A stretch of 64,000 nt of DNA, taken from NCBI GenBank assembly GCA_023231475.1, contig JALJEE010003284.1, positions 1 to 64,000 of the forward strand, read 5' to 3'. Source of the stretch: Seison nebaliae. Taxonomy: Eukaryota > Rotifera > Pararotatoria > Seisonacea > Seisonidae. The translations under genes were made by a program, and so were the position numbers. Shown here piece by piece: positions 1 through 64,000 of this stretch. The notes beneath the pieces are model-generated. The model was not told the DNA's origin. It saw only the letters and a list, made by a program, of their open reading frames with translations, and did not search any database. Position 1 is the first letter of the stretch. Every line of letters begins with the position of its first letter.

Positions 1-61
1 ATTTAAAGCTCGCAGGTTTTCATAATTTTTATAACGTTCGAATAATATTAGTACATTTAAG

Positions 62-387
62 GAGGTATTCGTAGCTTCAATCGGGAAAATAAACTGGCAG
101 AAGCACTGTGTAGAAAGTATGCCAGATTGAAGAACATATCCCTCTTTGACTATTTTATGGGAATATTGTCGAAGGATTATCCATTTAAGGATCATGAAGA
201 AAGCGATGCAGATGAAGAGACTGACGAGGAGGATAATGATGAAGAAAATGAAGAGAAGAGTGACGAAGAAAAGGAAGAGGAATGCGAAGAAAGTGAAGAA
301 GAAAACGAAGAAGAAAACGAAGAAAGCGAAGAAGAAAACGAAGAGGAAAATGAAAATGATCATGAAAATGAAGAAGATATTAATTAA
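62..387 (+). CDS. 3' exon of an unrecognised gene with a Glu-rich acidic tail (partial)
   Basis: The open frame runs from an AG acceptor at 60-61 to TAA at 385-387, so the gene starts left of the window. About 45 ordinary residues (containing RENKLAEALCRKYARLKNIS and LFDYFMGILSKDYPFKD) precede a tail of roughly 60 residues almost entirely Glu, Asp, Asn and Ser. The acidic part is built of GAA-rich codons, and the +1 frame over the same stretch is open and Lys-rich, which is a by-product of the repeat. No family is recognised. Acidic tails of this kind occur in histone-binding and nucleolar proteins, but nothing here assigns such a role. The exon boundary is inferred from the acceptor and the in-frame stop just before it. 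Confidence 0.5.
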
Positions 388-983
388 AAGGAAAATGATC
401 CCTATTATGAAGATCAACATCGACAATATCAGACCTATGGCCATTATAATTATTAACTAAACATAAAAGGCGCCAAAAAACTTATTTCAAATATATATTT
501 TCCTCTATCTTAATTCTCCTACTGCCTACTAAAAAATAAATTCTATTATAATATACTTTTTTGGTGAAAAAAAGTTTATAAAGCCTAAAATTTTTAAAAT
601 ATAAAGACTATTATGTTCAGAATCGTTTCAAAGGTCTATACGTTTAATTTCAGACAAAAAAAAAATTTTTTTCTGTAGCGTTCAAACCGAATTTTACCCA
701 AACAACTATAAAAACTCTCACTTTACCATGTTCTTATCTTTACAACACATTTTTTGAATTATACATAAATATAATTTATTACAAAATGTAAATAAAATAA
801 TGAACAAAATTGGAAAAAAATAATAAAAAAAAAAGAGTGTTAAATCTTCAATATGGGCATGTCAACCATACGTAATTTGAAGACTTGTTTATGAAGTAGT
901 CACTTCATCTCTGATATATTTAGAAGAATTAAGATTAGAGAATGAATATTTACACAAATTTAAAAATGTAAAAAATAATAAAA
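388..983. other. Intergenic, no gene seen
   Basis: This is AT-rich DNA with homopolymer runs of A and T and no credible open frame on either strand. It separates the 3' ends of a plus-strand gene and a minus-strand gene, so it probably holds both 3' UTRs and polyadenylation signals (AATAAA-like strings occur near 790 and 820). Confidence 0.5.
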
Positions 984-1831
984 TTATGAAGGATATTCTG
1001 TTTCGAATTCATTAATAATTAACTCTAAATCATCTTCAGTTAGTTTATTGTCGAAAAGAGTGATATTTGAGGATTCAAACAATTTCTTTAAAGTTTCATC
1101 GAACTCTTCAATAATTGTGTTTGTTGTTTCACTAAAGTCAATACTTTCATTATCGGACGATCTCCTTCGTTTTGTTATAGAAATACCTGAGTCAGAAGAC
1201 TCTACAGAACTGATGTTCCAATTTAAATGATTTTTCGTCGATAAATCTTCCTTTAAAATTATTGGAACGGTTTTCATCAAAAAAAAATCCATAAGTATTT
1301 CAGATGTTATTCTTCTTTCAAAATCAACAATCTTCACATCTGATATGGAAGTATTCATGCAAATTTTGTTTGTTATTAAAGATTGTAATGGATCATTGAG
1401 AATTAATTGATTTAATTCAGAGAACATGATTTCTAAATAAGAAAAGATGGAATATTCTTCTTCGTTCCATATTCTCCGACTTGTTAACATGATCGATATT
1501 GGTGAATGGATATCAATCTTATTGAAAGTAACAAAGAACGGATAATATTCATCATTCATTCTTCTATGTATAATCGTACCATAAAATTTGTTCAATTTTT
1601 CTTCTTCTGCCAAACCTGATGAGAAAATAATTTATTAGTCATTATGAAGAAAGAGTAAGATGAATTTGAACATGAGCTATGAATTTTTTGAATTTTCTTT
1701 AAACTCGTTAAATCCACTTCATGATATAAGTTCTTTTGAGTTAATTCGAATTGATTTGAATACTGATTTAAAGAAGAAGAATAAAATTCCATATTATAAT
1801 TAATTGACTTTTCCACGTTCGATTTCAACAC
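984..1831 (-). CDS. Unrecognised two-exon gene
   Basis: The first exon (about 1831 down to 1666) encodes a short polar segment containing NLYHEVDLTSLKKIQKIHSS. A small intron ends in TCATCAG near 1620, and the second exon continues as LAEEEKLNKFYGTIIHRR to the stop at 984. The split codon works if the donor is the GTTCAA near 1668. The second exon has a compact hydrophobic/charged pattern followed by a Ser/Arg-rich linker (RRRSSDNES) and an acidic C-terminus. The product is about 265 residues. I do not recognise the family; no signal peptide, membrane span or zinc-binding pattern is visible. The start methionine is uncertain (1831 or the in-frame Met 13 codons later). Confidence 0.5.
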
Positions 1832-1988
1832 ATTAAGTGAATTGTGAACTGTGAGAGAAAATGAGATATTAAAGAAAAAAATGAAAATTAACTGTGTTCA
1901 TCGACGGATGAAACGTTATATGAATTTATTAAATTATCTAAACATTCCCATTCGGTGAGAAGAAAATTATTTGTCCATTTAATTCGAA

Positions 1989-2614
1989 TTAGAAATGGCT
2001 AAAAGAAGAAAATTGAGAAATAAGTTTTCTTCTATAAATAAAAATAAACATGAATCTTTTTATTTTCTCTCTTTGTCTTAATCCAATGCCACCATCCAAT
2101 GAATGAATAACTTTCATTCGACAATTTCCGTTTAAACATCTCATCAAGAGCATCTGGAGGATAAGTATGAATGAATGTTGAATTATTTCCATTCTCATCC
2201 TTATCAGTAATATTCTCAAAGTTTCCCAAAAGATCAATCTTTTTATTATTTGAAGAAGAAATTTAAAAATAAAGAATAATAAAAATGAACTTTGTTATAT
2301 CCAGTTCTATAAATATTTTCATCTGGTCCTTCAACAGTCAAAAATGTTCCATCTTTATCAAATAACATATAAAATTTATCTACATCGCATTTGGGAAATG
2401 ATTGTGCAATTAAGTTATTAAGAGTCTCTGATGGTTTCTTTCTAATGAAATCTTTCACTAAATGTTTCGCGTTGATTATTTTGAATGTGGCGGATAATGT
2501 CTCATTCTTACTCAAGACGGCACAATCCGAATTGAGTATATGTCCAAGACCGTTTCGCAATTGATCGAATTCTTTATTTTGATTTTGAGTCCAAGCTCGT
2601 TTAGCACCACTCAT
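1989..2614 (-). CDS. Possible helix-loop-helix-type protein (uncertain)
   Basis: Exon 1 starts at ATG 2614 (MSGAKRAWTQNQNKEFDQLR). Residues about 15-60 resemble a helix-loop-helix: F..LR..L, then LSKNETLSATFKIINAKHLV, close to the helix-2 pattern LSKxETLxxAxxYI. The basic DNA-contact stretch expected before helix 1 is absent. A second exon (about 2229-2032) encodes a segment with IHTYPPDALDEMFKRKL and WWHWIKTKRENK; the junction near 2235-2290 and the 3' end are not resolved. If the HLH reading is right, the protein could act as a dimerisation partner without DNA binding, but this is inference from one weak motif and the gene is best treated as hypothetical. Confidence 0.4.
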
Positions 2615-2795
2615 AATTGATTGTAAATGAATTAATGCAAAAAAATGGTATATAGATCAACTTATGTAATTAATAAAATTAGGAAAAACAGCACAGCCGT
2701 ATTCGAAGGAAAGTTGAGAATCAAATTTAATTTTGTTCGTTTTTATAATGTGTTGAACATATATTTATTTCAGTTACTCCCAATAACTTGTACTA

Positions 2796-5582
2796 TTAAC
2801 TAATCAGAAGATGACTGACGTCATTCGAACGAATAAATCCTCCGCCTACGCCATACAATATGATGTTCTCCAATGCGTTGGAGAGGTCAAAATAATATTG
2901 AAAATAGAGCGAATTTGTCAAAGTTTCTTCATACGATTTCTTTTCCAGCATAAAACTGTAGACGTCCAATAAAGTAGTGAAATATTCTTCATTTAGTCTC
3001 GTCATTGTTAGTATAATATCTCCATTATATTCAGGGTCGATGTGAAAGTTATAAGGAGATTTCATCAAATATTGTCTAATGCTTTCACAATATTCATCGA
3101 TCAAATCAAATATTCGATAAAAGAATGAGTCACATTTGAATAAAATGCATTTCTTATAATCGTCAATTAAATCACCATGAATGGTGAGTAAATGAGGAAG
3201 ATTCAAATATTTCAATGTGGCGATTTGTTTATGGAAAATGATTTGAAGTTGTCTTTCCATTGTTGGAATGATAGATATGAAGAGAAAATCTTTCAAATAC
3301 ATTTGAGTCGATTGTAAAATTTTCAAAATATTTTTCTCAAAATATTTCATATATAACGTGAGATTTGACAATTTTAATTTGATAATTTGCATTCTTATAA
3401 AGAACTTATTGATTTCTTGATATTCTTTCATAAATTGATTTGATAAGAGAATATTGAATGGTCGATTGAATGTGGTTTGAAATAGGAATGAATCCAATTT
3501 CGCCTCTTCATTTCTTTCATACCATTCGAGATTGATGTTAAGATATTTTAAATTAACTGAATAATTTCGATTTAAAGTGAGAAATCGTTGGAAATAATAA
3601 GTCATTAAACAATGTTCAATTTCATTATTTTTCAATTCTTTTAACATATAATGGTGAATGAACCATTGGAAAAAATTGTTGATGAATGGAAGATTTAATC
3701 GAATATTGATGGCGAATAATAATTTAAAGAAGAATTGAATTGTTAAAGAATTGTTCGTTAATAATTGGAAGAATTGATCATCAATTAATTTTAATTCATT
3801 CCGAATTCTTCCAAATAGTTGATGTTCTCGTCCGTTTGATGTTTTCGTAAATCGCAAATTTATCGAATTGTTTCCACTTAATGTTTCCTCGTCGACAACG
3901 AATTGATAAAAGACTGACGTTTTTATTCCATAAATTAACAATCTCTCAATCTCTTCATATTGTTGTTGAAAGAATGAATTAATAGTAAAAACATGATTAT
4001 ATTTCTGATTAATTTTATTTTTGAAAATTTCATTCCAAAAATTATTAATTTCACTAAAACATTCCCCATTCAATAGGAGATTAATTGATGATAAATCGAT
4101 TAATTTCTCCAATTTCTTCAATTGTAAATTAATCGATTCATCTTCATCATTTCCTTTTATCAGACATTTTAATTGGAAATATCGATGGAGATTTGAAATA
4201 TTCTTCTTACTAATAAATGACATGAAGAAATTGTCGATATGTTCCATTATTAATCGATATAATTGTCGTAAATTATCTCGATGTCTCTCTTCCATTTTCG
4301 TCCAATTAACTGATCGTTTCAATCGATTCAATTCAAATAATGAAATCAATTCTAAAATTAAATATTTCATCTGATAATCGTTTGACTCGTTGAAATTAGA
4401 GAAGAAATATCGATGGAATTTCTCACATGATATTGTTAATTGATGATAGAATGGATGAAGTATATGAAGTAATTTCATTTCATTCGAATAATATAATTCT
4501 TCTTCGATCGACAATCGACTTAACGACAACGAATCCCAATCACTTTTTCGAATTATTTGTAAATTGGAGAGATTCAATTGAATTTCTAAACGTTTCTCGA
4601 TTTCGTTCACTTTATTCAAGAATGGTTGATAGAAATCGATGGAAATTCTCTCGAAAATTGAATTGACAATTTGAATGAATAATTTCATTAAACGATTATG
4701 TCGATGATTATTGTCATTTCTCATGAGAATTTTTTCTAATTGTTCTTTAATGAAATGATGAAATGAATAATTAATATTTATTAATAATGAGGAAGCTTTT
4801 AAAAAATCTTCAGGAATTCCTTCATTTGATAATATATTGTGAATTAATTGGAATTTATTGAAAATATCTTCATTCTCCTTATGGAACAATTGATAATTTT
4901 CTAAATTGAATGAATTCTTCACTTCTTTCTTTACTTCGATTTCTTCTTCTTCAATTTCTTTCTTTATTATCTTTTCATCATTTTTCTTCTCATTCACTTC
5001 CTCTTCAACATTCGACCATTCACTTAAAGTGGAAGATGACGAGAATGAATAATTCCTTTCGATCTTTTCAATATCGATAGGCAAATGATTTTTGGATAAT
5101 TTTAATTTCTCATTTTTCATCTTCTCTCTCAATGATGAGAGATCCATATCGATTATTGATTCATATGTTAAATTATTCATCAACATTAAAAATTTCAATA
5201 TTTTAAAATTGGTCGAATTTAATTTTTCAACTATTCGATAATTGGACAAAGATTTCAGAAGGAAATCTTCTTTCTTCAAAAATTTACTCAATATGAATTG
5301 CTTCTCTTTCAATTCTTCTTTCGATTGATAAATATTCTTCGTATAATCTTCATCGATGATCGATTTGACACAACGAAATATTTCTTTCCCATAATTCTCA
5401 TCAGGACCATGTATCAACCATCGTTCTATAATTCCATTATATTCTCCAATCAACTTTCTCGTTTTTTCAGGAATGTCTTCCTCAATCGAATTCTTCTCCG
5501 TCAAATCATCGACATTCAATTGATCGACATTAAAACTGTTTTTGAAATCGTCTTGTAATAATTGATTAATATAAATTTTCAT
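2796..5582 (-). CDS. Probable gamma-tubulin complex component (GCP family, divergent)
   Basis: A single exon encodes 928 residues from a clear ATG (MKIYINQLLQDDFKN). The C-terminal third carries the pattern of the GCP C-terminal domain: a hydrophobic segment like NILLSNQFMKEYQEINKFF followed by an RMQIIKLKLSNL helix, then a later block with a histidine, LKYLNLPHLLTIHGDLIDDY, and KKCILFKCDSFF, matching the family's Y..lf.fLl.lkr and H..fL...cL layout. The N-terminal half is helical with an acidic/basic linker at about residues 190-220. GCPs bind gamma-tubulin and nucleate microtubules at centrosomes; gamma-tubulin itself lies at 57-59 kb. Which GCP paralogue this is cannot be told, and divergence is high, so another large helical scaffold is possible. 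It is transcribed divergently from NEK1. Confidence 0.5.
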   Translation of the reverse strand: MKIYINQLLQDDFKNSFNVDQLNVDDLTEKNSIEEDIPEKTRKLIGEYNGIIERWLIHGPDENYGKEIFRCVKSIIDEDYTKNIYQSKEELKEKQFILSKFLKKEDFLLKSLSNYRIVEKLNSTNFKILKFLMLMNNLTYESIIDMDLSSLREKMKNEKLKLSKNHLPIDIEKIERNYSFSSSSTLSEWSNVEEEVNEKKNDEKIIKKEIEEEEIEVKKEVKNSFNLENYQLFHKENEDIFNKFQLIHNILSNEGIPEDFLKASSLLININYSFHHFIKEQLEKILMRNDNNHRHNRLMKLFIQIVNSIFERISIDFYQPFLNKVNEIEKRLEIQLNLSNLQIIRKSDWDSLSLSRLSIEEELYYSNEMKLLHILHPFYHQLTISCEKFHRYFFSNFNESNDYQMKYLILELISLFELNRLKRSVNWTKMEERHRDNLRQLYRLIMEHIDNFFMSFISKKNISNLHRYFQLKCLIKGNDEDESINLQLKKLEKLIDLSSINLLLNGECFSEINNFWNEIFKNKINQKYNHVFTINSFFQQQYEEIERLLIYGIKTSVFYQFVVDEETLSGNNSINLRFTKTSNGREHQLFGRIRNELKLIDDQFFQLLTNNSLTIQFFFKLLFAINIRLNLPFINNFFQWFIHHYMLKELKNNEIEHCLMTYYFQRFLTLNRNYSVNLKYLNINLEWYERNEEAKLDSFLFQTTFNRPFNILLSNQFMKEYQEINKFFIRMQIIKLKLSNLTLYMKYFEKNILKILQSTQMYLKDFLFISIIPTMERQLQIIFHKQIATLKYLNLPHLLTIHGDLIDDYKKCILFKCDSFFYRIFDLIDEYCESIRQYLMKSPYNFHIDPEYNGDIILTMTRLNEEYFTTLLDVYSFMLEKKSYEETLTNSLYFQYYFDLSNALENIILYGVGGGFIRSNDVSHLLIS

Positions 5583-5931
5583 TATCTTCTTTATAAATTA
5601 TGATTTAATAAGCCTAATTTCAAGAAAAGACGTTCAAATCATTATTCTCTTTTCCATTATGAACGTATTTTCACTTGTTACTTAGTAACTATCTGTAAAA
5701 GTTTATTATTCAGAAAAATATTTAAAGAAAAATATATATAATTTTGACAGTACTAAAAGTTCAATTATAGACAGATTAGAAGAATAAAATAAAACTTCTT
5801 CTCCTACTAATTGGAAATTATTCTCTCTATGTTTATTTTAGAAATAAATTAAGTTCATTAGAACACAAACCATTCCTACAATATTATGCAACAGTTGAGA
5901 TAATAAAATATTATAATAAAAGTTTAAATTA
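5583..5931. promoter_or_regulatory. Candidate bidirectional promoter between GCP-like and NEK1 genes
   Basis: These 349 bases separate the start codons of two divergently transcribed genes and contain no open frame, so promoters and both 5' UTRs must lie here or overlap the genes. The sequence is AT-rich with several TATAAA/TATATA-like strings; no specific factor site can be named. Confidence 0.4.
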
Positions 5932-8900
5932 ATGAATAATTATATAAAGATCAGGAAGATTGGGGAAGGATCTTTCGGTAAAGTATGGTTAATAAAGGAA
6001 AGAACCAATCAATTTCAACCATCATCCCCAAAAGTGGAAACTCAAGTTATGAAAGAAATCGATTTATCTAGAGTTCCTTCAAATATTTCCTTCCTTCAAC
6101 ATATTTCATCAAATTTAATTCTCGTTCATTGAATTCGAATAGTTGCGAGTAGCGGATAAAGGGAAAGCGTTAGCGGAAGTAAAAGTTCTAGCTAACATTA
6201 ATCATAGTTGCATTGTAAAATATTATGATTCGTTTCAAGGTTCAAGAATAAATTATTTTCCCTCATTCCGTCCATAACCACCAATTGCAGATTTAGCCAT
6301 ATTATGTATAATAATGGAATATTGTGATGGAGGAGATCTACAACAGAAAATTCTTCAACAAAAGAATCGAGTAAATGCAACTTATTTTGACGAAACATTA
6401 ATTACCAATTTGTTCTCACAAATAGCTGCTGCAGTGAAACATATGCACGACAGGAAGATTTTACATCGTGATCTAAAATGTGAAGTTCACAAAAAATTTC
6501 TTGCTTTATTAAATAAAAATATTATTCAGAATATATTTCTCTCAACAGGTGATCGAATAAAATTGGGTGATTTTGGAGTTGCAAAAATATTAACAGGGTT
6601 AGAAATATAATCATAATAATTTTTTATTATCTGTCTTTTGTAGAACTGTAGATTATGCATCAACATTGATCGGTACTCCGTATTATATGTCGCCAGAAAT
6701 TTGGTCGAATCAAAAATACAACAACAAAACGTTAAAATTTTTAAACGTTTGCTTATAATTTATTATTCTGAATTTCAGTGACATTTGGTCGTTAGGTTGC
6801 ATTCTTTATCAGATGATGTCGTTGAAGAATCCTGTTAATTCTTGTTTCATTAAATTAATTTTAATTCAATTTTTAACAGTTCGAATCGAAATCACAAAGA
6901 GAATTAATTTTGAAAGTTACCGGTAGAGGAACAGTAAGCGAACTGCCAAATCATTTTTCTTATGACTTACGCTTGCTTGCCAAACAGATGTTAAAAAAGT
7001 CTCCAAAAGATCGTCCATCGATTAATTTGATTTTTGCCAAATCGTTTATTCATACTGCTGCTTCAAAATTTATTCCAAATGAAGTTTCCGAGATAAAATT
7101 ATTAAAATTTATTCAGTTTGTTGAAGGAAATGGAAGAAGCGTTATCTCACACAGTTCTTCATGGATATAACTTAAATCGAGCTCCAGTCAAACCACAAAC
7201 TCCAAAGAAAAAAGCGATCGAATTGTCCAAACCGAAATTTCTTACAAAATCGAACAAGAAGAAGTTTTATTTGAAATTATGAAAGAATCTATTCAGAGAT
7301 TCATTCTTAAAATTATCCTATTAATTTAGTGAAGTGAGAACTACTTCGAAAAGTGAAGCATATTCGAAATTCATGAAAAAGTTAGGAGATACACATCACA
7401 TCATTCGATAATTAATATTTATGGAACGTCTTTAGACAAAATGAAGAACGGAAGAAAATGTTATCGAACGAAGGAAAAGTGATATTTTATTTCGAAATCT
7501 TATCAATAATTCTTTTGTTCATAGAAGAAAGATGTAGCATTACAAGACGTTTATTTCAAATTTTTCTGAAATATTTTTATGAAATTTTTAGAGAAATCGA
7601 ATAAACAAAGAACGAGAGAAAGGATGGAAACCGATTGTAGCAGATTATAGACCAGCAAATTACGGTCAAAACCACCGAGAAATTGTAAATAATGACAGAA
7701 TGAATGTTATTTCGAGGGAAAGATATAGTATGTATCATGATCTATTAGGAGATTTGAGAGCGAATAGAAATCAATTAAGTAACGTTTCACAACAAGCACC
7801 ATTCATGCATAATTATCAAAGACAAAAGTTGGAATTTTTAAGAAAAATAGAAAACAAATTTTTATCAGATCTGACAATCAAGTTCAAGATGAATATATAC
7901 AACGACGAAATGAAGCGTTGAGAAATAAAATTAATTACGAGAAGGTTTATAGTCATGATGACTATCAACGAGTATCTTATCGATCTCCCATCGCCCCTCA
8001 CATTGAAACGAAATCATCAGAGTCCGAATATTTAAGGAAATTAGAGGAATGTAGAATACAAAATCATCGAGTTACAATATTGGGTATTTTTCTAATAATA
8101 ATTTCATATTGTAATTCAGGAAAGAAAAGAACTTTTGGCGAAACATAAACCGTCCAATTTCCGATATCCTTATCAAAAGCCGAAATGTTCAGAACAGAAC
8201 GATAACATTGATGATGTATTGAAGAAATTAAATTTGAATGATAAACCCTTATCAGAAAAGCAAGAGGACAAAGAAGAGAGTAAAGATAAACGACAAATTA
8301 ACAAATCGAATATTCCAAAAGATGATAATAAATGGAATAAAAATAAGACTAAAGAGAAGGAATGGGATATGAATGGTCATAATACTGAATTCCGTCAATT
8401 GATTGATAATCAAACTGGAATAATTACAGATACGATGAATATGAAGACGGTAAGTAGTGCATCAAGTAAGAAAACTGATGAATCGGAGGACGACAGTTTA
8501 GGTCTCTTACAGAAACTCAAAAAGATTAAAAATGAGAATTTGGAGAAGATAAATAAAAAGTCGAATAATGGAATTCGATGTAAGACGGCGAATTTATCTA
8601 AAACAAAAACAATTAAAAAAGAGGTAAAAGAAAATGTTTTAGATGGTTTAGCAACGGGTAAATTTGATATGAAACATCCGACGGTTTCCATTTATCATTA
8701 ACTATTTGCCAATTTCTAATAATTTTACTTCCAGTTGTTAAGAACAGCATCAGTGCCAAATATAATAGTTGAGTTGGAAGAAAATGAAAATGAGAAGACG
8801 AATGGGATTAAAGTTGAAGAATTATCCGAGAATCTTACGGAAAAACCGATTATTCGAATTATGTCGAAAAAACGGAAAAATTCGGCACACCTAATAAAAA

Positions 8901-9639
8901 ATAAAAGTGAATCCGAAAATGACGATGATAATCAAAAATCAACATCTAACGACGATGATGATGATGATGATGATGAATATGAATTAATCACTTCTCAACA
9001 AATTTCTACAGTAACTTCATCAACGAATGATGATGATAATGATGATGAAAAATTAAAACGGGCTGAATTGAGACATGATATCAGTTTGAGATTAACAAAT
9101 CCAAAGATTCAAAAGAAAAGAAAACAAAATCTTATGAATGATATTGATGATATTACGTTGAGTACGATAGCGGAAGGATCATCTGAATATTTTACATTAC
9201 CAGACGATAATCCACTAGAGAATGTTGAAACAACAGAAGACGATTATTTCGAAGATGAATATGGTTCTTCTTTTCATTTCTTTTTCGAACTTTCTTCATT
9301 TTTTAGATGATCTTCCAATTATTCCGTCGAAGAGTAAAGTGGAAAATTTAAAGAAAGAATTATGTTGTCGTTTGGGAGAAAGAAGATTTAGAGTTTCTTT
9401 TTCTTTTTATTTCAAATCGTTTATAATTCAAATGAAAGGTTATTTACAATAGTATGAACGAATTGTTAAATCAAGATCCGATTTATACATCGAATGATGG
9501 TTATTACGAAAAAAAGAAAAAGATGAGAAAGATTCTAGAAGAAGCTGTTGGTAAAGATATTCTTGATAAATTATGGGACGATATGATAAAATTAATTACA
9601 ATCAAAAATATTTTGGACGTTTCTTCCTCCAAATCTTGA
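5932..9639 (+). CDS. Nek1: NEK1-like NIMA-related protein kinase, multi-exon
   Basis: Serine/threonine kinase of the NEK1 branch, known from centrosome, cilium and DNA-damage work. The kinase domain shows the Gly loop (GEGSFG, residues 11-16), the catalytic Lys in VMKEID, the catalytic HRDLK, DFG, and GTPYYMSPE. It is split by micro-introns at 6073-6142, after SFQ near 6239, 6485-6529 (HRDLKCE|NIFLS), and three more before 6880, all beginning GTT. Spacing to human NEK1 across the first junction (SR..AEVKVLANINH) is exact. Downstream, NRINKEREKGW, a YGQNHREIV segment and YLRKLEECRIQNHRERKELLAKH match the NEK1 coiled-coil linker. A long Lys/Asp/Ser-rich region (8.2-9.2 kb) precedes a conserved C-terminal block (VENLKKELCCRLGERRF, then MRKILEEAVGKDI). 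Exon joins between 7.1 and 7.6 kb and near 9.4 kb are not fully resolved. Confidence 0.85.
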
Positions 9640-9762
9640 ATTATTTTTCTTTTTGAAATCTTTTCCGATTAATTCAAATAAAGTCGTCTTGTGAATTGTT
9701 TAATAATTGTTTGATTGTTAATTAAAATAAATATGGAAAGAATTTGGAGAAAGAAATAAAAA

Positions 9763-10335
9763 TTATTTATTGGAATGAACAATATCCAATAAATCATCAT
9801 CATCATCAGCAGCTGTATCATCTAATATTTCCGTTGTATTATCCTGTTTTTCATCTTCGTCATCTTGAGAAATTTCATCGTTTTTTGATAATTTATTTTT
9901 TTTTGAACGATTAATTGCTCGTCGTCGTCGTTTATTCCTTTTCTTTTCCGTTTGCTCTTCAATTTCTTTTTGATTCTTTAAAATTTTTTTATTATATTGA
10001 TCTTCGTTCTCTAATCGTTTCTTTTCTCTCAACATAAATGCTTCTCGAATCTTTTGCCGTCGACGAATTCCTCGATAAATATCAAACTCTCCAGAACCAG
10101 CACCCGAACTTGCTCCCATAATATTTCTGATGTACATGTGAGGATTGAATGCTCTTGGTAATCGATTATTCTTTGGCATTTCAGGAATGATAACCGGTTT
10201 CTCTGGTTCTTCCATTAATCGTTTTACTTTATATTTCATGAGATTTTGTGCAGTATTCAACACAATATATTCCTCATCTTCTTCATCTTTCTCCGTTTTC
10301 AATTCTCCATCTATTTCCTTCTCTTTCATATCCAT
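9763..10335 (-). CDS. PRKRIP1: PRKRIP1 homologue
   Basis: Small nuclear, spliceosome-associated protein of about 190 residues. The signature is IRNIMGASSGAGSGEFDIYR followed by RGIRRRQKIREAF and a long basic coiled coil (KKILKNQKEIEEQTEKKRNK, then RRRRA), which matches the human block IRNVMGSSAGAGSGEFHVYR and its EEQTAKRRKKR tail. In structures of the human catalytic spliceosome the protein forms a long helix linking U2 snRNP and the core (established for the family). I chose the start at Met-Asp-Met (10335) because the in-frame 18 residues upstream are hydrophobic and unlike the family; 10389 is the alternative. The C-terminus is Lys-rich then Asp-rich. The gene is convergent with NEK1, with about 120 bases between the stop codons. 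Confidence 0.85.
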   Translation of the reverse strand: MDMKEKEIDGELKTEKDEEDEEYIVLNTAQNLMKYKVKRLMEEPEKPVIIPEMPKNNRLPRAFNPHMYIRNIMGASSGAGSGEFDIYRGIRRRQKIREAFMLREKKRLENEDQYNKKILKNQKEIEEQTEKKRNKRRRRAINRSKKNKLSKNDEISQDDEDEKQDNTTEILDDTAADDDDDLLDIVHSNK

Positions 10336-10723
10336 TAGAACAGAAAACAGAAATGATAAATCTGATAAAATATGAAATAAAAAATTCAAAAGAATATTAA
10401 CATTTGAATGATATTCAATGAAATGAATTGATGATTATTTTAAATTCAATTAAGAAATTCATAGAATAATTATCATAATATATTTTATTTTTTCTAAAAA
10501 TGACAGCTTACAAATTGATTTTATCATAAACTGTTAGAAATTTCACAATTATTTATTTTATTTAAATATTTTTTCGTTAAACTTTCATTCTATGTTTTAT
10601 TAAATTCTAACATTTGTAAGATATTGTAAGTTTACATATTGTCTATTGTAATGAAGAATAAGAATTTGTTAGGTAGACTTTATATTTATTATAGATACAC
10701 GAATAAATTACAAAATTAGCAGA

Positions 10724-11890
10724 TTAACAAAAAGACATAAAATGAATGATAATAAGAAATAATGAAATAAATGAGGATTTGATGGTTGATGGGGAAGAAT
10801 TCGAGATAAATTTCATTGCTTCTGATGATGCAGAGTCTTCAAATGTATAATGAATTCTGTTATTCTGAATAAAAATACGACGATTACGACCCACAGAAAG
10901 ATTTTTCCTTTTTTCTTTTTTCAGAAACGCCACAACAACTGGAAGGTTGTTAGAAGAATTTCTTAATTTCATCTGTTTCTTTGACTCTCTTTTTTTCGTC
11001 GTTAATTCAATTGGGAATGACGTCGTTGAAGTTATCGACTTCATAATTTTGAGCGGGGTGTTGATAATTGTGGATGTTACCGAACTATTATTAGCTAGAG
11101 AGGAATTATTCATATTCTCCATTTTCGACAAATGGGAATGGACAAGTATTTTTAATTTCATATTATTCTTCTCACAAAGACCATTCTCTTCATTATTTAT
11201 TCCATTCTTTGTTCCATCTGACGTAGCTAATAAATGAAAATAAAAATAATAATTCAAATAAAGAATGAAAATAACTGATAAAATAATAGATATTATTCGG
11301 AATTAAATTGAATGTACCGGGAAGCATCTTTATGGGAGAAACGAGAATTGTACGTTTCCTTACAGATCTTTCTGGTGAACATGTCAATAATAAACGAGCA
11401 AATTTCTTTTTCACCTTTTTCCCCAACGTTATCTTCTCAATTAATTCCTTCTCGAAATCTTTCAATTTCGTTAATTTACAATTCTCATAATCAGATTTTG
11501 AAACGGAATAAATTTTGTAGTAAATTTCCGATGATCGATTCATCATATCATCACAAATAATATCCAAACTTTGACCATTGAACACATGATAACTGTTACC
11601 GAATGTTATCCAATCGACGTAATTTTTTTTATTATTTCCATTAAGTTCTGATTCGTTCATTTTAAAAGAATATCGTTGTCGTTTCGTTCTAACGATATCG
11701 TCTTGTTGTAAATTGGAATTAAATCTGAAATTTGAATTTCGTTCGATACAAATATTAAAAGAATTCTATCTAACAATTCTTTGTTGTGAATATTGAAATA
11801 GATTTGTTGAGTAATATCGATCGCCAATAAATGATTGATTAGATCATGAAGGTGGAAAACTAGAATGTATTGGAATAATTTCATGTTCAT
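10724..11890 (-). CDS. Unrecognised multi-exon gene, Lys/Arg-rich, probably nuclear
   Basis: At least three coding pieces on the minus strand. The middle exon runs from an acceptor (TTTCAG) near 11726 in the frame FNSNLQQDDIVRTKRQRYSF, through MNESELNGNN, to a donor near 11325 after SPIKMLPG. The next piece starts after TTATTAG near 11232 (ATSDGTKNGINNEENG) and ends at 10724. A possible 5' exon at 11890-11740 encodes a hydrophobic/helical stretch (MNMKLFQYILVFHLHDLINH). Basic clusters (TKRQR, KKVKKKF, KKRESKKQMKLR, KEKRKN) suggest nuclear or nucleic-acid work, but I recognise no domain. The last exon ends in a hydrophobic run that may be intron read-through, so the true 3' end is uncertain. 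Confidence 0.45.
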
Positions 11891-14800
11891 CTCGACGTTA
11901 TGTGAGTGACATTTGGATCATGACAAATGGAATTCTGAGGAGAAGAAATGTTAAGTGAAGTTAATCGATAAATGTTTATGAGAGATTATAAAGAAAATAA
12001 TCGGTAGTGATTTGATAAGGAGACAAAAGAAACAGAAATCACAAAAGAAAATCTTCGTTACAATAACGTTGAGAAACGGAAAATTGATATGGAATGTCAA
12101 CAATCATTTTTGTTTAATACAAAACAGTGAATGTGCAGTCGATAAATGAAAATAAACAAATGTATCGATATATATATATATATATATATGACTGTCGGCA
12201 AGATGTTTATCAATATGACTTGAAGAAAATATGGAGTTAAAACATTCGTCTCATATGACAACGTAAATAAATGGAATCATCAGATGTGGTGAGTGAACAG
12301 CTGTAAAATTTTTATTTCTCACTTTGTTTGGATACGTTTGAAAGAATTCTATGACAAATTGAATACTGAAAATGGAAAGATATGATACACTATTCCACTT
12401 GACGACTACGAAACTATTAAACTTGGAACAATTCTGTTTTCATTACAAATGATATTTACTAGAATTTATTAGAATTTCTCAATTATAAATGTATGGAAGA
12501 AAGAAAATGAATGAATAAGTAAATGAAAAATGCTGCGAAGTGGAAATTGTGACAAAGAGACTACTTTATTCCATTTTCGTTATAACCGAATAACAAGTGT
12601 AGTTCAGGTACTTTATCTCAATACGTCTCTAAATTTCAATTCGAAAACTTCTCACAAATATTTTATGAAAAGCATTCACTCGTTAAAAAAAGTGGTTTAA
12701 TAAACTTTCTTTTTCCTCTCAATCATTCCACTAAAAAATGTTTCATAATTCCTACTTGCAACAGGAAAAAGTAATAAGGATAAATTGAAGTCGGAAACTT
12801 TAACGAAATTCTTTCCTGTTCTTCGAACACTACTACTACTATAAGTGTTAGTGCGCTGAATTAATATTGGATTAATAATATAATAGTTTAAGAAAATTGA
12901 TGTTAAACTTTCGTAAAATAACTTTTCTATTTATTATGAACGAAGTTATCATTTGGTTGAATACTCGATATTGGAAAGAATTAATTTCAATCAATTTTCT
13001 TTATAATTCTTCATTTCAAATCATAATTATGTCAAGTTGTTTTAGATGAATTTCTACAACAAATTAAATAACTGAAATAACAACAAGAAATAATTGTGAT
13101 ATTTCAAAAAAATTAGTTTTAAGTACTCTTCGAGTAATTGGAATAACTGGGACTTATTCCAATATACATTTTCAGATGACGATTATTTGATTTGAGACGG
13201 TTCAGATTACATAGTTTATAACTCAAATTACGTTCATCGAAATGATTAATAAAAATTTTATCACATCAATTAAATTTCTTCTCAGACTTCTGAACATCTT
13301 GGACGAAACATAAAAATATTTGTTCGTATAAAGATCTATTTTTTAGGGATTCCTTAATGGATCGTACATATTGATAATTTACTTCTTTTTCATACGATTC
13401 CATTTCACTTAGATGATTCTCAACAAACGAAGAAAATAGTCGAGAATATATTGAAAATGATACTTTCGGTTGAAAAAAAAAAGAAATCTTTTAGTAAATA
13501 AGTTTCGTGAGGTAAATATCTTTTAGGATTTGTTTATCGGCTTCTCAATATCTTTCATTCTAATTAGCCTACTGTGAATGTTTTAAGCGTTGATCGAGTG
13601 ACAATAATCTCCCTTTTCCTTTATTATAAAAATTCTCGCCCTCAAATTTATTATTAAGGGAATTATATCATTATATTCTCTTAGATCTCATCTCAGAGAG
13701 TGGAATTCACAGATTGATTTTCGGTAAGTCCCTCTCAATTACATGAATGAAACGAAAATTTTCTTTTCAATCGATAAAAAATGAAAATTTTAAAAAATAG
13801 AAAAAATTATGTTTATCATATAATTGATCGCTCCATTTGCCATATGGAAACAATTGTCGAATGGGCCGTCTGTCTTATCTACGTACAACGACTGTTATTC
13901 GTCCATCAAAAAAGAATTACAATATATTTACGACGTAAATTGGAAAGCATCGTCTATGGACAAGGTAATCAACGAACCGAATGACAACTGATTAACCGAC
14001 AAAGAACTATGCGAATATTTATCTTTTGTATCGAGATTTCCAATGAGCGTATCTACTGTCAATCCTCAACTAGTTTAGTATTGTCATTAAAAAAGAAAAG
14101 GAGAGTAAAATAAAAAATCATTTCTTTCATCACCGATAAATAATCGATATATCTGGTTGAATGTTTGAGATTGCCCAAAATAAAAATGACCATTGTACAT
14201 TCTAATTGACGATAAAAGACGGAAAATGATAATTTGAACCAGAAATTAAGAAGAGAACAATAAAAGTATCGATATCCCAGTCGATTCTCATACAATGTTA
14301 TGATAATGACCGTTATGTTATTATTGTAGATAGGAAAGATCGGCAATTGGTGAATTGATGTGATTAATTGGAAATTGTTTCCTTATTTATTTTTCGCTCG
14401 TTCGTCTCTTATTGTTTCGATGGGTAAAAAATTCTCATAATTCCCAAAATAAAATATTCATTTTCATTCGACGATTATTAATCGATGTGATCACGTGAAA
14501 TGGTTTCTATCACATGATATCTTTATTTCAATTAAGTATCTGAATTATAATCGTTTTTTTTTGAGGAATTTTCATCTTATCACTCCCATTTCTCTCATTC
14601 TTAAAAGACACTTCTAATGATTGTTGAAGTGCGAAAATTTCTTTCTTTTTTGATCCAATTCTAAATGAACAACTCTAAAGTTAAATGCTACTTCTTTTTC
14701 TTCTTTGTAATTGAGATGGATAGGTTCATCATTGGCAGTCGTATATCATTTGATGATAGTCTATCATTGATAGAAATGATAGAGTAATGAAATAGAACAA

Positions 14801-17800
14801 TGACGAATTACATAATATACTTGTTTTAATGCATGGTATTTCATGGTCATCATTCTTAATCATCTCTCAGTTGATGTTTTGGCATGTTGTTCATTAGAAT
14901 TTTTATTAAAATTAGATGTATGAAGTCAATGATAAATATTATCAGGTAGAAATACTAAAATGCAATGGAACTGAATGACGGAAATATCGTGTGTCTTATG
15001 TGATAAATGGCGATAGCAATACCATTTAATGGAAGAAATTCAATTATATTTACATATTATAAATAGATGGAAAAGAATGATAATGAAAGGAAATTTCTTC
15101 TAAATTTCTTTGTAAAAATTTATTATCGATTAAATTCATTTGCATAAAAGTAAAAACAATATTTTAAGGTGATATATCGAATGGACTGATTTTTCGATAA
15201 AGACAAATGTGGAAAGAATAACTGAATGAACTTGAAATTGAATTATGAAAAAATTAAGTTCGCTAAGCAAAAAAAACTTATCGATAAATTAGTAATTAGG
15301 ATAATTTTGAGGTAACTGACGTTAATGAAATACTAATAGACTGTTGACATTCAATTTAGTGTCAGAACGAAAGAGAATAATCTGGAAGTGAAAGAGAATA
15401 AGAAAATCCATATACACACTCAACGAATAAACTTTCCCGACTGATAATATTTATGAGACGAACAACCATCATAATGCAAATTGAAGGTTTCCACTTCCTT
15501 CATTTCCATACTAGATATGTGACTACTACATTTGTATATTATTTATATAAGACGAGGTTATTCCAGGTGATATTGCGTGTAAAATTGATTCTTTCTTTTT
15601 TTCTTTCTTTTGTGCATATCATGAAAACATTTTTAAAATATCATCAAAAATAACGGATGTTGTTGAAGAGAGTGGGATTTCATATGAGGCCTATTCACAT
15701 GCAATGAGTAACCATTTATGTAATTTTCCACTTCATTCTCCAACACTCCGACGAACCACATTTTCCGCTTTCTGCCAATATCATCATCAAGCCGACAGAC
15801 ATCGAATTATTTCTGTTTAATATCGATTCCTGAGAATTACGAGCGGAAATTCGACAAAAACTTTTCATTGAAAATGTGTAAAAGTCAATTAGGTTCAACT
15901 ATGCGAGAAGAATTTTCATTCTAATTTCCAACCGATGATTCTTCACAGTAACATGTCAATCATCAGGAATATGGTAATGGAATGATGAAGATTTTTCTTC
16001 ATTATAACTAATATAAACGAAAGGAAGATTTTGTTCAATAAAATAACTTATAAAAAATTGAATGAGAAGTTTTCGTGTATGAGAACTTTTGTTTAAGATA
16101 AACTTAATCATGAAATTGTGTGAAAGAAGGAAGAAGATTGTTGTGAAGGAAGAGAAGTATATTCTTATTTGAAGAAAGATTATTGATTATTGAAATTCTC
16201 CTGTACATTCTCGATTTTGTCAATAATTCTCTGGAAAATGAAGAATAAGAAAAGAATTTGATAAGATCCTTATATGATATTCATCTTCATCAGTAATCCG
16301 ATATATGAAAGTACTTAGAGCAAATAGAGGTGAAAAAAAGGAAGAGTTATTGTTTGCACAAATGCTCCACACACTGCTTCATCTAAACAAACAGATAGTG
16401 AAATTGATAGAAGGATTGAGAGAATATCTTCGGTGTTATCCATATCTCCTATGGCGGCTCACGAAAATTGATATCTTTTTCAAAAAAAAATACCGTTACT
16501 TAATAAAATGTGGAAAATTATCTTTTTGCATATTCCTCATTAATACGAACAATATAAGTGGAAGTTTATAAGACTACAATGGAATGATGTTATCGTAGGA
16601 AATGTGTTGAGAACAGCAGGAAACGAAAGCAGATTATATTTTTCATTATTTCTCCATTATAATACCATCGTTATTATACAAATCATTATACATCTTATCT
16701 TTTATAAGATAAAGATAGTAGTCGATACAACGAATAAAAATATGACGAAGAATGATAATATTTATGATGGAAAATGAATTCGATGAAATAACTGAAAAAA
16801 AATAGATGTTTAGATATAATGATGATTTAATGAACATTTCGCGTTACCTCCTATTGGTGTTATGAATAGGCCATCCCTAATACATCTTGAGATGACTAGA
16901 ATATTCGGTTAACCATAAAACATAGAAAAAAAGAGAGAGGAGGAGTGAGAGAGAGACAAGTGGACAAACTAGCAACATTTAATTATCATTCATGTCTTAA
17001 TTGCAATTTGATTAGATGAATAACCTTTCGTGACGATGTACTAGTTGGCTACCATTAGTCGATGAAAATAAATCGACTCTAGTACTTCTGAGAGTCATCG
17101 AACATCTGGTTCCAATATGATTTTTTAGAAACCACGCCGTCTTCTTTATTCCGTTTTCATTAACTATCAAACAAATTCTTTCACTTCATTCACTTTTCAT
17201 ATGAAAATTTTCATATTTTATTCTTCTAATCGATATTGCCCGAATGACTAACGGTTAATATTTAGGAATAAACCGGAAAAGAAAAAATACTTAAGCGTCT
17301 TAAACTTGAACATTATTCTTAATAATACTAATAATTTTTGAAATAATAATTCATCGACTTTTGACTGAACATACGTCGAACGAAAGAAGATTATTCGATG
17401 AAACTGAAGGAATTCGATGTTAATGATAGTTTTGAAGACTATAAATATGCATGAAGTGAATTACCTCTTAAGAAATTAGTTAATTAGCCAAGGGTCATTT
17501 AGAATAATTGCTCTTCTTAAATAAATTCACCTTTCTTTTTCTAATACGGAGAATAATGGAAATATCTTGCGAAGGTATTTTGACAAATCTATTCTCAATT
17601 TGTCTTTAACGGTCGATTGAATGATAAGAATTTTTCACACAAATTAACAAAAAGGATATTATCTCATCTCATAAAATGTTCGATTTTCGTGAAATTCCAT
17701 TATTTATATTTTGTTCATTTTTCTCCAAGACGATGGGGGAATGATTTACAAGAAGATAATTTATCATCATGTTTATTATCATAATAATTTTACTAGGAAT

Positions 17801-18810
17801 CTGTTAAAATCGAATATGCATAAATTGGAGAAGAATGCATAAGGGAGAAAATTAAACATAAAAACTGATCTTTCCAGTTATTATCGACCAATAATTTATT
17901 AAGATGTCTTACTTATTTACTCTTTCTTACGAATTAACAGAATATTGTTTGACATCTCTCAACAAATTAGAATTCCTCAAAGATTCATTATTAGTAAGAT
18001 GATTATTTATATAAAGAATGTTTTAACGTACATTCTAGAATAATAGAGTGAAATGAGAGAAATAAACATATTCTCTAATAAAAAAAATTTCTTTTGATTT
18101 TGTTTATATGCTAGAAAAATAACACTCTTGTATTTTCCTATTGTTCTCGATGAAAAACTATGGTCGGAAATGGGATTAAAAAAGAATGTATTATGCTTGA
18201 AGCCTAATCCTTCAGACCGTCAACAGTTTCATTCAGCCCAAACATCCGAATGTTCCATTTCGTTTTGAAATGTCTTACAACTTGTTAATTGTTTAAAGTT
18301 AATCAGCCAAACTCGGAAATCCAACTAAACTGCTATAAAATATAGATAAGAAAATTCGTTAAAAGTTTAGAATTTAGAAATTAAATAATTGAAATGATGA
18401 TCCTATTTTTAGAATGATGACTTTAGTTTCAATTGTGAATTTCAACAATTCTCTTTTAAATTTAACATTCAACTTCGATTTGTTCATTCAAATAAAAAAA
18501 AGATTGAGATATAAATATTATACTTAATTAAAGTAATTTTGGTATTTTAGAAGTAGTAAATTTCAAAAATTAGTAAATTTAACTTTATCAAATGAATTGT
18601 GAAAATAAATGGAATTATTGAAAAAAATGCGATTGGTCGACCTTTCCAGCTTAATATCATATCAAAAAAATAAGAGAGAAAGATATTCATAAAAATTTTT
18701 CAAATAAAAATATCATTTTTAAATGTGTGGCGTAATAATTTGAAGATTTGGTAAAAAGACAAATTTCTTTATTAGTTTGTAAATCATCTGAAAATTTCCA
18801 GTTTCACAGA
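11891..18810. other. 6.9-kb gene desert
   Basis: No open frame here has coding character: the longest are 60-95 codons with no conserved pattern, and none is flanked by splice sites that extend it. The sequence lacks transposon ends or rRNA/tRNA-like blocks that I can recognise. It contains a TA microsatellite at 12168-12189 and short inverted repeats, for example ATCATTTGATGAT near 14747-14759. In a genome where neighbouring genes are often only 100-400 bases apart, a stretch of this size probably holds cis-regulatory DNA or an untranslated transcript, but nothing proves it. Confidence 0.5.
12168..12189. repeat. (TA)n microsatellite
   Basis: Eleven TA units in a row inside the desert between 11.9 and 18.8 kb. 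Confidence 0.9.
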
Positions 18811-21800
18811 ATGAGTGAGAAGAAGAAGAGAATGGTGGAAGAGGAAGAAGAAGGAAATGAATTAATGACAACTAGAGAGAAATTGAATGAGAATGGAAAT
18901 GATTTGTCTTCGGATGATATTTCAACTTTTCTCCAAAATGATTCAATTGACAAATATGGTTTAGATAACATATATCATGTTCAAATGAATGTAATGGAAC
19001 GACGATATGATGAAGTGGCGAAAACGACATTTCAGCAATTGAAAGAATTTCATGAGAATCTCCTCGTCAATGTCGAATTGAATGATGAAGAAAAATTCAA
19101 ATCGATTAATATCATTAGTTATGTGATGATTATTGAGAATGATTTCCGAAGATTTCTCAATTTTATCAATTATTTTATGATAGAAAAAAAAGATTTTTTT
19201 TCTGAAGAAATTCGATGTCATTTCATTTTGCTCTTTCAATGGATGATAAAATCGAATGAAAAGGAAATGGAAAATGATGATGAATTGAGTGGAATGATCC
19301 AGAATATCTTTATCAATTTCTCATTAAAATTAACTGATATGGATTGTATTCGACTTCTTTTATTTGAGAATGGAATGATGAATTTGGAAGAAATGGATTT
19401 GAATGAATCAATTCGACTAATTCGAGTAAATTTGAATGTGTTTTTGAAAACATGTCGAATTATTATTGGACAGAAGAGATTAAGGAATTTTATGACGAGT
19501 CATCTTTTCTTTCAATTTTCACATTTCCAATTGAATTTGTGGAAGAAATGTGAATTGATTTATGAGAATTTCCAACATTTTTATTTATTGAATTGTGAAA
19601 TTTTAGAGGATTGGTTCAATTTCTTCCAAATAACATTTGAAGATTCGACTGAATTGAAGAATGACACAAAATTGGAGAATTATTTGGAGAAGAATTGTTC
19701 CATCATTCTCGAACATTTATTTGAAATGTTAACAAATTTAGTTCATGGAGAGCATGGAGAAGAATGTAATGAATTGATTCTTCGAATTATTTGTGTGCTG
19801 ATTCGATATGGAAGATTTTTGTCGAATGGAAAATTGGTGAATCAGATGGAAAGTATTTATCAACATTCATCAATTCAACAAATGATCGATAATGAAGGAA
19901 TAAAATTACAATATTTATTAAGAAGATTAATGGAAGATGATAATCGTTTGGAAATAATTAAAAGGAATTTCGAAATTATTCGACAGAATATCACCGAAAA
20001 TAATGATGAAGTACAACGATTATTCTATTGTGTCATCTTTGAGAAAGATTTATCAATAATCAATTATTCAAATGGTATTTTTGATTATGAGAAGAAATTG
20101 AAGGAATATTCATTAACATCCATATTTCTCCATCAAATGAAATTATTAAAAGGGAAGAAAGTGTTGGAATTTATTTTGGAGAATAATCTCTTTTTCAAAT
20201 TCTTTAAAGAAGCGAAAGATAATCAGAATCATTGTGATAGATATTTTGATTGTTATATAATTCTGTTTCAACTCATCGATTATTTCCATGAAAACGTCTT
20301 ACAATTATCGATAATGAAACAAGGTATTAGTGAAGAGGAGATGATAATGATTGATGAAAATAATTTTTCCGTTTTATTCCAAATATTCCATTGGAATGAA
20401 TCATCGATCAATTGTAAGATATTGCGCTTACAATTATTGGAAATGATCAGTCATCTCTTATCACATTATGAGGAAGATTTGAATGGAAATGAATTATTTC
20501 GAGAATTATTATTACCGAATTTTGAAAATTTTATTCGAATTTATTCCACAAATCAATTCAATGGGAAATTATTGGGATTCATATCCAATATTTTAATTGA
20601 AACGTTTTCCATTTTGAATGATGGTGATGGACGATTAATCGAACGAGATAATTGGGAATTATTTCGTACGAACATGTTCAATCGAATGAATTTGCGAGAT
20701 GATAAACGACGAAATGTTCCATTTACTGATTCGATAAATATGTTGACGATGTTGAAAATGGCATGTGAACATGAATGGAATTTGTTCGTATTATTGACAG
20801 GAAGTGAAAATGAGAAGGTGAATCAAAATTTTTTGAAATCATTTAAACATTTATTCAATGAACCATTATCGACGAATGTGTTGAATAAGGGCGCGTCATT
20901 ATTATTGAGTATTTGTGAGAAGATTGGAAGAATTAAATCGAAAGAAGATAAATTGAAACATTTCATTTCTTTAAAAAATATTTCGATGATATGGCCAAAA
21001 TTACTGATGATTTTAGAGAGTAAATGTCAATGGTTGACGAATAATCAACGAATAAATTGTTTAAGTAATACGATGAAATTGTTGATTTATTATCGATTAT
21101 TAAATCGATTGAATTCGATCGAGAACAATTTAATAAAATTTCAACGTCTCGTTAATTATTGGTTAGAGAATTTGTGTAAGATTGAAGATATATTTCATGG
21201 AGGAAAAATGAATGATTTGATCGAATCTTTTGTTTATCTTTTCTCCAACGTTCCCAATGAGAAAAATAATTCAATCATTTCATTTAAAATCATTCAAATC
21301 AATTTGAATAACATCCTCCAATTTCTTTCAATTATCCTTCGAAGTTGTCATGATATGGAATATGGAGAATTTGTCACTTTGATAAATAATTCAATAAAGT
21401 TATTATTCCTTCAAACAATTCATTCTAATGGGAAATCATCGATATTAATCGATATGACAATTGTTGGAAAGATTGTGGACAAGTTGCGAGAATTGTTTTT
21501 TAATAGAAATTCCGTAACGAGTAATGATGAAATTCATTGTAATAAATTTTTTATTTCTTTAAATTATTTATTGAAGAATCAACAAATGAAACAGATCGAT
21601 TGGAATAATGGTGAAACATTAGAACTCTTCCATCCATTGCAACGTCTTCTCAAACGATTCTTAATGGAACGGAATGATGACACGATAATTTATCGACAAT
21701 TCTCTCAATTATTCACTTTATTCATTTCTAATAACGACATCTCGTCAAATAATCGACACATATCTCCATTGATCAATAAGAAGATTCTTTATAATTTCAT

Positions 21801-23619
21801 TGAGAAAGCTAAAACGATTTTGGAGAAAGATCTCCATCTCAAATTCAAAGAATTTAATAGACGAGAATTAATTGTATATTATCTCAGCAAATTCGACGAA
21901 TTCTCCACAATCCTTCTTGAAATATCAGCGAGACATGAATATTCGATGGAATTTCTTTTGAATACTTTTATGTCTGTTACTCATCTACTTCATCTTCCTA
22001 ATATTATCAATGAGAATTATTTGAATTCTCATGAAAATGTGGAAGAGAAAAAGAATTCGGTTTTTTCATTTAAATCCGATATTTTAAAAGAATTAATGAT
22101 TTTAATGGGAGATTATTTCAATTCGGCAGATATTGTCACCGAACTCAAAATTAATTTCATTGTCAATTGGATGAAATGTATCAGAATTTATATGGAAATA
22201 TTTAATGAAGTTTTAAGAGAATTGAATATCGATAATTATTTGTATTCATTCGCTCTCTTCTATAATGAACGATTGAATGAATTTATTTATTTCTTAACGA
22301 ATATTCTTCAATTGAAATTTTATGTAACAGAAAAAAATAAAGTGAAAAATTATCGTTTTCATCAACAAAATCTCTCAAAAGATCAATCATTAAATTCTAA
22401 TTCATTCAACGTAGAAATTGATAAAATTGAAGAAATGTTCATTTCTTCTCATATTATCGAATCATCATTTTCTTTTTTGATTTGTCTTATTCAAAATTTG
22501 AAATTATCATCAAATATTTTATTTCCATCACTTGACGATAATCAAATCATATCAAACAATAAATACAATAATGGTTTCATTCAATCAATTGGTTATCTGT
22601 TAAATCAATTAGAATATACCATCTCTCATTTGTCGACATTCAATGAAGTGAATCCATTCGATTGTTTAAAAAGTTTAATGGTGATCTGTCTAGAAATATT
22701 TTATTTTTATCTCCAACTCTCTCCAACATTACAATCATTTATTAATGAAGAGAATCGACGATCATATTTCCATAAAAAATATTTATTAATCAAATCTTCT
22801 TCCGAGAATGATCATCAGAGAATGTTTACAACTACATCACAATCAGACAATTCTCATCCCATTGAAGTAATTGATACAATTGGAATTGATAAAAAATCTA
22901 ATCTTTTAAATTCTATTTTCTTATTATGTCATATTGATGCATCGAGAACTTATGATTCTCATCGTTTTCCTTCATTTGGATCGTTAAATAATCTTATCAA
23001 TTTCTCTCAGAAACTTCTCATTCGTTCTTATACACAAGATCCGAGTGGGAAAATTCCATTACAAGAATCGAAATCATCTGAAAATCAAATGAAAAATAAA
23101 GAAACGAAAACTGTCGTTCGTTTCCAAGATGAGAATACGAATAGAACAAGTCAAATTAAACGAACATCATCTGTTACTCCAGTTTCATCATTGATCATCG
23201 ATGTTCCTATTGATAGTATTTCTGGAAGTTTCTTATCAGAATTTATTGAAATTTCTTATTTGTTATTTCTATCTCAAATATCTGTTTATTTGCAAGTTTT
23301 ACGATCTTATTCTTTTTATACCAATTACAAGAATTCAACTAATCTTATCATTCTATCTGGTGGAGTACAACAATGTTATGAAGTTATTCAATTCGATCTC
23401 TCAAGGGAATTAAATCAATCTACTAATTCTTTAATGAGATTATATCGTCGAAGTCTTTCTTCAAAGAATTCTCGTTCTCCATCTTATGCTAAACAGAGAG
23501 GTACATCCACATTCCGTTTCTCTACTTCATTAGATGATAGTAAATTGAAAGAGATTGATGAATTATCTCTATTCTTTCGATTCGTCAATTATTTCCAAAA
23601 GAACTTCATACAATCTTAA
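18811..23619 (+). CDS. Giant single-exon helical protein of about 1600 residues, unidentified
   Basis: One uninterrupted frame of about 1,600 codons. I place the start at ATG 18811 (MSEKKKRMVEEEEEGNE); the 21 codons upstream have no ATG and end in a possible splice acceptor (TTTCCAG at 18795-18801), so a 5' non-coding exon is likely. The body is almost all alternating hydrophobic/charged helices with no transmembrane signature, zinc-binding or catalytic motif, which suggests an armadillo/HEAT-type solenoid. The last 250 residues contain a Ser/Thr/Lys-rich linker (about codons 1405-1440) and then another helical block, and the C-terminus has a Ser/Arg-rich patch. Candidates by size and texture include Nup188/Nup205-like nucleoporins or a centrosomal HEAT scaffold such as rotatin; I cannot choose between them. 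Confidence 0.7.
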   Translation: MSEKKKRMVEEEEEGNELMTTREKLNENGNDLSSDDISTFLQNDSIDKYGLDNIYHVQMNVMERRYDEVAKTTFQQLKEFHENLLVNVELNDEEKFKSINIISYVMIIENDFRRFLNFINYFMIEKKDFFSEEIRCHFILLFQWMIKSNEKEMENDDELSGMIQNIFINFSLKLTDMDCIRLLLFENGMMNLEEMDLNESIRLIRVNLNVFLKTCRIIIGQKRLRNFMTSHLFFQFSHFQLNLWKKCELIYENFQHFYLLNCEILEDWFNFFQITFEDSTELKNDTKLENYLEKNCSIILEHLFEMLTNLVHGEHGEECNELILRIICVLIRYGRFLSNGKLVNQMESIYQHSSIQQMIDNEGIKLQYLLRRLMEDDNRLEIIKRNFEIIRQNITENNDEVQRLFYCVIFEKDLSIINYSNGIFDYEKKLKEYSLTSIFLHQMKLLKGKKVLEFILENNLFFKFFKEAKDNQNHCDRYFDCYIILFQLIDYFHENVLQLSIMKQGISEEEMIMIDENNFSVLFQIFHWNESSINCKILRLQLLEMISHLLSHYEEDLNGNELFRELLLPNFENFIRIYSTNQFNGKLLGFISNILIETFSILNDGDGRLIERDNWELFRTNMFNRMNLRDDKRRNVPFTDSINMLTMLKMACEHEWNLFVLLTGSENEKVNQNFLKSFKHLFNEPLSTNVLNKGASLLLSICEKIGRIKSKEDKLKHFISLKNISMIWPKLLMILESKCQWLTNNQRINCLSNTMKLLIYYRLLNRLNSIENNLIKFQRLVNYWLENLCKIEDIFHGGKMNDLIESFVYLFSNVPNEKNNSIISFKIIQINLNNILQFLSIILRSCHDMEYGEFVTLINNSIKLLFLQTIHSNGKSSILIDMTIVGKIVDKLRELFFNRNSVTSNDEIHCNKFFISLNYLLKNQQMKQIDWNNGETLELFHPLQRLLKRFLMERNDDTIIYRQFSQLFTLFISNNDISSNNRHISPLINKKILYNFIEKAKTILEKDLHLKFKEFNRRELIVYYLSKFDEFSTILLEISARHEYSMEFLLNTFMSVTHLLHLPNIINENYLNSHENVEEKKNSVFSFKSDILKELMILMGDYFNSADIVTELKINFIVNWMKCIRIYMEIFNEVLRELNIDNYLYSFALFYNERLNEFIYFLTNILQLKFYVTEKNKVKNYRFHQQNLSKDQSLNSNSFNVEIDKIEEMFISSHIIESSFSFLICLIQNLKLSSNILFPSLDDNQIISNNKYNNGFIQSIGYLLNQLEYTISHLSTFNEVNPFDCLKSLMVICLEIFYFYLQLSPTLQSFINEENRRSYFHKKYLLIKSSSENDHQRMFTTTSQSDNSHPIEVIDTIGIDKKSNLLNSIFLLCHIDASRTYDSHRFPSFGSLNNLINFSQKLLIRSYTQDPSGKIPLQESKSSENQMKNKETKTVVRFQDENTNRTSQIKRTSSVTPVSSLIIDVPIDSISGSFLSEFIEISYLLFLSQISVYLQVLRSYSFYTNYKNSTNLIILSGGVQQCYEVIQFDLSRELNQSTNSLMRLYRRSLSSKNSRSPSYAKQRGTSTFRFSTSLDDSKLKEIDELSLFFRFVNYFQKNFIQS

Positions 23620-23813
23620 GATGTAAACTGATTTCGAAACATTTCTTCTTTTTTTTTCTTATTTTAATATAATTTTAAAATTTCTGTTTATTTTTATTAA
23701 AAAATTTTTAAAAAATTAATTCAATTTTTCAATTAAGGTTCAGAATTGTTTTTTAGGAGGAGAATGGGAATGATGAAACTATTTAATAAATAAATGAAAT
23801 TACTTTTTCAAAT

Positions 23814-25067
23814 TTATTTCAATTTACGTGACGCTTTGCTTGTCTGACTAAGGACTGATTCATGATCACCACTTAATAAATTGAGTAATCTCGACAATAA
23901 TGAAGAGATGTAGGCATAGAATTTAGTAAGTGCATGATAACCGATAATCATACAAATAGCTCCATTTTTGAACATGTATAAAAAGATGTGTTTCGTTCTT
24001 ACCTCATAAATGAAATAAGCGATGACACGTACCGTTACGAATGGTAAATCTTGACAAAGAATTGTTGTAATCAAATTCCAGCTCCGTTTACTAAACGGAT
24101 CGTAATAACAGAGTTTGGCATCAGGAACATCTTCGTCAAATTCGGAGAACGCGAAACCGCCTATGTATAATGAATTTTAGAATAAGACCAATGATAGAAA
24201 AGTATTCTACCTAAATTGAGACATAGTCGAAATAGAGCTACAATCCAAAAGATCATACAAGTTAAAACGACTTCCGATTGTACAATACATTTAGGAGATT
24301 GTAATAGAGCGAAGAAATCCCAAATATCGGAAACGATGGAAATGTAATAGAGTAAACGATCAGCTTTGTCTTCATTCGTTTCGTCCGTTCTCGGTACAAT
24401 CCATTGGACTATTACGAGTATTATATAAAATATATTCTCAACAATTTGCACATTAAATCTCCAACGTCCACGATGATATAATTCACCAAAATACTAAAAG
24501 TAATTTTGAATTTAAAAAAAAATAATGATATTCATCTGATTATGTAAGATATCTAACACCCCAACTAGTCGCATATGATATTGTTGTTCTTTCCACTGCA
24601 TGAGCAATAATTTCGTCATTAATTCGATATGTGTCCGTGTAATCACTATTGATCGCTTGTAGTACTAGAAAGCGGAAATTATCTAATTTATATCTCACCA
24701 ACATCAATAACATCGGTATCATTCCTGTGATGTACAAATAAATCCATAAGGATAACCAATGTGATTCAGTAATATTCCGATAGATGACGAGATTATAAAC
24801 GAATTCTATAAAACAAAATATGAGAACTGCAATCCAAAATGAATTTAGCCAATTCCTTGTGAATAATACAACATACCATACAGTAAACGCATAATTCACG
24901 GAACATATCAATCGAACTAAAGCGGCTACAAGCCATTGTTTTTGTTTGCGCAATTCTTGAATGAAAGATACCTTTTCCTCTTTCTTTTCTACAACTACTG
25001 GTTCTACCGGTGTTTCCTCTGTCTCTACTTCTTCCTCGGCCTTTTTATCTACAAGATTCTTGAACAT
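23814..25067 (-). CDS. TMEM26: TMEM26-family multi-pass membrane protein
   Basis: Three exons: 25067 to about 24555, about 24490 to 24211, and about 24162 to 23814. An acidic N-terminus (MFKNLVDKKAEEEVETEE) leads into several hydrophobic helices. Two blocks match human TMEM26 in order: IVQWIVPRTDETNEDKADRL with YYISIVSDIWDF (human GRWLLP...LSQLLLMFVGTAADILEF), and SWNLITTILCQDLPFVTVR (human LWNIGISVFIQDGPFLVVR). Junctions read SWG|YFGELYHRGRW and LNL(G)|GFAFSEFDED; the second donor is GTAGAA, one of the few here not starting GTT. The family is of poorly known function; the human gene marks thermogenic fat. The membrane location is clear from the sequence, and the role is unknown. Confidence 0.75.
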
Positions 25068-25190
25068 TCTTTTTGTCTTTATATATATTATCTATTAATT
25101 ATATTGCCAATATGTTGTAATTTATACAGATCTAATTTATATTTATACATCTACAATATTTAATACCATCCAATATAATATTGGAACAAT

Positions 25191-25472
25191 ATGAGAGAAT
25201 TTTTGAATAAATCCAACAATACAATAAACATTTCCATCAATATTTTTTATTTAAAAATTATAAAGCAAATGTCGATAGCATCTGAATTTCCGTTGCAAAT
25301 CCATAATATTGGAAAAAGGCATATTTGCTTTATTGCTCAAACTAGAGGAAATCAGAGAAATGAACCAAATTTGGCGACGTTTATTGAATTGAAGACACCA
25401 AAATTGTGTAGGAAATTTCGAATAATTCAAGAATTTCCCTTTTATAATGATCAAGTTTATTCAGTTATTTAA
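25191..25472 (+). CDS. Small hypothetical protein
   Basis: A frame of 93 codons from ATG 25191, or 67 codons from ATG 25269 (MSIASEFPLQIHNIGKRH). The second start gives the more protein-like product, with mixed charged/hydrophobic composition and two Cys. It lies between the TMEM26 5' end (minus strand) and the next plus-strand frame. No family is recognised, and the frame may be an exon of a longer transcript with 25633-26070. Confidence 0.3.
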   Translation: MREFLNKSNNTINISINIFYLKIIKQMSIASEFPLQIHNIGKRHICFIAQTRGNQRNEPNLATFIELKTPKLCRKFRIIQEFPFYNDQVYSVI

Positions 25473-25632
25473 AATGTGAAAAATTTTTTATTTATCTTTT
25501 AAAATTGATGGAATAGAAAAAGATTGATAAAGGAATAAGGTTTTTTATTTCATTCCTTTGTAAAAAATTCTAATATATTAATATATTAGAAATTATGAAA
25601 ATAAATGGAAATATTATGAAAATGGAAATAAT

Positions 25633-26070
25633 ATGAAAAAAACGAAAATTCCAGAATTTAAATCGCCAAGACCTCGAATATTTAATTCGTTGTTTAATCG
25701 ATTATGTTGTGCTACCAAAACAACAGATATTAGTGAAATTACTATTCAGTCTATTAGAAGGAAATCAAAAGCATTCCCAATGTTCTTTAAAAAGATGTAT
25801 GAATGGGAAAAGAAGAAATCTTCGAATATTTCATCTTTTGATAATACGTCAACATTGGCTGAATCGACTGTGGACGATGTTGATTTAAAACAGTTGGAAC
25901 AACGTGTCAGTCATAAAGATTCAAAGAAAGTCGATGGTACCATATTAAAAAATTCATATAAAATCAACAATATAACCATCAGTAGATCTGTGAATCATAT
26001 TCCACCAGAATTGGCTAAACCTTCCATTATATTGGAAAGTAATTTCAATTTGATTGATGAATCAAAATAA
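25633..26070 (+). CDS. Hypothetical protein, 145 residues, basic N-terminus
   Basis: A single-exon frame from ATG (MKKTKIPEFKSPRPRIFNSL) to TAA. It has Lys/Arg-rich N-terminal residues including a CC pair at 25-26, then a Ser/Thr-rich middle (SSNISSFDNTSTLAEST) and a hydrophobic tail (NHIPPELAKPSIIL). No domain or signal peptide is recognised. The composition differs from random AT-rich frames, which supports coding. Confidence 0.45.
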   Translation: MKKTKIPEFKSPRPRIFNSLFNRLCCATKTTDISEITIQSIRRKSKAFPMFFKKMYEWEKKKSSNISSFDNTSTLAESTVDDVDLKQLEQRVSHKDSKKVDGTILKNSYKINNITISRSVNHIPPELAKPSIILESNFNLIDESK

Positions 26071-26148
26071 AATTTTTGATTTAAATTTTAGAGAGATTAA
26101 TAAACTTTTAATTAATTATTAAAGATTGAAATTTAATTAATGTTTCAT

Positions 26149-26817
26149 TTATTCGATCGCGTTATATAAAGTAACGGTTTGAGTATTTACCAAAGCGGGA
26201 CGTGGCGGTCGATTTGCTGTGAGTAAATCTAAAACATGTTGACTTTTTGATGGTCGCCGTTCCTGGGTTAATGTGTATTCCGCTTTTAATCGAGGTGATT
26301 GACGGATTGTTATCGTACCGATCGGTGTATATTTCGGTCGTAAAATATTCGTTGAGGTAGTCAATCGAGCGACCATATCGAGAACTACATATTTATCTTT
26401 TACACCTTCCAATGACAAATAAATACCTACAGCAGTCATTGTTCCATATTGGATCTTTCTTGCATTATATTCTTGTGAGAATTTAATTCTCCTTAACATG
26501 TATTCAGTTAATTCGCACCAATAGATCGCTGACAAGAATTCACACAATTCAGTGTCTAATTGTATAAGTAATTCATCTACATTCTTTTCATGACCACTGA
26601 ATATTCGTATTAATAGAATGGCATCAATTATAACGAGAGCGAATAGAGTTCCTAATGTTAATCCGATCAAATAATTTCTTGATGGATGTTCTGCAGTTGT
26701 TCGAACGATATCGGTACTGCTTAAATCGTGTAATTCATGAAAATGATAAATGTCACTCGTACTCTTCACATTGGAACAGAGAAGAAAAAATAAAGTTAGT
26801 TCGACAATTGATAACAT
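26149..26817 (-). CDS. Hypothetical secretory-pathway membrane protein, 222 residues
   Basis: A single exon from ATG 26817. Residues 1-19 (MLSIVELTLFFLLCSNVKS) form a good signal peptide; a second hydrophobic span at about residues 50-72 (YLIGLTLGTLFALVIIDAIL) is a transmembrane helix, so a type I topology with a short lumenal segment and a cytosolic tail of about 150 residues is likely. The tail contains YWCELTEYMLRRIKFSQEYN and a Pro/Arg-rich end (ERRPSKSQ, NRPPRPALV). No family is recognised. Together with TMEM26 this makes two neighbouring membrane proteins on the same strand, about 1 kb apart with two short plus-strand frames between them. Confidence 0.6.
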   Translation of the reverse strand: MLSIVELTLFFLLCSNVKSTSDIYHFHELHDLSSTDIVRTTAEHPSRNYLIGLTLGTLFALVIIDAILLIRIFSGHEKNVDELLIQLDTELCEFLSAIYWCELTEYMLRRIKFSQEYNARKIQYGTMTAVGIYLSLEGVKDKYVVLDMVARLTTSTNILRPKYTPIGTITIRQSPRLKAEYTLTQERRPSKSQHVLDLLTANRPPRPALVNTQTVTLYNAIE

Positions 26818-27166
26818 TATTTTTATTTCAACTGTCGAAATAACGTTATAATACGTTTAATTAGAAACATATGTATATTCCCTATATTTATATCGGCCTT
26901 CATTTATTTTTCAAACGTAAAGTTTGAACGTTTCCTGTGAAATTTGAAGTTATTGGGGCTAACAAGGAAACCACACGTTGGCGCAATGGTCAAATTAGCT
27001 GAAAAAACATGTCTTAAACATAATGAAGAGGAAGTTAAGAAAAAATTTGTTACATTGGAAATTCTTTACTTCTTCACATGTTATTATTAATTAAATTCTA
27101 AGTGAAAATTTATCGTTTATTTTGAAAGGAAAAGAGTTAAAAGAAAAATTTTAAGATTCGAGCAGA
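26818..27166. promoter_or_regulatory. Intergenic region between divergent genes
   Basis: These 349 bases lie between the start codons of the membrane-protein gene (minus) and the Ser-rich gene (plus), with no coding frame. It is a candidate shared promoter and includes a locally GC-richer patch near 26965-26995 (CACACGTTGGCGCAATGG) that stands out from the AT-rich surroundings. Confidence 0.35.
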
Positions 27167-28546
27167 ATGATTGAAAACGAAGATACAACGGAAACACCAC
27201 AAAGAGAAGAAGTAGAAGACACATTAAAATTTATGAGTGGAATCAGTGAGCCTCCTGAATCTATTACGGTGGCACACTCGCCAAACTCGTCTGAGTGTTC
27301 CTTTTATACTTGTTGGTCTTATGACGAAGACGAGGATGATCTTTTTGCTCGAATGTTGATGGTGGAATATGAATCAGATATTGATAACGAAAGAAGTGAA
27401 GATGTGGTAGAATCAACAAATTCAAAGAATGAGGAAGACAAACCAGTGGAAGGTAAAGGAGAAGAAGATATTTCAGATAACTCGGAAAAGGATGAAGGTA
27501 GAAAAGAAATAGTTAGTGACGAAGTTGAAAATGTTAAAGAGATCGAAGAAGTGGCAGATGAGCCAGGTCTATCAAATGTGTCAATTACATCAATTGCATC
27601 ATATGAATCAAGTAAATCAAATGAATCAAGTCAATCAAATGAATCAATTGCATCAAATGAATCAAGTCAATCAAATGAATCAATTGCATCATATGAATCA
27701 AGTAAATCATATGAATTAAATAAATCATATGAATCAAGTAAATCATATAAATCCAGTAAATCATATGAATCAAGTAAATCATATAAATCTAGTAAATCAA
27801 ATGAATCGATTGAATCGAATGAATCAATTGAATATTATGATGAAAGTGAAAGTGATGAGGAGCAAATTGAAGAAGAAGAACTAGAAAGACCAAGCGATAA
27901 CGATATGCAACTAGTGGAAAGTGACAGTGAATCCGATTCCCAGTCGGAAATAACATATAGCGTAATAAAAGAAGAAGCGAGAAAATGGTATTCAAATGAT
28001 AATAACAAAAGTATTAATAAATCTCCTAGTCCAAAAATTAAGACGCCCCAGGCAAGAATTTCACCCGTTTTATCATCTGTCATAACCTCGAATTGTTTTG
28101 ATACTCTCCCTCCTAATGAAGCGCCACAAAGGAGAACCTTTCCATTTCTTAACAACCATACTCCCAATAATGTGTGTGAAAGGCCAACCGATCCCTATTA
28201 TGATCCTCTATATCCGGTAAACAACTCATCACAATTTTACCCATATCCATATCTACCTATGAAACACACACCTTCTGGAAACCATCAAGTTAACCGTGAA
28301 CATTGTCCAAATGATCAAAGTCTAATATCAGATTGGCCTTCATTAAAATCATCGCCAATTCCATATTTTAATCCACATCCAAGTTTGAATCGGAATTACA
28401 ATAATTTATATAGCAGTGAATATAAACGTAATGCTAACAAACAAATTCTTGAACAACCAGAAACTAAGAGAGCGAAAAGAATGGCCTATAGTCAGAGTAG
28501 CATAAACAATTCAAAAACCAATAAATGCTCTCAAACTTCGTTATAG
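27167..28546 (+). CDS. Ser-rich repeat protein, 459 residues, lineage-specific
   Basis: A single exon from ATG 27167. Domains by composition: an acidic N-terminus (residues 1-140, Glu/Asp rich), a tandem repeat of ESSKS/NESSQS-type pentapeptides (about residues 142-222), a second acidic patch (EEQIEEEELERP), then a Pro/Asn/Ser/Tyr-rich C-terminal half with a basic patch near the end (ETKRAKRMAYSQ). It has no hydrophobic segment, so it is intrinsically disordered and cytosolic or nuclear. The repeat is encoded by 15-nt units, which also leave long open frames on the other strand and in other frames. I do not recognise a homologue. The USP-like gene lies 411 bases downstream on the same strand. 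Confidence 0.65.
   Translation: MIENEDTTETPQREEVEDTLKFMSGISEPPESITVAHSPNSSECSFYTCWSYDEDEDDLFARMLMVEYESDIDNERSEDVVESTNSKNEEDKPVEGKGEEDISDNSEKDEGRKEIVSDEVENVKEIEEVADEPGLSNVSITSIASYESSKSNESSQSNESIASNESSQSNESIASYESSKSYELNKSYESSKSYKSSKSYESSKSYKSSKSNESIESNESIEYYDESESDEEQIEEEELERPSDNDMQLVESDSESDSQSEITYSVIKEEARKWYSNDNNKSINKSPSPKIKTPQARISPVLSSVITSNCFDTLPPNEAPQRRTFPFLNNHTPNNVCERPTDPYYDPLYPVNNSSQFYPYPYLPMKHTPSGNHQVNREHCPNDQSLISDWPSLKSSPIPYFNPHPSLNRNYNNLYSSEYKRNANKQILEQPETKRAKRMAYSQSSINNSKTNKCSQTSL
27588..27838 (+). repeat. Coding tandem repeat, 15-nt unit
   Basis: About sixteen units of the form AAATCA-(A/T)ATGAA-TCAAGT (15 nt, five codons) follow one another inside the Ser-rich gene. Higher-order duplication is visible: the block containing TCAATTGCATCA recurs every 30-60 nt. 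The period is a multiple of three, so unit number can vary without frameshift. Confidence 0.85.
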
Positions 28547-28957
28547 AAGAAAACAGAAAATTTTGTTTTAAATTTTTTTAAAATTTTTTATGGATTGCTG
28601 AATTAAAAATTAGATTTATTTGAAGCTTCTTTCGAAGGAAACTTCCTAAAAATCTACTTTATATCAAAATAAAACTTTTCTTTATTTATCAATTCATTAT
28701 CCCAAAAACCATCTCCGTATGTCATCAAATTAATATTTTTCTTTTAGTTAGATTATAAATGTTAACAAGTATTAAAATTTGTAGGATATTATTAGTAAGT
28801 CAATCGAAAAACGTTTATAATTTGATTAATGTTTTATTAATGACTCTGCATTAGATGAAATCTCAAGACTAATCGAGGTGAATTGGAATAAATTTAAAAG
28901 TTCAAAGTTAACTTTTCTAGTTAATTTTGTTTTTTTTTTAATTTTGGTCTGTATGTC
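28547..28957. other. Intergenic spacer upstream of the USP-like gene
   Basis: AT-rich, no coding frame on the plus strand. It ends with a T-run (about 28928-28940) and ATTTTGGTCTGTATGTC before the ATG. It is a likely 3' UTR of the Ser-rich gene plus promoter of the next; a shared transcript is possible. Confidence 0.4.
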
Positions 28958-30580
28958 ATGGCGTCTTTCCAACAATATTTCAAACGAATGGAAACTGTAT
29001 GTAAACCAGTTCAATTCCCACTTCGTAGTTTGACAATGCCGGTCCATGAGAATGCTGTACCTTACAGTATAAGAATGATACGTATTGCAAACCGAATGGT
29101 AAATGATATTCATGTGAATGATATTATTAGAAACCCGAAATGTAGACCTCCAAGTTTAAAGAATCCCATCGGTACGTGTTATAGTATAAGTCTCTCTCAA
29201 CTATTATTATCGACATATTCTTTGTTAAATCTTCTATTCGAACTTAGAATAGATTCAACAATATTGACAACAAACAAATTTCAAAAGAGATATAAGTTCT
29301 ATAGCGATGTGAAACTTTTTTCCAATAATAAAACTAGTAAGATGCGTGCATCATTAGAGCATGCTCGAGTATTATATCAATATATGATGCTCGTTAAAAT
29401 GGGAATAAAAAGTAAGGGAACTAATTTTGTAAATAATCAGAAATTTTATGGTTGTCAAATAATTGAATGTGGCAAATTATTTAAAACTTTCCGTGTCAAC
29501 AATTTAGGCCATCTACCCGAAAACATCACAAATGTCCAATTAAACGAAGTAATAGAGAAAAATCTTTTTTCTGTTCATCGTCATGTTCCCATTTTACATT
29601 TTACTCAATTTCTATTCCAAAAAGAAAAATTTTCACACGAATGGGAAGTGATGTATCCGGGAGAGACAAACGGAACCAAAAAAATTTTTACTTTCTATCA
29701 AAGTTTCGATGTGGAAGAATCTTATTATTATTCGGAAAAATTTAACATTTTAATTGTTAATAATAATCCATATAATGGAACTTATACAAACGATATGCCA
29801 GATGTTAAAGATTTTATGTCCTTTGTTGCACCTTTGAACATTTGGCATTCTCGATTTTATCACCAACTCCCTAACATTATTATCTTTAATTATGTGACGA
29901 GCACTTCACCAATTTACTTCGATTTTTCAAATTATGCCGATTACGAATCTGCCATAATTTCCCTGAAGCTTAACAAAACTGAATATGACGATCATTATAA
30001 GAAGAATGAATATTATATAAGTCTATCGACAAGGGTACCATATTCACATTTAGCAGGTAGACATAATTATCGACTTACTCAGCATAATTTATTTGGAATC
30101 ACAAACAATCCAAAAGACAATTTTTTGTATCACACCGTTGGCTATATCATTAGCAACTCGATATATTTAAATTGTAACGAACGAATGGCAGCCATTATTA
30201 AGAGAGAAGGACGTCCACTTGGTGGACTGTCTGACTTAAAAAACAATTTTCTAGATTACGTAGCGAAAGAAAAGAGTTTTTTAGTTAAACATCTTAAAAA
30301 TGAGCAACGATCTTGTCCTAACTTGAAAAATTGCGTAGTGGACGGATGTAAATTATTTTATCCGAATCGAGGACATGCTATTGCAATAATTATGAATTTG
30401 GCTCGTACCCAATGGTATCTGATCAATAATCATATGGTTATTCCAATTTTATTACCTTATAGTTTGGTTCCTTTGGGTGGGATGCCACCGACCAACCAAC
30501 TATTCGAATTAACAACGGCTCATTTAAGCATGTATAAAAAATTGGCTGATTTAATACGTTTAGTAAACAACTTACAATAG
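28958..30580 (+). CDS. Divergent ubiquitin-specific protease-like (USP fold) protein, 540 residues
   Basis: A single exon from ATG. The N-terminal block NPIGTCYSISLSQLLLS (residues 69-85, Cys74) has the layout of the USP Cys box (GNTCYxNSxLQxL). The C-terminal block GHAIAIIMNLARTQWYLINN (residues 472-491) resembles the USP His box GHYxAY...WYxFDD, with His473, Trp486 and Asn490 in place of the usual Asp. Between them LPNIIIFNYV (305-314) and YRLTQHNLFG (371-380) fit the USP LPxVLxxxLKRF and YxLxxVxxH strands. This suggests an active, or recently active, deubiquitinase-type cysteine protease (inference); the other papain-fold families fit less well. A CxxxxxC...C cluster at residues 453-464 (CPNLKNCVVDGC) could bind metal. 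Overall similarity is low and the identification rests on the spaced motifs. Confidence 0.5.
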   Translation: MASFQQYFKRMETVCKPVQFPLRSLTMPVHENAVPYSIRMIRIANRMVNDIHVNDIIRNPKCRPPSLKNPIGTCYSISLSQLLLSTYSLLNLLFELRIDSTILTTNKFQKRYKFYSDVKLFSNNKTSKMRASLEHARVLYQYMMLVKMGIKSKGTNFVNNQKFYGCQIIECGKLFKTFRVNNLGHLPENITNVQLNEVIEKNLFSVHRHVPILHFTQFLFQKEKFSHEWEVMYPGETNGTKKIFTFYQSFDVEESYYYSEKFNILIVNNNPYNGTYTNDMPDVKDFMSFVAPLNIWHSRFYHQLPNIIIFNYVTSTSPIYFDFSNYADYESAIISLKLNKTEYDDHYKKNEYYISLSTRVPYSHLAGRHNYRLTQHNLFGITNNPKDNFLYHTVGYIISNSIYLNCNERMAAIIKREGRPLGGLSDLKNNFLDYVAKEKSFLVKHLKNEQRSCPNLKNCVVDGCKLFYPNRGHAIAIIMNLARTQWYLINNHMVIPILLPYSLVPLGGMPPTNQLFELTTAHLSMYKKLADLIRLVNNLQ

Positions 30581-33500
30581 TACTTACAACAACTTACAAC
30601 TGTTAGAATAACCGTATTAAAACTTCAACTATATAATTTAAACGTGAAATATATTATTGCAATATCGTTAGAACAATGTTCCCAATTGATTATATGGAAA
30701 CTGTTTAGGCATGAAATTTAGGAACAAAACTACCAAATTATTAATTTCTCCAAATTGTTAATTGTATATGTTCGAAACTGAAAGAATTCTTAAATTTCAT
30801 TGTCTAACATTTATTAAATAATCAAACTGTGAATTATATGCAAAAAACATAAGAGATTACTAATCATTTTTAGCTAATCACTTCCTAATCATGTTGTAAA
30901 CAGTTCTCTAAGATGTAGAATCTGAAGGACGTTGTAATTATAAAATAATTATAAACACAATAATATTCCATAAAAGAATAAAATCATATATAAAACACAA
31001 CTATTTGATATCACAATCGTCTTTAAGAGTATCAGTTAATTATTTTAAAATCTAAGACGATTATTGTTCCAATTCTTAAAATTTTAATTAAATTAATATA
31101 TTGTTGAAATCGTTTTATTAAATAAATTCTTCTTAAACATAAATTAATATTCCTTAATCTTTTTTAGAAATTTTATTAAAAAACTAACAATTATAGCACA
31201 ATTGTAAATCATTTTTTGTTTCTTGTTGCTGTTTTTCAAGGTCTATGGTTCAAGTGATTGACATATCGAAAATCTTTTCTCATGTGCTTAATAAATTGAC
31301 GATATTTTATTCAAGTTGAAGGAATATGATATCTCTTATGAGTTATAATAAAATGAGTATCTTCTCCAACAAAAGTTTGATATTATCAAGAAATGTTATT
31401 AAAATAAGATTTGAAGGTAGTTAATCAAAATTAAAACGGTTTTTTAAGAAGGCAGTTAAATATGAATATCCGTATCGTTAATTTTGTTATTGCAATGAAT
31501 CATAGATGATAGTTACTGATAGATGACTTGATAGTTGTTTATTTAGAATTATTCACATTTAGTGGTAATATAATTTTATTTACGAAAAGTTGAATGTTTT
31601 TATTTCTGTCAGATGTCCATTAATTTTCATTGCATAAAATGCAATAAAATGTTCCGATGTATGGATAGTGTTGGAGGCGAATATTTTTCTTAATTTTAGA
31701 AGAAGACGTAGAATTTTTCTCATTTATCATTTGCTAATCAAATAGAATGCGTATAATTTATTTTCCTTCTTATAGATAGATAGATAAGCAGATAGATATT
31801 CGAGAATAGTAGGAATTACATAAGAAATGCATTCTTTCCCCTTACTTTACTCACACTTTCACATTATCAAGATATACATCAAAATCTGTTCTTATGTACA
31901 TTCCGTTGGTAGAGACGTACTATACGTCTTCCGAACCGATTAGAGTTTGTTTAAAGTTCTTTCCATCCATATAATTTGAAAGAGCACTAATCTCTTATCA
32001 TCAACGTTTACTCTCATGTCAACGAATTTGCGTCGATCAATTTTACTCTAATTAATTAATAATAATTGATTAGAGGTCGTTTCTTTAAATGGACATGATA
32101 ACTTATTGATATAATGCCATATATTGAAATGAATAAATAATTATATGATATTATATAAATAAACGTTATAAATAAATGGAGTTGATTTTAAGTAATAGTA
32201 TTAAAATTTTATCCAACATATACATGTAATGTATGTAACAAGTAATATAAAGAGGACGAAACATTTTATTTCCAGATATAGATTTATATATATTATTATG
32301 TTTCATTATTATGACATATATTATATTTATATATATTAAGAATTTTAAGAACTTTATTTTCGTTCAGTCGTATATTTCATTATAGGAAATATCTTTCAAA
32401 ATATATTTATGAAATGTGTAAAATTATTCTATTGGAAATCTCGAAATTCTCATGAAAATTTCCGTCAAAATATTATTTCAAAATCAAGAAAGTTTCTCTT
32501 GAATATTTCATACAAAAATGAAATTTCTATGTGAGATTGAAGGTAGTGGCACTGATGATGATGATGATAGTATCGATAGTAGTGGGAGAGATAAAAAAAA
32601 TTATTAATCATTCAATTAGTAAATTCTTTTTTGGGAATATGAATGAAATAAAGATGCGATGAATTAGCAGTAGATGAAATATAAGAAAATTAATTGAACG
32701 AATATTTCCGATGTGATCGAACATTATCCAAGAATGGGTGTTCTGTTAATAAATATTTATTTTTCCTGAATCAGGTGGAAACAATAAACTTTAATTCGCA
32801 AATATCGTAGCGTTACATCGCATCGAATTGCATTCGAAGGAAATATCGTATAAGATGGATTGATATGAATTAATTTATTATCAACAATTCCTTTCTCCAA
32901 TTTATACATTTACCTTCCACAATATACTATTTGAATTATCTGATGAGAAAGGAAGAAGATGATGAAGAATAATACAATTATTCATCTTCTATTTCATCAA
33001 CATTCATCAGATTCCTCTGATTATCATCATATCCATATCCTATTTTGACAATTGGAACAAATGGAATTTGCTCAACTAAATTCTTTGTAAATTCACATAA
33101 TGTGTATTATGTAAGATTGAGAAGTATTGATAAGAATCATTCATTTCCACTATTAATTTGTTCTTTTTAAATACGTGTGAGAAAAAAATTTATTCGTCCA
33201 ATTTATTGTTCTACTGATGAGTCTCCCATCGAACAATAACTGTGAGATAATGTTTCTAATACGTCCAACTTTCTTACCTTTCCGTCAAATTCACTTTCAT
33301 TTCCAAATATACTTACGCCTTATTGATCGTGGAAGATATACAAAAAATAAATTTCAGTAAATGATTTCAAATGATGAATTTCAATGTGGTATGCCAATAG
33401 AATGCACGGACGCCAATATTTCACTTTAACGGATAATTTTCATTTAAAGAATTAACTTTAATTGTTATGAAATGAATAGTTCTAATGAAAATGAATGTAT

Positions 33501-36500
33501 GATAATGGGAGAAAGAAAATCTTGATCGAACTCAATCAACTCTTATAGTAAAAGATGCAGTTTATCAGAATTATATTCCATTTCTCGTTACTCACCAAAA
33601 GAAATGTTATGCAACACAATTCCCACAATATTCAATAAAGAGATGTTATTTGATTTTGATTAATGAAGTTAATTAGGTAAGAGCAATTAGAAAAGAAAAT
33701 AATAAGATGGAAATAGATAAGTCTTCAGGAGGATTTTCGTGAAGAAATTAAAACGTAGTTTCTAAATGTTTTGCTGTTTCCAGTTCTGGTAGACTGAAAA
33801 AGCAATTAGCTTAATATTTCTGCTTCTTGTGTGAACTTCGTTCTTTGCTTCTTTTATCGTTCCATGTGGAATTAAGTAAGAATTATTTACATTAACGAAT
33901 ACGTTCATATCTCTTCTATCCATCCGAAAGATGAGTCATTCGTCAATTATATTACACTTTTGCCTACTTGGAATAAATATCTGTCCCCCATTCATATCTT
34001 TCGGTGAAAATCCTCATTAGATACTCGTTTAAACACTAACATTATCTATTGGGATAGAATTCATTTCTTACTATGTTCCTTATTCTTTTTCCCGTCTATC
34101 CTGTGAATTCGACTATTGATTAATTAATAATTTCCTCTAACTTCAGGTAATGTAATAGATTGAACTATCTCACTGATTCTCTTTTTCTGTCTCTCTCTGT
34201 TTTCCCACATCATTTCACTTCAACTTTTTCAATCAAGTGACGAAATCTGATTGAGATGATGAGGCCACTTTGGAAGACATACATTGAAAAATAAAGATCC
34301 TCACTGATCATCATCGAGTTTTCAACAGATACTAAAAAAGTTTTTTTAGAAACGTCTCTTACCGATCCTTAATTTTTTGTTAATTAGCAAATTAATTGTA
34401 AACATATCTTTAAGTGATCTAACTCATATTTCATTCTAATAATAACATTAATTTTATTATTATTATGCCACTCTTACTATAAACAAACAATATAACAAAC
34501 TTTAAATTTGAAGGATAACAATCATTTCCAAAAAGAATAATCTTTTTTATCTTTAATAAAAGATATTTTAATTTTGGTGTCTTACTACTCCGTTAGATAA
34601 CATAATTGATGACAAAATTCCTTCATAGATATTTACTATCAACTTTCATAGTAAACAAAGTAATGGAAGCGAAAATAGAAAATTTTTCATTATTTTTGGT
34701 GAATAGGACAAAACAGCGTCCGCAGACTAATCGACTTCATTTGAAAATGAATTACGAAAGTTGGAAATGTCAGATAACGGTAAAGAATTGTGAATGAATT
34801 AGAAACAGAATGAACTCTCTATTTTGAATATTTTCATTTATTTATATATTCCGTAATCATACCTCTTGCACCAGATATTGACAATAACTCGAATATTACT
34901 GATACATTCGAATTGGAAATATTTATTTTTATATCATTTTTCTTTCGTTGTTAATTCCCTTCATTCATTTCATTAAATTTATTAATTATTTGAATTCATT
35001 TTCTTTATGGATATCTTTATACAAAGGTTGTTCAGTGCAACGAAATGAAGTTGTCTCCGCAGATTATGGTTAACCGAAAACTCTTATGTTCTTCTTCAAT
35101 TCTTACTATTGTTTAGGAATATATTTTAGGGAAAAATTTAAATAGAATTATTAAGAGATAATAATTTTTCTTTAATTATCGTTCCAGAGTATTTAAAGTG
35201 AATGTTTGTGCATGTATGTCAGTACGAGAGTTTAATGGATTATCCATTGGAGTATTATTTGTTGTGCATTATTCATTTTTTCCAAATGGTTCAAAAGAAA
35301 AATATAGTATAAATAAAATAAGTTAAAAATAACACGTTTTCTCCAATTTCTTTTACCCAATGATGATTTTGACCAGAATTTTTCAATTTCATTTAGTAAA
35401 TAATATTAATAAAATAATCTTCATATTGAATGATAAATTACTTTATTTATTAATTTACCTTTTTTCATCAGTCATCATGAATCATGATTACCATGATGAC
35501 GACAGACGATGATAAAAGTACCTGCCCGTTCATATATAAGTTTGATGGTAAATGTTATGTTTAAATGTTTGTGCATGTATTCTATATATGCGGTAATGGT
35601 GAATTAATCTGTTCTCAAATCTCCGTCAACAACCATTCGTCAAGGAACACTTATACGTTTGTGTGTTTGAGGAAAATTGAAGGGAAATCATTTATTTTTA
35701 CAATTCATCATTAACGAGAGTTAGAGAGGAAAGTTATACATTATATAACACGTGTAATTATGACAGAAATTACATCTATTTTCCTTTATATTATGAATAA
35801 AATACATTTGGAAAGTAAACGATTTGAGAAATGTGAAATATTCGTTTCATTGGAAAGAAGAAAGAATGGTAAGTTATGATGCTTCGTCCCAATTAATGGA
35901 CATAATTAACTCGTAGACTATGAAACACGTTGTGAATTTGTCATGGAAATTCCTTTTTTCTCCTTTGGGAGAAGTTGGAGAAGAAGTGATTTTATTTTTT
36001 GTATGTCCTTCATTTGTCTAGTTGTAAGTGTCGAGAGAAGAATTATAAAGTAAACGATAGAGATCTCTACAAGTGGGTGGAAGATGTCAGAAAGCGGTAG
36101 AATTGATGGATGGAGAATGTATAACGTTAATTCTTATTGCCCAATGGCTAATAGCCATTTCTTCTCAATTGAAATGTAGAAGAATAATTTGAAGAATCCT
36201 GGTTCATTCTTATTTCCGAAAGAAAGAATAGAACAAACAGAAGAAGAAGAAGAATATTAATGTATTCATCTCCACAAGTCTGATGAGAAACGGTTTCGTT
36301 CCATCATTACCATCCATGATGGATCATCATTCGTTCCAAATTGATGGAAAATAATTTTTTCTTTCTTATTTTCATCTCAATAGATATCGTAATGAATTTG
36401 AAAAGGAAATTGAAGAAAAGTTGATTTATTCGAATATTTTCAAATTTATGTTCATTATGTAAATTTTATTAATTATTTTATTTTGAATTTAAAGAATTTA

Positions 36501-36770
36501 AATTTTTTTAATTTTATAGAATGTTGAAAAGTGAAAATATTAAATTTGTCAATGCTTATGATTTGAAAGGAATGAGTTAGGAGAAATTGGAGAATGTATT
36601 CGATTCTCAACGTTCTGCTATCAATTTATTTACATTTACTATATTATTAATAATTATCAGAATATTAAATGTTAATCTTGTTGTTCTAATTAGATTAAAG
36701 AATGGGTGGATGATTAGCCATCTGTCCATACTAATCTTCAAATTACAGGAAAGTTTATTGAGATTGGAGG
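30581..36770. other. 6.2-kb non-coding stretch upstream of MRTF
   Basis: No frame longer than about 64 codons and none with coding character. The frame at 36587-36781 overlaps the MRTF start and runs through a likely acceptor (TTACAG at 36744-36749), so it looks like intron plus 5' UTR sequence. Simple repeats include AGATAGATAGATA near 31776 and (GAT)n near 32556. The position suggests a long first intron and regulatory DNA of MRTF, which is a developmental and cytoskeletal regulator, but no promoter can be placed. Confidence 0.5.
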
Positions 36771-39088
36771 ATGTCAATTGAACGTTTGAATAGAATGAAT
36801 TATGAAGATCATTTTACAACGGATGAGTTCGACTGTAACTCATTGGGATCGAATAATTTATTTGGTTGTTCGAATGAGCAAATGCTCTTCAATGATTATC
36901 CATCAGACAATTTAATATCATTTCCATTCAATTCTAATGAGATGAATCATATGTCATTCACATCGCCTTATATCTCATCCTCTATATCATGTTCATTGTC
37001 ATCATCATCATCATCATCTTTCTTGTCGAATAGTCAATCGAAAATTGATGATAGTCATATGCAATTATTTAACGTCACTACCACCATCACCTCTTCTCCA
37101 CTCATCACAACGACAAGTTCATTATTCTTCAATTCATCGATTCCACATTTTACAACAACTACCACAACTACCACCACAACAACATCAACAACGGAAGATT
37201 ATAATGAATTTAATAATTCCACTTATTTCCCGACGACATGTGAAATGTTATCGAAATCGCAAGATTTATTTCCATCATCATTTCTTTCTTCATCTACCAT
37301 CACCAATATCATCACTACCACCACCAATACAACGACGACGATTAATTCTTTCCCTTCCACAATTAATAAGAATAGTTTTGAGAAATGTCGTGAAAATTTG
37401 AAGAGAAAATTGAATGAACGTCCATCGATGAATGAATTGATGGAACGAGGTCTTTTTGTCAATGAGACGAAGAAGAATATGAAAATGAATTCATTCAAAG
37501 AGAAAAGTGAATTGATTAATAATAAAATTATCAAACGACCACAACGTGAAAAGTTGATTGAACAACATATCATGGAAGATACTCCATCACTTGTGGCACC
37601 GTCACTTGTGGGATGTCAAAAGAATTTAAAAAGAGCCAAATTAACTTATGAGTTAAAAGAGAAATTATTACATCGTCCTGGTCCATTGGAGTTGGTGGAG
37701 AAGGACATTCTTCACATTGATTCATTACACAAATATTCGGAAGGCAATCAACAATCGAATAATCATATTCCATCATTAACGACCACATCTCTCATTTTCC
37801 ATTCACAACCAGATGAAGATGAAAATCATAATTCATATAAGAAAGCATTAGAATTGGGTGAGATTCGATATAGGAAAACCACCGATTATCAATTGCCATC
37901 AATGAGAGCATTTTATTTACCATCATCATCTTCTTTTCCCAATTCTATTAAATCATCATCTAATTTAGATAATGAGAATGATCAATTGGAATGGAGTCCA
38001 ATGATCAATGAAGATTTATTAACTAATGATCATTCATCACCAAATAATACATTGAAACAAATCCATTCCATTACCAATATCCCAATCATATCTTCTTCAG
38101 TCCATACAATGAACAATTTGAATGACAATCTCTTCCAAAGGAAATCTCATACGAATCTTTTCTTTCCCGAACATTCATCGAACGATAACAAATCTTCATT
38201 TTCATCTTCTTCTTCCATCTTCTCATCATCTTCATCCATCGACTCATTGAATGGAAAAGAGAAAATGAAAAAATCGAAATCGATTACTCAACCACCACCA
38301 ACTCCAATGAAAGATACAATTGTCTTCCATGAATATGATGGAGAGAATGGGAAGAGTGTAGTCAAAGATAAAATTTCTGGTGTGAATCATTCATTATTTC
38401 TTTCGTCCATAAAGAAGTCGAATGAGAAAATTTTTCGACAACAAAAATTACGTAGCAAAGAATTAAAAGCGACACTTTTCCATCTCAAAATACTTCAACA
38501 ACAACAAGGACTTTATTTGAAATTATGTGGAATGAAGAATCGAAAGAGAAGTGGTGCTAGAAGGAATTTGAAGAAATCGATATCATCCACTAATTATTTA
38601 TCATCGACAAATGATTCGATGAAATCCACAAATATTCCACAATCAATTGAGAATTGTGAGAATGTTTTGATGTCATTCGATAATCATACGTCAACAACAA
38701 ATAATACAGGAAATTCAAACAAATTAATATTCTCTCAAAATAATAATTTCCAACAACAATTCCCATATAATTCGGATACAATGATGATTATGACACCCAT
38801 TTCATCACCTTCCAATTCGTTTGATCCAAAAGCTTTAATGAATTATGAACAATCGAACGGAATCTCAACTGATCACAGATCCTCTTCAACATTCATCAGT
38901 CCTAAATCAATTAATTCCAATTCGCAACAAATTCATTTCGCTTCCAATGTCTCCTCAGCCTCATCATCATCGTCTTCCAATGGAACTGCTGTGACATCGA
39001 AAAGGAAATTTCCTAACGATCAACAATCTACTGATTATCTTCGGAATACTCAAAATAATAAAAATAATTATTTCACTTCAAATCCACC

Positions 39089-39134
<46 letters not shown>

Positions 39135-40581
39135 TGTCATCGAAATAATATAAATCAACAATCAAATGATTTTAATTGGAATCTTTCTAATAATCAATTT
39201 TTGAATCAATCTGATAATTTCCTTGTTGACATGAACACAAATGTCAACTTTCCAAAATCGAATAATTCTCAAAATTATACTGAATATATAGATCCGATGA
39301 AGAAGAATAATGAAACTCATCATCAATTCTTCTCATCAAACAATATTTCTCCAATTATTGGACAAATTAATTCCAACCAATTATCAACACAACATAATCA
39401 ATTTAATCATTCGAAAGAGAATCAATTATTAACGAATAATTCAAATCATCAATTTATTCATGGAAATCAGATGAATGAAAATTTAAATAAAGATTTATTG
39501 AGTTCAAATTGTCTATTTGAACAATCATCTATCTCAACTATCAATCATCCACAAGAACAAATTCTATCGAATAATTCTTCATCATTAATTATGAAAAATT
39601 CGACGACTAAAACCCAATCACTTCCCACTTCCACGGCAATAATAAATCAAATTCCACAAACGAATGAGGAAGAAATGACGAATTCGCACAAAATCGTTAC
39701 AACGGAAACATATGAATCATTTTCATTACAACAATTGAAAAGTGAAACGAGAAAATTCTCATTGACAGTTCGTGGGACGAAACGTCAATTGATCGAACGT
39801 TTACTCAATTATCATAATTCGGATAAAAGTAAAATAATGAATAAGACGAATAATTCACGTTCTCATCATTCCTCATCAAAAAAGGAGAAATTGTCAAAAG
39901 AGAATTTGAGTTTTTTTGATCGGAAATCAAAAGAGATGTCAGAATTGGCACAACGTCTTTTTTCCCTTCAAGCTGAATTGAAAAATAAGAGAAATGATTT
40001 AACAGAACAACAACGGAAACAATTAGATACGACAGTTAATCAATCGATTATCGATAAGAATGAATTCATCGAAAAACATTCATCTTATGATAGCGATTTA
40101 CTCGTAACAAATTTAGCTGATGGAACTGTGATGATTGTCGCTTCAAAATCTTTCCCAACATTACCATCTCCATTAAATCTTCATGATTCGTTGATGAATC
40201 AAATAGGGAAGAAATTGAAAGAGCAAAAATTGACGACCAATTCCGCCTGCATTATGACGATTGACGAAGCGAATCGTTTTTTGTAAGTTTCACTTCCACA
40301 TTGTTTGTCTTCTCCCAATTCAATTATCTTCTTTTCTTTCTTTTCCCCTTTTCTTTCGATGTGAAGCGATGACGATAATTTTCCCTTTAACGATTGAATA
40401 ATCCGCGTGAATTTATTTGTTTGATAATTAAAAATTTTTCTTCTTTCATTTTTCATGTTAACCCGTTTTCATCATCACGAAAATTCAATGGTTAAATGAT
40501 TCTCTTCTATTTCCATTTAGTCAACATCGACAATTAGTGGAGGAAGGGACTAATAAACTTCCTAATACAAATTCGCATTAG
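36771..40581 (+). CDS. Mrtf: Myocardin-related transcription factor (MRTF)
   Basis: SRF coactivator regulated by G-actin. After a Ser/Thr-rich 200-residue N-terminus come three RPEL actin-binding motifs: NLKRKLNERPSMNELMERGL (about 208-229), KRPQREKLIEQHIMEDT (about 252-270), and LKEKLLHRPGPLELVEKDIL (about 295-316) preceded by LKRAKL. Then a VFHEYDG motif (family FHEYKG) and the Gln block LKILQQQQGLYLK, poly-Asn stretches, a SAP domain (SLQQLKSETRKFSLTVRGTK, about 983-1020) and a leucine-zipper helix (SELAQRLFSLQAELKNKRND, about 1055-1085). The main exon runs to 40282, where a textbook GTAAGT donor follows; joining to the acceptor at 40520 extends the frame by 20 codons to TAG at 40579-40581 (1190 residues). 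The start is the first ATG after an in-frame stop. Confidence 0.9.
39091..39133 (+). repeat. (AAT)n tract encoding poly-Asn in MRTF
   Basis: An AAT trinucleotide run inside the MRTF exon encodes 14-15 consecutive Asn. A similar shorter ATT run occurs in the CCP5 gene (52436-52470, poly-Asn on the minus strand). Confidence 0.85.
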
Positions 40582-41398
40582 ATCATTGAGAAGATTATTT
40601 AAAACGAACAAAATCTTTTTCCAAATTAAACAACATCATTCCACAATGGAAAAAAGAGAAAAATTCTTAGAATTCAATTATAAATATATTCTCTCATCTG
40701 AGAGATATCGATATCTATCCCATCATCATTAATGGCAATCACTTCATTTCCATTCGTATCATATTTAGAGTAGATTCACTTCTCACAATTCTATATACAA
40801 ATAACAATTATGAGAAGAAACAATTTAAAATTTTTTATATATAAATAAATATAATTTATTGATAAATCGATTTGAATTCAAATTATTTATTATTTCAAAT
40901 CATTTCTCTTAAAATTGCCGTTATAGAACAGATAGAAAATAGATAAATATCATGATAAATTCCTTGTAAATTTCATTATCTTATAATATATTGACCATTC
41001 TTAAAATTCTAATAATCAATAAAAGGATAAATGGAATCATTATCAATTTTAAAAAATATTTCACTTATCTACAACAAATAATTTAGTTATCCGATTTGAA
41101 ATATTTTTATTCTTTTCATTTATAATTTGAAATTGAAATTATTGAAAATAAGAAGAAAAGTTTAATGAAATTTTATTATTATTATAAAAATAAGAAATTC
41201 GATTAATAATTTATTGACTAATCAAACATTAAGAACTTCAGATGAAATTATGATTTTAAGATATTTTACGAATTTCATTTACATTAAGAAAGATAATAAT
41301 AAGGACAATAACAACTAATATTGAAGGGGATGAGAAAGTGAATTAGTTCGTTGAACTAACGGCTCTCAAAACCTTTAATTTTTCTATTTTTTTCCACA
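40582..41398. other. Intergenic, MRTF 3' UTR to TMF1 start
   Basis: AT-rich, without coding frames. The first part is probably MRTF 3' UTR. A GC-poor stretch near 41000-41240 shows only short A/T runs. No repeat or RNA gene is seen. Confidence 0.45.
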
Positions 41399-44300
41399 AT
41401 GAATTGGTTGTCCACTAATAATATTACAAATCTTTCAAATATCTCGAATATTGCAAAGAATGCGTTGAATAAAGCACAGAAAGGAATTGATGCAGTTTTA
41501 GATATAAATGAAGAAGAACAATTGAAAAGATTAAATGATTTAGAACAAACGTTGAAGAAAGAAAATAATTTGAAGAAAAAAGAAGATTTAGTGAAAGAAG
41601 AAGATTTTCCCATTTCTGTTCCTCCAAGTGGATCGAATATAACTCTATTGGAAGAAGATTTAAACAATTCAATATCTTCATCATCATCATCATTAGAAGA
41701 TAATGAAGAGAATGAACGACTCTCTCATATTCAACAATGGATAACGGAGACAGTTGAATATGCTGATCAATTAGAGAAATTAACAGAAACGAATGAAGGA
41801 GATGTTATCTCATCCACATTGAAGACGATTATTGATCAGATTGTAATGAACGATTCTATTGACAGTCAAACATCATCTATCGACACAATTATTGAAATTA
41901 AAATCGATAAAGAAGAGAATGATGAAAAAGAGAATATGTCAAATCAGGAAAGTTTCGTTCAAACGAAATCATCTTCTTTGGAAGAAATTGAAATATTAAG
42001 TTGTCCGTCAACAATCGATGACAATGGACATCAGAAAAACCGACAACAGAATTCGTCCTCCAATAATAGTTCCGACCTTCCAAGTGATATCGTCTTGTTA
42101 AATGATCAAAATGATAAATTGAAACTGTTCCAAATTTCTTTCCTCCAATTATTATTCTTCAATTCAATAGATTAATACATTCGATGGAATCGCAGATAAA
42201 TGAGGAGAAAGGAAAGACAACGGAATTGGAGAAGATTAATATTAATTTAATGAATGTTCCAACAATTATTGTGTGATAATATTTAAAAGAATTCTCTTTT
42301 CTCCTTCAGATAAAAAGAACATTAATCGAAGAAAATGAAATGTGCAAACAGGAACTTTTCCAAAAGTTTTTTTTATTCCAAAAAATTTCTTCCTTTTTTC
42401 TAAAGTTGTTTAGAGAAGAATTACTAAAAAAATTGAATGAAGAGAATAATAATTTGAAAATACTCAACAATGAACTTCGGGCGGAAGGCGAATCTTTCTC
42501 GAAACAATTACACAATCATTCACTTGTCACGAAGAAATTGAGAATAAAAGAGAAGAAACAAGACGAAGATATCAATTCTTTAAAGTATTCTAAATAATTA
42601 AAATTCTGATTATTTCATGTGAATTTCAAATAGAGAACAAATCGAAAAATTACAAAAGTCAAACGAGACATTACAACAGAAATTGAACAATAACGAACAA
42701 TTATTATCAGCTGATCAATGTTTTTTTATTATTCTTTTCCTATAAATATTGGAAAGATTTTTAGTAAAATATAATCGAGCGGATCAAACGATCAATGGAT
42801 TGGAATCAGAATTAGTCGCTGCTAAATTGACAACAAATGAAGCGAATATGAAATATGAGACGATGAAAGAATCGTTGGATAAAGTGAACGAAGAATTAAT
42901 AGACGTTTCCAATTTTTCTTTAATTTAATTCATTAAAAAATTATTTATATTAATTTCTAATTATTAAATTTCGTTTTCCAGTTGAAGAAGAATATGACAT
43001 CATTAGATAAAGAATCAAAGATATCATTCGCAGAGGAACATAATCGGAGAGAAATGGCAGAAAATGAAATGAAGATTATTCGGAATGATTATGAATTCCT
43101 TCAAAACAAAATGAAACAATTACAAATAAGTTTACATGAAAATTCGAAAGAACATCGAAAAAAAGATGAATTGCATATAAAAGAAAATGAGAATTTGTTG
43201 AATCAACTTCGAATGTTGTCGAATGAATTTGAGGAGAGTCGAGAGAAGGAATCCATCGAATCTCGTCCATTCATTCAACAAATGGAAAGTATGAAACGAT
43301 TCTATTCTCGACAATTGGAAACAATTGAAAAAAGTGAAACTCAAATGTCCGAGCGATTAATCGAACTACAAGTAAAAGTTAAATTTCATTAAATATCGGA
43401 TTGAATAAGAAACATCTTTTTCTTTCAGACAATTTCACAAGAAGAAAGAATGAAATCGATGAAAACAAGTGAAACTTTCCTTAAAAAATGTTTGGAAGAG
43501 CGTAATAGAATAGTGGATGATCTGAGGAAAGAGTTGGAGAAAGTTGAAGAAGAATTGAAGAATTTAAATTCGTCTTCTTCTAATCAAATCAAATGTTTGA
43601 AGAAGTTTTATTTTTTTTTCAATATAATATCATCCACATCTTTTCCTCTACTTCATTAAATGATAGAGAAATTGAAAAGATGAAAAAATTATATGAATCG
43701 ACGAAAGAGAATTATGAGAATCTTCGATGTGATAAAGTTTAAATTTCTCTTCTTTTTCATTTATAAGAAGAATGTTTATTGGTTAATTTTGTAATTCAGA
43801 TTCAATTAGATGTATCACATGTATCACTCGAATCAAAATATAATCAATTATTGGAAGATATTCAATTGAAGAAGAATGACATTAAAATACAACGACCATC
43901 TAACGACAAACAAATAGATCATTCAACACTTCCATCAGACAATCTTCCTCATCAATTATATTCGATGGTGCGGCAAACAAACGGTTCATCATTATCTGTC
44001 ATCGAACAGTTGCAAGCGAAAGTTCAAACATTAGAAAATAATCAATCTTATCTCCAAGTTTTCCATCTTTATTATTCTCTTTTTATCATCCGTTCACAGA
44101 ACGAACTAACCAAATCACAAGAAGTTAATATTGTAAAAGAAGAGAAATTGAAAGAACTCTTCCATTCGATCGACGAATATGAATCCAAATTGTTAAAACA
44201 ACAAGAATTGTCCAAAGAGTTTTTCATTTCTTATAAATTCTTTTTTTAATTTTTACTTTTCAGATATCATATGATGCAAATACGCTTCAACGAATTATTG

Positions 44301-44423
44301 AACATGTACGGCGAGATGGAAGAGAAGAATGACGAATTGTCGATGGATCTGGTCGAATATAAAACTATGTATAAAACACAATTAGAAGAATATTTGAAAC
44401 AGAAAGAATCTCGAAATATATAA
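41399..44423 (+). CDS. TMF1: TMF1 (TATA element modulatory factor), golgin, about 11 exons
   Basis: Coiled-coil Golgi tether that binds Rab6. The N-terminus MNWLSTNNI...SNIAKNALNKAQKGIDAVLDI matches human TMF1 MSWFNASQLSSFAKQALSQA...SIDRVLDI. The internal block ELRAEGESFSKQLHNHSLVT with KKLRIKEK matches LMEEGEKLSKQQLHNSNIIKKLRAKDK; GSSLSVIEQLQAKVQTLEN matches GSSIIENLQSQLK; and the C-terminal MQIRFNELLNMYGEMEEKND with VEYKTMYKTQLEEYLK matches the conserved TMF Rab6-binding end. The first exon is 41399-42126, the second 42171-42255; a further nine or so micro-introns follow, nearly all with GTT donors. The stop is TAA at 44421-44423. The middle of the protein is shorter than in vertebrates, with a reduced acidic region after residue 60. 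Confidence 0.9.
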
Positions 44424-44978
44424 ATTTCTTCTCATTTTCATTTCATCCGTCCTAATAATATTATTTGTATCTTCTCATGTCACATCAGGAAACATGATTT
44501 AATTCCAATTATTCATCTGAATTCCACATTTTTCACAAATGAGTTTTCATTTAAAAGTCTTCATTCTCAGAATTCATAAAAACTCTAATTTGTTTATGAG
44601 GTAAAAATGTTAATTTAATAAATATCATTTATTTATCTCAATCCACTTCAGAATAATCAAAGTGGATGTGCCAACTCTCCACAATTAAAATAAGAGAATC
44701 ATTCCAGTGTAATATATTCTTCTATCATATCAGATTTGGTAAAACTATTAAATTATATATATAAATAACATTATTAACTATAAATTTTTAGAAATAATTA
44801 AGAAATCCAATTGTTCAATTTGGATCAACACAACTGATCATGGAAATAAATGTTGATTTTATTTTCAATTACATCAATTTAATTCGATATTAGCACTATT
44901 ATATTTGCGCGGTATTTTTGTTAATAATTTAAATTTTGAATATTGAATAAGTTCTTATTCAGTTTTTAAGAAACGATA
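44424..44978. other. Intergenic, nothing coding
   Basis: AT-rich spacer between TMF1 and the next plus-strand gene, with no frame, repeat or RNA gene recognised. Its 3' part should contain the promoter of the gene starting at 44979. Confidence 0.45.
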
Positions 44979-45828
44979 ATGAGTTTCAAAAATTATGCAG
45001 CGGAAGATCAATTAGATGCAATTATTGAGTTAGAAAGTTCTTCTCAAAAGATTGTTCAAATATAACTATAGATCGACGAGATTACCCAACTCAAATTTTA
45101 AGGAAATAGTTCGACCGTTTGTAGATTATGTGAAAAAAGATAAAACTCATCCGGCGAGAAATGATCCAAAATTTTCCGATTTACTCATTCAATATCAAAA
45201 GCATTCGCAGAGTACTACAGGATTCTACCGATATGTTCTAAAAAATGAATTAGTCAACAATTTTATAAATTTCCATTTGGAGATGATTCAGAATATGATA
45301 GATGAAGGACATGAAGATAAATGTAAAGATCTCGTGGAGAATATTATCAACAAAAACAGAAGTTGGCAACCTCAATTAAGTGAGAGATTTCCACAATTAT
45401 TCCCTCGCACTCCGAACATATGTAGTCACTTAGAAAAATGTGATGGAATTAAAAATATCTTTCAAAATAATACAGTCAATGAGACTCACAATGAACCAAT
45501 TGTAGAGGATGACATCTCAAACAAACTATCAGACGATTTTAAAATGAAAGAAATCTTTACAAAACAATTAGAACCAGTTAAAATTGAAATAGAGAACTTG
45601 AAAGTATCTGTAGAAAAATTATCTCACAATATAAAGAAAATTGAAACGAAAATTGATGAGAAGATGTTGTCTTTGGAACATACGGTGGAGAAATATTTCA
45701 ATAATCAAGTTTTCATTACCGAAAGAGTTCAGAGACAAGAATTGACAAATGTAACTGAAGATGCTAGAAAAAATTCAAAAATTCCTCCGGTAAACCAGAA
45801 AACCGTAAGCCATTCGGGGAAACGGTGA
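44979..45828 (+). CDS. Unrecognised protein of about 275 residues with C-terminal coiled coil
   Basis: ATG 44979 opens MSFKNYAAEDQLDAIIE; the main frame (FKYNYRSTRLPNSNFKEIVR onward) is shifted relative to it and has no ATG near its beginning. A GT...AG segment at 45029-45050 (22 nt) would join the two in phase and give 275 residues. The N-terminal 130 residues form a helical globular part (PFVDYVKKDKTHPARNDPKF, then YVLKNELVNNFINFH). An Asn/Glu linker follows, and residues about 190-235 form a coiled coil (VKIEIENLKVSVEKLSHNIK). No family is recognised. An alternative is an unseen upstream exon or a sequencing indel. Confidence 0.5.
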
Positions 45829-46739
45829 ATGATTATAAACATAAAATGCAATTGGAGCGAAGTTAATTAAAAGAAGTTTCAAAATTGTTTGAACGGATGA
45901 TTGGTACGTATAAGAATTTGGATGATTTGAATTTTGCAATTTGCATAATGCGACAATTTTGGAAAAGAATGTTTTTTGAAGGAAACTGACAGATCAGATC
46001 AAAACTTTTCATATTGAATTCGAAACTGAAAGACCGTACATAGAATGGCAGGAACTAAAGTCTCATAGTTTGAGATAGAAATATTCAAAAACGTTTCATA
46101 TTGAAAGAATGAAATAAAGCTTATGGGAAATTCTAACGAATTTTTCAAATATTTAACAAATTTTAATTTTTCAAAGTTTATATTACTTAATAGAAATGTT
46201 TATTAAATTACAATGAATTTATAATGTAAAATATTATATTTTAGAGTTTAGGTATTATTGATTTTATATCTGACAATACGAAGAATCACTTTAGTGACAA
46301 TCATCTAATTAAACACCATAAATGATAATTGCTTGCTATAAACGATAATATTTTATTAATAAATAAATAAGACGATCATACGTATGTGTAAGAGAAAGAA
46401 AATCGGAATTTCAGTTTTTTCTTCTTGAATCCTCTTGAATTTCATAGTTGATTCTTGGGAGCTCTTATTTTTTACAAATGATATACGCCATTTTAGTACG
46501 ATAAAAATTTTGAAGGGGAATAATTATTATGAAAATAATGACAGCATTTTAAAAATTCGTTGTGAGACAAAATATTTTAGAATTTGAATAGAAATCGGAC
46601 ATTGAAAGGATAATATGAGAATTATATTAAAATTTGAAAATAGAGAAAATTAAATTTATATTCTTAGTGAATTAGTTGAATTGAAGACCTCTGATAACGA
46701 TATGGGTGGCGTAACTCATATCGTTTGCTAGTAAAAAGA
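45829..46739. other. Intergenic, convergent 3' ends, with a hairpin
   Basis: No coding frame. The only structure found is the inverted repeat at 46696-46725, described separately. Both flanking genes end here. Confidence 0.45.
46696..46725. other. Perfect 9-bp inverted repeat (hairpin)
   Basis: AACGATATG at 46696-46704 and CATATCGTT at 46717-46725, separated by a 12-base GC-richer loop (GGTGGCGTAACT). It sits just past the end of the minus-strand gene at 46740, where a 3'-end RNA hairpin is possible. Confidence 0.5.
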
Positions 46740-47713
46740 TTAAACATTACCAATAACACTAATAATACACTTACTTTCTTCATTACCCGCTTTTTGATAA
46801 GTAATTACAGGGAAATTACGATTCCTGCATAATAGCCCCGGAATATCTATACAATTAATAAATACAACAAAAGAATAATTCACAATGTATTTTTTTTCAC
46901 ATGCCAATATTGTGATTAGTCCGTCCAAAAATGGGTTTATTATTGTGAACCTCAATTAGGTAATTATAAATAGAAATAAACATTGTGAGAACTATTATTA
47001 ACCTTTTCAAAAACAAAGAACTATCTCTGATTGCTTCAACAACACTCTGTTTAACTGGATCGTACACTTTAATGTATTTTATCTTCACTGTGGAAAACCA
47101 ATAGAAGGTTCTAGGAGCATCATTTATCTCGAAACTGATTTCAATCATAACTTTAGGCCCGTCGTATATCTGAAATAAAATCTTTAGAGTAAATAATTTC
47201 CGATGAAATCAGTTAATTATTAAAAAAAGGAACTCTATCATATATCTGACTTTCTATAGATTGGTGAAAATAATGTGGTGTTTGTTTTGAAATCGACGAT
47301 AAATCAGGAGGAGGTTGATTTGTATATGAACCCCTGTTATTTATGAACTTTTCCAACCAGCTATTATCACCATTACCATCCACCATAATCGATAGAATTT
47401 GTTCGTTCTTAATACGTGGAATTTTTGAGGAACAAGTTTGATCAATCATATCAGATGGAGCACTTATAACAGATTCACAAGGAGGTTCAGTTGTTTCTTC
47501 ATTCTCCTTCATTCTCCCTTCAATTGATTTTATTGTTAATTTGTCTTCCTTTCCGCTTTTATCCACATCAATATCATAATTGACGTAGTTCATTGAGCTT
47601 CCTTCAATTTTCACTTTTTCAGCAAAACGCATGATATTCGATTTCGGTTGACGACCATCAGTTAGTTGAAGAATTATCATTATTAAAAAACGAAAAAATA
47701 AATTAGACATCAT
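46740..47713 (-). CDS. Putative secreted/membrane protein, multi-exon, unrecognised
   Basis: Exon 1 starts at tandem ATGs (47713) with a signal peptide (MMSNLFFRFLIMIILQLTDG) and runs to about 47233. An acceptor (TTTCAG) near 47172 starts the next exon, IYDGPKVMIEISFEINDAPR, with KIKYIKVYDPVKQSVVEAIR. A third piece (46955-46740) may read FTIINPFLDGLITILACEKK and end NEESKCIISVIGNV; its joining frame is not settled. The second exon has the alternating hydrophobic pattern of a beta-sandwich extracellular domain. No family can be named. The short minus-strand frame at 47716-47943 upstream is in another frame and could be a 5' exon of a second transcript. Confidence 0.45.
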
Positions 47714-48107
47714 TCTTAATCTAAAAAGAAAATTCTAAAACAACTTCTACTACCTAAATAAGAAATAAATGTTTCCTTAAATCTAAACGTCCAAGAATCG
47801 ATAAATCGATAACGAGAAAAATGAAACGGATTAATGCTCCTACTCAATTTACAAACAGATATATTTTGAGTTGCTCCTAATAATAAATCTAATGCAAATT
47901 CAAACACAATTTTCTTCATAATTACAAATATAACTTTAATCATTTTTCAACATTTCGTCGACCTGTTAAAATTCTCTTAATCTAATGAACACCTAAAGTA
48001 ATTCATTTTACCTTTATGCAAAAGTTGGACTACCCAAAATCAAAATGTTCAAACTAACTGAATTAAGATTGTATTAGCATTTAAATATAGTATTCTCATT
48101 GGGGGAA

Positions 48108-48870
48108 GGACAAAAGAACCACGGTGCAAAAGAGCCATAGACAAAAGAGACACGCATACTTCTAAAAATAAGATATTTACTCTATTACAGATAATTCATA
48201 CAGTTTTTCTTTATTTCTTCGAAATATGATAAAAAGTCCATCGTATCAAATGCGTCAATTAAGTTTTTCAAATGAGCAGTAAGTGTTTTCTTCATTTTTG
48301 GATTTTTATTCTTTTCTCCTTCCAAAATCCTTATCTCAATGTATGTTTCAATTTCTTGGATGTTGTCCAAGAATCGGAATATATCTACCCGTTAACCCGA
48401 GGATATTCAATTGAAATAATTATTGAAACTTTCACTAATATTATTAGTAATAGAAGGAGTGCTGTTTTTCCGCATTGCTTCGAAATTGTTCCAAACATGA
48501 ATGGGAAAATGGTTATTTATCAAATTATTCCTAATATCCCGATAACCAATGAATTGTTGATGGAAATAATTAAAAATCGGATCCCAAATTAACGGAGCCT
48601 TGTGATAAAATTTTTTAAACTCGAGTTCAACTTTATCTGTAAATTCCTCTGTAAATTTTGGAAAACCAAAATCCAGACATGATAATCCTGTACAGTCCTA
48701 TACCGCGTTTTACTTATTTTACTTCACTTTGAGAGGAATCCATTCCAATTCATGACCCGACTCGAATCAAAGCATGAACCTGACTTTTTATGTTTCTGCT
48801 GTTCGAAAAAAATCAATGCCTGTGTGGCTCTTTTATCTCGTGGTTCTTTTGTCTCGTAGCTCTTTTGTCC
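48108..48870. mobile_element. Small transposon-like element with inverted ends made of 16-bp tandem repeats
   Basis: The left end (48108-48154) and the reverse complement of the right end (48822-48870) share GGACAAAAGARCYACG and each contain three units of about 16 bp of the form AGACAAAAGAGCCACG. The right-end units are spaced exactly 16 bp apart; the left ones 15-16. The core of about 670 bp includes a plus-strand frame (48272-48592) and a minus-strand frame (48370-48185); neither shows a recognisable transposase. No clear target-site duplication is visible. Such tandemly repeated termini suggest transposase-binding arrays of a DNA transposon or a MITE-type derivative. Only one copy lies in this window. 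Confidence 0.6.
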
Positions 48871-48880
48871 TAGACTTTTC

Positions 48881-49609
48881 TCATTGTCAGGATCTTATTT
48901 CAAAGTATTATATCGAGTTATGTTTATCTTGATTACGTTAATGTAATTTATAAACTTAGGGAAGAAATATTCTGCATTTTCTCAATAATTTCCCCAAAAC
49001 TTCATTTGGAAATACATATTATTATAGTATTAGATGAAAATTGGATCGTTCAAGTCTTGTATTTAAAATAAAGAGAAATTATTTATAAATTCTAATAAAA
49101 TTTCCGCCTACGAACATAAGCCTAAGTTAGTTGTTACTACAGCCAAAATAGACATTTTATTTTACCATGTGTTGATAATTAAATGTGTTAGCACCATAAG
49201 AATCATAGAAAATTACTAGTTTAATTAATAACTCGTAAGTCGACTCAACAAAAACCATTCAATTTGACATTGTAATTCCAAATGTGAAGAAATATTTGGA
49301 AAAATGTTGGACTTATCCATTGTTAATGGCTATTTTATGTCAGATATTCTACCATTAATTCGTCATAGAATAAATTTTTAAAATTTGAAACAAAAGTATC
49401 AGCTTTCTAATTCACAATAAAATTGTCACTAAATGTATGATGATCCTATTAGATCGTTTTAAGGTATTCGTGTATTCACAAAATATTACTCTTCAATACC
49501 TCTTGGAATCGACTTCATTCAAAAGTTGATGATTGAAAGAAATTTTTTCCAAATTCGCGATTTAAGTTTTCGGCCTTTAATTTTTCCTGTGTAAATTGCT
49601 GCACAAATA
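48881..49609. other. Spacer between the element and ABHD18
   Basis: AT-rich with no coding frame or repeat recognised; the last 100 bases before ATG 49610 should contain the ABHD18 promoter and 5' UTR. Confidence 0.4.
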
Positions 49610-51143
49610 ATGAGCAAATTAGATCGGTTGTATCGAGGAATTGTTATTTCCAAATTCTTTAAAAGTGGTTGGGGATCACCGAATTTGTTGCATAAGTTTG
49701 TCGATTTCCTTCGTACAACTTTTTGGATAATATAGCTGATGAAGAATTGTTACAAATCATCATAACTACTATAGGAGTCGTACGAATTTCCTTAATCAAT
49801 TCGCTTATCCTTTACCTGAATTTCGAGTTGAAAAGGTTTCTATTTCGAAAATGTTTATAATAGACAAACACTTTTCTTTCAGATACGAGAAACGAACAAT
49901 TATCAGACGTACAACGTTAGATTTCGAACGTCGTTTTGGAATTGGTGGATTGATGAGATTGAGAATGATGTTGTTGATATTGCCGAGTTTGTTTTGAATA
50001 AATTCTACTAGCGAATTCGAATAAGGATTTCAGTGTAGAGATGGTCGTTCCGAAAACTGTGAATAAGAATGAAGATATGAATATCATTATCCATCTAGCT
50101 GGTACTGGTGATCATGTTATTATTTATTTTTCTTATTTTTTGTGTATTTCTCCTTTTTTTTTCGTTTAGTATAGTTGGAGACGAAGATTAATGTATGCAT
50201 TACCTTTAGTCTCCAAAGGTAATTATGTTTCGATGATTTTAGAGAATCCATTTTATGGTCGAAGGAAACCCAAAAATCAATTGTTATCATTTATCTCTTT
50301 TATCATTTTCATTAACATTTCCATTCATTTAGACGATCAGCTTTAAATAAAATTTCTGATCTCTTCTTAATGGGAGGAGCGTTAGCAACTGAAGTATATC
50401 ATTTAATCCAATGGACGAAACGATATGGATTATTCGAAGGAATGAATTTGAAATTTTGTGTGACAGGAGCATCGATGGGAGGTCATATGGCTGCTGTCAG
50501 TTCAACATTTCTTCCAGAACCAGTCATCTGTATTCCTTTTCTCACTTGGTCTAGTGCGTCGTTAGTATTCACACATGGTGTAATGAGTACATCATTACCA
50601 TGGAAAGTTTTGGAAAAAGAATTAATGGAAAATTTTGATGAATATGATAAGAAAGTTTTCCAATATTTTTCCGATATTCCTGGCGCTGTCAATGATAATA
50701 ACATATCAGAGACACGTCGAATATTGATGAAATTATTAGATGAAACAACATTTGTCGGTCATTATCCTCAACCGTTCGATGACAAGAATAATTGTGTTGT
50801 CACAGCAGAATATGATGCTTATGTACCTCGTTTTCATTTTATTCCTCCGTTGGTTCCCAAACCGAAAAAAATTCTGAGAAATAAAACGAAAGATCTTAAA
50901 GGAATGATATCAAATGCTTTTGATAACACGATCGTTAAAAAGGAAATGAATAATTCAAATGATTATATCGTATGGCCGAATGCATCTCATTTGCAAATGG
51001 TGAATCAAGGTCATGTATCGAGTATCATGAATTATGCTGATATCTATCGGTTCACATTTTATTCGTTTTATTATTTATTGATATATATTTATTACAGAAC
51101 AATTATTATGAATCGAATGAATTATTTATCAGTTTCAAATTGA
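49610..51143 (+). CDS. ABHD18: ABHD18 (alpha/beta-hydrolase domain protein)
   Basis: Starts MSKLDRLYRGIVISKFFKSG, matching human [24 protein letters not shown]. Later exons give the conserved order IHLAGTGDH|YSWRRRLMYA, SMILENPFYGRRKPKNQ, SALNKISDLFLMGGAL, the nucleophile elbow GASMGGHMA, then FLTWSSASLVFTHGVMS, and near the C-terminus EYDAYVPRFHF plus the His-containing QGHVSSI. The protein is predicted to act in mitochondria and has recently been linked to cardiolipin metabolism; the substrate is not visible from sequence. Introns are 40-60 nt with GTT donors (VEK|GTTTCT, GDH|GTTATT, NQ|GTTATC, the last one just before RTIIMNRM). The join between exon 1 (ending near 49712) and the exon around 49775 does not come into phase with any GT-AG pair I tried, so a frameshift or unusual intron is possible. 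Confidence 0.8.
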
Positions 51144-51497
51144 ATGGAATTCTATTTCATCATCGCTCAGTTAAAAGTATTACAAAAATTTTAATTGAAA
51201 AAAACTTCGTTGGGAATATTATTTATAAATTTTCGAGTTCCATACAATAATTATTATTTATTTAATAATAATAATAAATATTTAAGAGAAGAAAAAATTT
51301 GATGAAAGATAAAAACCAATTATTTTTATTTATTTAATATTTTCGAGAGGACCTTTAATTCATAATCTTCACATATATCGATATCAAATAAAAACGAATA
51401 ATTTATATTAATTTCATAAATTTTAATAATTAATTATTATTCAAATATTTCTTTGATTTAATATTGATAATATTGAAAGATAATTTAAAAGATTTAA
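51144..51497. other. Intergenic, convergent 3' ends of ABHD18 and CCP5
   Basis: Very AT-rich with ATT/AAT runs near 51250; no gene. Both neighbours terminate here. Confidence 0.45.
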
Positions 51498-54378
51498 TCA
51501 AATTTTTTTCTTATTATAATGATAGTTAGTGATGGATCTCGATGAAGTTAACAGTTTTCGAGAAGAAAAATATTTAGGTTTACGTAACGAGTTTCTCAAA
51601 CTCTTCACTGTAGTCATTCGACACATTCCTGATGCTTCACTTTCATTAATTAATCGAGTAACAGGATTCATTCCAATCAAATCCAATAACGAGATTAACA
51701 TTCCACGACCAACCTAAATAGAGAAATAATTTGGAAATGAAAATTTCATAAATCAGAATAAAAACATTATAATAGTTTTCTGGTTGGAGTATTGTTCTTG
51801 CAGGACAACTCTTCAAATTCTCATTATTTCCTTCCATAGCTAATCGTTGAAGAGATAAGACTAATGACTTATCCGTTCGATTTCCGTAACCACTCACTTT
51901 CAACTTCTCTAATCGTGACGCTTCTTTACAACTGGCATAGGAACATTCCAAAGTATAAGAATGAACTATTCCTAAATGTGTATACATTGCTACACGACCA
52001 GCACCAGCTTTTGATAAGTCTCTTTTGTCCTTCATGTACATATTCCGTTGAGTGAAATTACAATTAGTGAAATCGACATATTTCGAATTGAATGCAACAA
52101 TTCTTGGGAATAATTGTACATCAATCTAATAATAATGTGGAAGAAAATGAAAAAAAGAATGAAGCAATAAAAGTAATGAAAAAATGAAACATTTCGTTCA
52201 TCGTCGAAATGATTTCCATAAAAGAAACAACTCTTTTTACCTGCATGTGCATGCAGATCGATGTACATTATGACACCACTATGTTGCCAATCGATGAGAT
52301 GTAAAAGATTTTCATACCAATTAAAATCTTCCGTTTTTATCATATGATTACTCATAATATGTTTACTAGAAATTGCATCAGAATCAGAATCATCATTAAC
52401 TGATTGTGAATTGTGATCACTATCTGATAAAGTATTATTATTATTATTATTATTATTGTTGTTATTATTCTTATTCTTATTGTTTAAATGAAGAAACAAA
52501 TGACTTTTCCTTCTACGTCGACGTACGAAATTATCTTTTGAGAATGATGTATTCGATTTAAATAAAGACATTTGATGATTAGTTGATGATTTCGGTTTCA
52601 TTGATGATTTCGGTCTTTCAATCTCACAGAAAATATCATTTGGACTTTTCTTATTAAAGTTTCTTTCTACTTCCAATAAAACATTCATTAAATTCAATGA
52701 ACCATTTTTCGATTGTTGTTCGAATGACATATTCTCCAAATATTCGAAAATTGTTTCATGTGATTTGAAAGGAGGGAAAGTTATCTTCTCTCCCAAACCT
52801 TTCGATTTCAAATTTTTCAAAAATGTCAATTGCTCTCGATGAGAATACCGTAGAAATCTTGCCAACCATGCTAAAGTTCTTTCTCGATTCGGTTGTGCTA
52901 ATCGATAAAAGATATGATAATAAGTTAATAAAAGTTTCGCTGCGTAAATGGATGGATGTGACAATGGTGATGGATTCTCATAGTAACGATTCAAATTATC
53001 TCCAAAAGCATTTGATCGATAATTGCCCATTGCAACACCATCGGGATTTAATAAAGGAATTAATTTGAAAATGAAACAAGATCGTAATAATTTCGAATGA
53101 ATATTTTCTTCATCCAACAGAAATTTCAATAATCCATTAAATACAAAAGATGATGGCGTTTCACCTGGATGAACTCGACTGGTTATGAATACGATTCTTT
53201 TCTGTAATGCAAATGATGGTCGAAATAATTCGAGAACGGCATTCTGTCCTTTATATTTCCCACATTCTTTCTTCATCTTATTCCGTTTAGTTGTCATATA
53301 TAACTCTTTGAATAACAATTGAAATGATGACGGTTTTTCACCGTTCGTCGTCCCATTTTCATTCACTAATAAACTTTTGAGTAAAGTTCTCGGATTATCA
53401 ACTTCTAAATTCTAAATCGAATAGAATGAATAATAAAGAAAATTAAAAAAAAAAAACGAACAAAATTCCCAAATGGCATTTCCGAATGAATATATTGATG
53501 ACATCGTTTCCTTTTGTGGACATTAGGAAATAAATATTGACCGTCAATCGTCGGTTCTCGTTCATCCAATGGATGAAGTTGCATTCCATCAGTTGAAGAA
53601 ATTGTCAACAAATCAACATTTCGTTGACATCTTGAATGACAAAGAAGTTCACGATAAAAATAAATTTTACTTTTATTCTGTTTTATCGATTCATTATCAT
53701 AGAAATGACCATATTTCTTATCTAATTCATTCAACATATTCTGAGTCTCTTCATAACCGAACGGATAACAATAAGCAAACGTTACGGTAACTGTTTCCTT
53801 CTCCAATTGATCATTCATAATGTGAATGAATGACAAATAGAAACTTCCATCTACAGTACTACAAACACAACGACTCAAATTGATACGATGCAATTTTTGA
53901 CCATTATTTATACGATACACTGGAGTATGACCAGATGTGAATAATTTTTCTTGACGATTCATATTCATAAAATTGAATCGAATAACTTTCAATTTCTTTG
54001 ATGTACATTTGAAATGGAACCAACTTCTGTTCTCCAATAAAAAATGAATAAAGAGAATTTTATTCAATTAAATTAACCGATTTCCTGTATAATAATTTGT
54101 CGATTCACAATCTCCATTAATCCAAATATTCACATCATAATTGACAGATTCTATTAAATAATTATTAATTGGATGAACATATAAAAAGAGCTTGTAAGAC
54201 CTAAAGATAATTGATATAATTTCTGTAATTTCTTATTATCTTTATTGAATGGTCGTCTCATATGATCGATTAAGATCGTTTGGAAACGTTTATCCATATC
54301 AATTTCATATTTTTGCAAATTTCCTGCATCTGCTGCCGCTTCCACCTGAACTTCAGAAGTAACCGCAGTGTCAATCAT
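51498..54378 (-). CDS. AGBL5: Cytosolic carboxypeptidase CCP5/AGBL5 (tubulin deglutamylase)
   Basis: M14D zinc carboxypeptidase that removes branch-point glutamates from tubulin. Six exons: 54378-54201 (VEAAADAGNLQKYE, family FDSGNLxxVE), 54150-54078 (YDVNIWINGDC), 54026 to about 53472 (GNR|SWFHF, NFMNMNRQEKL, FAYCYPFGYEE), about 53411 to 52184, about 52126 to 51755 and a last one from about 51719. Zinc ligands are in RVHPGETPSSF (HxxE) and DLHAHAGKKSCFFYGN (His); LNPDGV and NLNRYY match the family, as do TLECSY and the C-terminal VGRGMLISLLDLIGMNP, which align with human CCP5 (ECNY, VGRAMAIAALDMAECNP). A low-complexity insertion with poly-Asn separates the two halves of the peptidase. About 870 residues, similar to human. 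Confidence 0.9.
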
Positions 54379-54650
54379 AATTGTAATTTATGTATAAATT
54401 GAATGACAATGACAACAATCAATTTTGTTCTTACCCTTAAAGAAATATAATTCCATTGTTATGAATGTCACCAAATCTCTGTCTCCATGACAACCAATAA
54501 TGGACACACAATTTTAATTATTATTTCGAAGAATAAATATAAAACTTTCAAATTATAAGTTAATTAACAAATCGTCATATTTTATTAGAATAATAATTTT
54601 TTTTTTAATTTTATATATTTACATGAGAGATGATTAATGTTATGGAAATT

Positions 54651-55352
54651 CTAATTATTATTATCATCAGATTGATTTTCATTCATCTTCGGTGATGGTG
54701 GTGGTGGAGGAGGTGGAGGAAGTAATATTTGTTTCGTTGGAGTTGGTGATGAAAGAGTTCTATGAATAGATGGAGTACAATTACCACGAAAATCTTCATA
54801 AATATCGAATCCCAAACGGAAATTAAAATAGTTTTCGAGATTATCATTTTGATTCATTCTTCTTTTTTTCCATTTGCCAATATTATTATTTTTCGGTACA
54901 ATAATGATATCTTGATCTTTATCTACAATTGTATCAAACTCATCGCTATCTTCGTCTTCAGATGAGGAGGATGTCAAATCTTCTAATTCATCTGCACCAC
55001 ATAATTTCGTTCTATCTGATCCTCCTTCATTTAACAATAATTTAACTTGAATCAATTTCGTTAAAGTTACATCAGCATCGCCAGAATCTTCTGTTGAATA
55101 ATAAACAGAATAATTGTCAAAAGAGAAATCATTATCAACTTCCTTCTTCAATTTAATTGAATAAAATGGTTTCATGACAGATCCTATAATTTCCAAAACT
55201 TTTCCCTCCATTATTTCACTTTCATCTTGATCATTTACAATAAAAAATGTCGAATCAACATCCATTGCCGGTGCATCATTCTCCGTTGTTCGAATAATCA
55301 ATTCATCAGTTGCTTCACATCTTGTATAAATTTTCCCAAACTTCTTCATCAT
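54651..55352 (-). CDS. NAF1: NAF1-like H/ACA RNP assembly factor (GAR1/NAF1 domain)
   Basis: Single exon, 233 residues from ATG 55352 (MMKKFGKIYTRCEATDELII). Residues about 5-85 match the GAR1/NAF1 fold: a start like GxIxxxxxxELII, then NDAPAMDVDSTFFIVND, MEGKVLEIIGSVMKPFYSI, close to the family pattern PxLDEDSxLFxEDxxxxGKIFEIFGPVxxPFYxLRF. A short segment LIQVKLLLNEGGSDRTKL resembles the NAF1 region preceding GSDASW, followed by an acidic run and a Lys/Arg patch; a poly-Pro stretch ends the protein. NAF1 binds NOP10/dyskerin during box H/ACA snoRNP and telomerase assembly in the nucleus. The protein is shorter than human NAF1 (494 residues). Confidence 0.7.
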   Translation of the reverse strand: MMKKFGKIYTRCEATDELIIRTTENDAPAMDVDSTFFIVNDQDESEIMEGKVLEIIGSVMKPFYSIKLKKEVDNDFSFDNYSVYYSTEDSGDADVTLTKLIQVKLLLNEGGSDRTKLCGADELEDLTSSSSEDEDSDEFDTIVDKDQDIIIVPKNNNIGKWKKRRMNQNDNLENYFNFRLGFDIYEDFRGNCTPSIHRTLSSPTPTKQILLPPPPPPPPSPKMNENQSDDNNN

Positions 55353-55559
55353 TCAAAACAGAAACGTGCATCATTAAATAAGCTTAAAATTTTGAAAATA
55401 AATTATCTTTAAGAAATTTGTTTCGATGGAATTTTTCTGAAATTTCTCTAAAAAAATTTCTATAAAAAAGTTTCTCTCAAATAAATTTCTTAAAAACCAT
55501 TAACTAAATACAATTATGAGTTTATTATTTTTTTTTAATTGATGATGGACCGAATAAAA
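55353..55559. other. Spacer with NAF1 5' UTR
   Basis: No gene. It holds the NAF1-like 5' region and an A/T-rich stretch reaching the reverse-transcriptase remnant. Confidence 0.35.
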
Positions 55560-56070
55560 AGATCTGAGGAAGTTACATTTAATTTCATTAATTGTAGTAA
55601 TACTCTTCTTCTTACCATCAATTTTCATACCTAAAAAACAAACATTCTTATCAACTAATTTTCTCATATTATTCCTGATCCATCCAAAGAGAGATATTAG
55701 TTAAGATTTTACATTTATCTTGATTACATACGATACATTTTTCCGTTGATAATTATTTTCAATTCGATTATTCATTGTTCATCGATATGGAATTTCTTTT
55801 GAAATTTTTCTCTTTAAATTCCCACGTTCCAATTTATCTTCTCCATTCAAATTGAGAACGTACAAATTCAATTGTTTTCTTGCATTCACTCAAATTACTT
55901 GAACAAATAAGGATGTCATCAGCATATGCTGAGACCGATGGATAAATTACGTCACCAATCTTAAAAGAGAACATCTTATTTGCATCCAAAAGGTGTTGAT
56001 CGATAGCTTACCTTGCCTTACTCCTTTATTGATAGGGTATCCTTTATCCTAATTACACCATAAGCATTGG
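55560..56070 (-). pseudogene. Decayed non-LTR retrotransposon reverse transcriptase
   Basis: Reading the minus strand, three RT landmarks occur in order but in different frames: NKGVRQG (about 56020), AYADDILIC (the catalytic Tyr-Ala-Asp-Asp box, about 55920) preceded by FKIGDVIYPSVS and followed by SSNLSECKKTIEFVRSQFE, and further on CNQDKCKILT then CFLGMKIDGKKKS (about 55640). The order matches LINE-type RT fingers, palm and thumb. Frameshifts and stops between blocks, plus a foreign 108-bp insert at 55747-55854, show it is inactive. The 5' and 3' limits are not defined, and no endonuclease domain or poly-A tail was found. Confidence 0.7.
55747..55854. repeat. 108-bp copy of an exon of the ZSWIM3-like gene inside the RT remnant
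   Basis: This stretch matches 59621-59728 over 108 bases with no gaps and four substitutions, in the same orientation. It interrupts the RT frame between the segment ending FVRSQFE and the segment CNQDKCKIL. The source gene's copy encodes NLNGQDKLERGNLKRKISKE in an intact frame, so the RT copy is the derived one. Confidence 0.85.
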
Positions 56071-56882
56071 TTAAATTCTTAAAATAAAACTGAAAATAAT
56101 TCTTAACTTTAAACTCTAACTCTCGGATACTTTAACCATTTATCCTCCGACATTTTGAATTCATATTTTTAAGAAAGTTTTAAGAAAACAATTCAAAATT
56201 TAATATTTCAACAATTCTTTTTCGGACAATTTGGCAATTCATCTTCTGATATATTGACTGTTTACTCTTGTGCGTTTGAAACTTTTTCTTTTGAAAGTTT
56301 ATAACCTTGATCTTCGATCTCCTTCTCTACCGTCAGTGGTAAGAGATCTCTATGTTGCGTGAGATGTGTGTCCTATCCTTGTGGCATTGGGAATGTGCAT
56401 AGATCATTGCGCTATGCACGCCGCAATATAACTCTATCGAAATGCAGGATAAATTATTTCGTAAATCAGTACGTTTGAATTAATCATTCGAATCACGGTC
56501 ATAATATCTGAATTGGAAGTCGAGATGAATTGGGATTATTTTATATGGAAAAAAATTATTCTTTTGAATTATCTTTATTATGTTTATTGAAAAATTCGTA
56601 TTATATTTCGTCAAATTGATGAGCAGGTTTTGAATTGAAAATAAATTTAGTATATAATTGACATTGTCACCACGCTTATCAAAAACAATGATGAATAAAA
56701 ATTCTTTCTAAACAAACTTATAGTAATTTACATCTCCATAGTTTATCGTTCGAATTTCATTAATAACTTTAAATTCTCGTTGAACTTTGAGATCGTATTG
56801 TTTTTCTACTTTGTACATTAAAAACACTTGAGGATTAAGAGGAAATTGAGGTGACGTACGAGCAGAATAGAAGTTTGAGAAA
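56071..56882. other. Non-coding region between the RT remnant and the Ly6 gene
   Basis: The left half is GC-richer and may be more of the dead retroelement; the right half is AT-rich and should hold the Ly6 promoter. A minus-strand frame at 56708-56926 overlaps the Ly6 signal-peptide exon and lacks an ATG at its beginning, so I treat it as a shadow. Confidence 0.4.
56395..56419. other. Perfect 8-bp stem hairpin
   Basis: GTGCATAG and CTATGCAC flank a 9-base loop in a locally GC-richer patch (56320-56430) next to the RT remnant. It may be part of the same dead element or an RNA structure; no tRNA-like features are seen around it. Confidence 0.45.
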
Positions 56883-57273
56883 ATGAAATTACCTAGTAGT
56901 ACCCTCCTTTCTTTCCTCCTCATCAACTTATTAAGTTAATTCTAATTATTTTAAATTTATTTTATTTCGTTTATTAACAGTCTCTGAAAGTTTTAGTTTG
57001 AATTGCTACAAATGTCGTGGATGGAGATGCATAAATGAACAACTGGAAGAAACGATTTGTCCTCATCAATGTAAAGTTACAAAATTCATTATTAAGAAAA
57101 TTTAAATAATAAATTATTTTTAGTATCAAAATATTTTATGGTACAAAATTTTCGATTGTGGCGATATTGAATGTGTATTGAATGCACATCATATACCAGT
57201 AATTGGTTGGTTCATAGGTCTGTTTTATACGAGACGATGTTGTTCGAAAGATATGTGCAATGATGGAGAATAG
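56883..57273 (+). CDS. Secreted Ly6/uPAR (three-finger) protein, three exons
   Basis: Exons 56883-56934, 56981-57075 and 57124-57273 join in phase to give 98 residues. Exon 1 is a signal peptide (MKLPSSTLLSFLLINLL). The mature part has ten Cys in the Ly6 order: CYKCRGWRC ... CPHQC, DC and EC ..., ending in the hallmark CCSKDMCN. Both introns (46 and 48 nt) start GTT and end CAG/TAG. Only a three-residue tail follows the last CN, so there is no GPI-anchor signal and the protein is probably secreted. Ly6 proteins act as receptors, channel modulators or junction components; the partner here is unknown. The gene is easily missed because no exon alone exceeds 50 codons. Confidence 0.8.
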
Positions 57274-57310
57274 AATGATAAGAAATTTTTATAAAAAAGT
57301 AAAATAATAA

Positions 57311-58780
57311 TTATTCGATATCTTTATCATTGTTAATACTCCATTGGAAATAATCGGGACGTGTTGCCGCATGATATTCATCGATCAATTCCCGTACAAC
57401 TTCAGCGGAATGATGGAATTCTTCAATCGAATCAGCAAACATCGGTTGTTTCCGATATTGTTCTAAAAATGCTTCTCTCTTAATAAATTTATCGAAATGT
57501 TTCAATGTCGTTGAGAATAGATGTGAGATCGATGTATGATTAGCTAACATTAGACCGCTAATTCGATGTTCCGTTTTCATATATGGTGAACGACGAGCTA
57601 CGGCCACCTGAATGGAAGCCGGACCCCAATCGATAAATTTGATGGGTTCCCGTTCCTTAATTCGAAGTAGACTATCATTTATTTGCATAATATCAACTTC
57701 GCCTTGCAGAATTTTCAAAATAGAAATATATGCGTGTTGTATGGTTTTAGATGGATCTTTCGCCAACATATTTGAATTGACATTAAAATTATTATTATAT
57801 TGAGAATAATGAGATGCGGCGAATGAAGAAACCATCACATTTTTAGGTTTCAATAATCTTCTCATAATATCAATTGTGGATGTTTTTCTGATTTCTGATT
57901 CGACCGTTTCTGATGTTAATGGCGTATAAGAACTAATAAGGAAATGTAATCGTGGTGTTGGTATTAATGGTGAGATCATTGAAACTAAATCATTATTCAT
58001 AAAATCTGGATAACGTAAAGGTGCAGTAGATGCCGCCATAATAGTAGATACAAATTGATTTATTTCCGATAACGATGGTTTATCAATATGTAATCGTTCT
58101 ACTGCTATTCGATCTAACGCCGTATTATCTAATACCACAACAGAATCGGCATGTAATGTTAATCGTTTCAATGTCAATATGGAATTATATGGTTGAACGA
58201 CAACTTCGGAAACTTCGTCTTGTTGAGGAAATACAGAATAAGTTTGAATTAATTTTCCTGAATATCGATCATTCAAATGTTCGAGAATATGAGAGCCTAA
58301 ACCAGATCCCGTACCACCAGCAATTGAATGACATAAAACGATTCCTTCCAACGAATCTGTATTATCAGCTTCTCGATCGATAATATCGAAAATCTCTTCG
58401 AATAATTCTTTACCTTGTTCATAACCGATTGCCCAATTATTTCCTGCCCCACCACCTTCTTTTGATACATAAATATTTTCACGATTATACAAATTCTTAT
58501 AATCAGATGACATCATAGTATTGATGACTCTTGGTTCCAGATCGAGTAATACAGCTCGTGGAATGAATTTCTGATCATCAGCTTGATAGAAAAAAACATC
58601 TTTCCGATCCACCATCGAAAAATCAGTTACATCAGCAGAAGTTAAACGACTCCTCTCCACATTCGGATCGATCAAACCATCACTACTTATCGCATGTTCC
58701 ACACACAACTTCCTCCAGAATTCCATTCCGATCTGATTTCCACATTGTCCCAATTGCAACGTAATTATTCCACGTGGCAT
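57311..58780 (-). CDS. TUBG: Gamma-tubulin
   Basis: Microtubule nucleator, intronless, 489 residues (family usually 450-475). From [20 protein letters not shown], the GTP-binding loop GGTGSGLGS (155-163), [20 protein letters not shown] (98-117), [17 protein letters not shown] and the NPxMP-equivalent region all match gamma- rather than alpha/beta-tubulin; the [20 protein letters not shown] region and [17 protein letters not shown] are standard for the family. The C-terminus is not extended by an acidic tail as in alpha/beta. It binds the GCP complex; a probable GCP gene lies at 2.8-5.6 kb. It is convergent with the Ly6 gene, 37 bases separating the stops. Confidence 0.97.
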
Positions 58781-59045
58781 TTCTCAATTCCGAAAAGTTA
58801 AATTGTCTCTGATTCCCGAAAATATGATAAGGGATAATCGTAAAATATTGAAAGAAAGAATGTTTTATTTGATAAAAAAAAACAAATGTTTTCCTTTTTT
58901 TTTTCAATTTAAAAATGTCAAAAAAATATATTTTATTTTTCTTTCAATTTTACATACATTTTCCAAATGTGAAGCTTATGAAGATATTTGGAGGAATTTT
59001 CATTTTATTTAACTTAAAACGCAAAACCGACTTACAAAACGACAT

Positions 59046-61009
59046 TTAAATATAAAGATCAACATCAGTTTTCGAAATTCTTTCGATTCCCAATTTCTGG
59101 AAATAATTATCAATTTTTTCTTGATCTATTTCAAAAAAGGAGAAATATATTTCAAATTAAAAAAGAAAAATTACAAATATAATTTAAACTTGCTAAATTG
59201 ATAATTTTCTTCCAATAACTTCCGTAATCTCCCAAATCGTCCTCACCTGTCATTTCATCATTAGGACCTTTAGAATCGAAAAGTGAAATTTGAGAATATG
59301 ATTCTAATAATTGTCTCATATTATCTTCACTCAATGCATTCATTTCTAATAATTGTTTAATTTTTCCTTTTTTCGGTCGTGGTCTACCTTTCATTATTGG
59401 CGGAATATTCTCAGCTCGTGGAATACGTTTTGTTGAATTATCCTCACAATTTCTCTTACGATAACGATTATTTTGAATAATGTTATTATTCCTAAAAACC
59501 GATTGTGCTGGCATCAAATCTTTCGAATTACAATTCCGAATAATTTTTATTGGAGTTTCAGCGATAGTCGTTACACGAGGAATCGTCATCATTTTATATT
59601 TGACATTTGGTGGTTTGGAATGATAATTATTTTCAATTCGATTATTCATTGTTGATCGATATGGAATTTCTTTTGAAATTTTTCTCTTTAAATTTCCACG
59701 TTCCAATTTATCTTGACCATTCAAATTGTGAATTATTTTATAATTATAATTTTTCTTAGAAATATCATCGTCAATCTCTTGACCATCAACAGATGATTCA
59801 TTTAATGTTAATGTTGAAATTGGTTGAGATGATGAATTTGAATCTATCGATTTCTGTGTCGAATCAATAAACGATGAAATTGTGGTGGAAGGTTGAAGTG
59901 AATGATCTGAATTAATTTCTTTCAATTTGAATCTTTTCGATCTTCTCATCTTCTCGGAACTTCCCAATTTTCCTTCATTTCTCAAGCACATATCAATCAA
60001 TGAGCAAATATCGACTTTCTTCTCTATTTCGAATTCATACAACTTCCTCAATAACATATCTAAAAATCATCATAATAAATTTTAAACGGTTTTTAATTAC
60101 TAACAAAATTCTCTACTTTGTTCCATTTTTGGTGTATTTATATGATGAGTGAATGTTTCCTTCAATCTGGAAAAATGAAACGAAAAATTATTTTCATCAA
60201 AAAAATTAACTGAATTAGATAATCGGAATAAGAATGTTTATCGCTCGGGAATTTGTTAATTATTCGATGAATTACTTCATAATCATATTTTATCTCATCA
60301 GTCAAATAAATTTCTTTAATAAAACGTTGAATGAATTCGTGAGTCTCAGTCAATGTCCATTTACCCACGGAAGAAGTTTGACCTAAAATAATTTATAAAA
60401 ATTTAAAAAAAAAATATTAAAATTGAAATATAATTTAGATGAACTTTTATAATGTGCTTCTTCAAAATTCTTTCCTGATATTCTTTCTAAATCCGAAAGG
60501 AATTGTTTATAGCAAGTCGAATGATATTTTGCTTTCTTATCCACCAAACCAGAAACATGATAAAAACGATAAATGTAAAGTGGATGAATTTTAGATAATT
60601 CTCGAATTTTTCGACATGTTCCTTGACGTTTCGCCAGAACGATACGCTCTGACGTTTCCATTTGACAGAAAATACATTTCACATAATCCACCACATACAA
60701 ATCGTGAAGAAATTTACCGTTCTGATGGTTATGATTAGGTAGGTTTATTTTGACTTGAAGAAAATTTCCGTTTTTTTTTGCTAACATTGACATGAGACAT
60801 TCGGAATTGTCGATCTCCTTAAACTTATGAGAACAGATGTAGGAGATTTCTTCATATTTCAATTCGGTATGTTTCACCGAATCATCAAAATTCAGATCTT
60901 TATATCCATTCCGTCTCAATTTCATATCCTCTTCCGATTCATAATCCTCAATCGCTTTCGACAACTCTTGGAACGAACTATATTTCGCATTATGCTTCAA
61001 TTTCACCAT
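59046..61009 (-). CDS. ZSWIM3-like zinc-finger protein (FAR1-type domain, multi-exon)
   Basis: Exon 1 (61009 to about 60447): FSSYEELxxxIxxYE-like start SSFQELSKAIEDYESEEDMK, then YEEISYICSHKF, SECLMSMLAKKNGNF, and LPNHNHQN. The C..C..H.H arrangement is the FAR1/WRKY-GCM1-type zinc-binding N-terminal domain of ZSWIM1/3. A second metal site follows: VKCIFCQ ... YHSTCYKQF (CxxC...HxxxC). Splices HYK(S)|QTSSVGKWTLTE, DYLI(Q)|LKETFTHHINTP and SREF|YMLLRKLYEF link to a 300-residue exon, nuclear by texture, with an AT-hook-like KGRPRPKKGK. A final exon (about 59118-59046) ends IDNYFQKLGIERISKTD. All three resolved donors start GTT. Domesticated-transposase origin is typical for this fold. Function unknown. 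Confidence 0.6.
59621..59728. repeat. Source copy of the duplicated 108-bp segment
   Basis: The intact coding copy within the ZSWIM3-like gene (minus strand). Its partner lies at 55747-55854 and differs at four positions. Confidence 0.85.
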
Positions 61010-61433
61010 TTGTTCTCCGATAAATTTTTGATAACGATAAACCTTTTTCGCCTACTTAATTTTTTGAGAGAAAGTCTTAAGCTTAAAAATAGCACAATTC
61101 CACTTTGGAAAAAATTGAGCTGAAAATTTTTGAAGAAAAAATTTGGAAAAAAATTTATTGATTTACAAATATATTTATTATGAACCATATTTTTATTAAG
61201 TGAGGTTATTGGAAGACTAGGTATTTGAGAGAATAACTCCAAAAATTATTATTCTTTATCGGACTTTTATTTTTAGTTATTTAAATTTTTTGAAGCTTTT
61301 TTATAAGTTTTCTTCCATTATCAGTTCCATTAGAATCTAATGGAATCTAATGAATAGATACTTCAGCAACAATCCTTTTATCTAATTAGAATTTTAGCAA
61401 TTAGAATCGAATGATTAGAAAATGAGGAACGAT

Positions 61434-62853
61434 TTAATTAATCAAATTCAAATTATTTATTTTTAAGATGATTTGTTGTTCGGGAAGATTGTTATTCAAT
61501 TCTATAATTCTTATCATACGATTTATAATCTTCTTGTATTTGTCGGAGAAGTGAATTGGTAAATTTTGAAGCATATCATTGTTCATCGACCGACTCAAAA
61601 CATTCAATTGACAAAAAGAAGTTTTTCTTAGTTTCTCCTCATTCGAAGACTTTTCCGATGGAGATTTCGTGATTTTCTCACAGATATTATAAAGAATCCG
61701 ATTAAGTAATTTGAATCGAGCGATCTTATGGATAATTTTATTCGAATGATTGATCGTTAACGGTTTATTGCTTCGCATGAAACGGAAAAATTCTTGAATA
61801 TTTGATGAACGATATTGATTTCCTAATTGTGATAGAAAAGTTTCTTTTAATACTTCGAAGATCATTTGATCAAATCTGGAAATATGATTGAAAATAAATT
61901 TAAAAAAATATTATAATATAAAAAAACTTTAAATATTTTTCAGCTAATGGTCTCATTTCTTCGATTTTTTTATTAGGTAAATAGTTTCCATTAGTTTTCT
62001 CATTTTGAATGAATGCAAATAAATAGAAATCGATATGGATTTTATGAGAGAAGAGCAACAATGATAAATAGCTATACTCTTTCAATAAGATTAATTGATA
62101 AGAATTTTTTAAACTGTTAATCCAATAATTTATTTTGTCGAGATCTGAGGAATGAGGTAAAAACTGCAATTTATCTTTTTGGCAATTGCTCAACAATGAT
62201 TGACATAATGAATTCCTGATATTGTTAATACATTGATAATGGAGATATTTGTTCGATATCGAATTCTTTCGTAGACTTTCATATTGAAAGAATTTTTCCG
62301 AAATATTCAGTCGTTTCATCGAAAGGAAAAGTTCTTTGGCATCCGAGAAAACTAATCCCTTACAATGATTAGTTAACCAAACTTCGTCCTTCAGTTTATT
62401 CATTAATGTAACAAAAGGATCTTCCAATAAAAGTATATTTAATGTATGAACATTCACTTCAAATTTACGACGTATCTTCTTTCTCTCGGCTAACGGAAAT
62501 AAATTGTATTGAAATGACTTTCCGGTATCTAATCGATTTTGAGCGATATTCTTCGATAGTATCGTACTTGGAATATTATTCTTAATGTTATTTCGAATAA
62601 CAACATACGCTGATTTCGTTCGATATTCCAAATTGTTTATCAATTTTAATTTATTCAAAATATTTCTAAAAATGGGATTTTGGAATTCTCCAATATATTG
62701 CACCAAATAAATATCATGAGTTCGATATTTGTCCTTTTCATAATTATCATCCTCATTCGACATTAAATGACTCCAAACCACCCATATGAGGAAGCATGCT
62801 CCAACATTCAGAAGAAGACGCTTTCTCCCAAACATCATTTCAAAATCGTTCAT
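61434..62853 (-). CDS. Gal3ST-like sulfotransferase (type II membrane), possibly inactive
   Basis: Two exons. Residues 13-30 (LLLNVGACFLIWVVWSHL) form a type II membrane anchor. The lumenal part follows the galactose-3-O-sulfotransferase layout: IYLVQYIGEFQNPIFRNIL (where the PAPS 5'-phosphosulfate loop HKTxxS is expected), FEVNVHTLNILLLEDPFVTL (family FIxIxRxPxxRF), and INSLKNSYQLILLKEYSYLS with LLLFSHKI (family IxxLxxxFxLVxIxEYxDESLxLLxxxL). A GTT intron near 61918 joins YLK(F)|DQMIFEVLKETFLSQL, like family LYxxFNxTFW. The key Lys/Ser of the PAPS loop is missing. About 450 residues. Golgi location is inferred. Confidence 0.55.
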
Positions 62854-64000
62854 TCATTTTAGCCTCACCATCTTTATAAATGATGAAGGACGCTCAATGA
62901 CGTCAAATACCAAATCTAGGCATTTGATAGATGTGCTAACGAAACTGAAAGTTTAATCTAAACAATTATCAACATTTTAAAATGACAATCAACGAATTAT
63001 GGTGATTTGGTCACCTGCAAGATGGTTACTTTGGCTACGTATTTTAACAAAAACGATGATTTGGCCATCCATGTTCTACACAAAAGAGGTGGTCAAATCA
63101 TTATTAATCTTTTAGTGAATTATCTTTTTTTTTTCAACTTTTCCGAACTTACGTAGGAAACAATAGTTTGGAGAAATCATCGTGTGTCCAATCAACGTCG
63201 AATGTTTAGCATTTGAATGTAAATTAGATAATCTCACTAATAGGATCTCCATATTGTCTCCAGACAATTTTAGTAACCAACTAAAAATAATGAGCATATT
63301 GACTACATGAACAAGGACAGTTTTGATAGTTTCTTCTTAAGTTCGGATATTTCTGTTACTTATTTGTGCAATATTTAGATTTTAGAAAAGTTTTACATTC
63401 ATGCATCTAATAAACGTATTACAGATGTTTGAAGAACAATATCAGTAATACTATGTAACTCTATAGTGACTATATATTACTAGTGACTATGTTATATAGT
63501 ATATAACATAAAATTTATACATTATTACTTTCCTTGTAAGCATCCTATTAGAAATTTATTATCATTAATATTTATTATTGAAATTTCAGTCAGGTTAAAT
63601 AGGAAAATAATTTTAAAAAATTTCCATCTTCATCAACGTTGATGAGATATTTATTTATGAAATATATTATGTTAACGTTGATTTGATGAAACTACCATAA
63701 ATATGGAATAACATTAATCCTGATTATCTGATCATTTTAATTTTAGACTATTTATTACTTACAAAGTTAGTAAAAAAAGTTACTTATTGTTAGTTATTTT
63801 TTTTTTTATTATTATAATAACAAATCCCCGAATGAGGTTATATGCTCGATCGATGCAAAGTAACGATTTATGCGTGCTTGATAGGGAGATGGCGAGACCA
63901 TAAACGCCACAACAAAAAGTCACAAATAGACAAAGTTTCAAAGGAATTGAAAAGTATTTGCGCTTGTGATGAAAGGAATAAAACAACCGAAGAAATTTAC
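62854..64000. other. Right-edge non-coding region
   Basis: No convincing gene. It contains a palindrome GTTATATAGTATATAAC at 63491-63507 with TAGTGACTAT repeated nearby, and three related GATTTGGYCA-type strings in 63003-63110 (one on the opposite strand). The 68-codon minus frame at 63780-63986 has a hydrophobic middle but no supporting evidence. Confidence 0.35.

Follow-up and report, generated by a model that had tools for sequence, protein, structure and literature searches.

Donor sites shifted to GTT and U1 snRNA genes with a fitting substitution opposite position +3 in the rotifer Seison nebaliae

Short introns of Seison nebaliae begin predominantly with GTT, giving a donor logo of AAA/GTT (the slash marks the exon-intron boundary), and three of the four U1 snRNA genes found carry A instead of U at nucleotide 6, the nucleotide facing intron position +3. 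The substitution fits the shifted donors, and the motifs of U6, U2 and U5 are unchanged. As judged from the genome sequence, U1 and the donor sites have probably co-evolved at +3, the consensus moving from GTRAGT to AAA/GTT and the RNA that reads it moving along.

Introns were predicted in 27 pieces (324 kb, 66-72% AT) of the same 36-Mb assembly, consisting of the window (the whole 64-kb stretch of DNA analysed) and 26 other pieces of 10 kb each. The gene-finder was donor-neutral: GT at the 5' end and AG at the 3' end of each intron were both required, every GT had the same weight, and acceptor and length were trained. Introns up to 85 nt long were classed as short (n = 112, pooled), and those longer than 85 nt (n = 18, mostly doubtful) were excluded from the logo. 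A second pass was run with a learned donor matrix, which is circular as evidence for the logo. Median intron length was 51 nt; the available part of the account of the orthonectid Intoshia linei gives a median of 57 nt (PMC6543705). Window gene names other than NEK1 and gamma-tubulin were taken over from a preliminary description made from the DNA letters alone. Gamma-tubulin gave animal matches at 55-64% identity among the 120 matches listed, with no lophotrochozoan leaning, and the score of its best-scoring match (labelled camel) was inflated by an internal duplication. POFUT1 gave animal matches at up to 48% identity among 120 listed, the nine best named of which are from lophotrochozoans.

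Under the donor-neutral model, 96 of the 112 short introns (86%) had GTT donors, with 27 of 32 inside the window and 69 of 80 across the remaining 26 pieces, in keeping with the estimate of about 33 of about 38 in the preliminary description. Short introns were present in 22 of the 27 pieces and were mostly GTT in 20 of these, the remaining two having one short intron each; a lineage-wide change had been suggested, and the 27 pieces cover a single assembly. Of the 27,522 GTN present in the sample, 41% are GTT, as are 43% of the 185 further GTN lying no more than 30 nt from a donor, and the binomial p for the observed count is 1e-20 against 0.43. GTT made up 67 of 109 introns in the first pass, and its share grew to 106 of 130 during the learning of acceptor and length. 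With the learned donor matrix, several GTA calls of the neutral model shifted to nearby GTT, and by our count 36 of the 38 short introns in the window were GTT; the other two begin with GTATTC (42585) and GTCTTA (54200).

Among the 112 short introns, T was found at +3 in 86% and at +4, +5 and +6 in 39%, 28% and 46%, a peak confined to a single position. Position +4 is A or T (A 38%), +5 is flat with G at 21%, and G occupies -1 in just 24%. Acceptors are mostly TAG or CAG behind a T-rich stretch (-3 is T 50%, C 37%, A 13%), and earlier remarks that +5 G is mostly absent and that acceptors look ordinary were borne out. The AT content of the pieces, the 54-62% T at intron positions +7 to +12, and the 49-57% T found at +3 behind the decoy donors AT, TT and CT might suggest that T at +3 simply reflects AT-rich sequence or introns that open with T-rich stretches, with recognition unchanged. 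Such an origin is extremely unlikely, as none of eight decoy donor dinucleotides gave a comparable +3 T peak, with the lowest and highest T contents of introns (0.54 and 0.62) as reference the binomial p is still 1e-12 and 3e-8, and the changed nucleotide in three U1 genes is left unexplained; an artefact of composition or T-runs was rejected on the decoys and the single-position peak. Because the TT and AT decoys yield similar numbers of short introns (TT 119, AT 108, GT 112), GT is marked by the +3 peak and by homology only, and not by intron count.

GTT was the donor in 21 of 22 introns anchored by protein homology (our tally). In the kinase domain of the NEK1-like gene (plus strand), whose spliced protein aligns to NEK1 (PDB 4apc) across residues 1-285 of 293, all six were GTT: aga/GTTCCT...ATAG (6073-6142, 70 nt), aag/GTTCAA...GCAG (6240-6290, 51 nt), gaa/GTTCAC...TCAG (6485-6529, 45 nt), agg/GTTAGA...GTAG (6598-6643, 46 nt), aac/GTTAAA...TCAG (6731-6778, 48 nt) and cct/GTTAAT...ACAG (6834-6879, 46 nt). 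The same donor was found in six of six anchored introns of POFUT1, six of seven modelled junctions within the printed part of the IFT172 alignment, the one anchored intron of TF_AP-2, and the one intron inside the Pfam match of each of the METTL16-like and U1C genes. Five predicted proteins were screened against Pfam and TF_AP-2 alone entered the tally; the CCP5-like protein, with no Pfam match, and the symporter, calcineurin-like and Mur-ligase-like proteins, with gapped matches, were left out. Outside the tally, four of the six introns in the symporter model are GTT, the others being a GTG intron (341 nt) and a GTA intron (152 nt), and both introns of the calcineurin-like model and both of the Mur-ligase-like model are GTT. 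Five more introns beyond the anchored stretches were all GTT, namely the second introns of TF_AP-2 and U1C and three of IFT172, one of these three lying in an unprinted part of the alignment and two past the query end. A stretch of IFT172 left unspliced by the model resembles another GTT intron by eye and was excluded from the counts.

The other window introns are placed by the coding model only. On the plus strand, the NEK1-like gene has five further GTT introns (7828-7868, 8071-8119, 8684-8734, 9264-9306 and 9393-9438), and all three introns of the ABHD18-like gene are GTT (50116-50169, 50283-50332 and 51050-51097). The TMF1-like gene (42127-44263, plus strand) has ten short introns, called in the neutral pass as eight GTT, GTATTC (42585-42633) and GTAAAA (43372) and under the donor matrix as nine GTT and GTATTC, the GTAAAA donor shifting to GTTAAA at 43378. 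On the minus strand, the CCP5-like gene (52126-54200) has three GTT introns and one GTCTTA (54151-54200). Of the four introns of the ZSWIM3-like gene (59126-60444, minus strand), those at 60383-60444 and 60167-60210 were GTT in both passes, and the donors of the other two changed from GTAGAG and GTAATT to GTTAGT and GTTTAA under the donor matrix.

A 238-nt GTAAGT intron claimed in the MRTF-like gene (40283-40520, plus strand) was not confirmed, as the TAA within GTAAGT can itself serve as the stop codon and the spliced form would be just 20 residues longer. A second class of long GTAAGT introns, for which this was the only example given, was not shown. Neither GTAAGT nor GTGAGT occurred among the 112 short introns; the 18 doubtful long calls included one GTGAGT, with T at +3 in 56%.

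In the U1 family search, 41 of 293 candidates were scored and four genes exceeded the Rfam gathering cut-off for RF00003 (97.4 to 112.9 bits versus 69.5, model positions 1-166); an exact-pattern search returned the same four genes and no extra copies. Nucleotide 6 is A in three of them, the 5' end being AUACUAACCUG in two and AUACUAACUUG in one, and one of the three, L004, also carries C9>U, facing -1. The fourth gene, L002, has the canonical 5' end AUACUUACCUG, intact at 11 of 11 positions; the 5' end ACUUACCU, which pairs with GUAAGU, is present in L002 and absent from the other three. When the 33 possible single-base substitutions at the U1 5' end were ranked against the 112 donors, U6A was best, raising mean Watson-Crick pairs from 4.99 to 5.74, and of 495 double changes U6A with C9U ranked second (6.04 mean pairs). 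The gain from U6A was smaller in a control of 5,000 random GTs (4.29 to 4.50). By 11-nt duplex energy, A6 U1 was better than canonical U1 for 71 of the donors, tied for 7 and worse for 34.

The three A6 genes are U1 by structure. They retain the U1A loop AUUGCAC and match the 3' motif TAATTAAACTTT at 12, 10 and 12 of 12 positions, and this motif also lies behind U5 (12) and two of three U2 genes (10 and 11). L002 has AGAGCAC in the loop and matches the motif at 9 positions with a different spacing, a comparison biased by the choice of the motif from a set excluding L002; U6 likewise matches at 9. No clear upstream element or promoter motif shared by the snRNA genes was found. It is very unlikely that the A6 genes are non-functional copies with a coincidental base change, with proteins, or U6 on its own, recognising the donors in the manner proposed for Entamoeba, which has GUUUGU donors (PMC6018208) and in which, according to the accessible text of two reports, no U1 snRNA was found (PMC6018208, PMC13292270). 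Against this stand three copies, 64-67% alike in their bodies, which have A6 in common and each score above the Rfam cut-off, and the first rank of U6A among the possible single changes.

A division of work between two U1 RNAs is a real possibility, the A6 form serving GTT introns and the canonical form the minority GTR introns or a task such as guarding against early polyadenylation. The intact 5' end of L002, despite a body 62-65% identical to the other copies, suggests selection on this gene, and for eight of the 16 short donors that are not GTT, canonical U1 pairs better than A6 U1 does. Weighing against such a division are the lack of GTAAGT and GTGAGT among the short introns, the movement of neutral GTA calls to GTT noted above, and L002 itself, which may be a relic because its U1A loop is changed and its 3' motif is poor. 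More tentatively, an A6 branch may have taken over nearly all introns after a split of the U1 family, with the ancestral type retained for some other role or for a minor set of introns; U1 and its target would then have undergone a compensatory switch in nature on the scale of a whole genome. The surviving canonical-ended gene could be the main U1, and a second intron class is possible since L002 persists.

The preliminary description had suggested a change in 5' splice-site recognition through U1, U6 or a splicing factor. This is supported for U1, altered opposite +3 in three of the four genes found; the ACAGAGA of U6 is intact in the one U6 gene found, and a U6 change was rejected as the cause. 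The U2 motif GUGUAGUAUCUG and U5 loop GCCUUUUAC are canonical, and with their pyrimidine tract and (C/T)AG the introns are of the U2-type GT-AG kind. A search for U12 snRNA gave no match, the positive control being equally silent, and GTATCC donors were absent from the 112 short introns under a model that disallowed AT donors. Loss of METTL16 or SNRNP27K, linked in the available part of a yeast study to changed +4 preference (PMC10581693), would agree with the weak A and the 39% T at +4; as the source of the shift it is highly unlikely, since that pathway acts on +4 and not +3, and it was rejected on the presence of both a Methyltransf_10 gene with the NPPF motif (METTL16-like) and an SNRNP27 gene.

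Under co-evolution of U1 and donors, A at U1 nucleotide 6 would pair with U at intron +3, and the C9>U of one copy would pair with the preferred A at -1. The A6 U1 RNAs are presumably expressed and do this pairing, and after handover from U1 the unchanged U6 and U5 would complete the reaction. Exon ends rich in A match loop 1 of U5, a fit that may compensate for weak pairing of U6 with positions +4 to +6. If U1 and donor consensus have indeed changed in concert in this genome, re-coding of the pair does occur in nature. Passage through a mixed stage would become testable, and the four U1 copies may still record such a stage.

Few RNA sequences are as highly conserved as the 5' end of U1. In the accessible part of a yeast survey, ACUUACC does not vary among the species with an identified U1 (227 of 230 yeasts and nine of ten outgroups), despite shifted +4 donor preference (PMC10581693). 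The Seison genes share with canonical metazoan U1 (RF00003) the cloverleaf, the Sm site, the U1A loop (three of four copies) and the 5' end register, but differ in A at nucleotide 6 in three of four genes and in facing donors that are mostly GTT rather than GTR. U1 variants of Schmidtea mediterranea include a C>U opposite -1, as in L004, but the portion of that report available describes a neoblast-enriched variant beside a standard U1, with no consensus change and none opposite +3 (PMC6312358). Most donors of Entamoeba histolytica also have U at +3, but the available passages report no U1 snRNA there (PMC6018208, PMC13292270), whereas here there are four U1 genes, three of them changed to match. 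In the diplonemid S. specki, too, a U1 with the standard 5' end coexists with an altered one in a single genome; in the text available the alteration is a C stretch and complementarity to the donor logo is said to be comparable (PMC12621601), in contrast to the single fitting substitution found here. Fritillaria borealis is also an animal with genome-wide altered intron ends, but as far as the accessible text describes it the conserved 5' end is the same in both of its U1 versions, and U2AF is duplicated (PMC13326754), whereas in Seison nebaliae the U1 5' end itself is altered and GT-AG is retained.

The window is part of contig C148 of assembly G000 (36.03 Mb, 846 contigs), in which intron donors were surveyed over 324 kb, comprising the window and 26 pieces of 10 kb. 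Genes were predicted with a custom-built gene-finder in which every GT was an equal donor candidate, so that the third intron base (+3) could not be favoured, and whose scores for coding, acceptor and length were trained on the sample itself. The first pass gave GTT in 67 of 109 introns; by the end of the sixth round, donors being neutral throughout, the prediction had stabilized at 91 genes with 130 introns, 106 of the latter starting with GTT. The donor logo was drawn from the 112 introns of ≤85 nt (median length 51 nt), and the 18 longer calls, which are doubtful and carried T at +3 in 56% of cases, were excluded. At +3 the short introns had T in 86%, A in 11%, C in 2% and G in 2%, against a background GTT share of 41% among all GTN of the sample and 43% among other GTN near donors. 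The preliminary description had claimed mostly GTT introns with +5 G largely absent and ordinary acceptors, and all of this was upheld under the donor-neutral model: GTT opened 27/32 short introns in the window and, in agreement, 69/80 in the other pieces, +5 was flat (+6 was T/A), and acceptors were mostly TAG or CAG. Exon ends were A-rich (A at -3, -2 and -1 in 51, 52 and 54%; G at -1 in 24%). Decoy donors GC, GA, GG, AT, CT, TT, AG and CA run through the same pipeline gave T at +3 in 25–57%; since 119 introns were placed with TT and 108 with AT, intron count alone does not single out GT, which is marked out by the +3 peak and by homology anchors.

The pooled homology-anchored introns started with GTT in 21 of 22 cases. 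When its six GTT introns were removed, the NEK1-like kinase domain in the window aligned to NEK1 (PDB 4apc, residues 1–285), and POFUT1 (locus L027), with six GTT introns, aligned to PDB 3zy2 over residues 1–334 of 342; the best named matches of POFUT1, at 48% identity, were to mollusc, brachiopod and annelid proteins. The printed alignment of IFT172 (L012) to PDB 8bd7 spanned seven modelled junctions, six GTT and one GTATAT, with the target line cut off at the seventh and last. Single GTT introns also fell within the Pfam stretch of a TF_AP-2 gene (L025), with both sides equal in length, and inside the Pfam matches of the spliced METTL16-like and U1C proteins, in the latter as the first intron.

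Four U1 snRNA genes were found with Rfam, all above cut-off, and an exact pattern of 5' end plus first stem returned the same four and no further copies. Their 5' ends read AUACUAACCUG in L001 and L003, AUACUAACUUG in L004 and AUACUUACCUG, the canonical form, in L002. In the usual register, nucleotide 6 of U1 lies opposite donor +3 and nucleotide 9 opposite the last exon base (-1), so that U6>A fits U at +3, and C9>U, in L004 only, fits A at -1. Inspection of the U1 5' ends, part of a check proposed earlier, revealed U6>A in three of four genes, matching the +3 U. When all changes of the canonical U1 11-mer were scored for the average number of Watson-Crick pairs formed with the set of 112 donors, U6A ranked first of 33 single changes and U6A+C9U second of 495 double changes, narrowly below U6A+G11U. 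By duplex energy of the 11-mers, A6 was better than canonical U1 for 71/112 donors, tied for 7 and worse for 34.

The U1A loop was AUUGCAC in the three A6 genes and AGAGCAC in L002. The motif TAATTAAACTTT lay 8 nt past each A6 gene (12, 10 and 12 of 12 matches) and also followed U5 (12/12) and two U2 genes (10 and 11), but not a third U2 gene (7/12); L002 had only 9/12, at another spacing, and U6 likewise, although the comparison of L002 with the A6 genes is biased because the motif was picked from a set without L002. Loop and 3' motif favour the A6 genes as the probable working U1 set. The four U1 bodies are only 62–67% alike, yet the 5' end of L002 is perfectly canonical, so L002 may still serve. 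That L002 is a contaminant is unlikely, as it faces L001 on one contig, 1.5 kb away.

A surviving canonical U1 gene is the main argument for the second class of long GTAAGT introns suggested in the preliminary description, but that class is not shown. Neither GTAAGT nor GTGAGT occurred among the 112 short introns, and one GTGAGT was present among the 18 doubtful long calls. The 238-nt GTAAGT intron assigned to an MRTF-like gene could be spurious: the reading frame ends at the TAA within it, and splicing would extend the protein by 20 residues. Of the 16 non-GTT short donors, 8 favoured canonical U1 in pairing, 7 favoured A6 U1 and 1 showed no difference.

Among other donor readers, U6 carried ACAGAGA, U5 loop 1 GCCUUUUAC and U2 GUGUAGUAUCUG, and the U1C zinc finger matched its Pfam model across all 38 positions. 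A METTL16-like gene with NPPF and an SNRNP27K gene with QYMNRKGG were both found, and the route to donor change known from yeasts therefore appears not to operate here. U5 loop 1 has a U run with which the A-rich exon ends would pair; donors are divisible into U5-leaning and U6-leaning classes according to PMC11732430, and we infer that those of this genome lean to U5. The third U2 gene (L034, C796:78598-78799) is diverged, scoring 78.7 bits versus 135–139 for the others, and is without the 3' motif common to most other snRNA genes.

Large intronless genes adjoin intron-rich ones in the window. An open frame of ~1,600 codons without introns spans 18811-23619, and an intronless gamma-tubulin gene (57311-58780, minus strand) has insertions of ~12 and ~22 residues relative to five other aligned proteins and 55–64% identity to animal gamma-tubulins among the 120 matches listed. 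These matches mark the genome as that of an animal, and no close relative was among those listed for gamma-tubulin or POFUT1; genome size, AT content and intron length would be compatible with an orthonectid. In the final neutral pass, two stretches of 6–7 kb (about 11900-18800 and 30600-36800) had no predicted gene. Inverted repeats of ~30 nt, 81–86% complementary and with a repeated end motif, bound a 0.7-kb stretch (48107-48871) that resembles a degraded DNA transposon or MITE. Elsewhere in the assembly, a gene prediction at L018:833-3311 resembles a pieced transposase, hAT-like by eye.

A full-text literature search with the letters of the A6 5' end gave a sole match, on C. elegans promoters, judged unrelated by its entry; among the matches listed for U1 co-evolution and GTT donors, in a library that covers few subscription papers, there was no report of an animal U1 change matching a +3 shift. 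Entamoeba has GUUUGU donors (PMC6018208) and no U1 was found there (PMC6018208, PMC13292270), an unusual second U1 occurs in a diplonemid (PMC12621601), a planarian U1 variant has C>U opposite -1 (PMC6312358), and Fritillaria retained its U1 5' ends while intron ends changed (PMC13326754). Across 230 yeasts, every U1 that was found had the same reading motif, although donors had shifted at +4 (PMC10581693).
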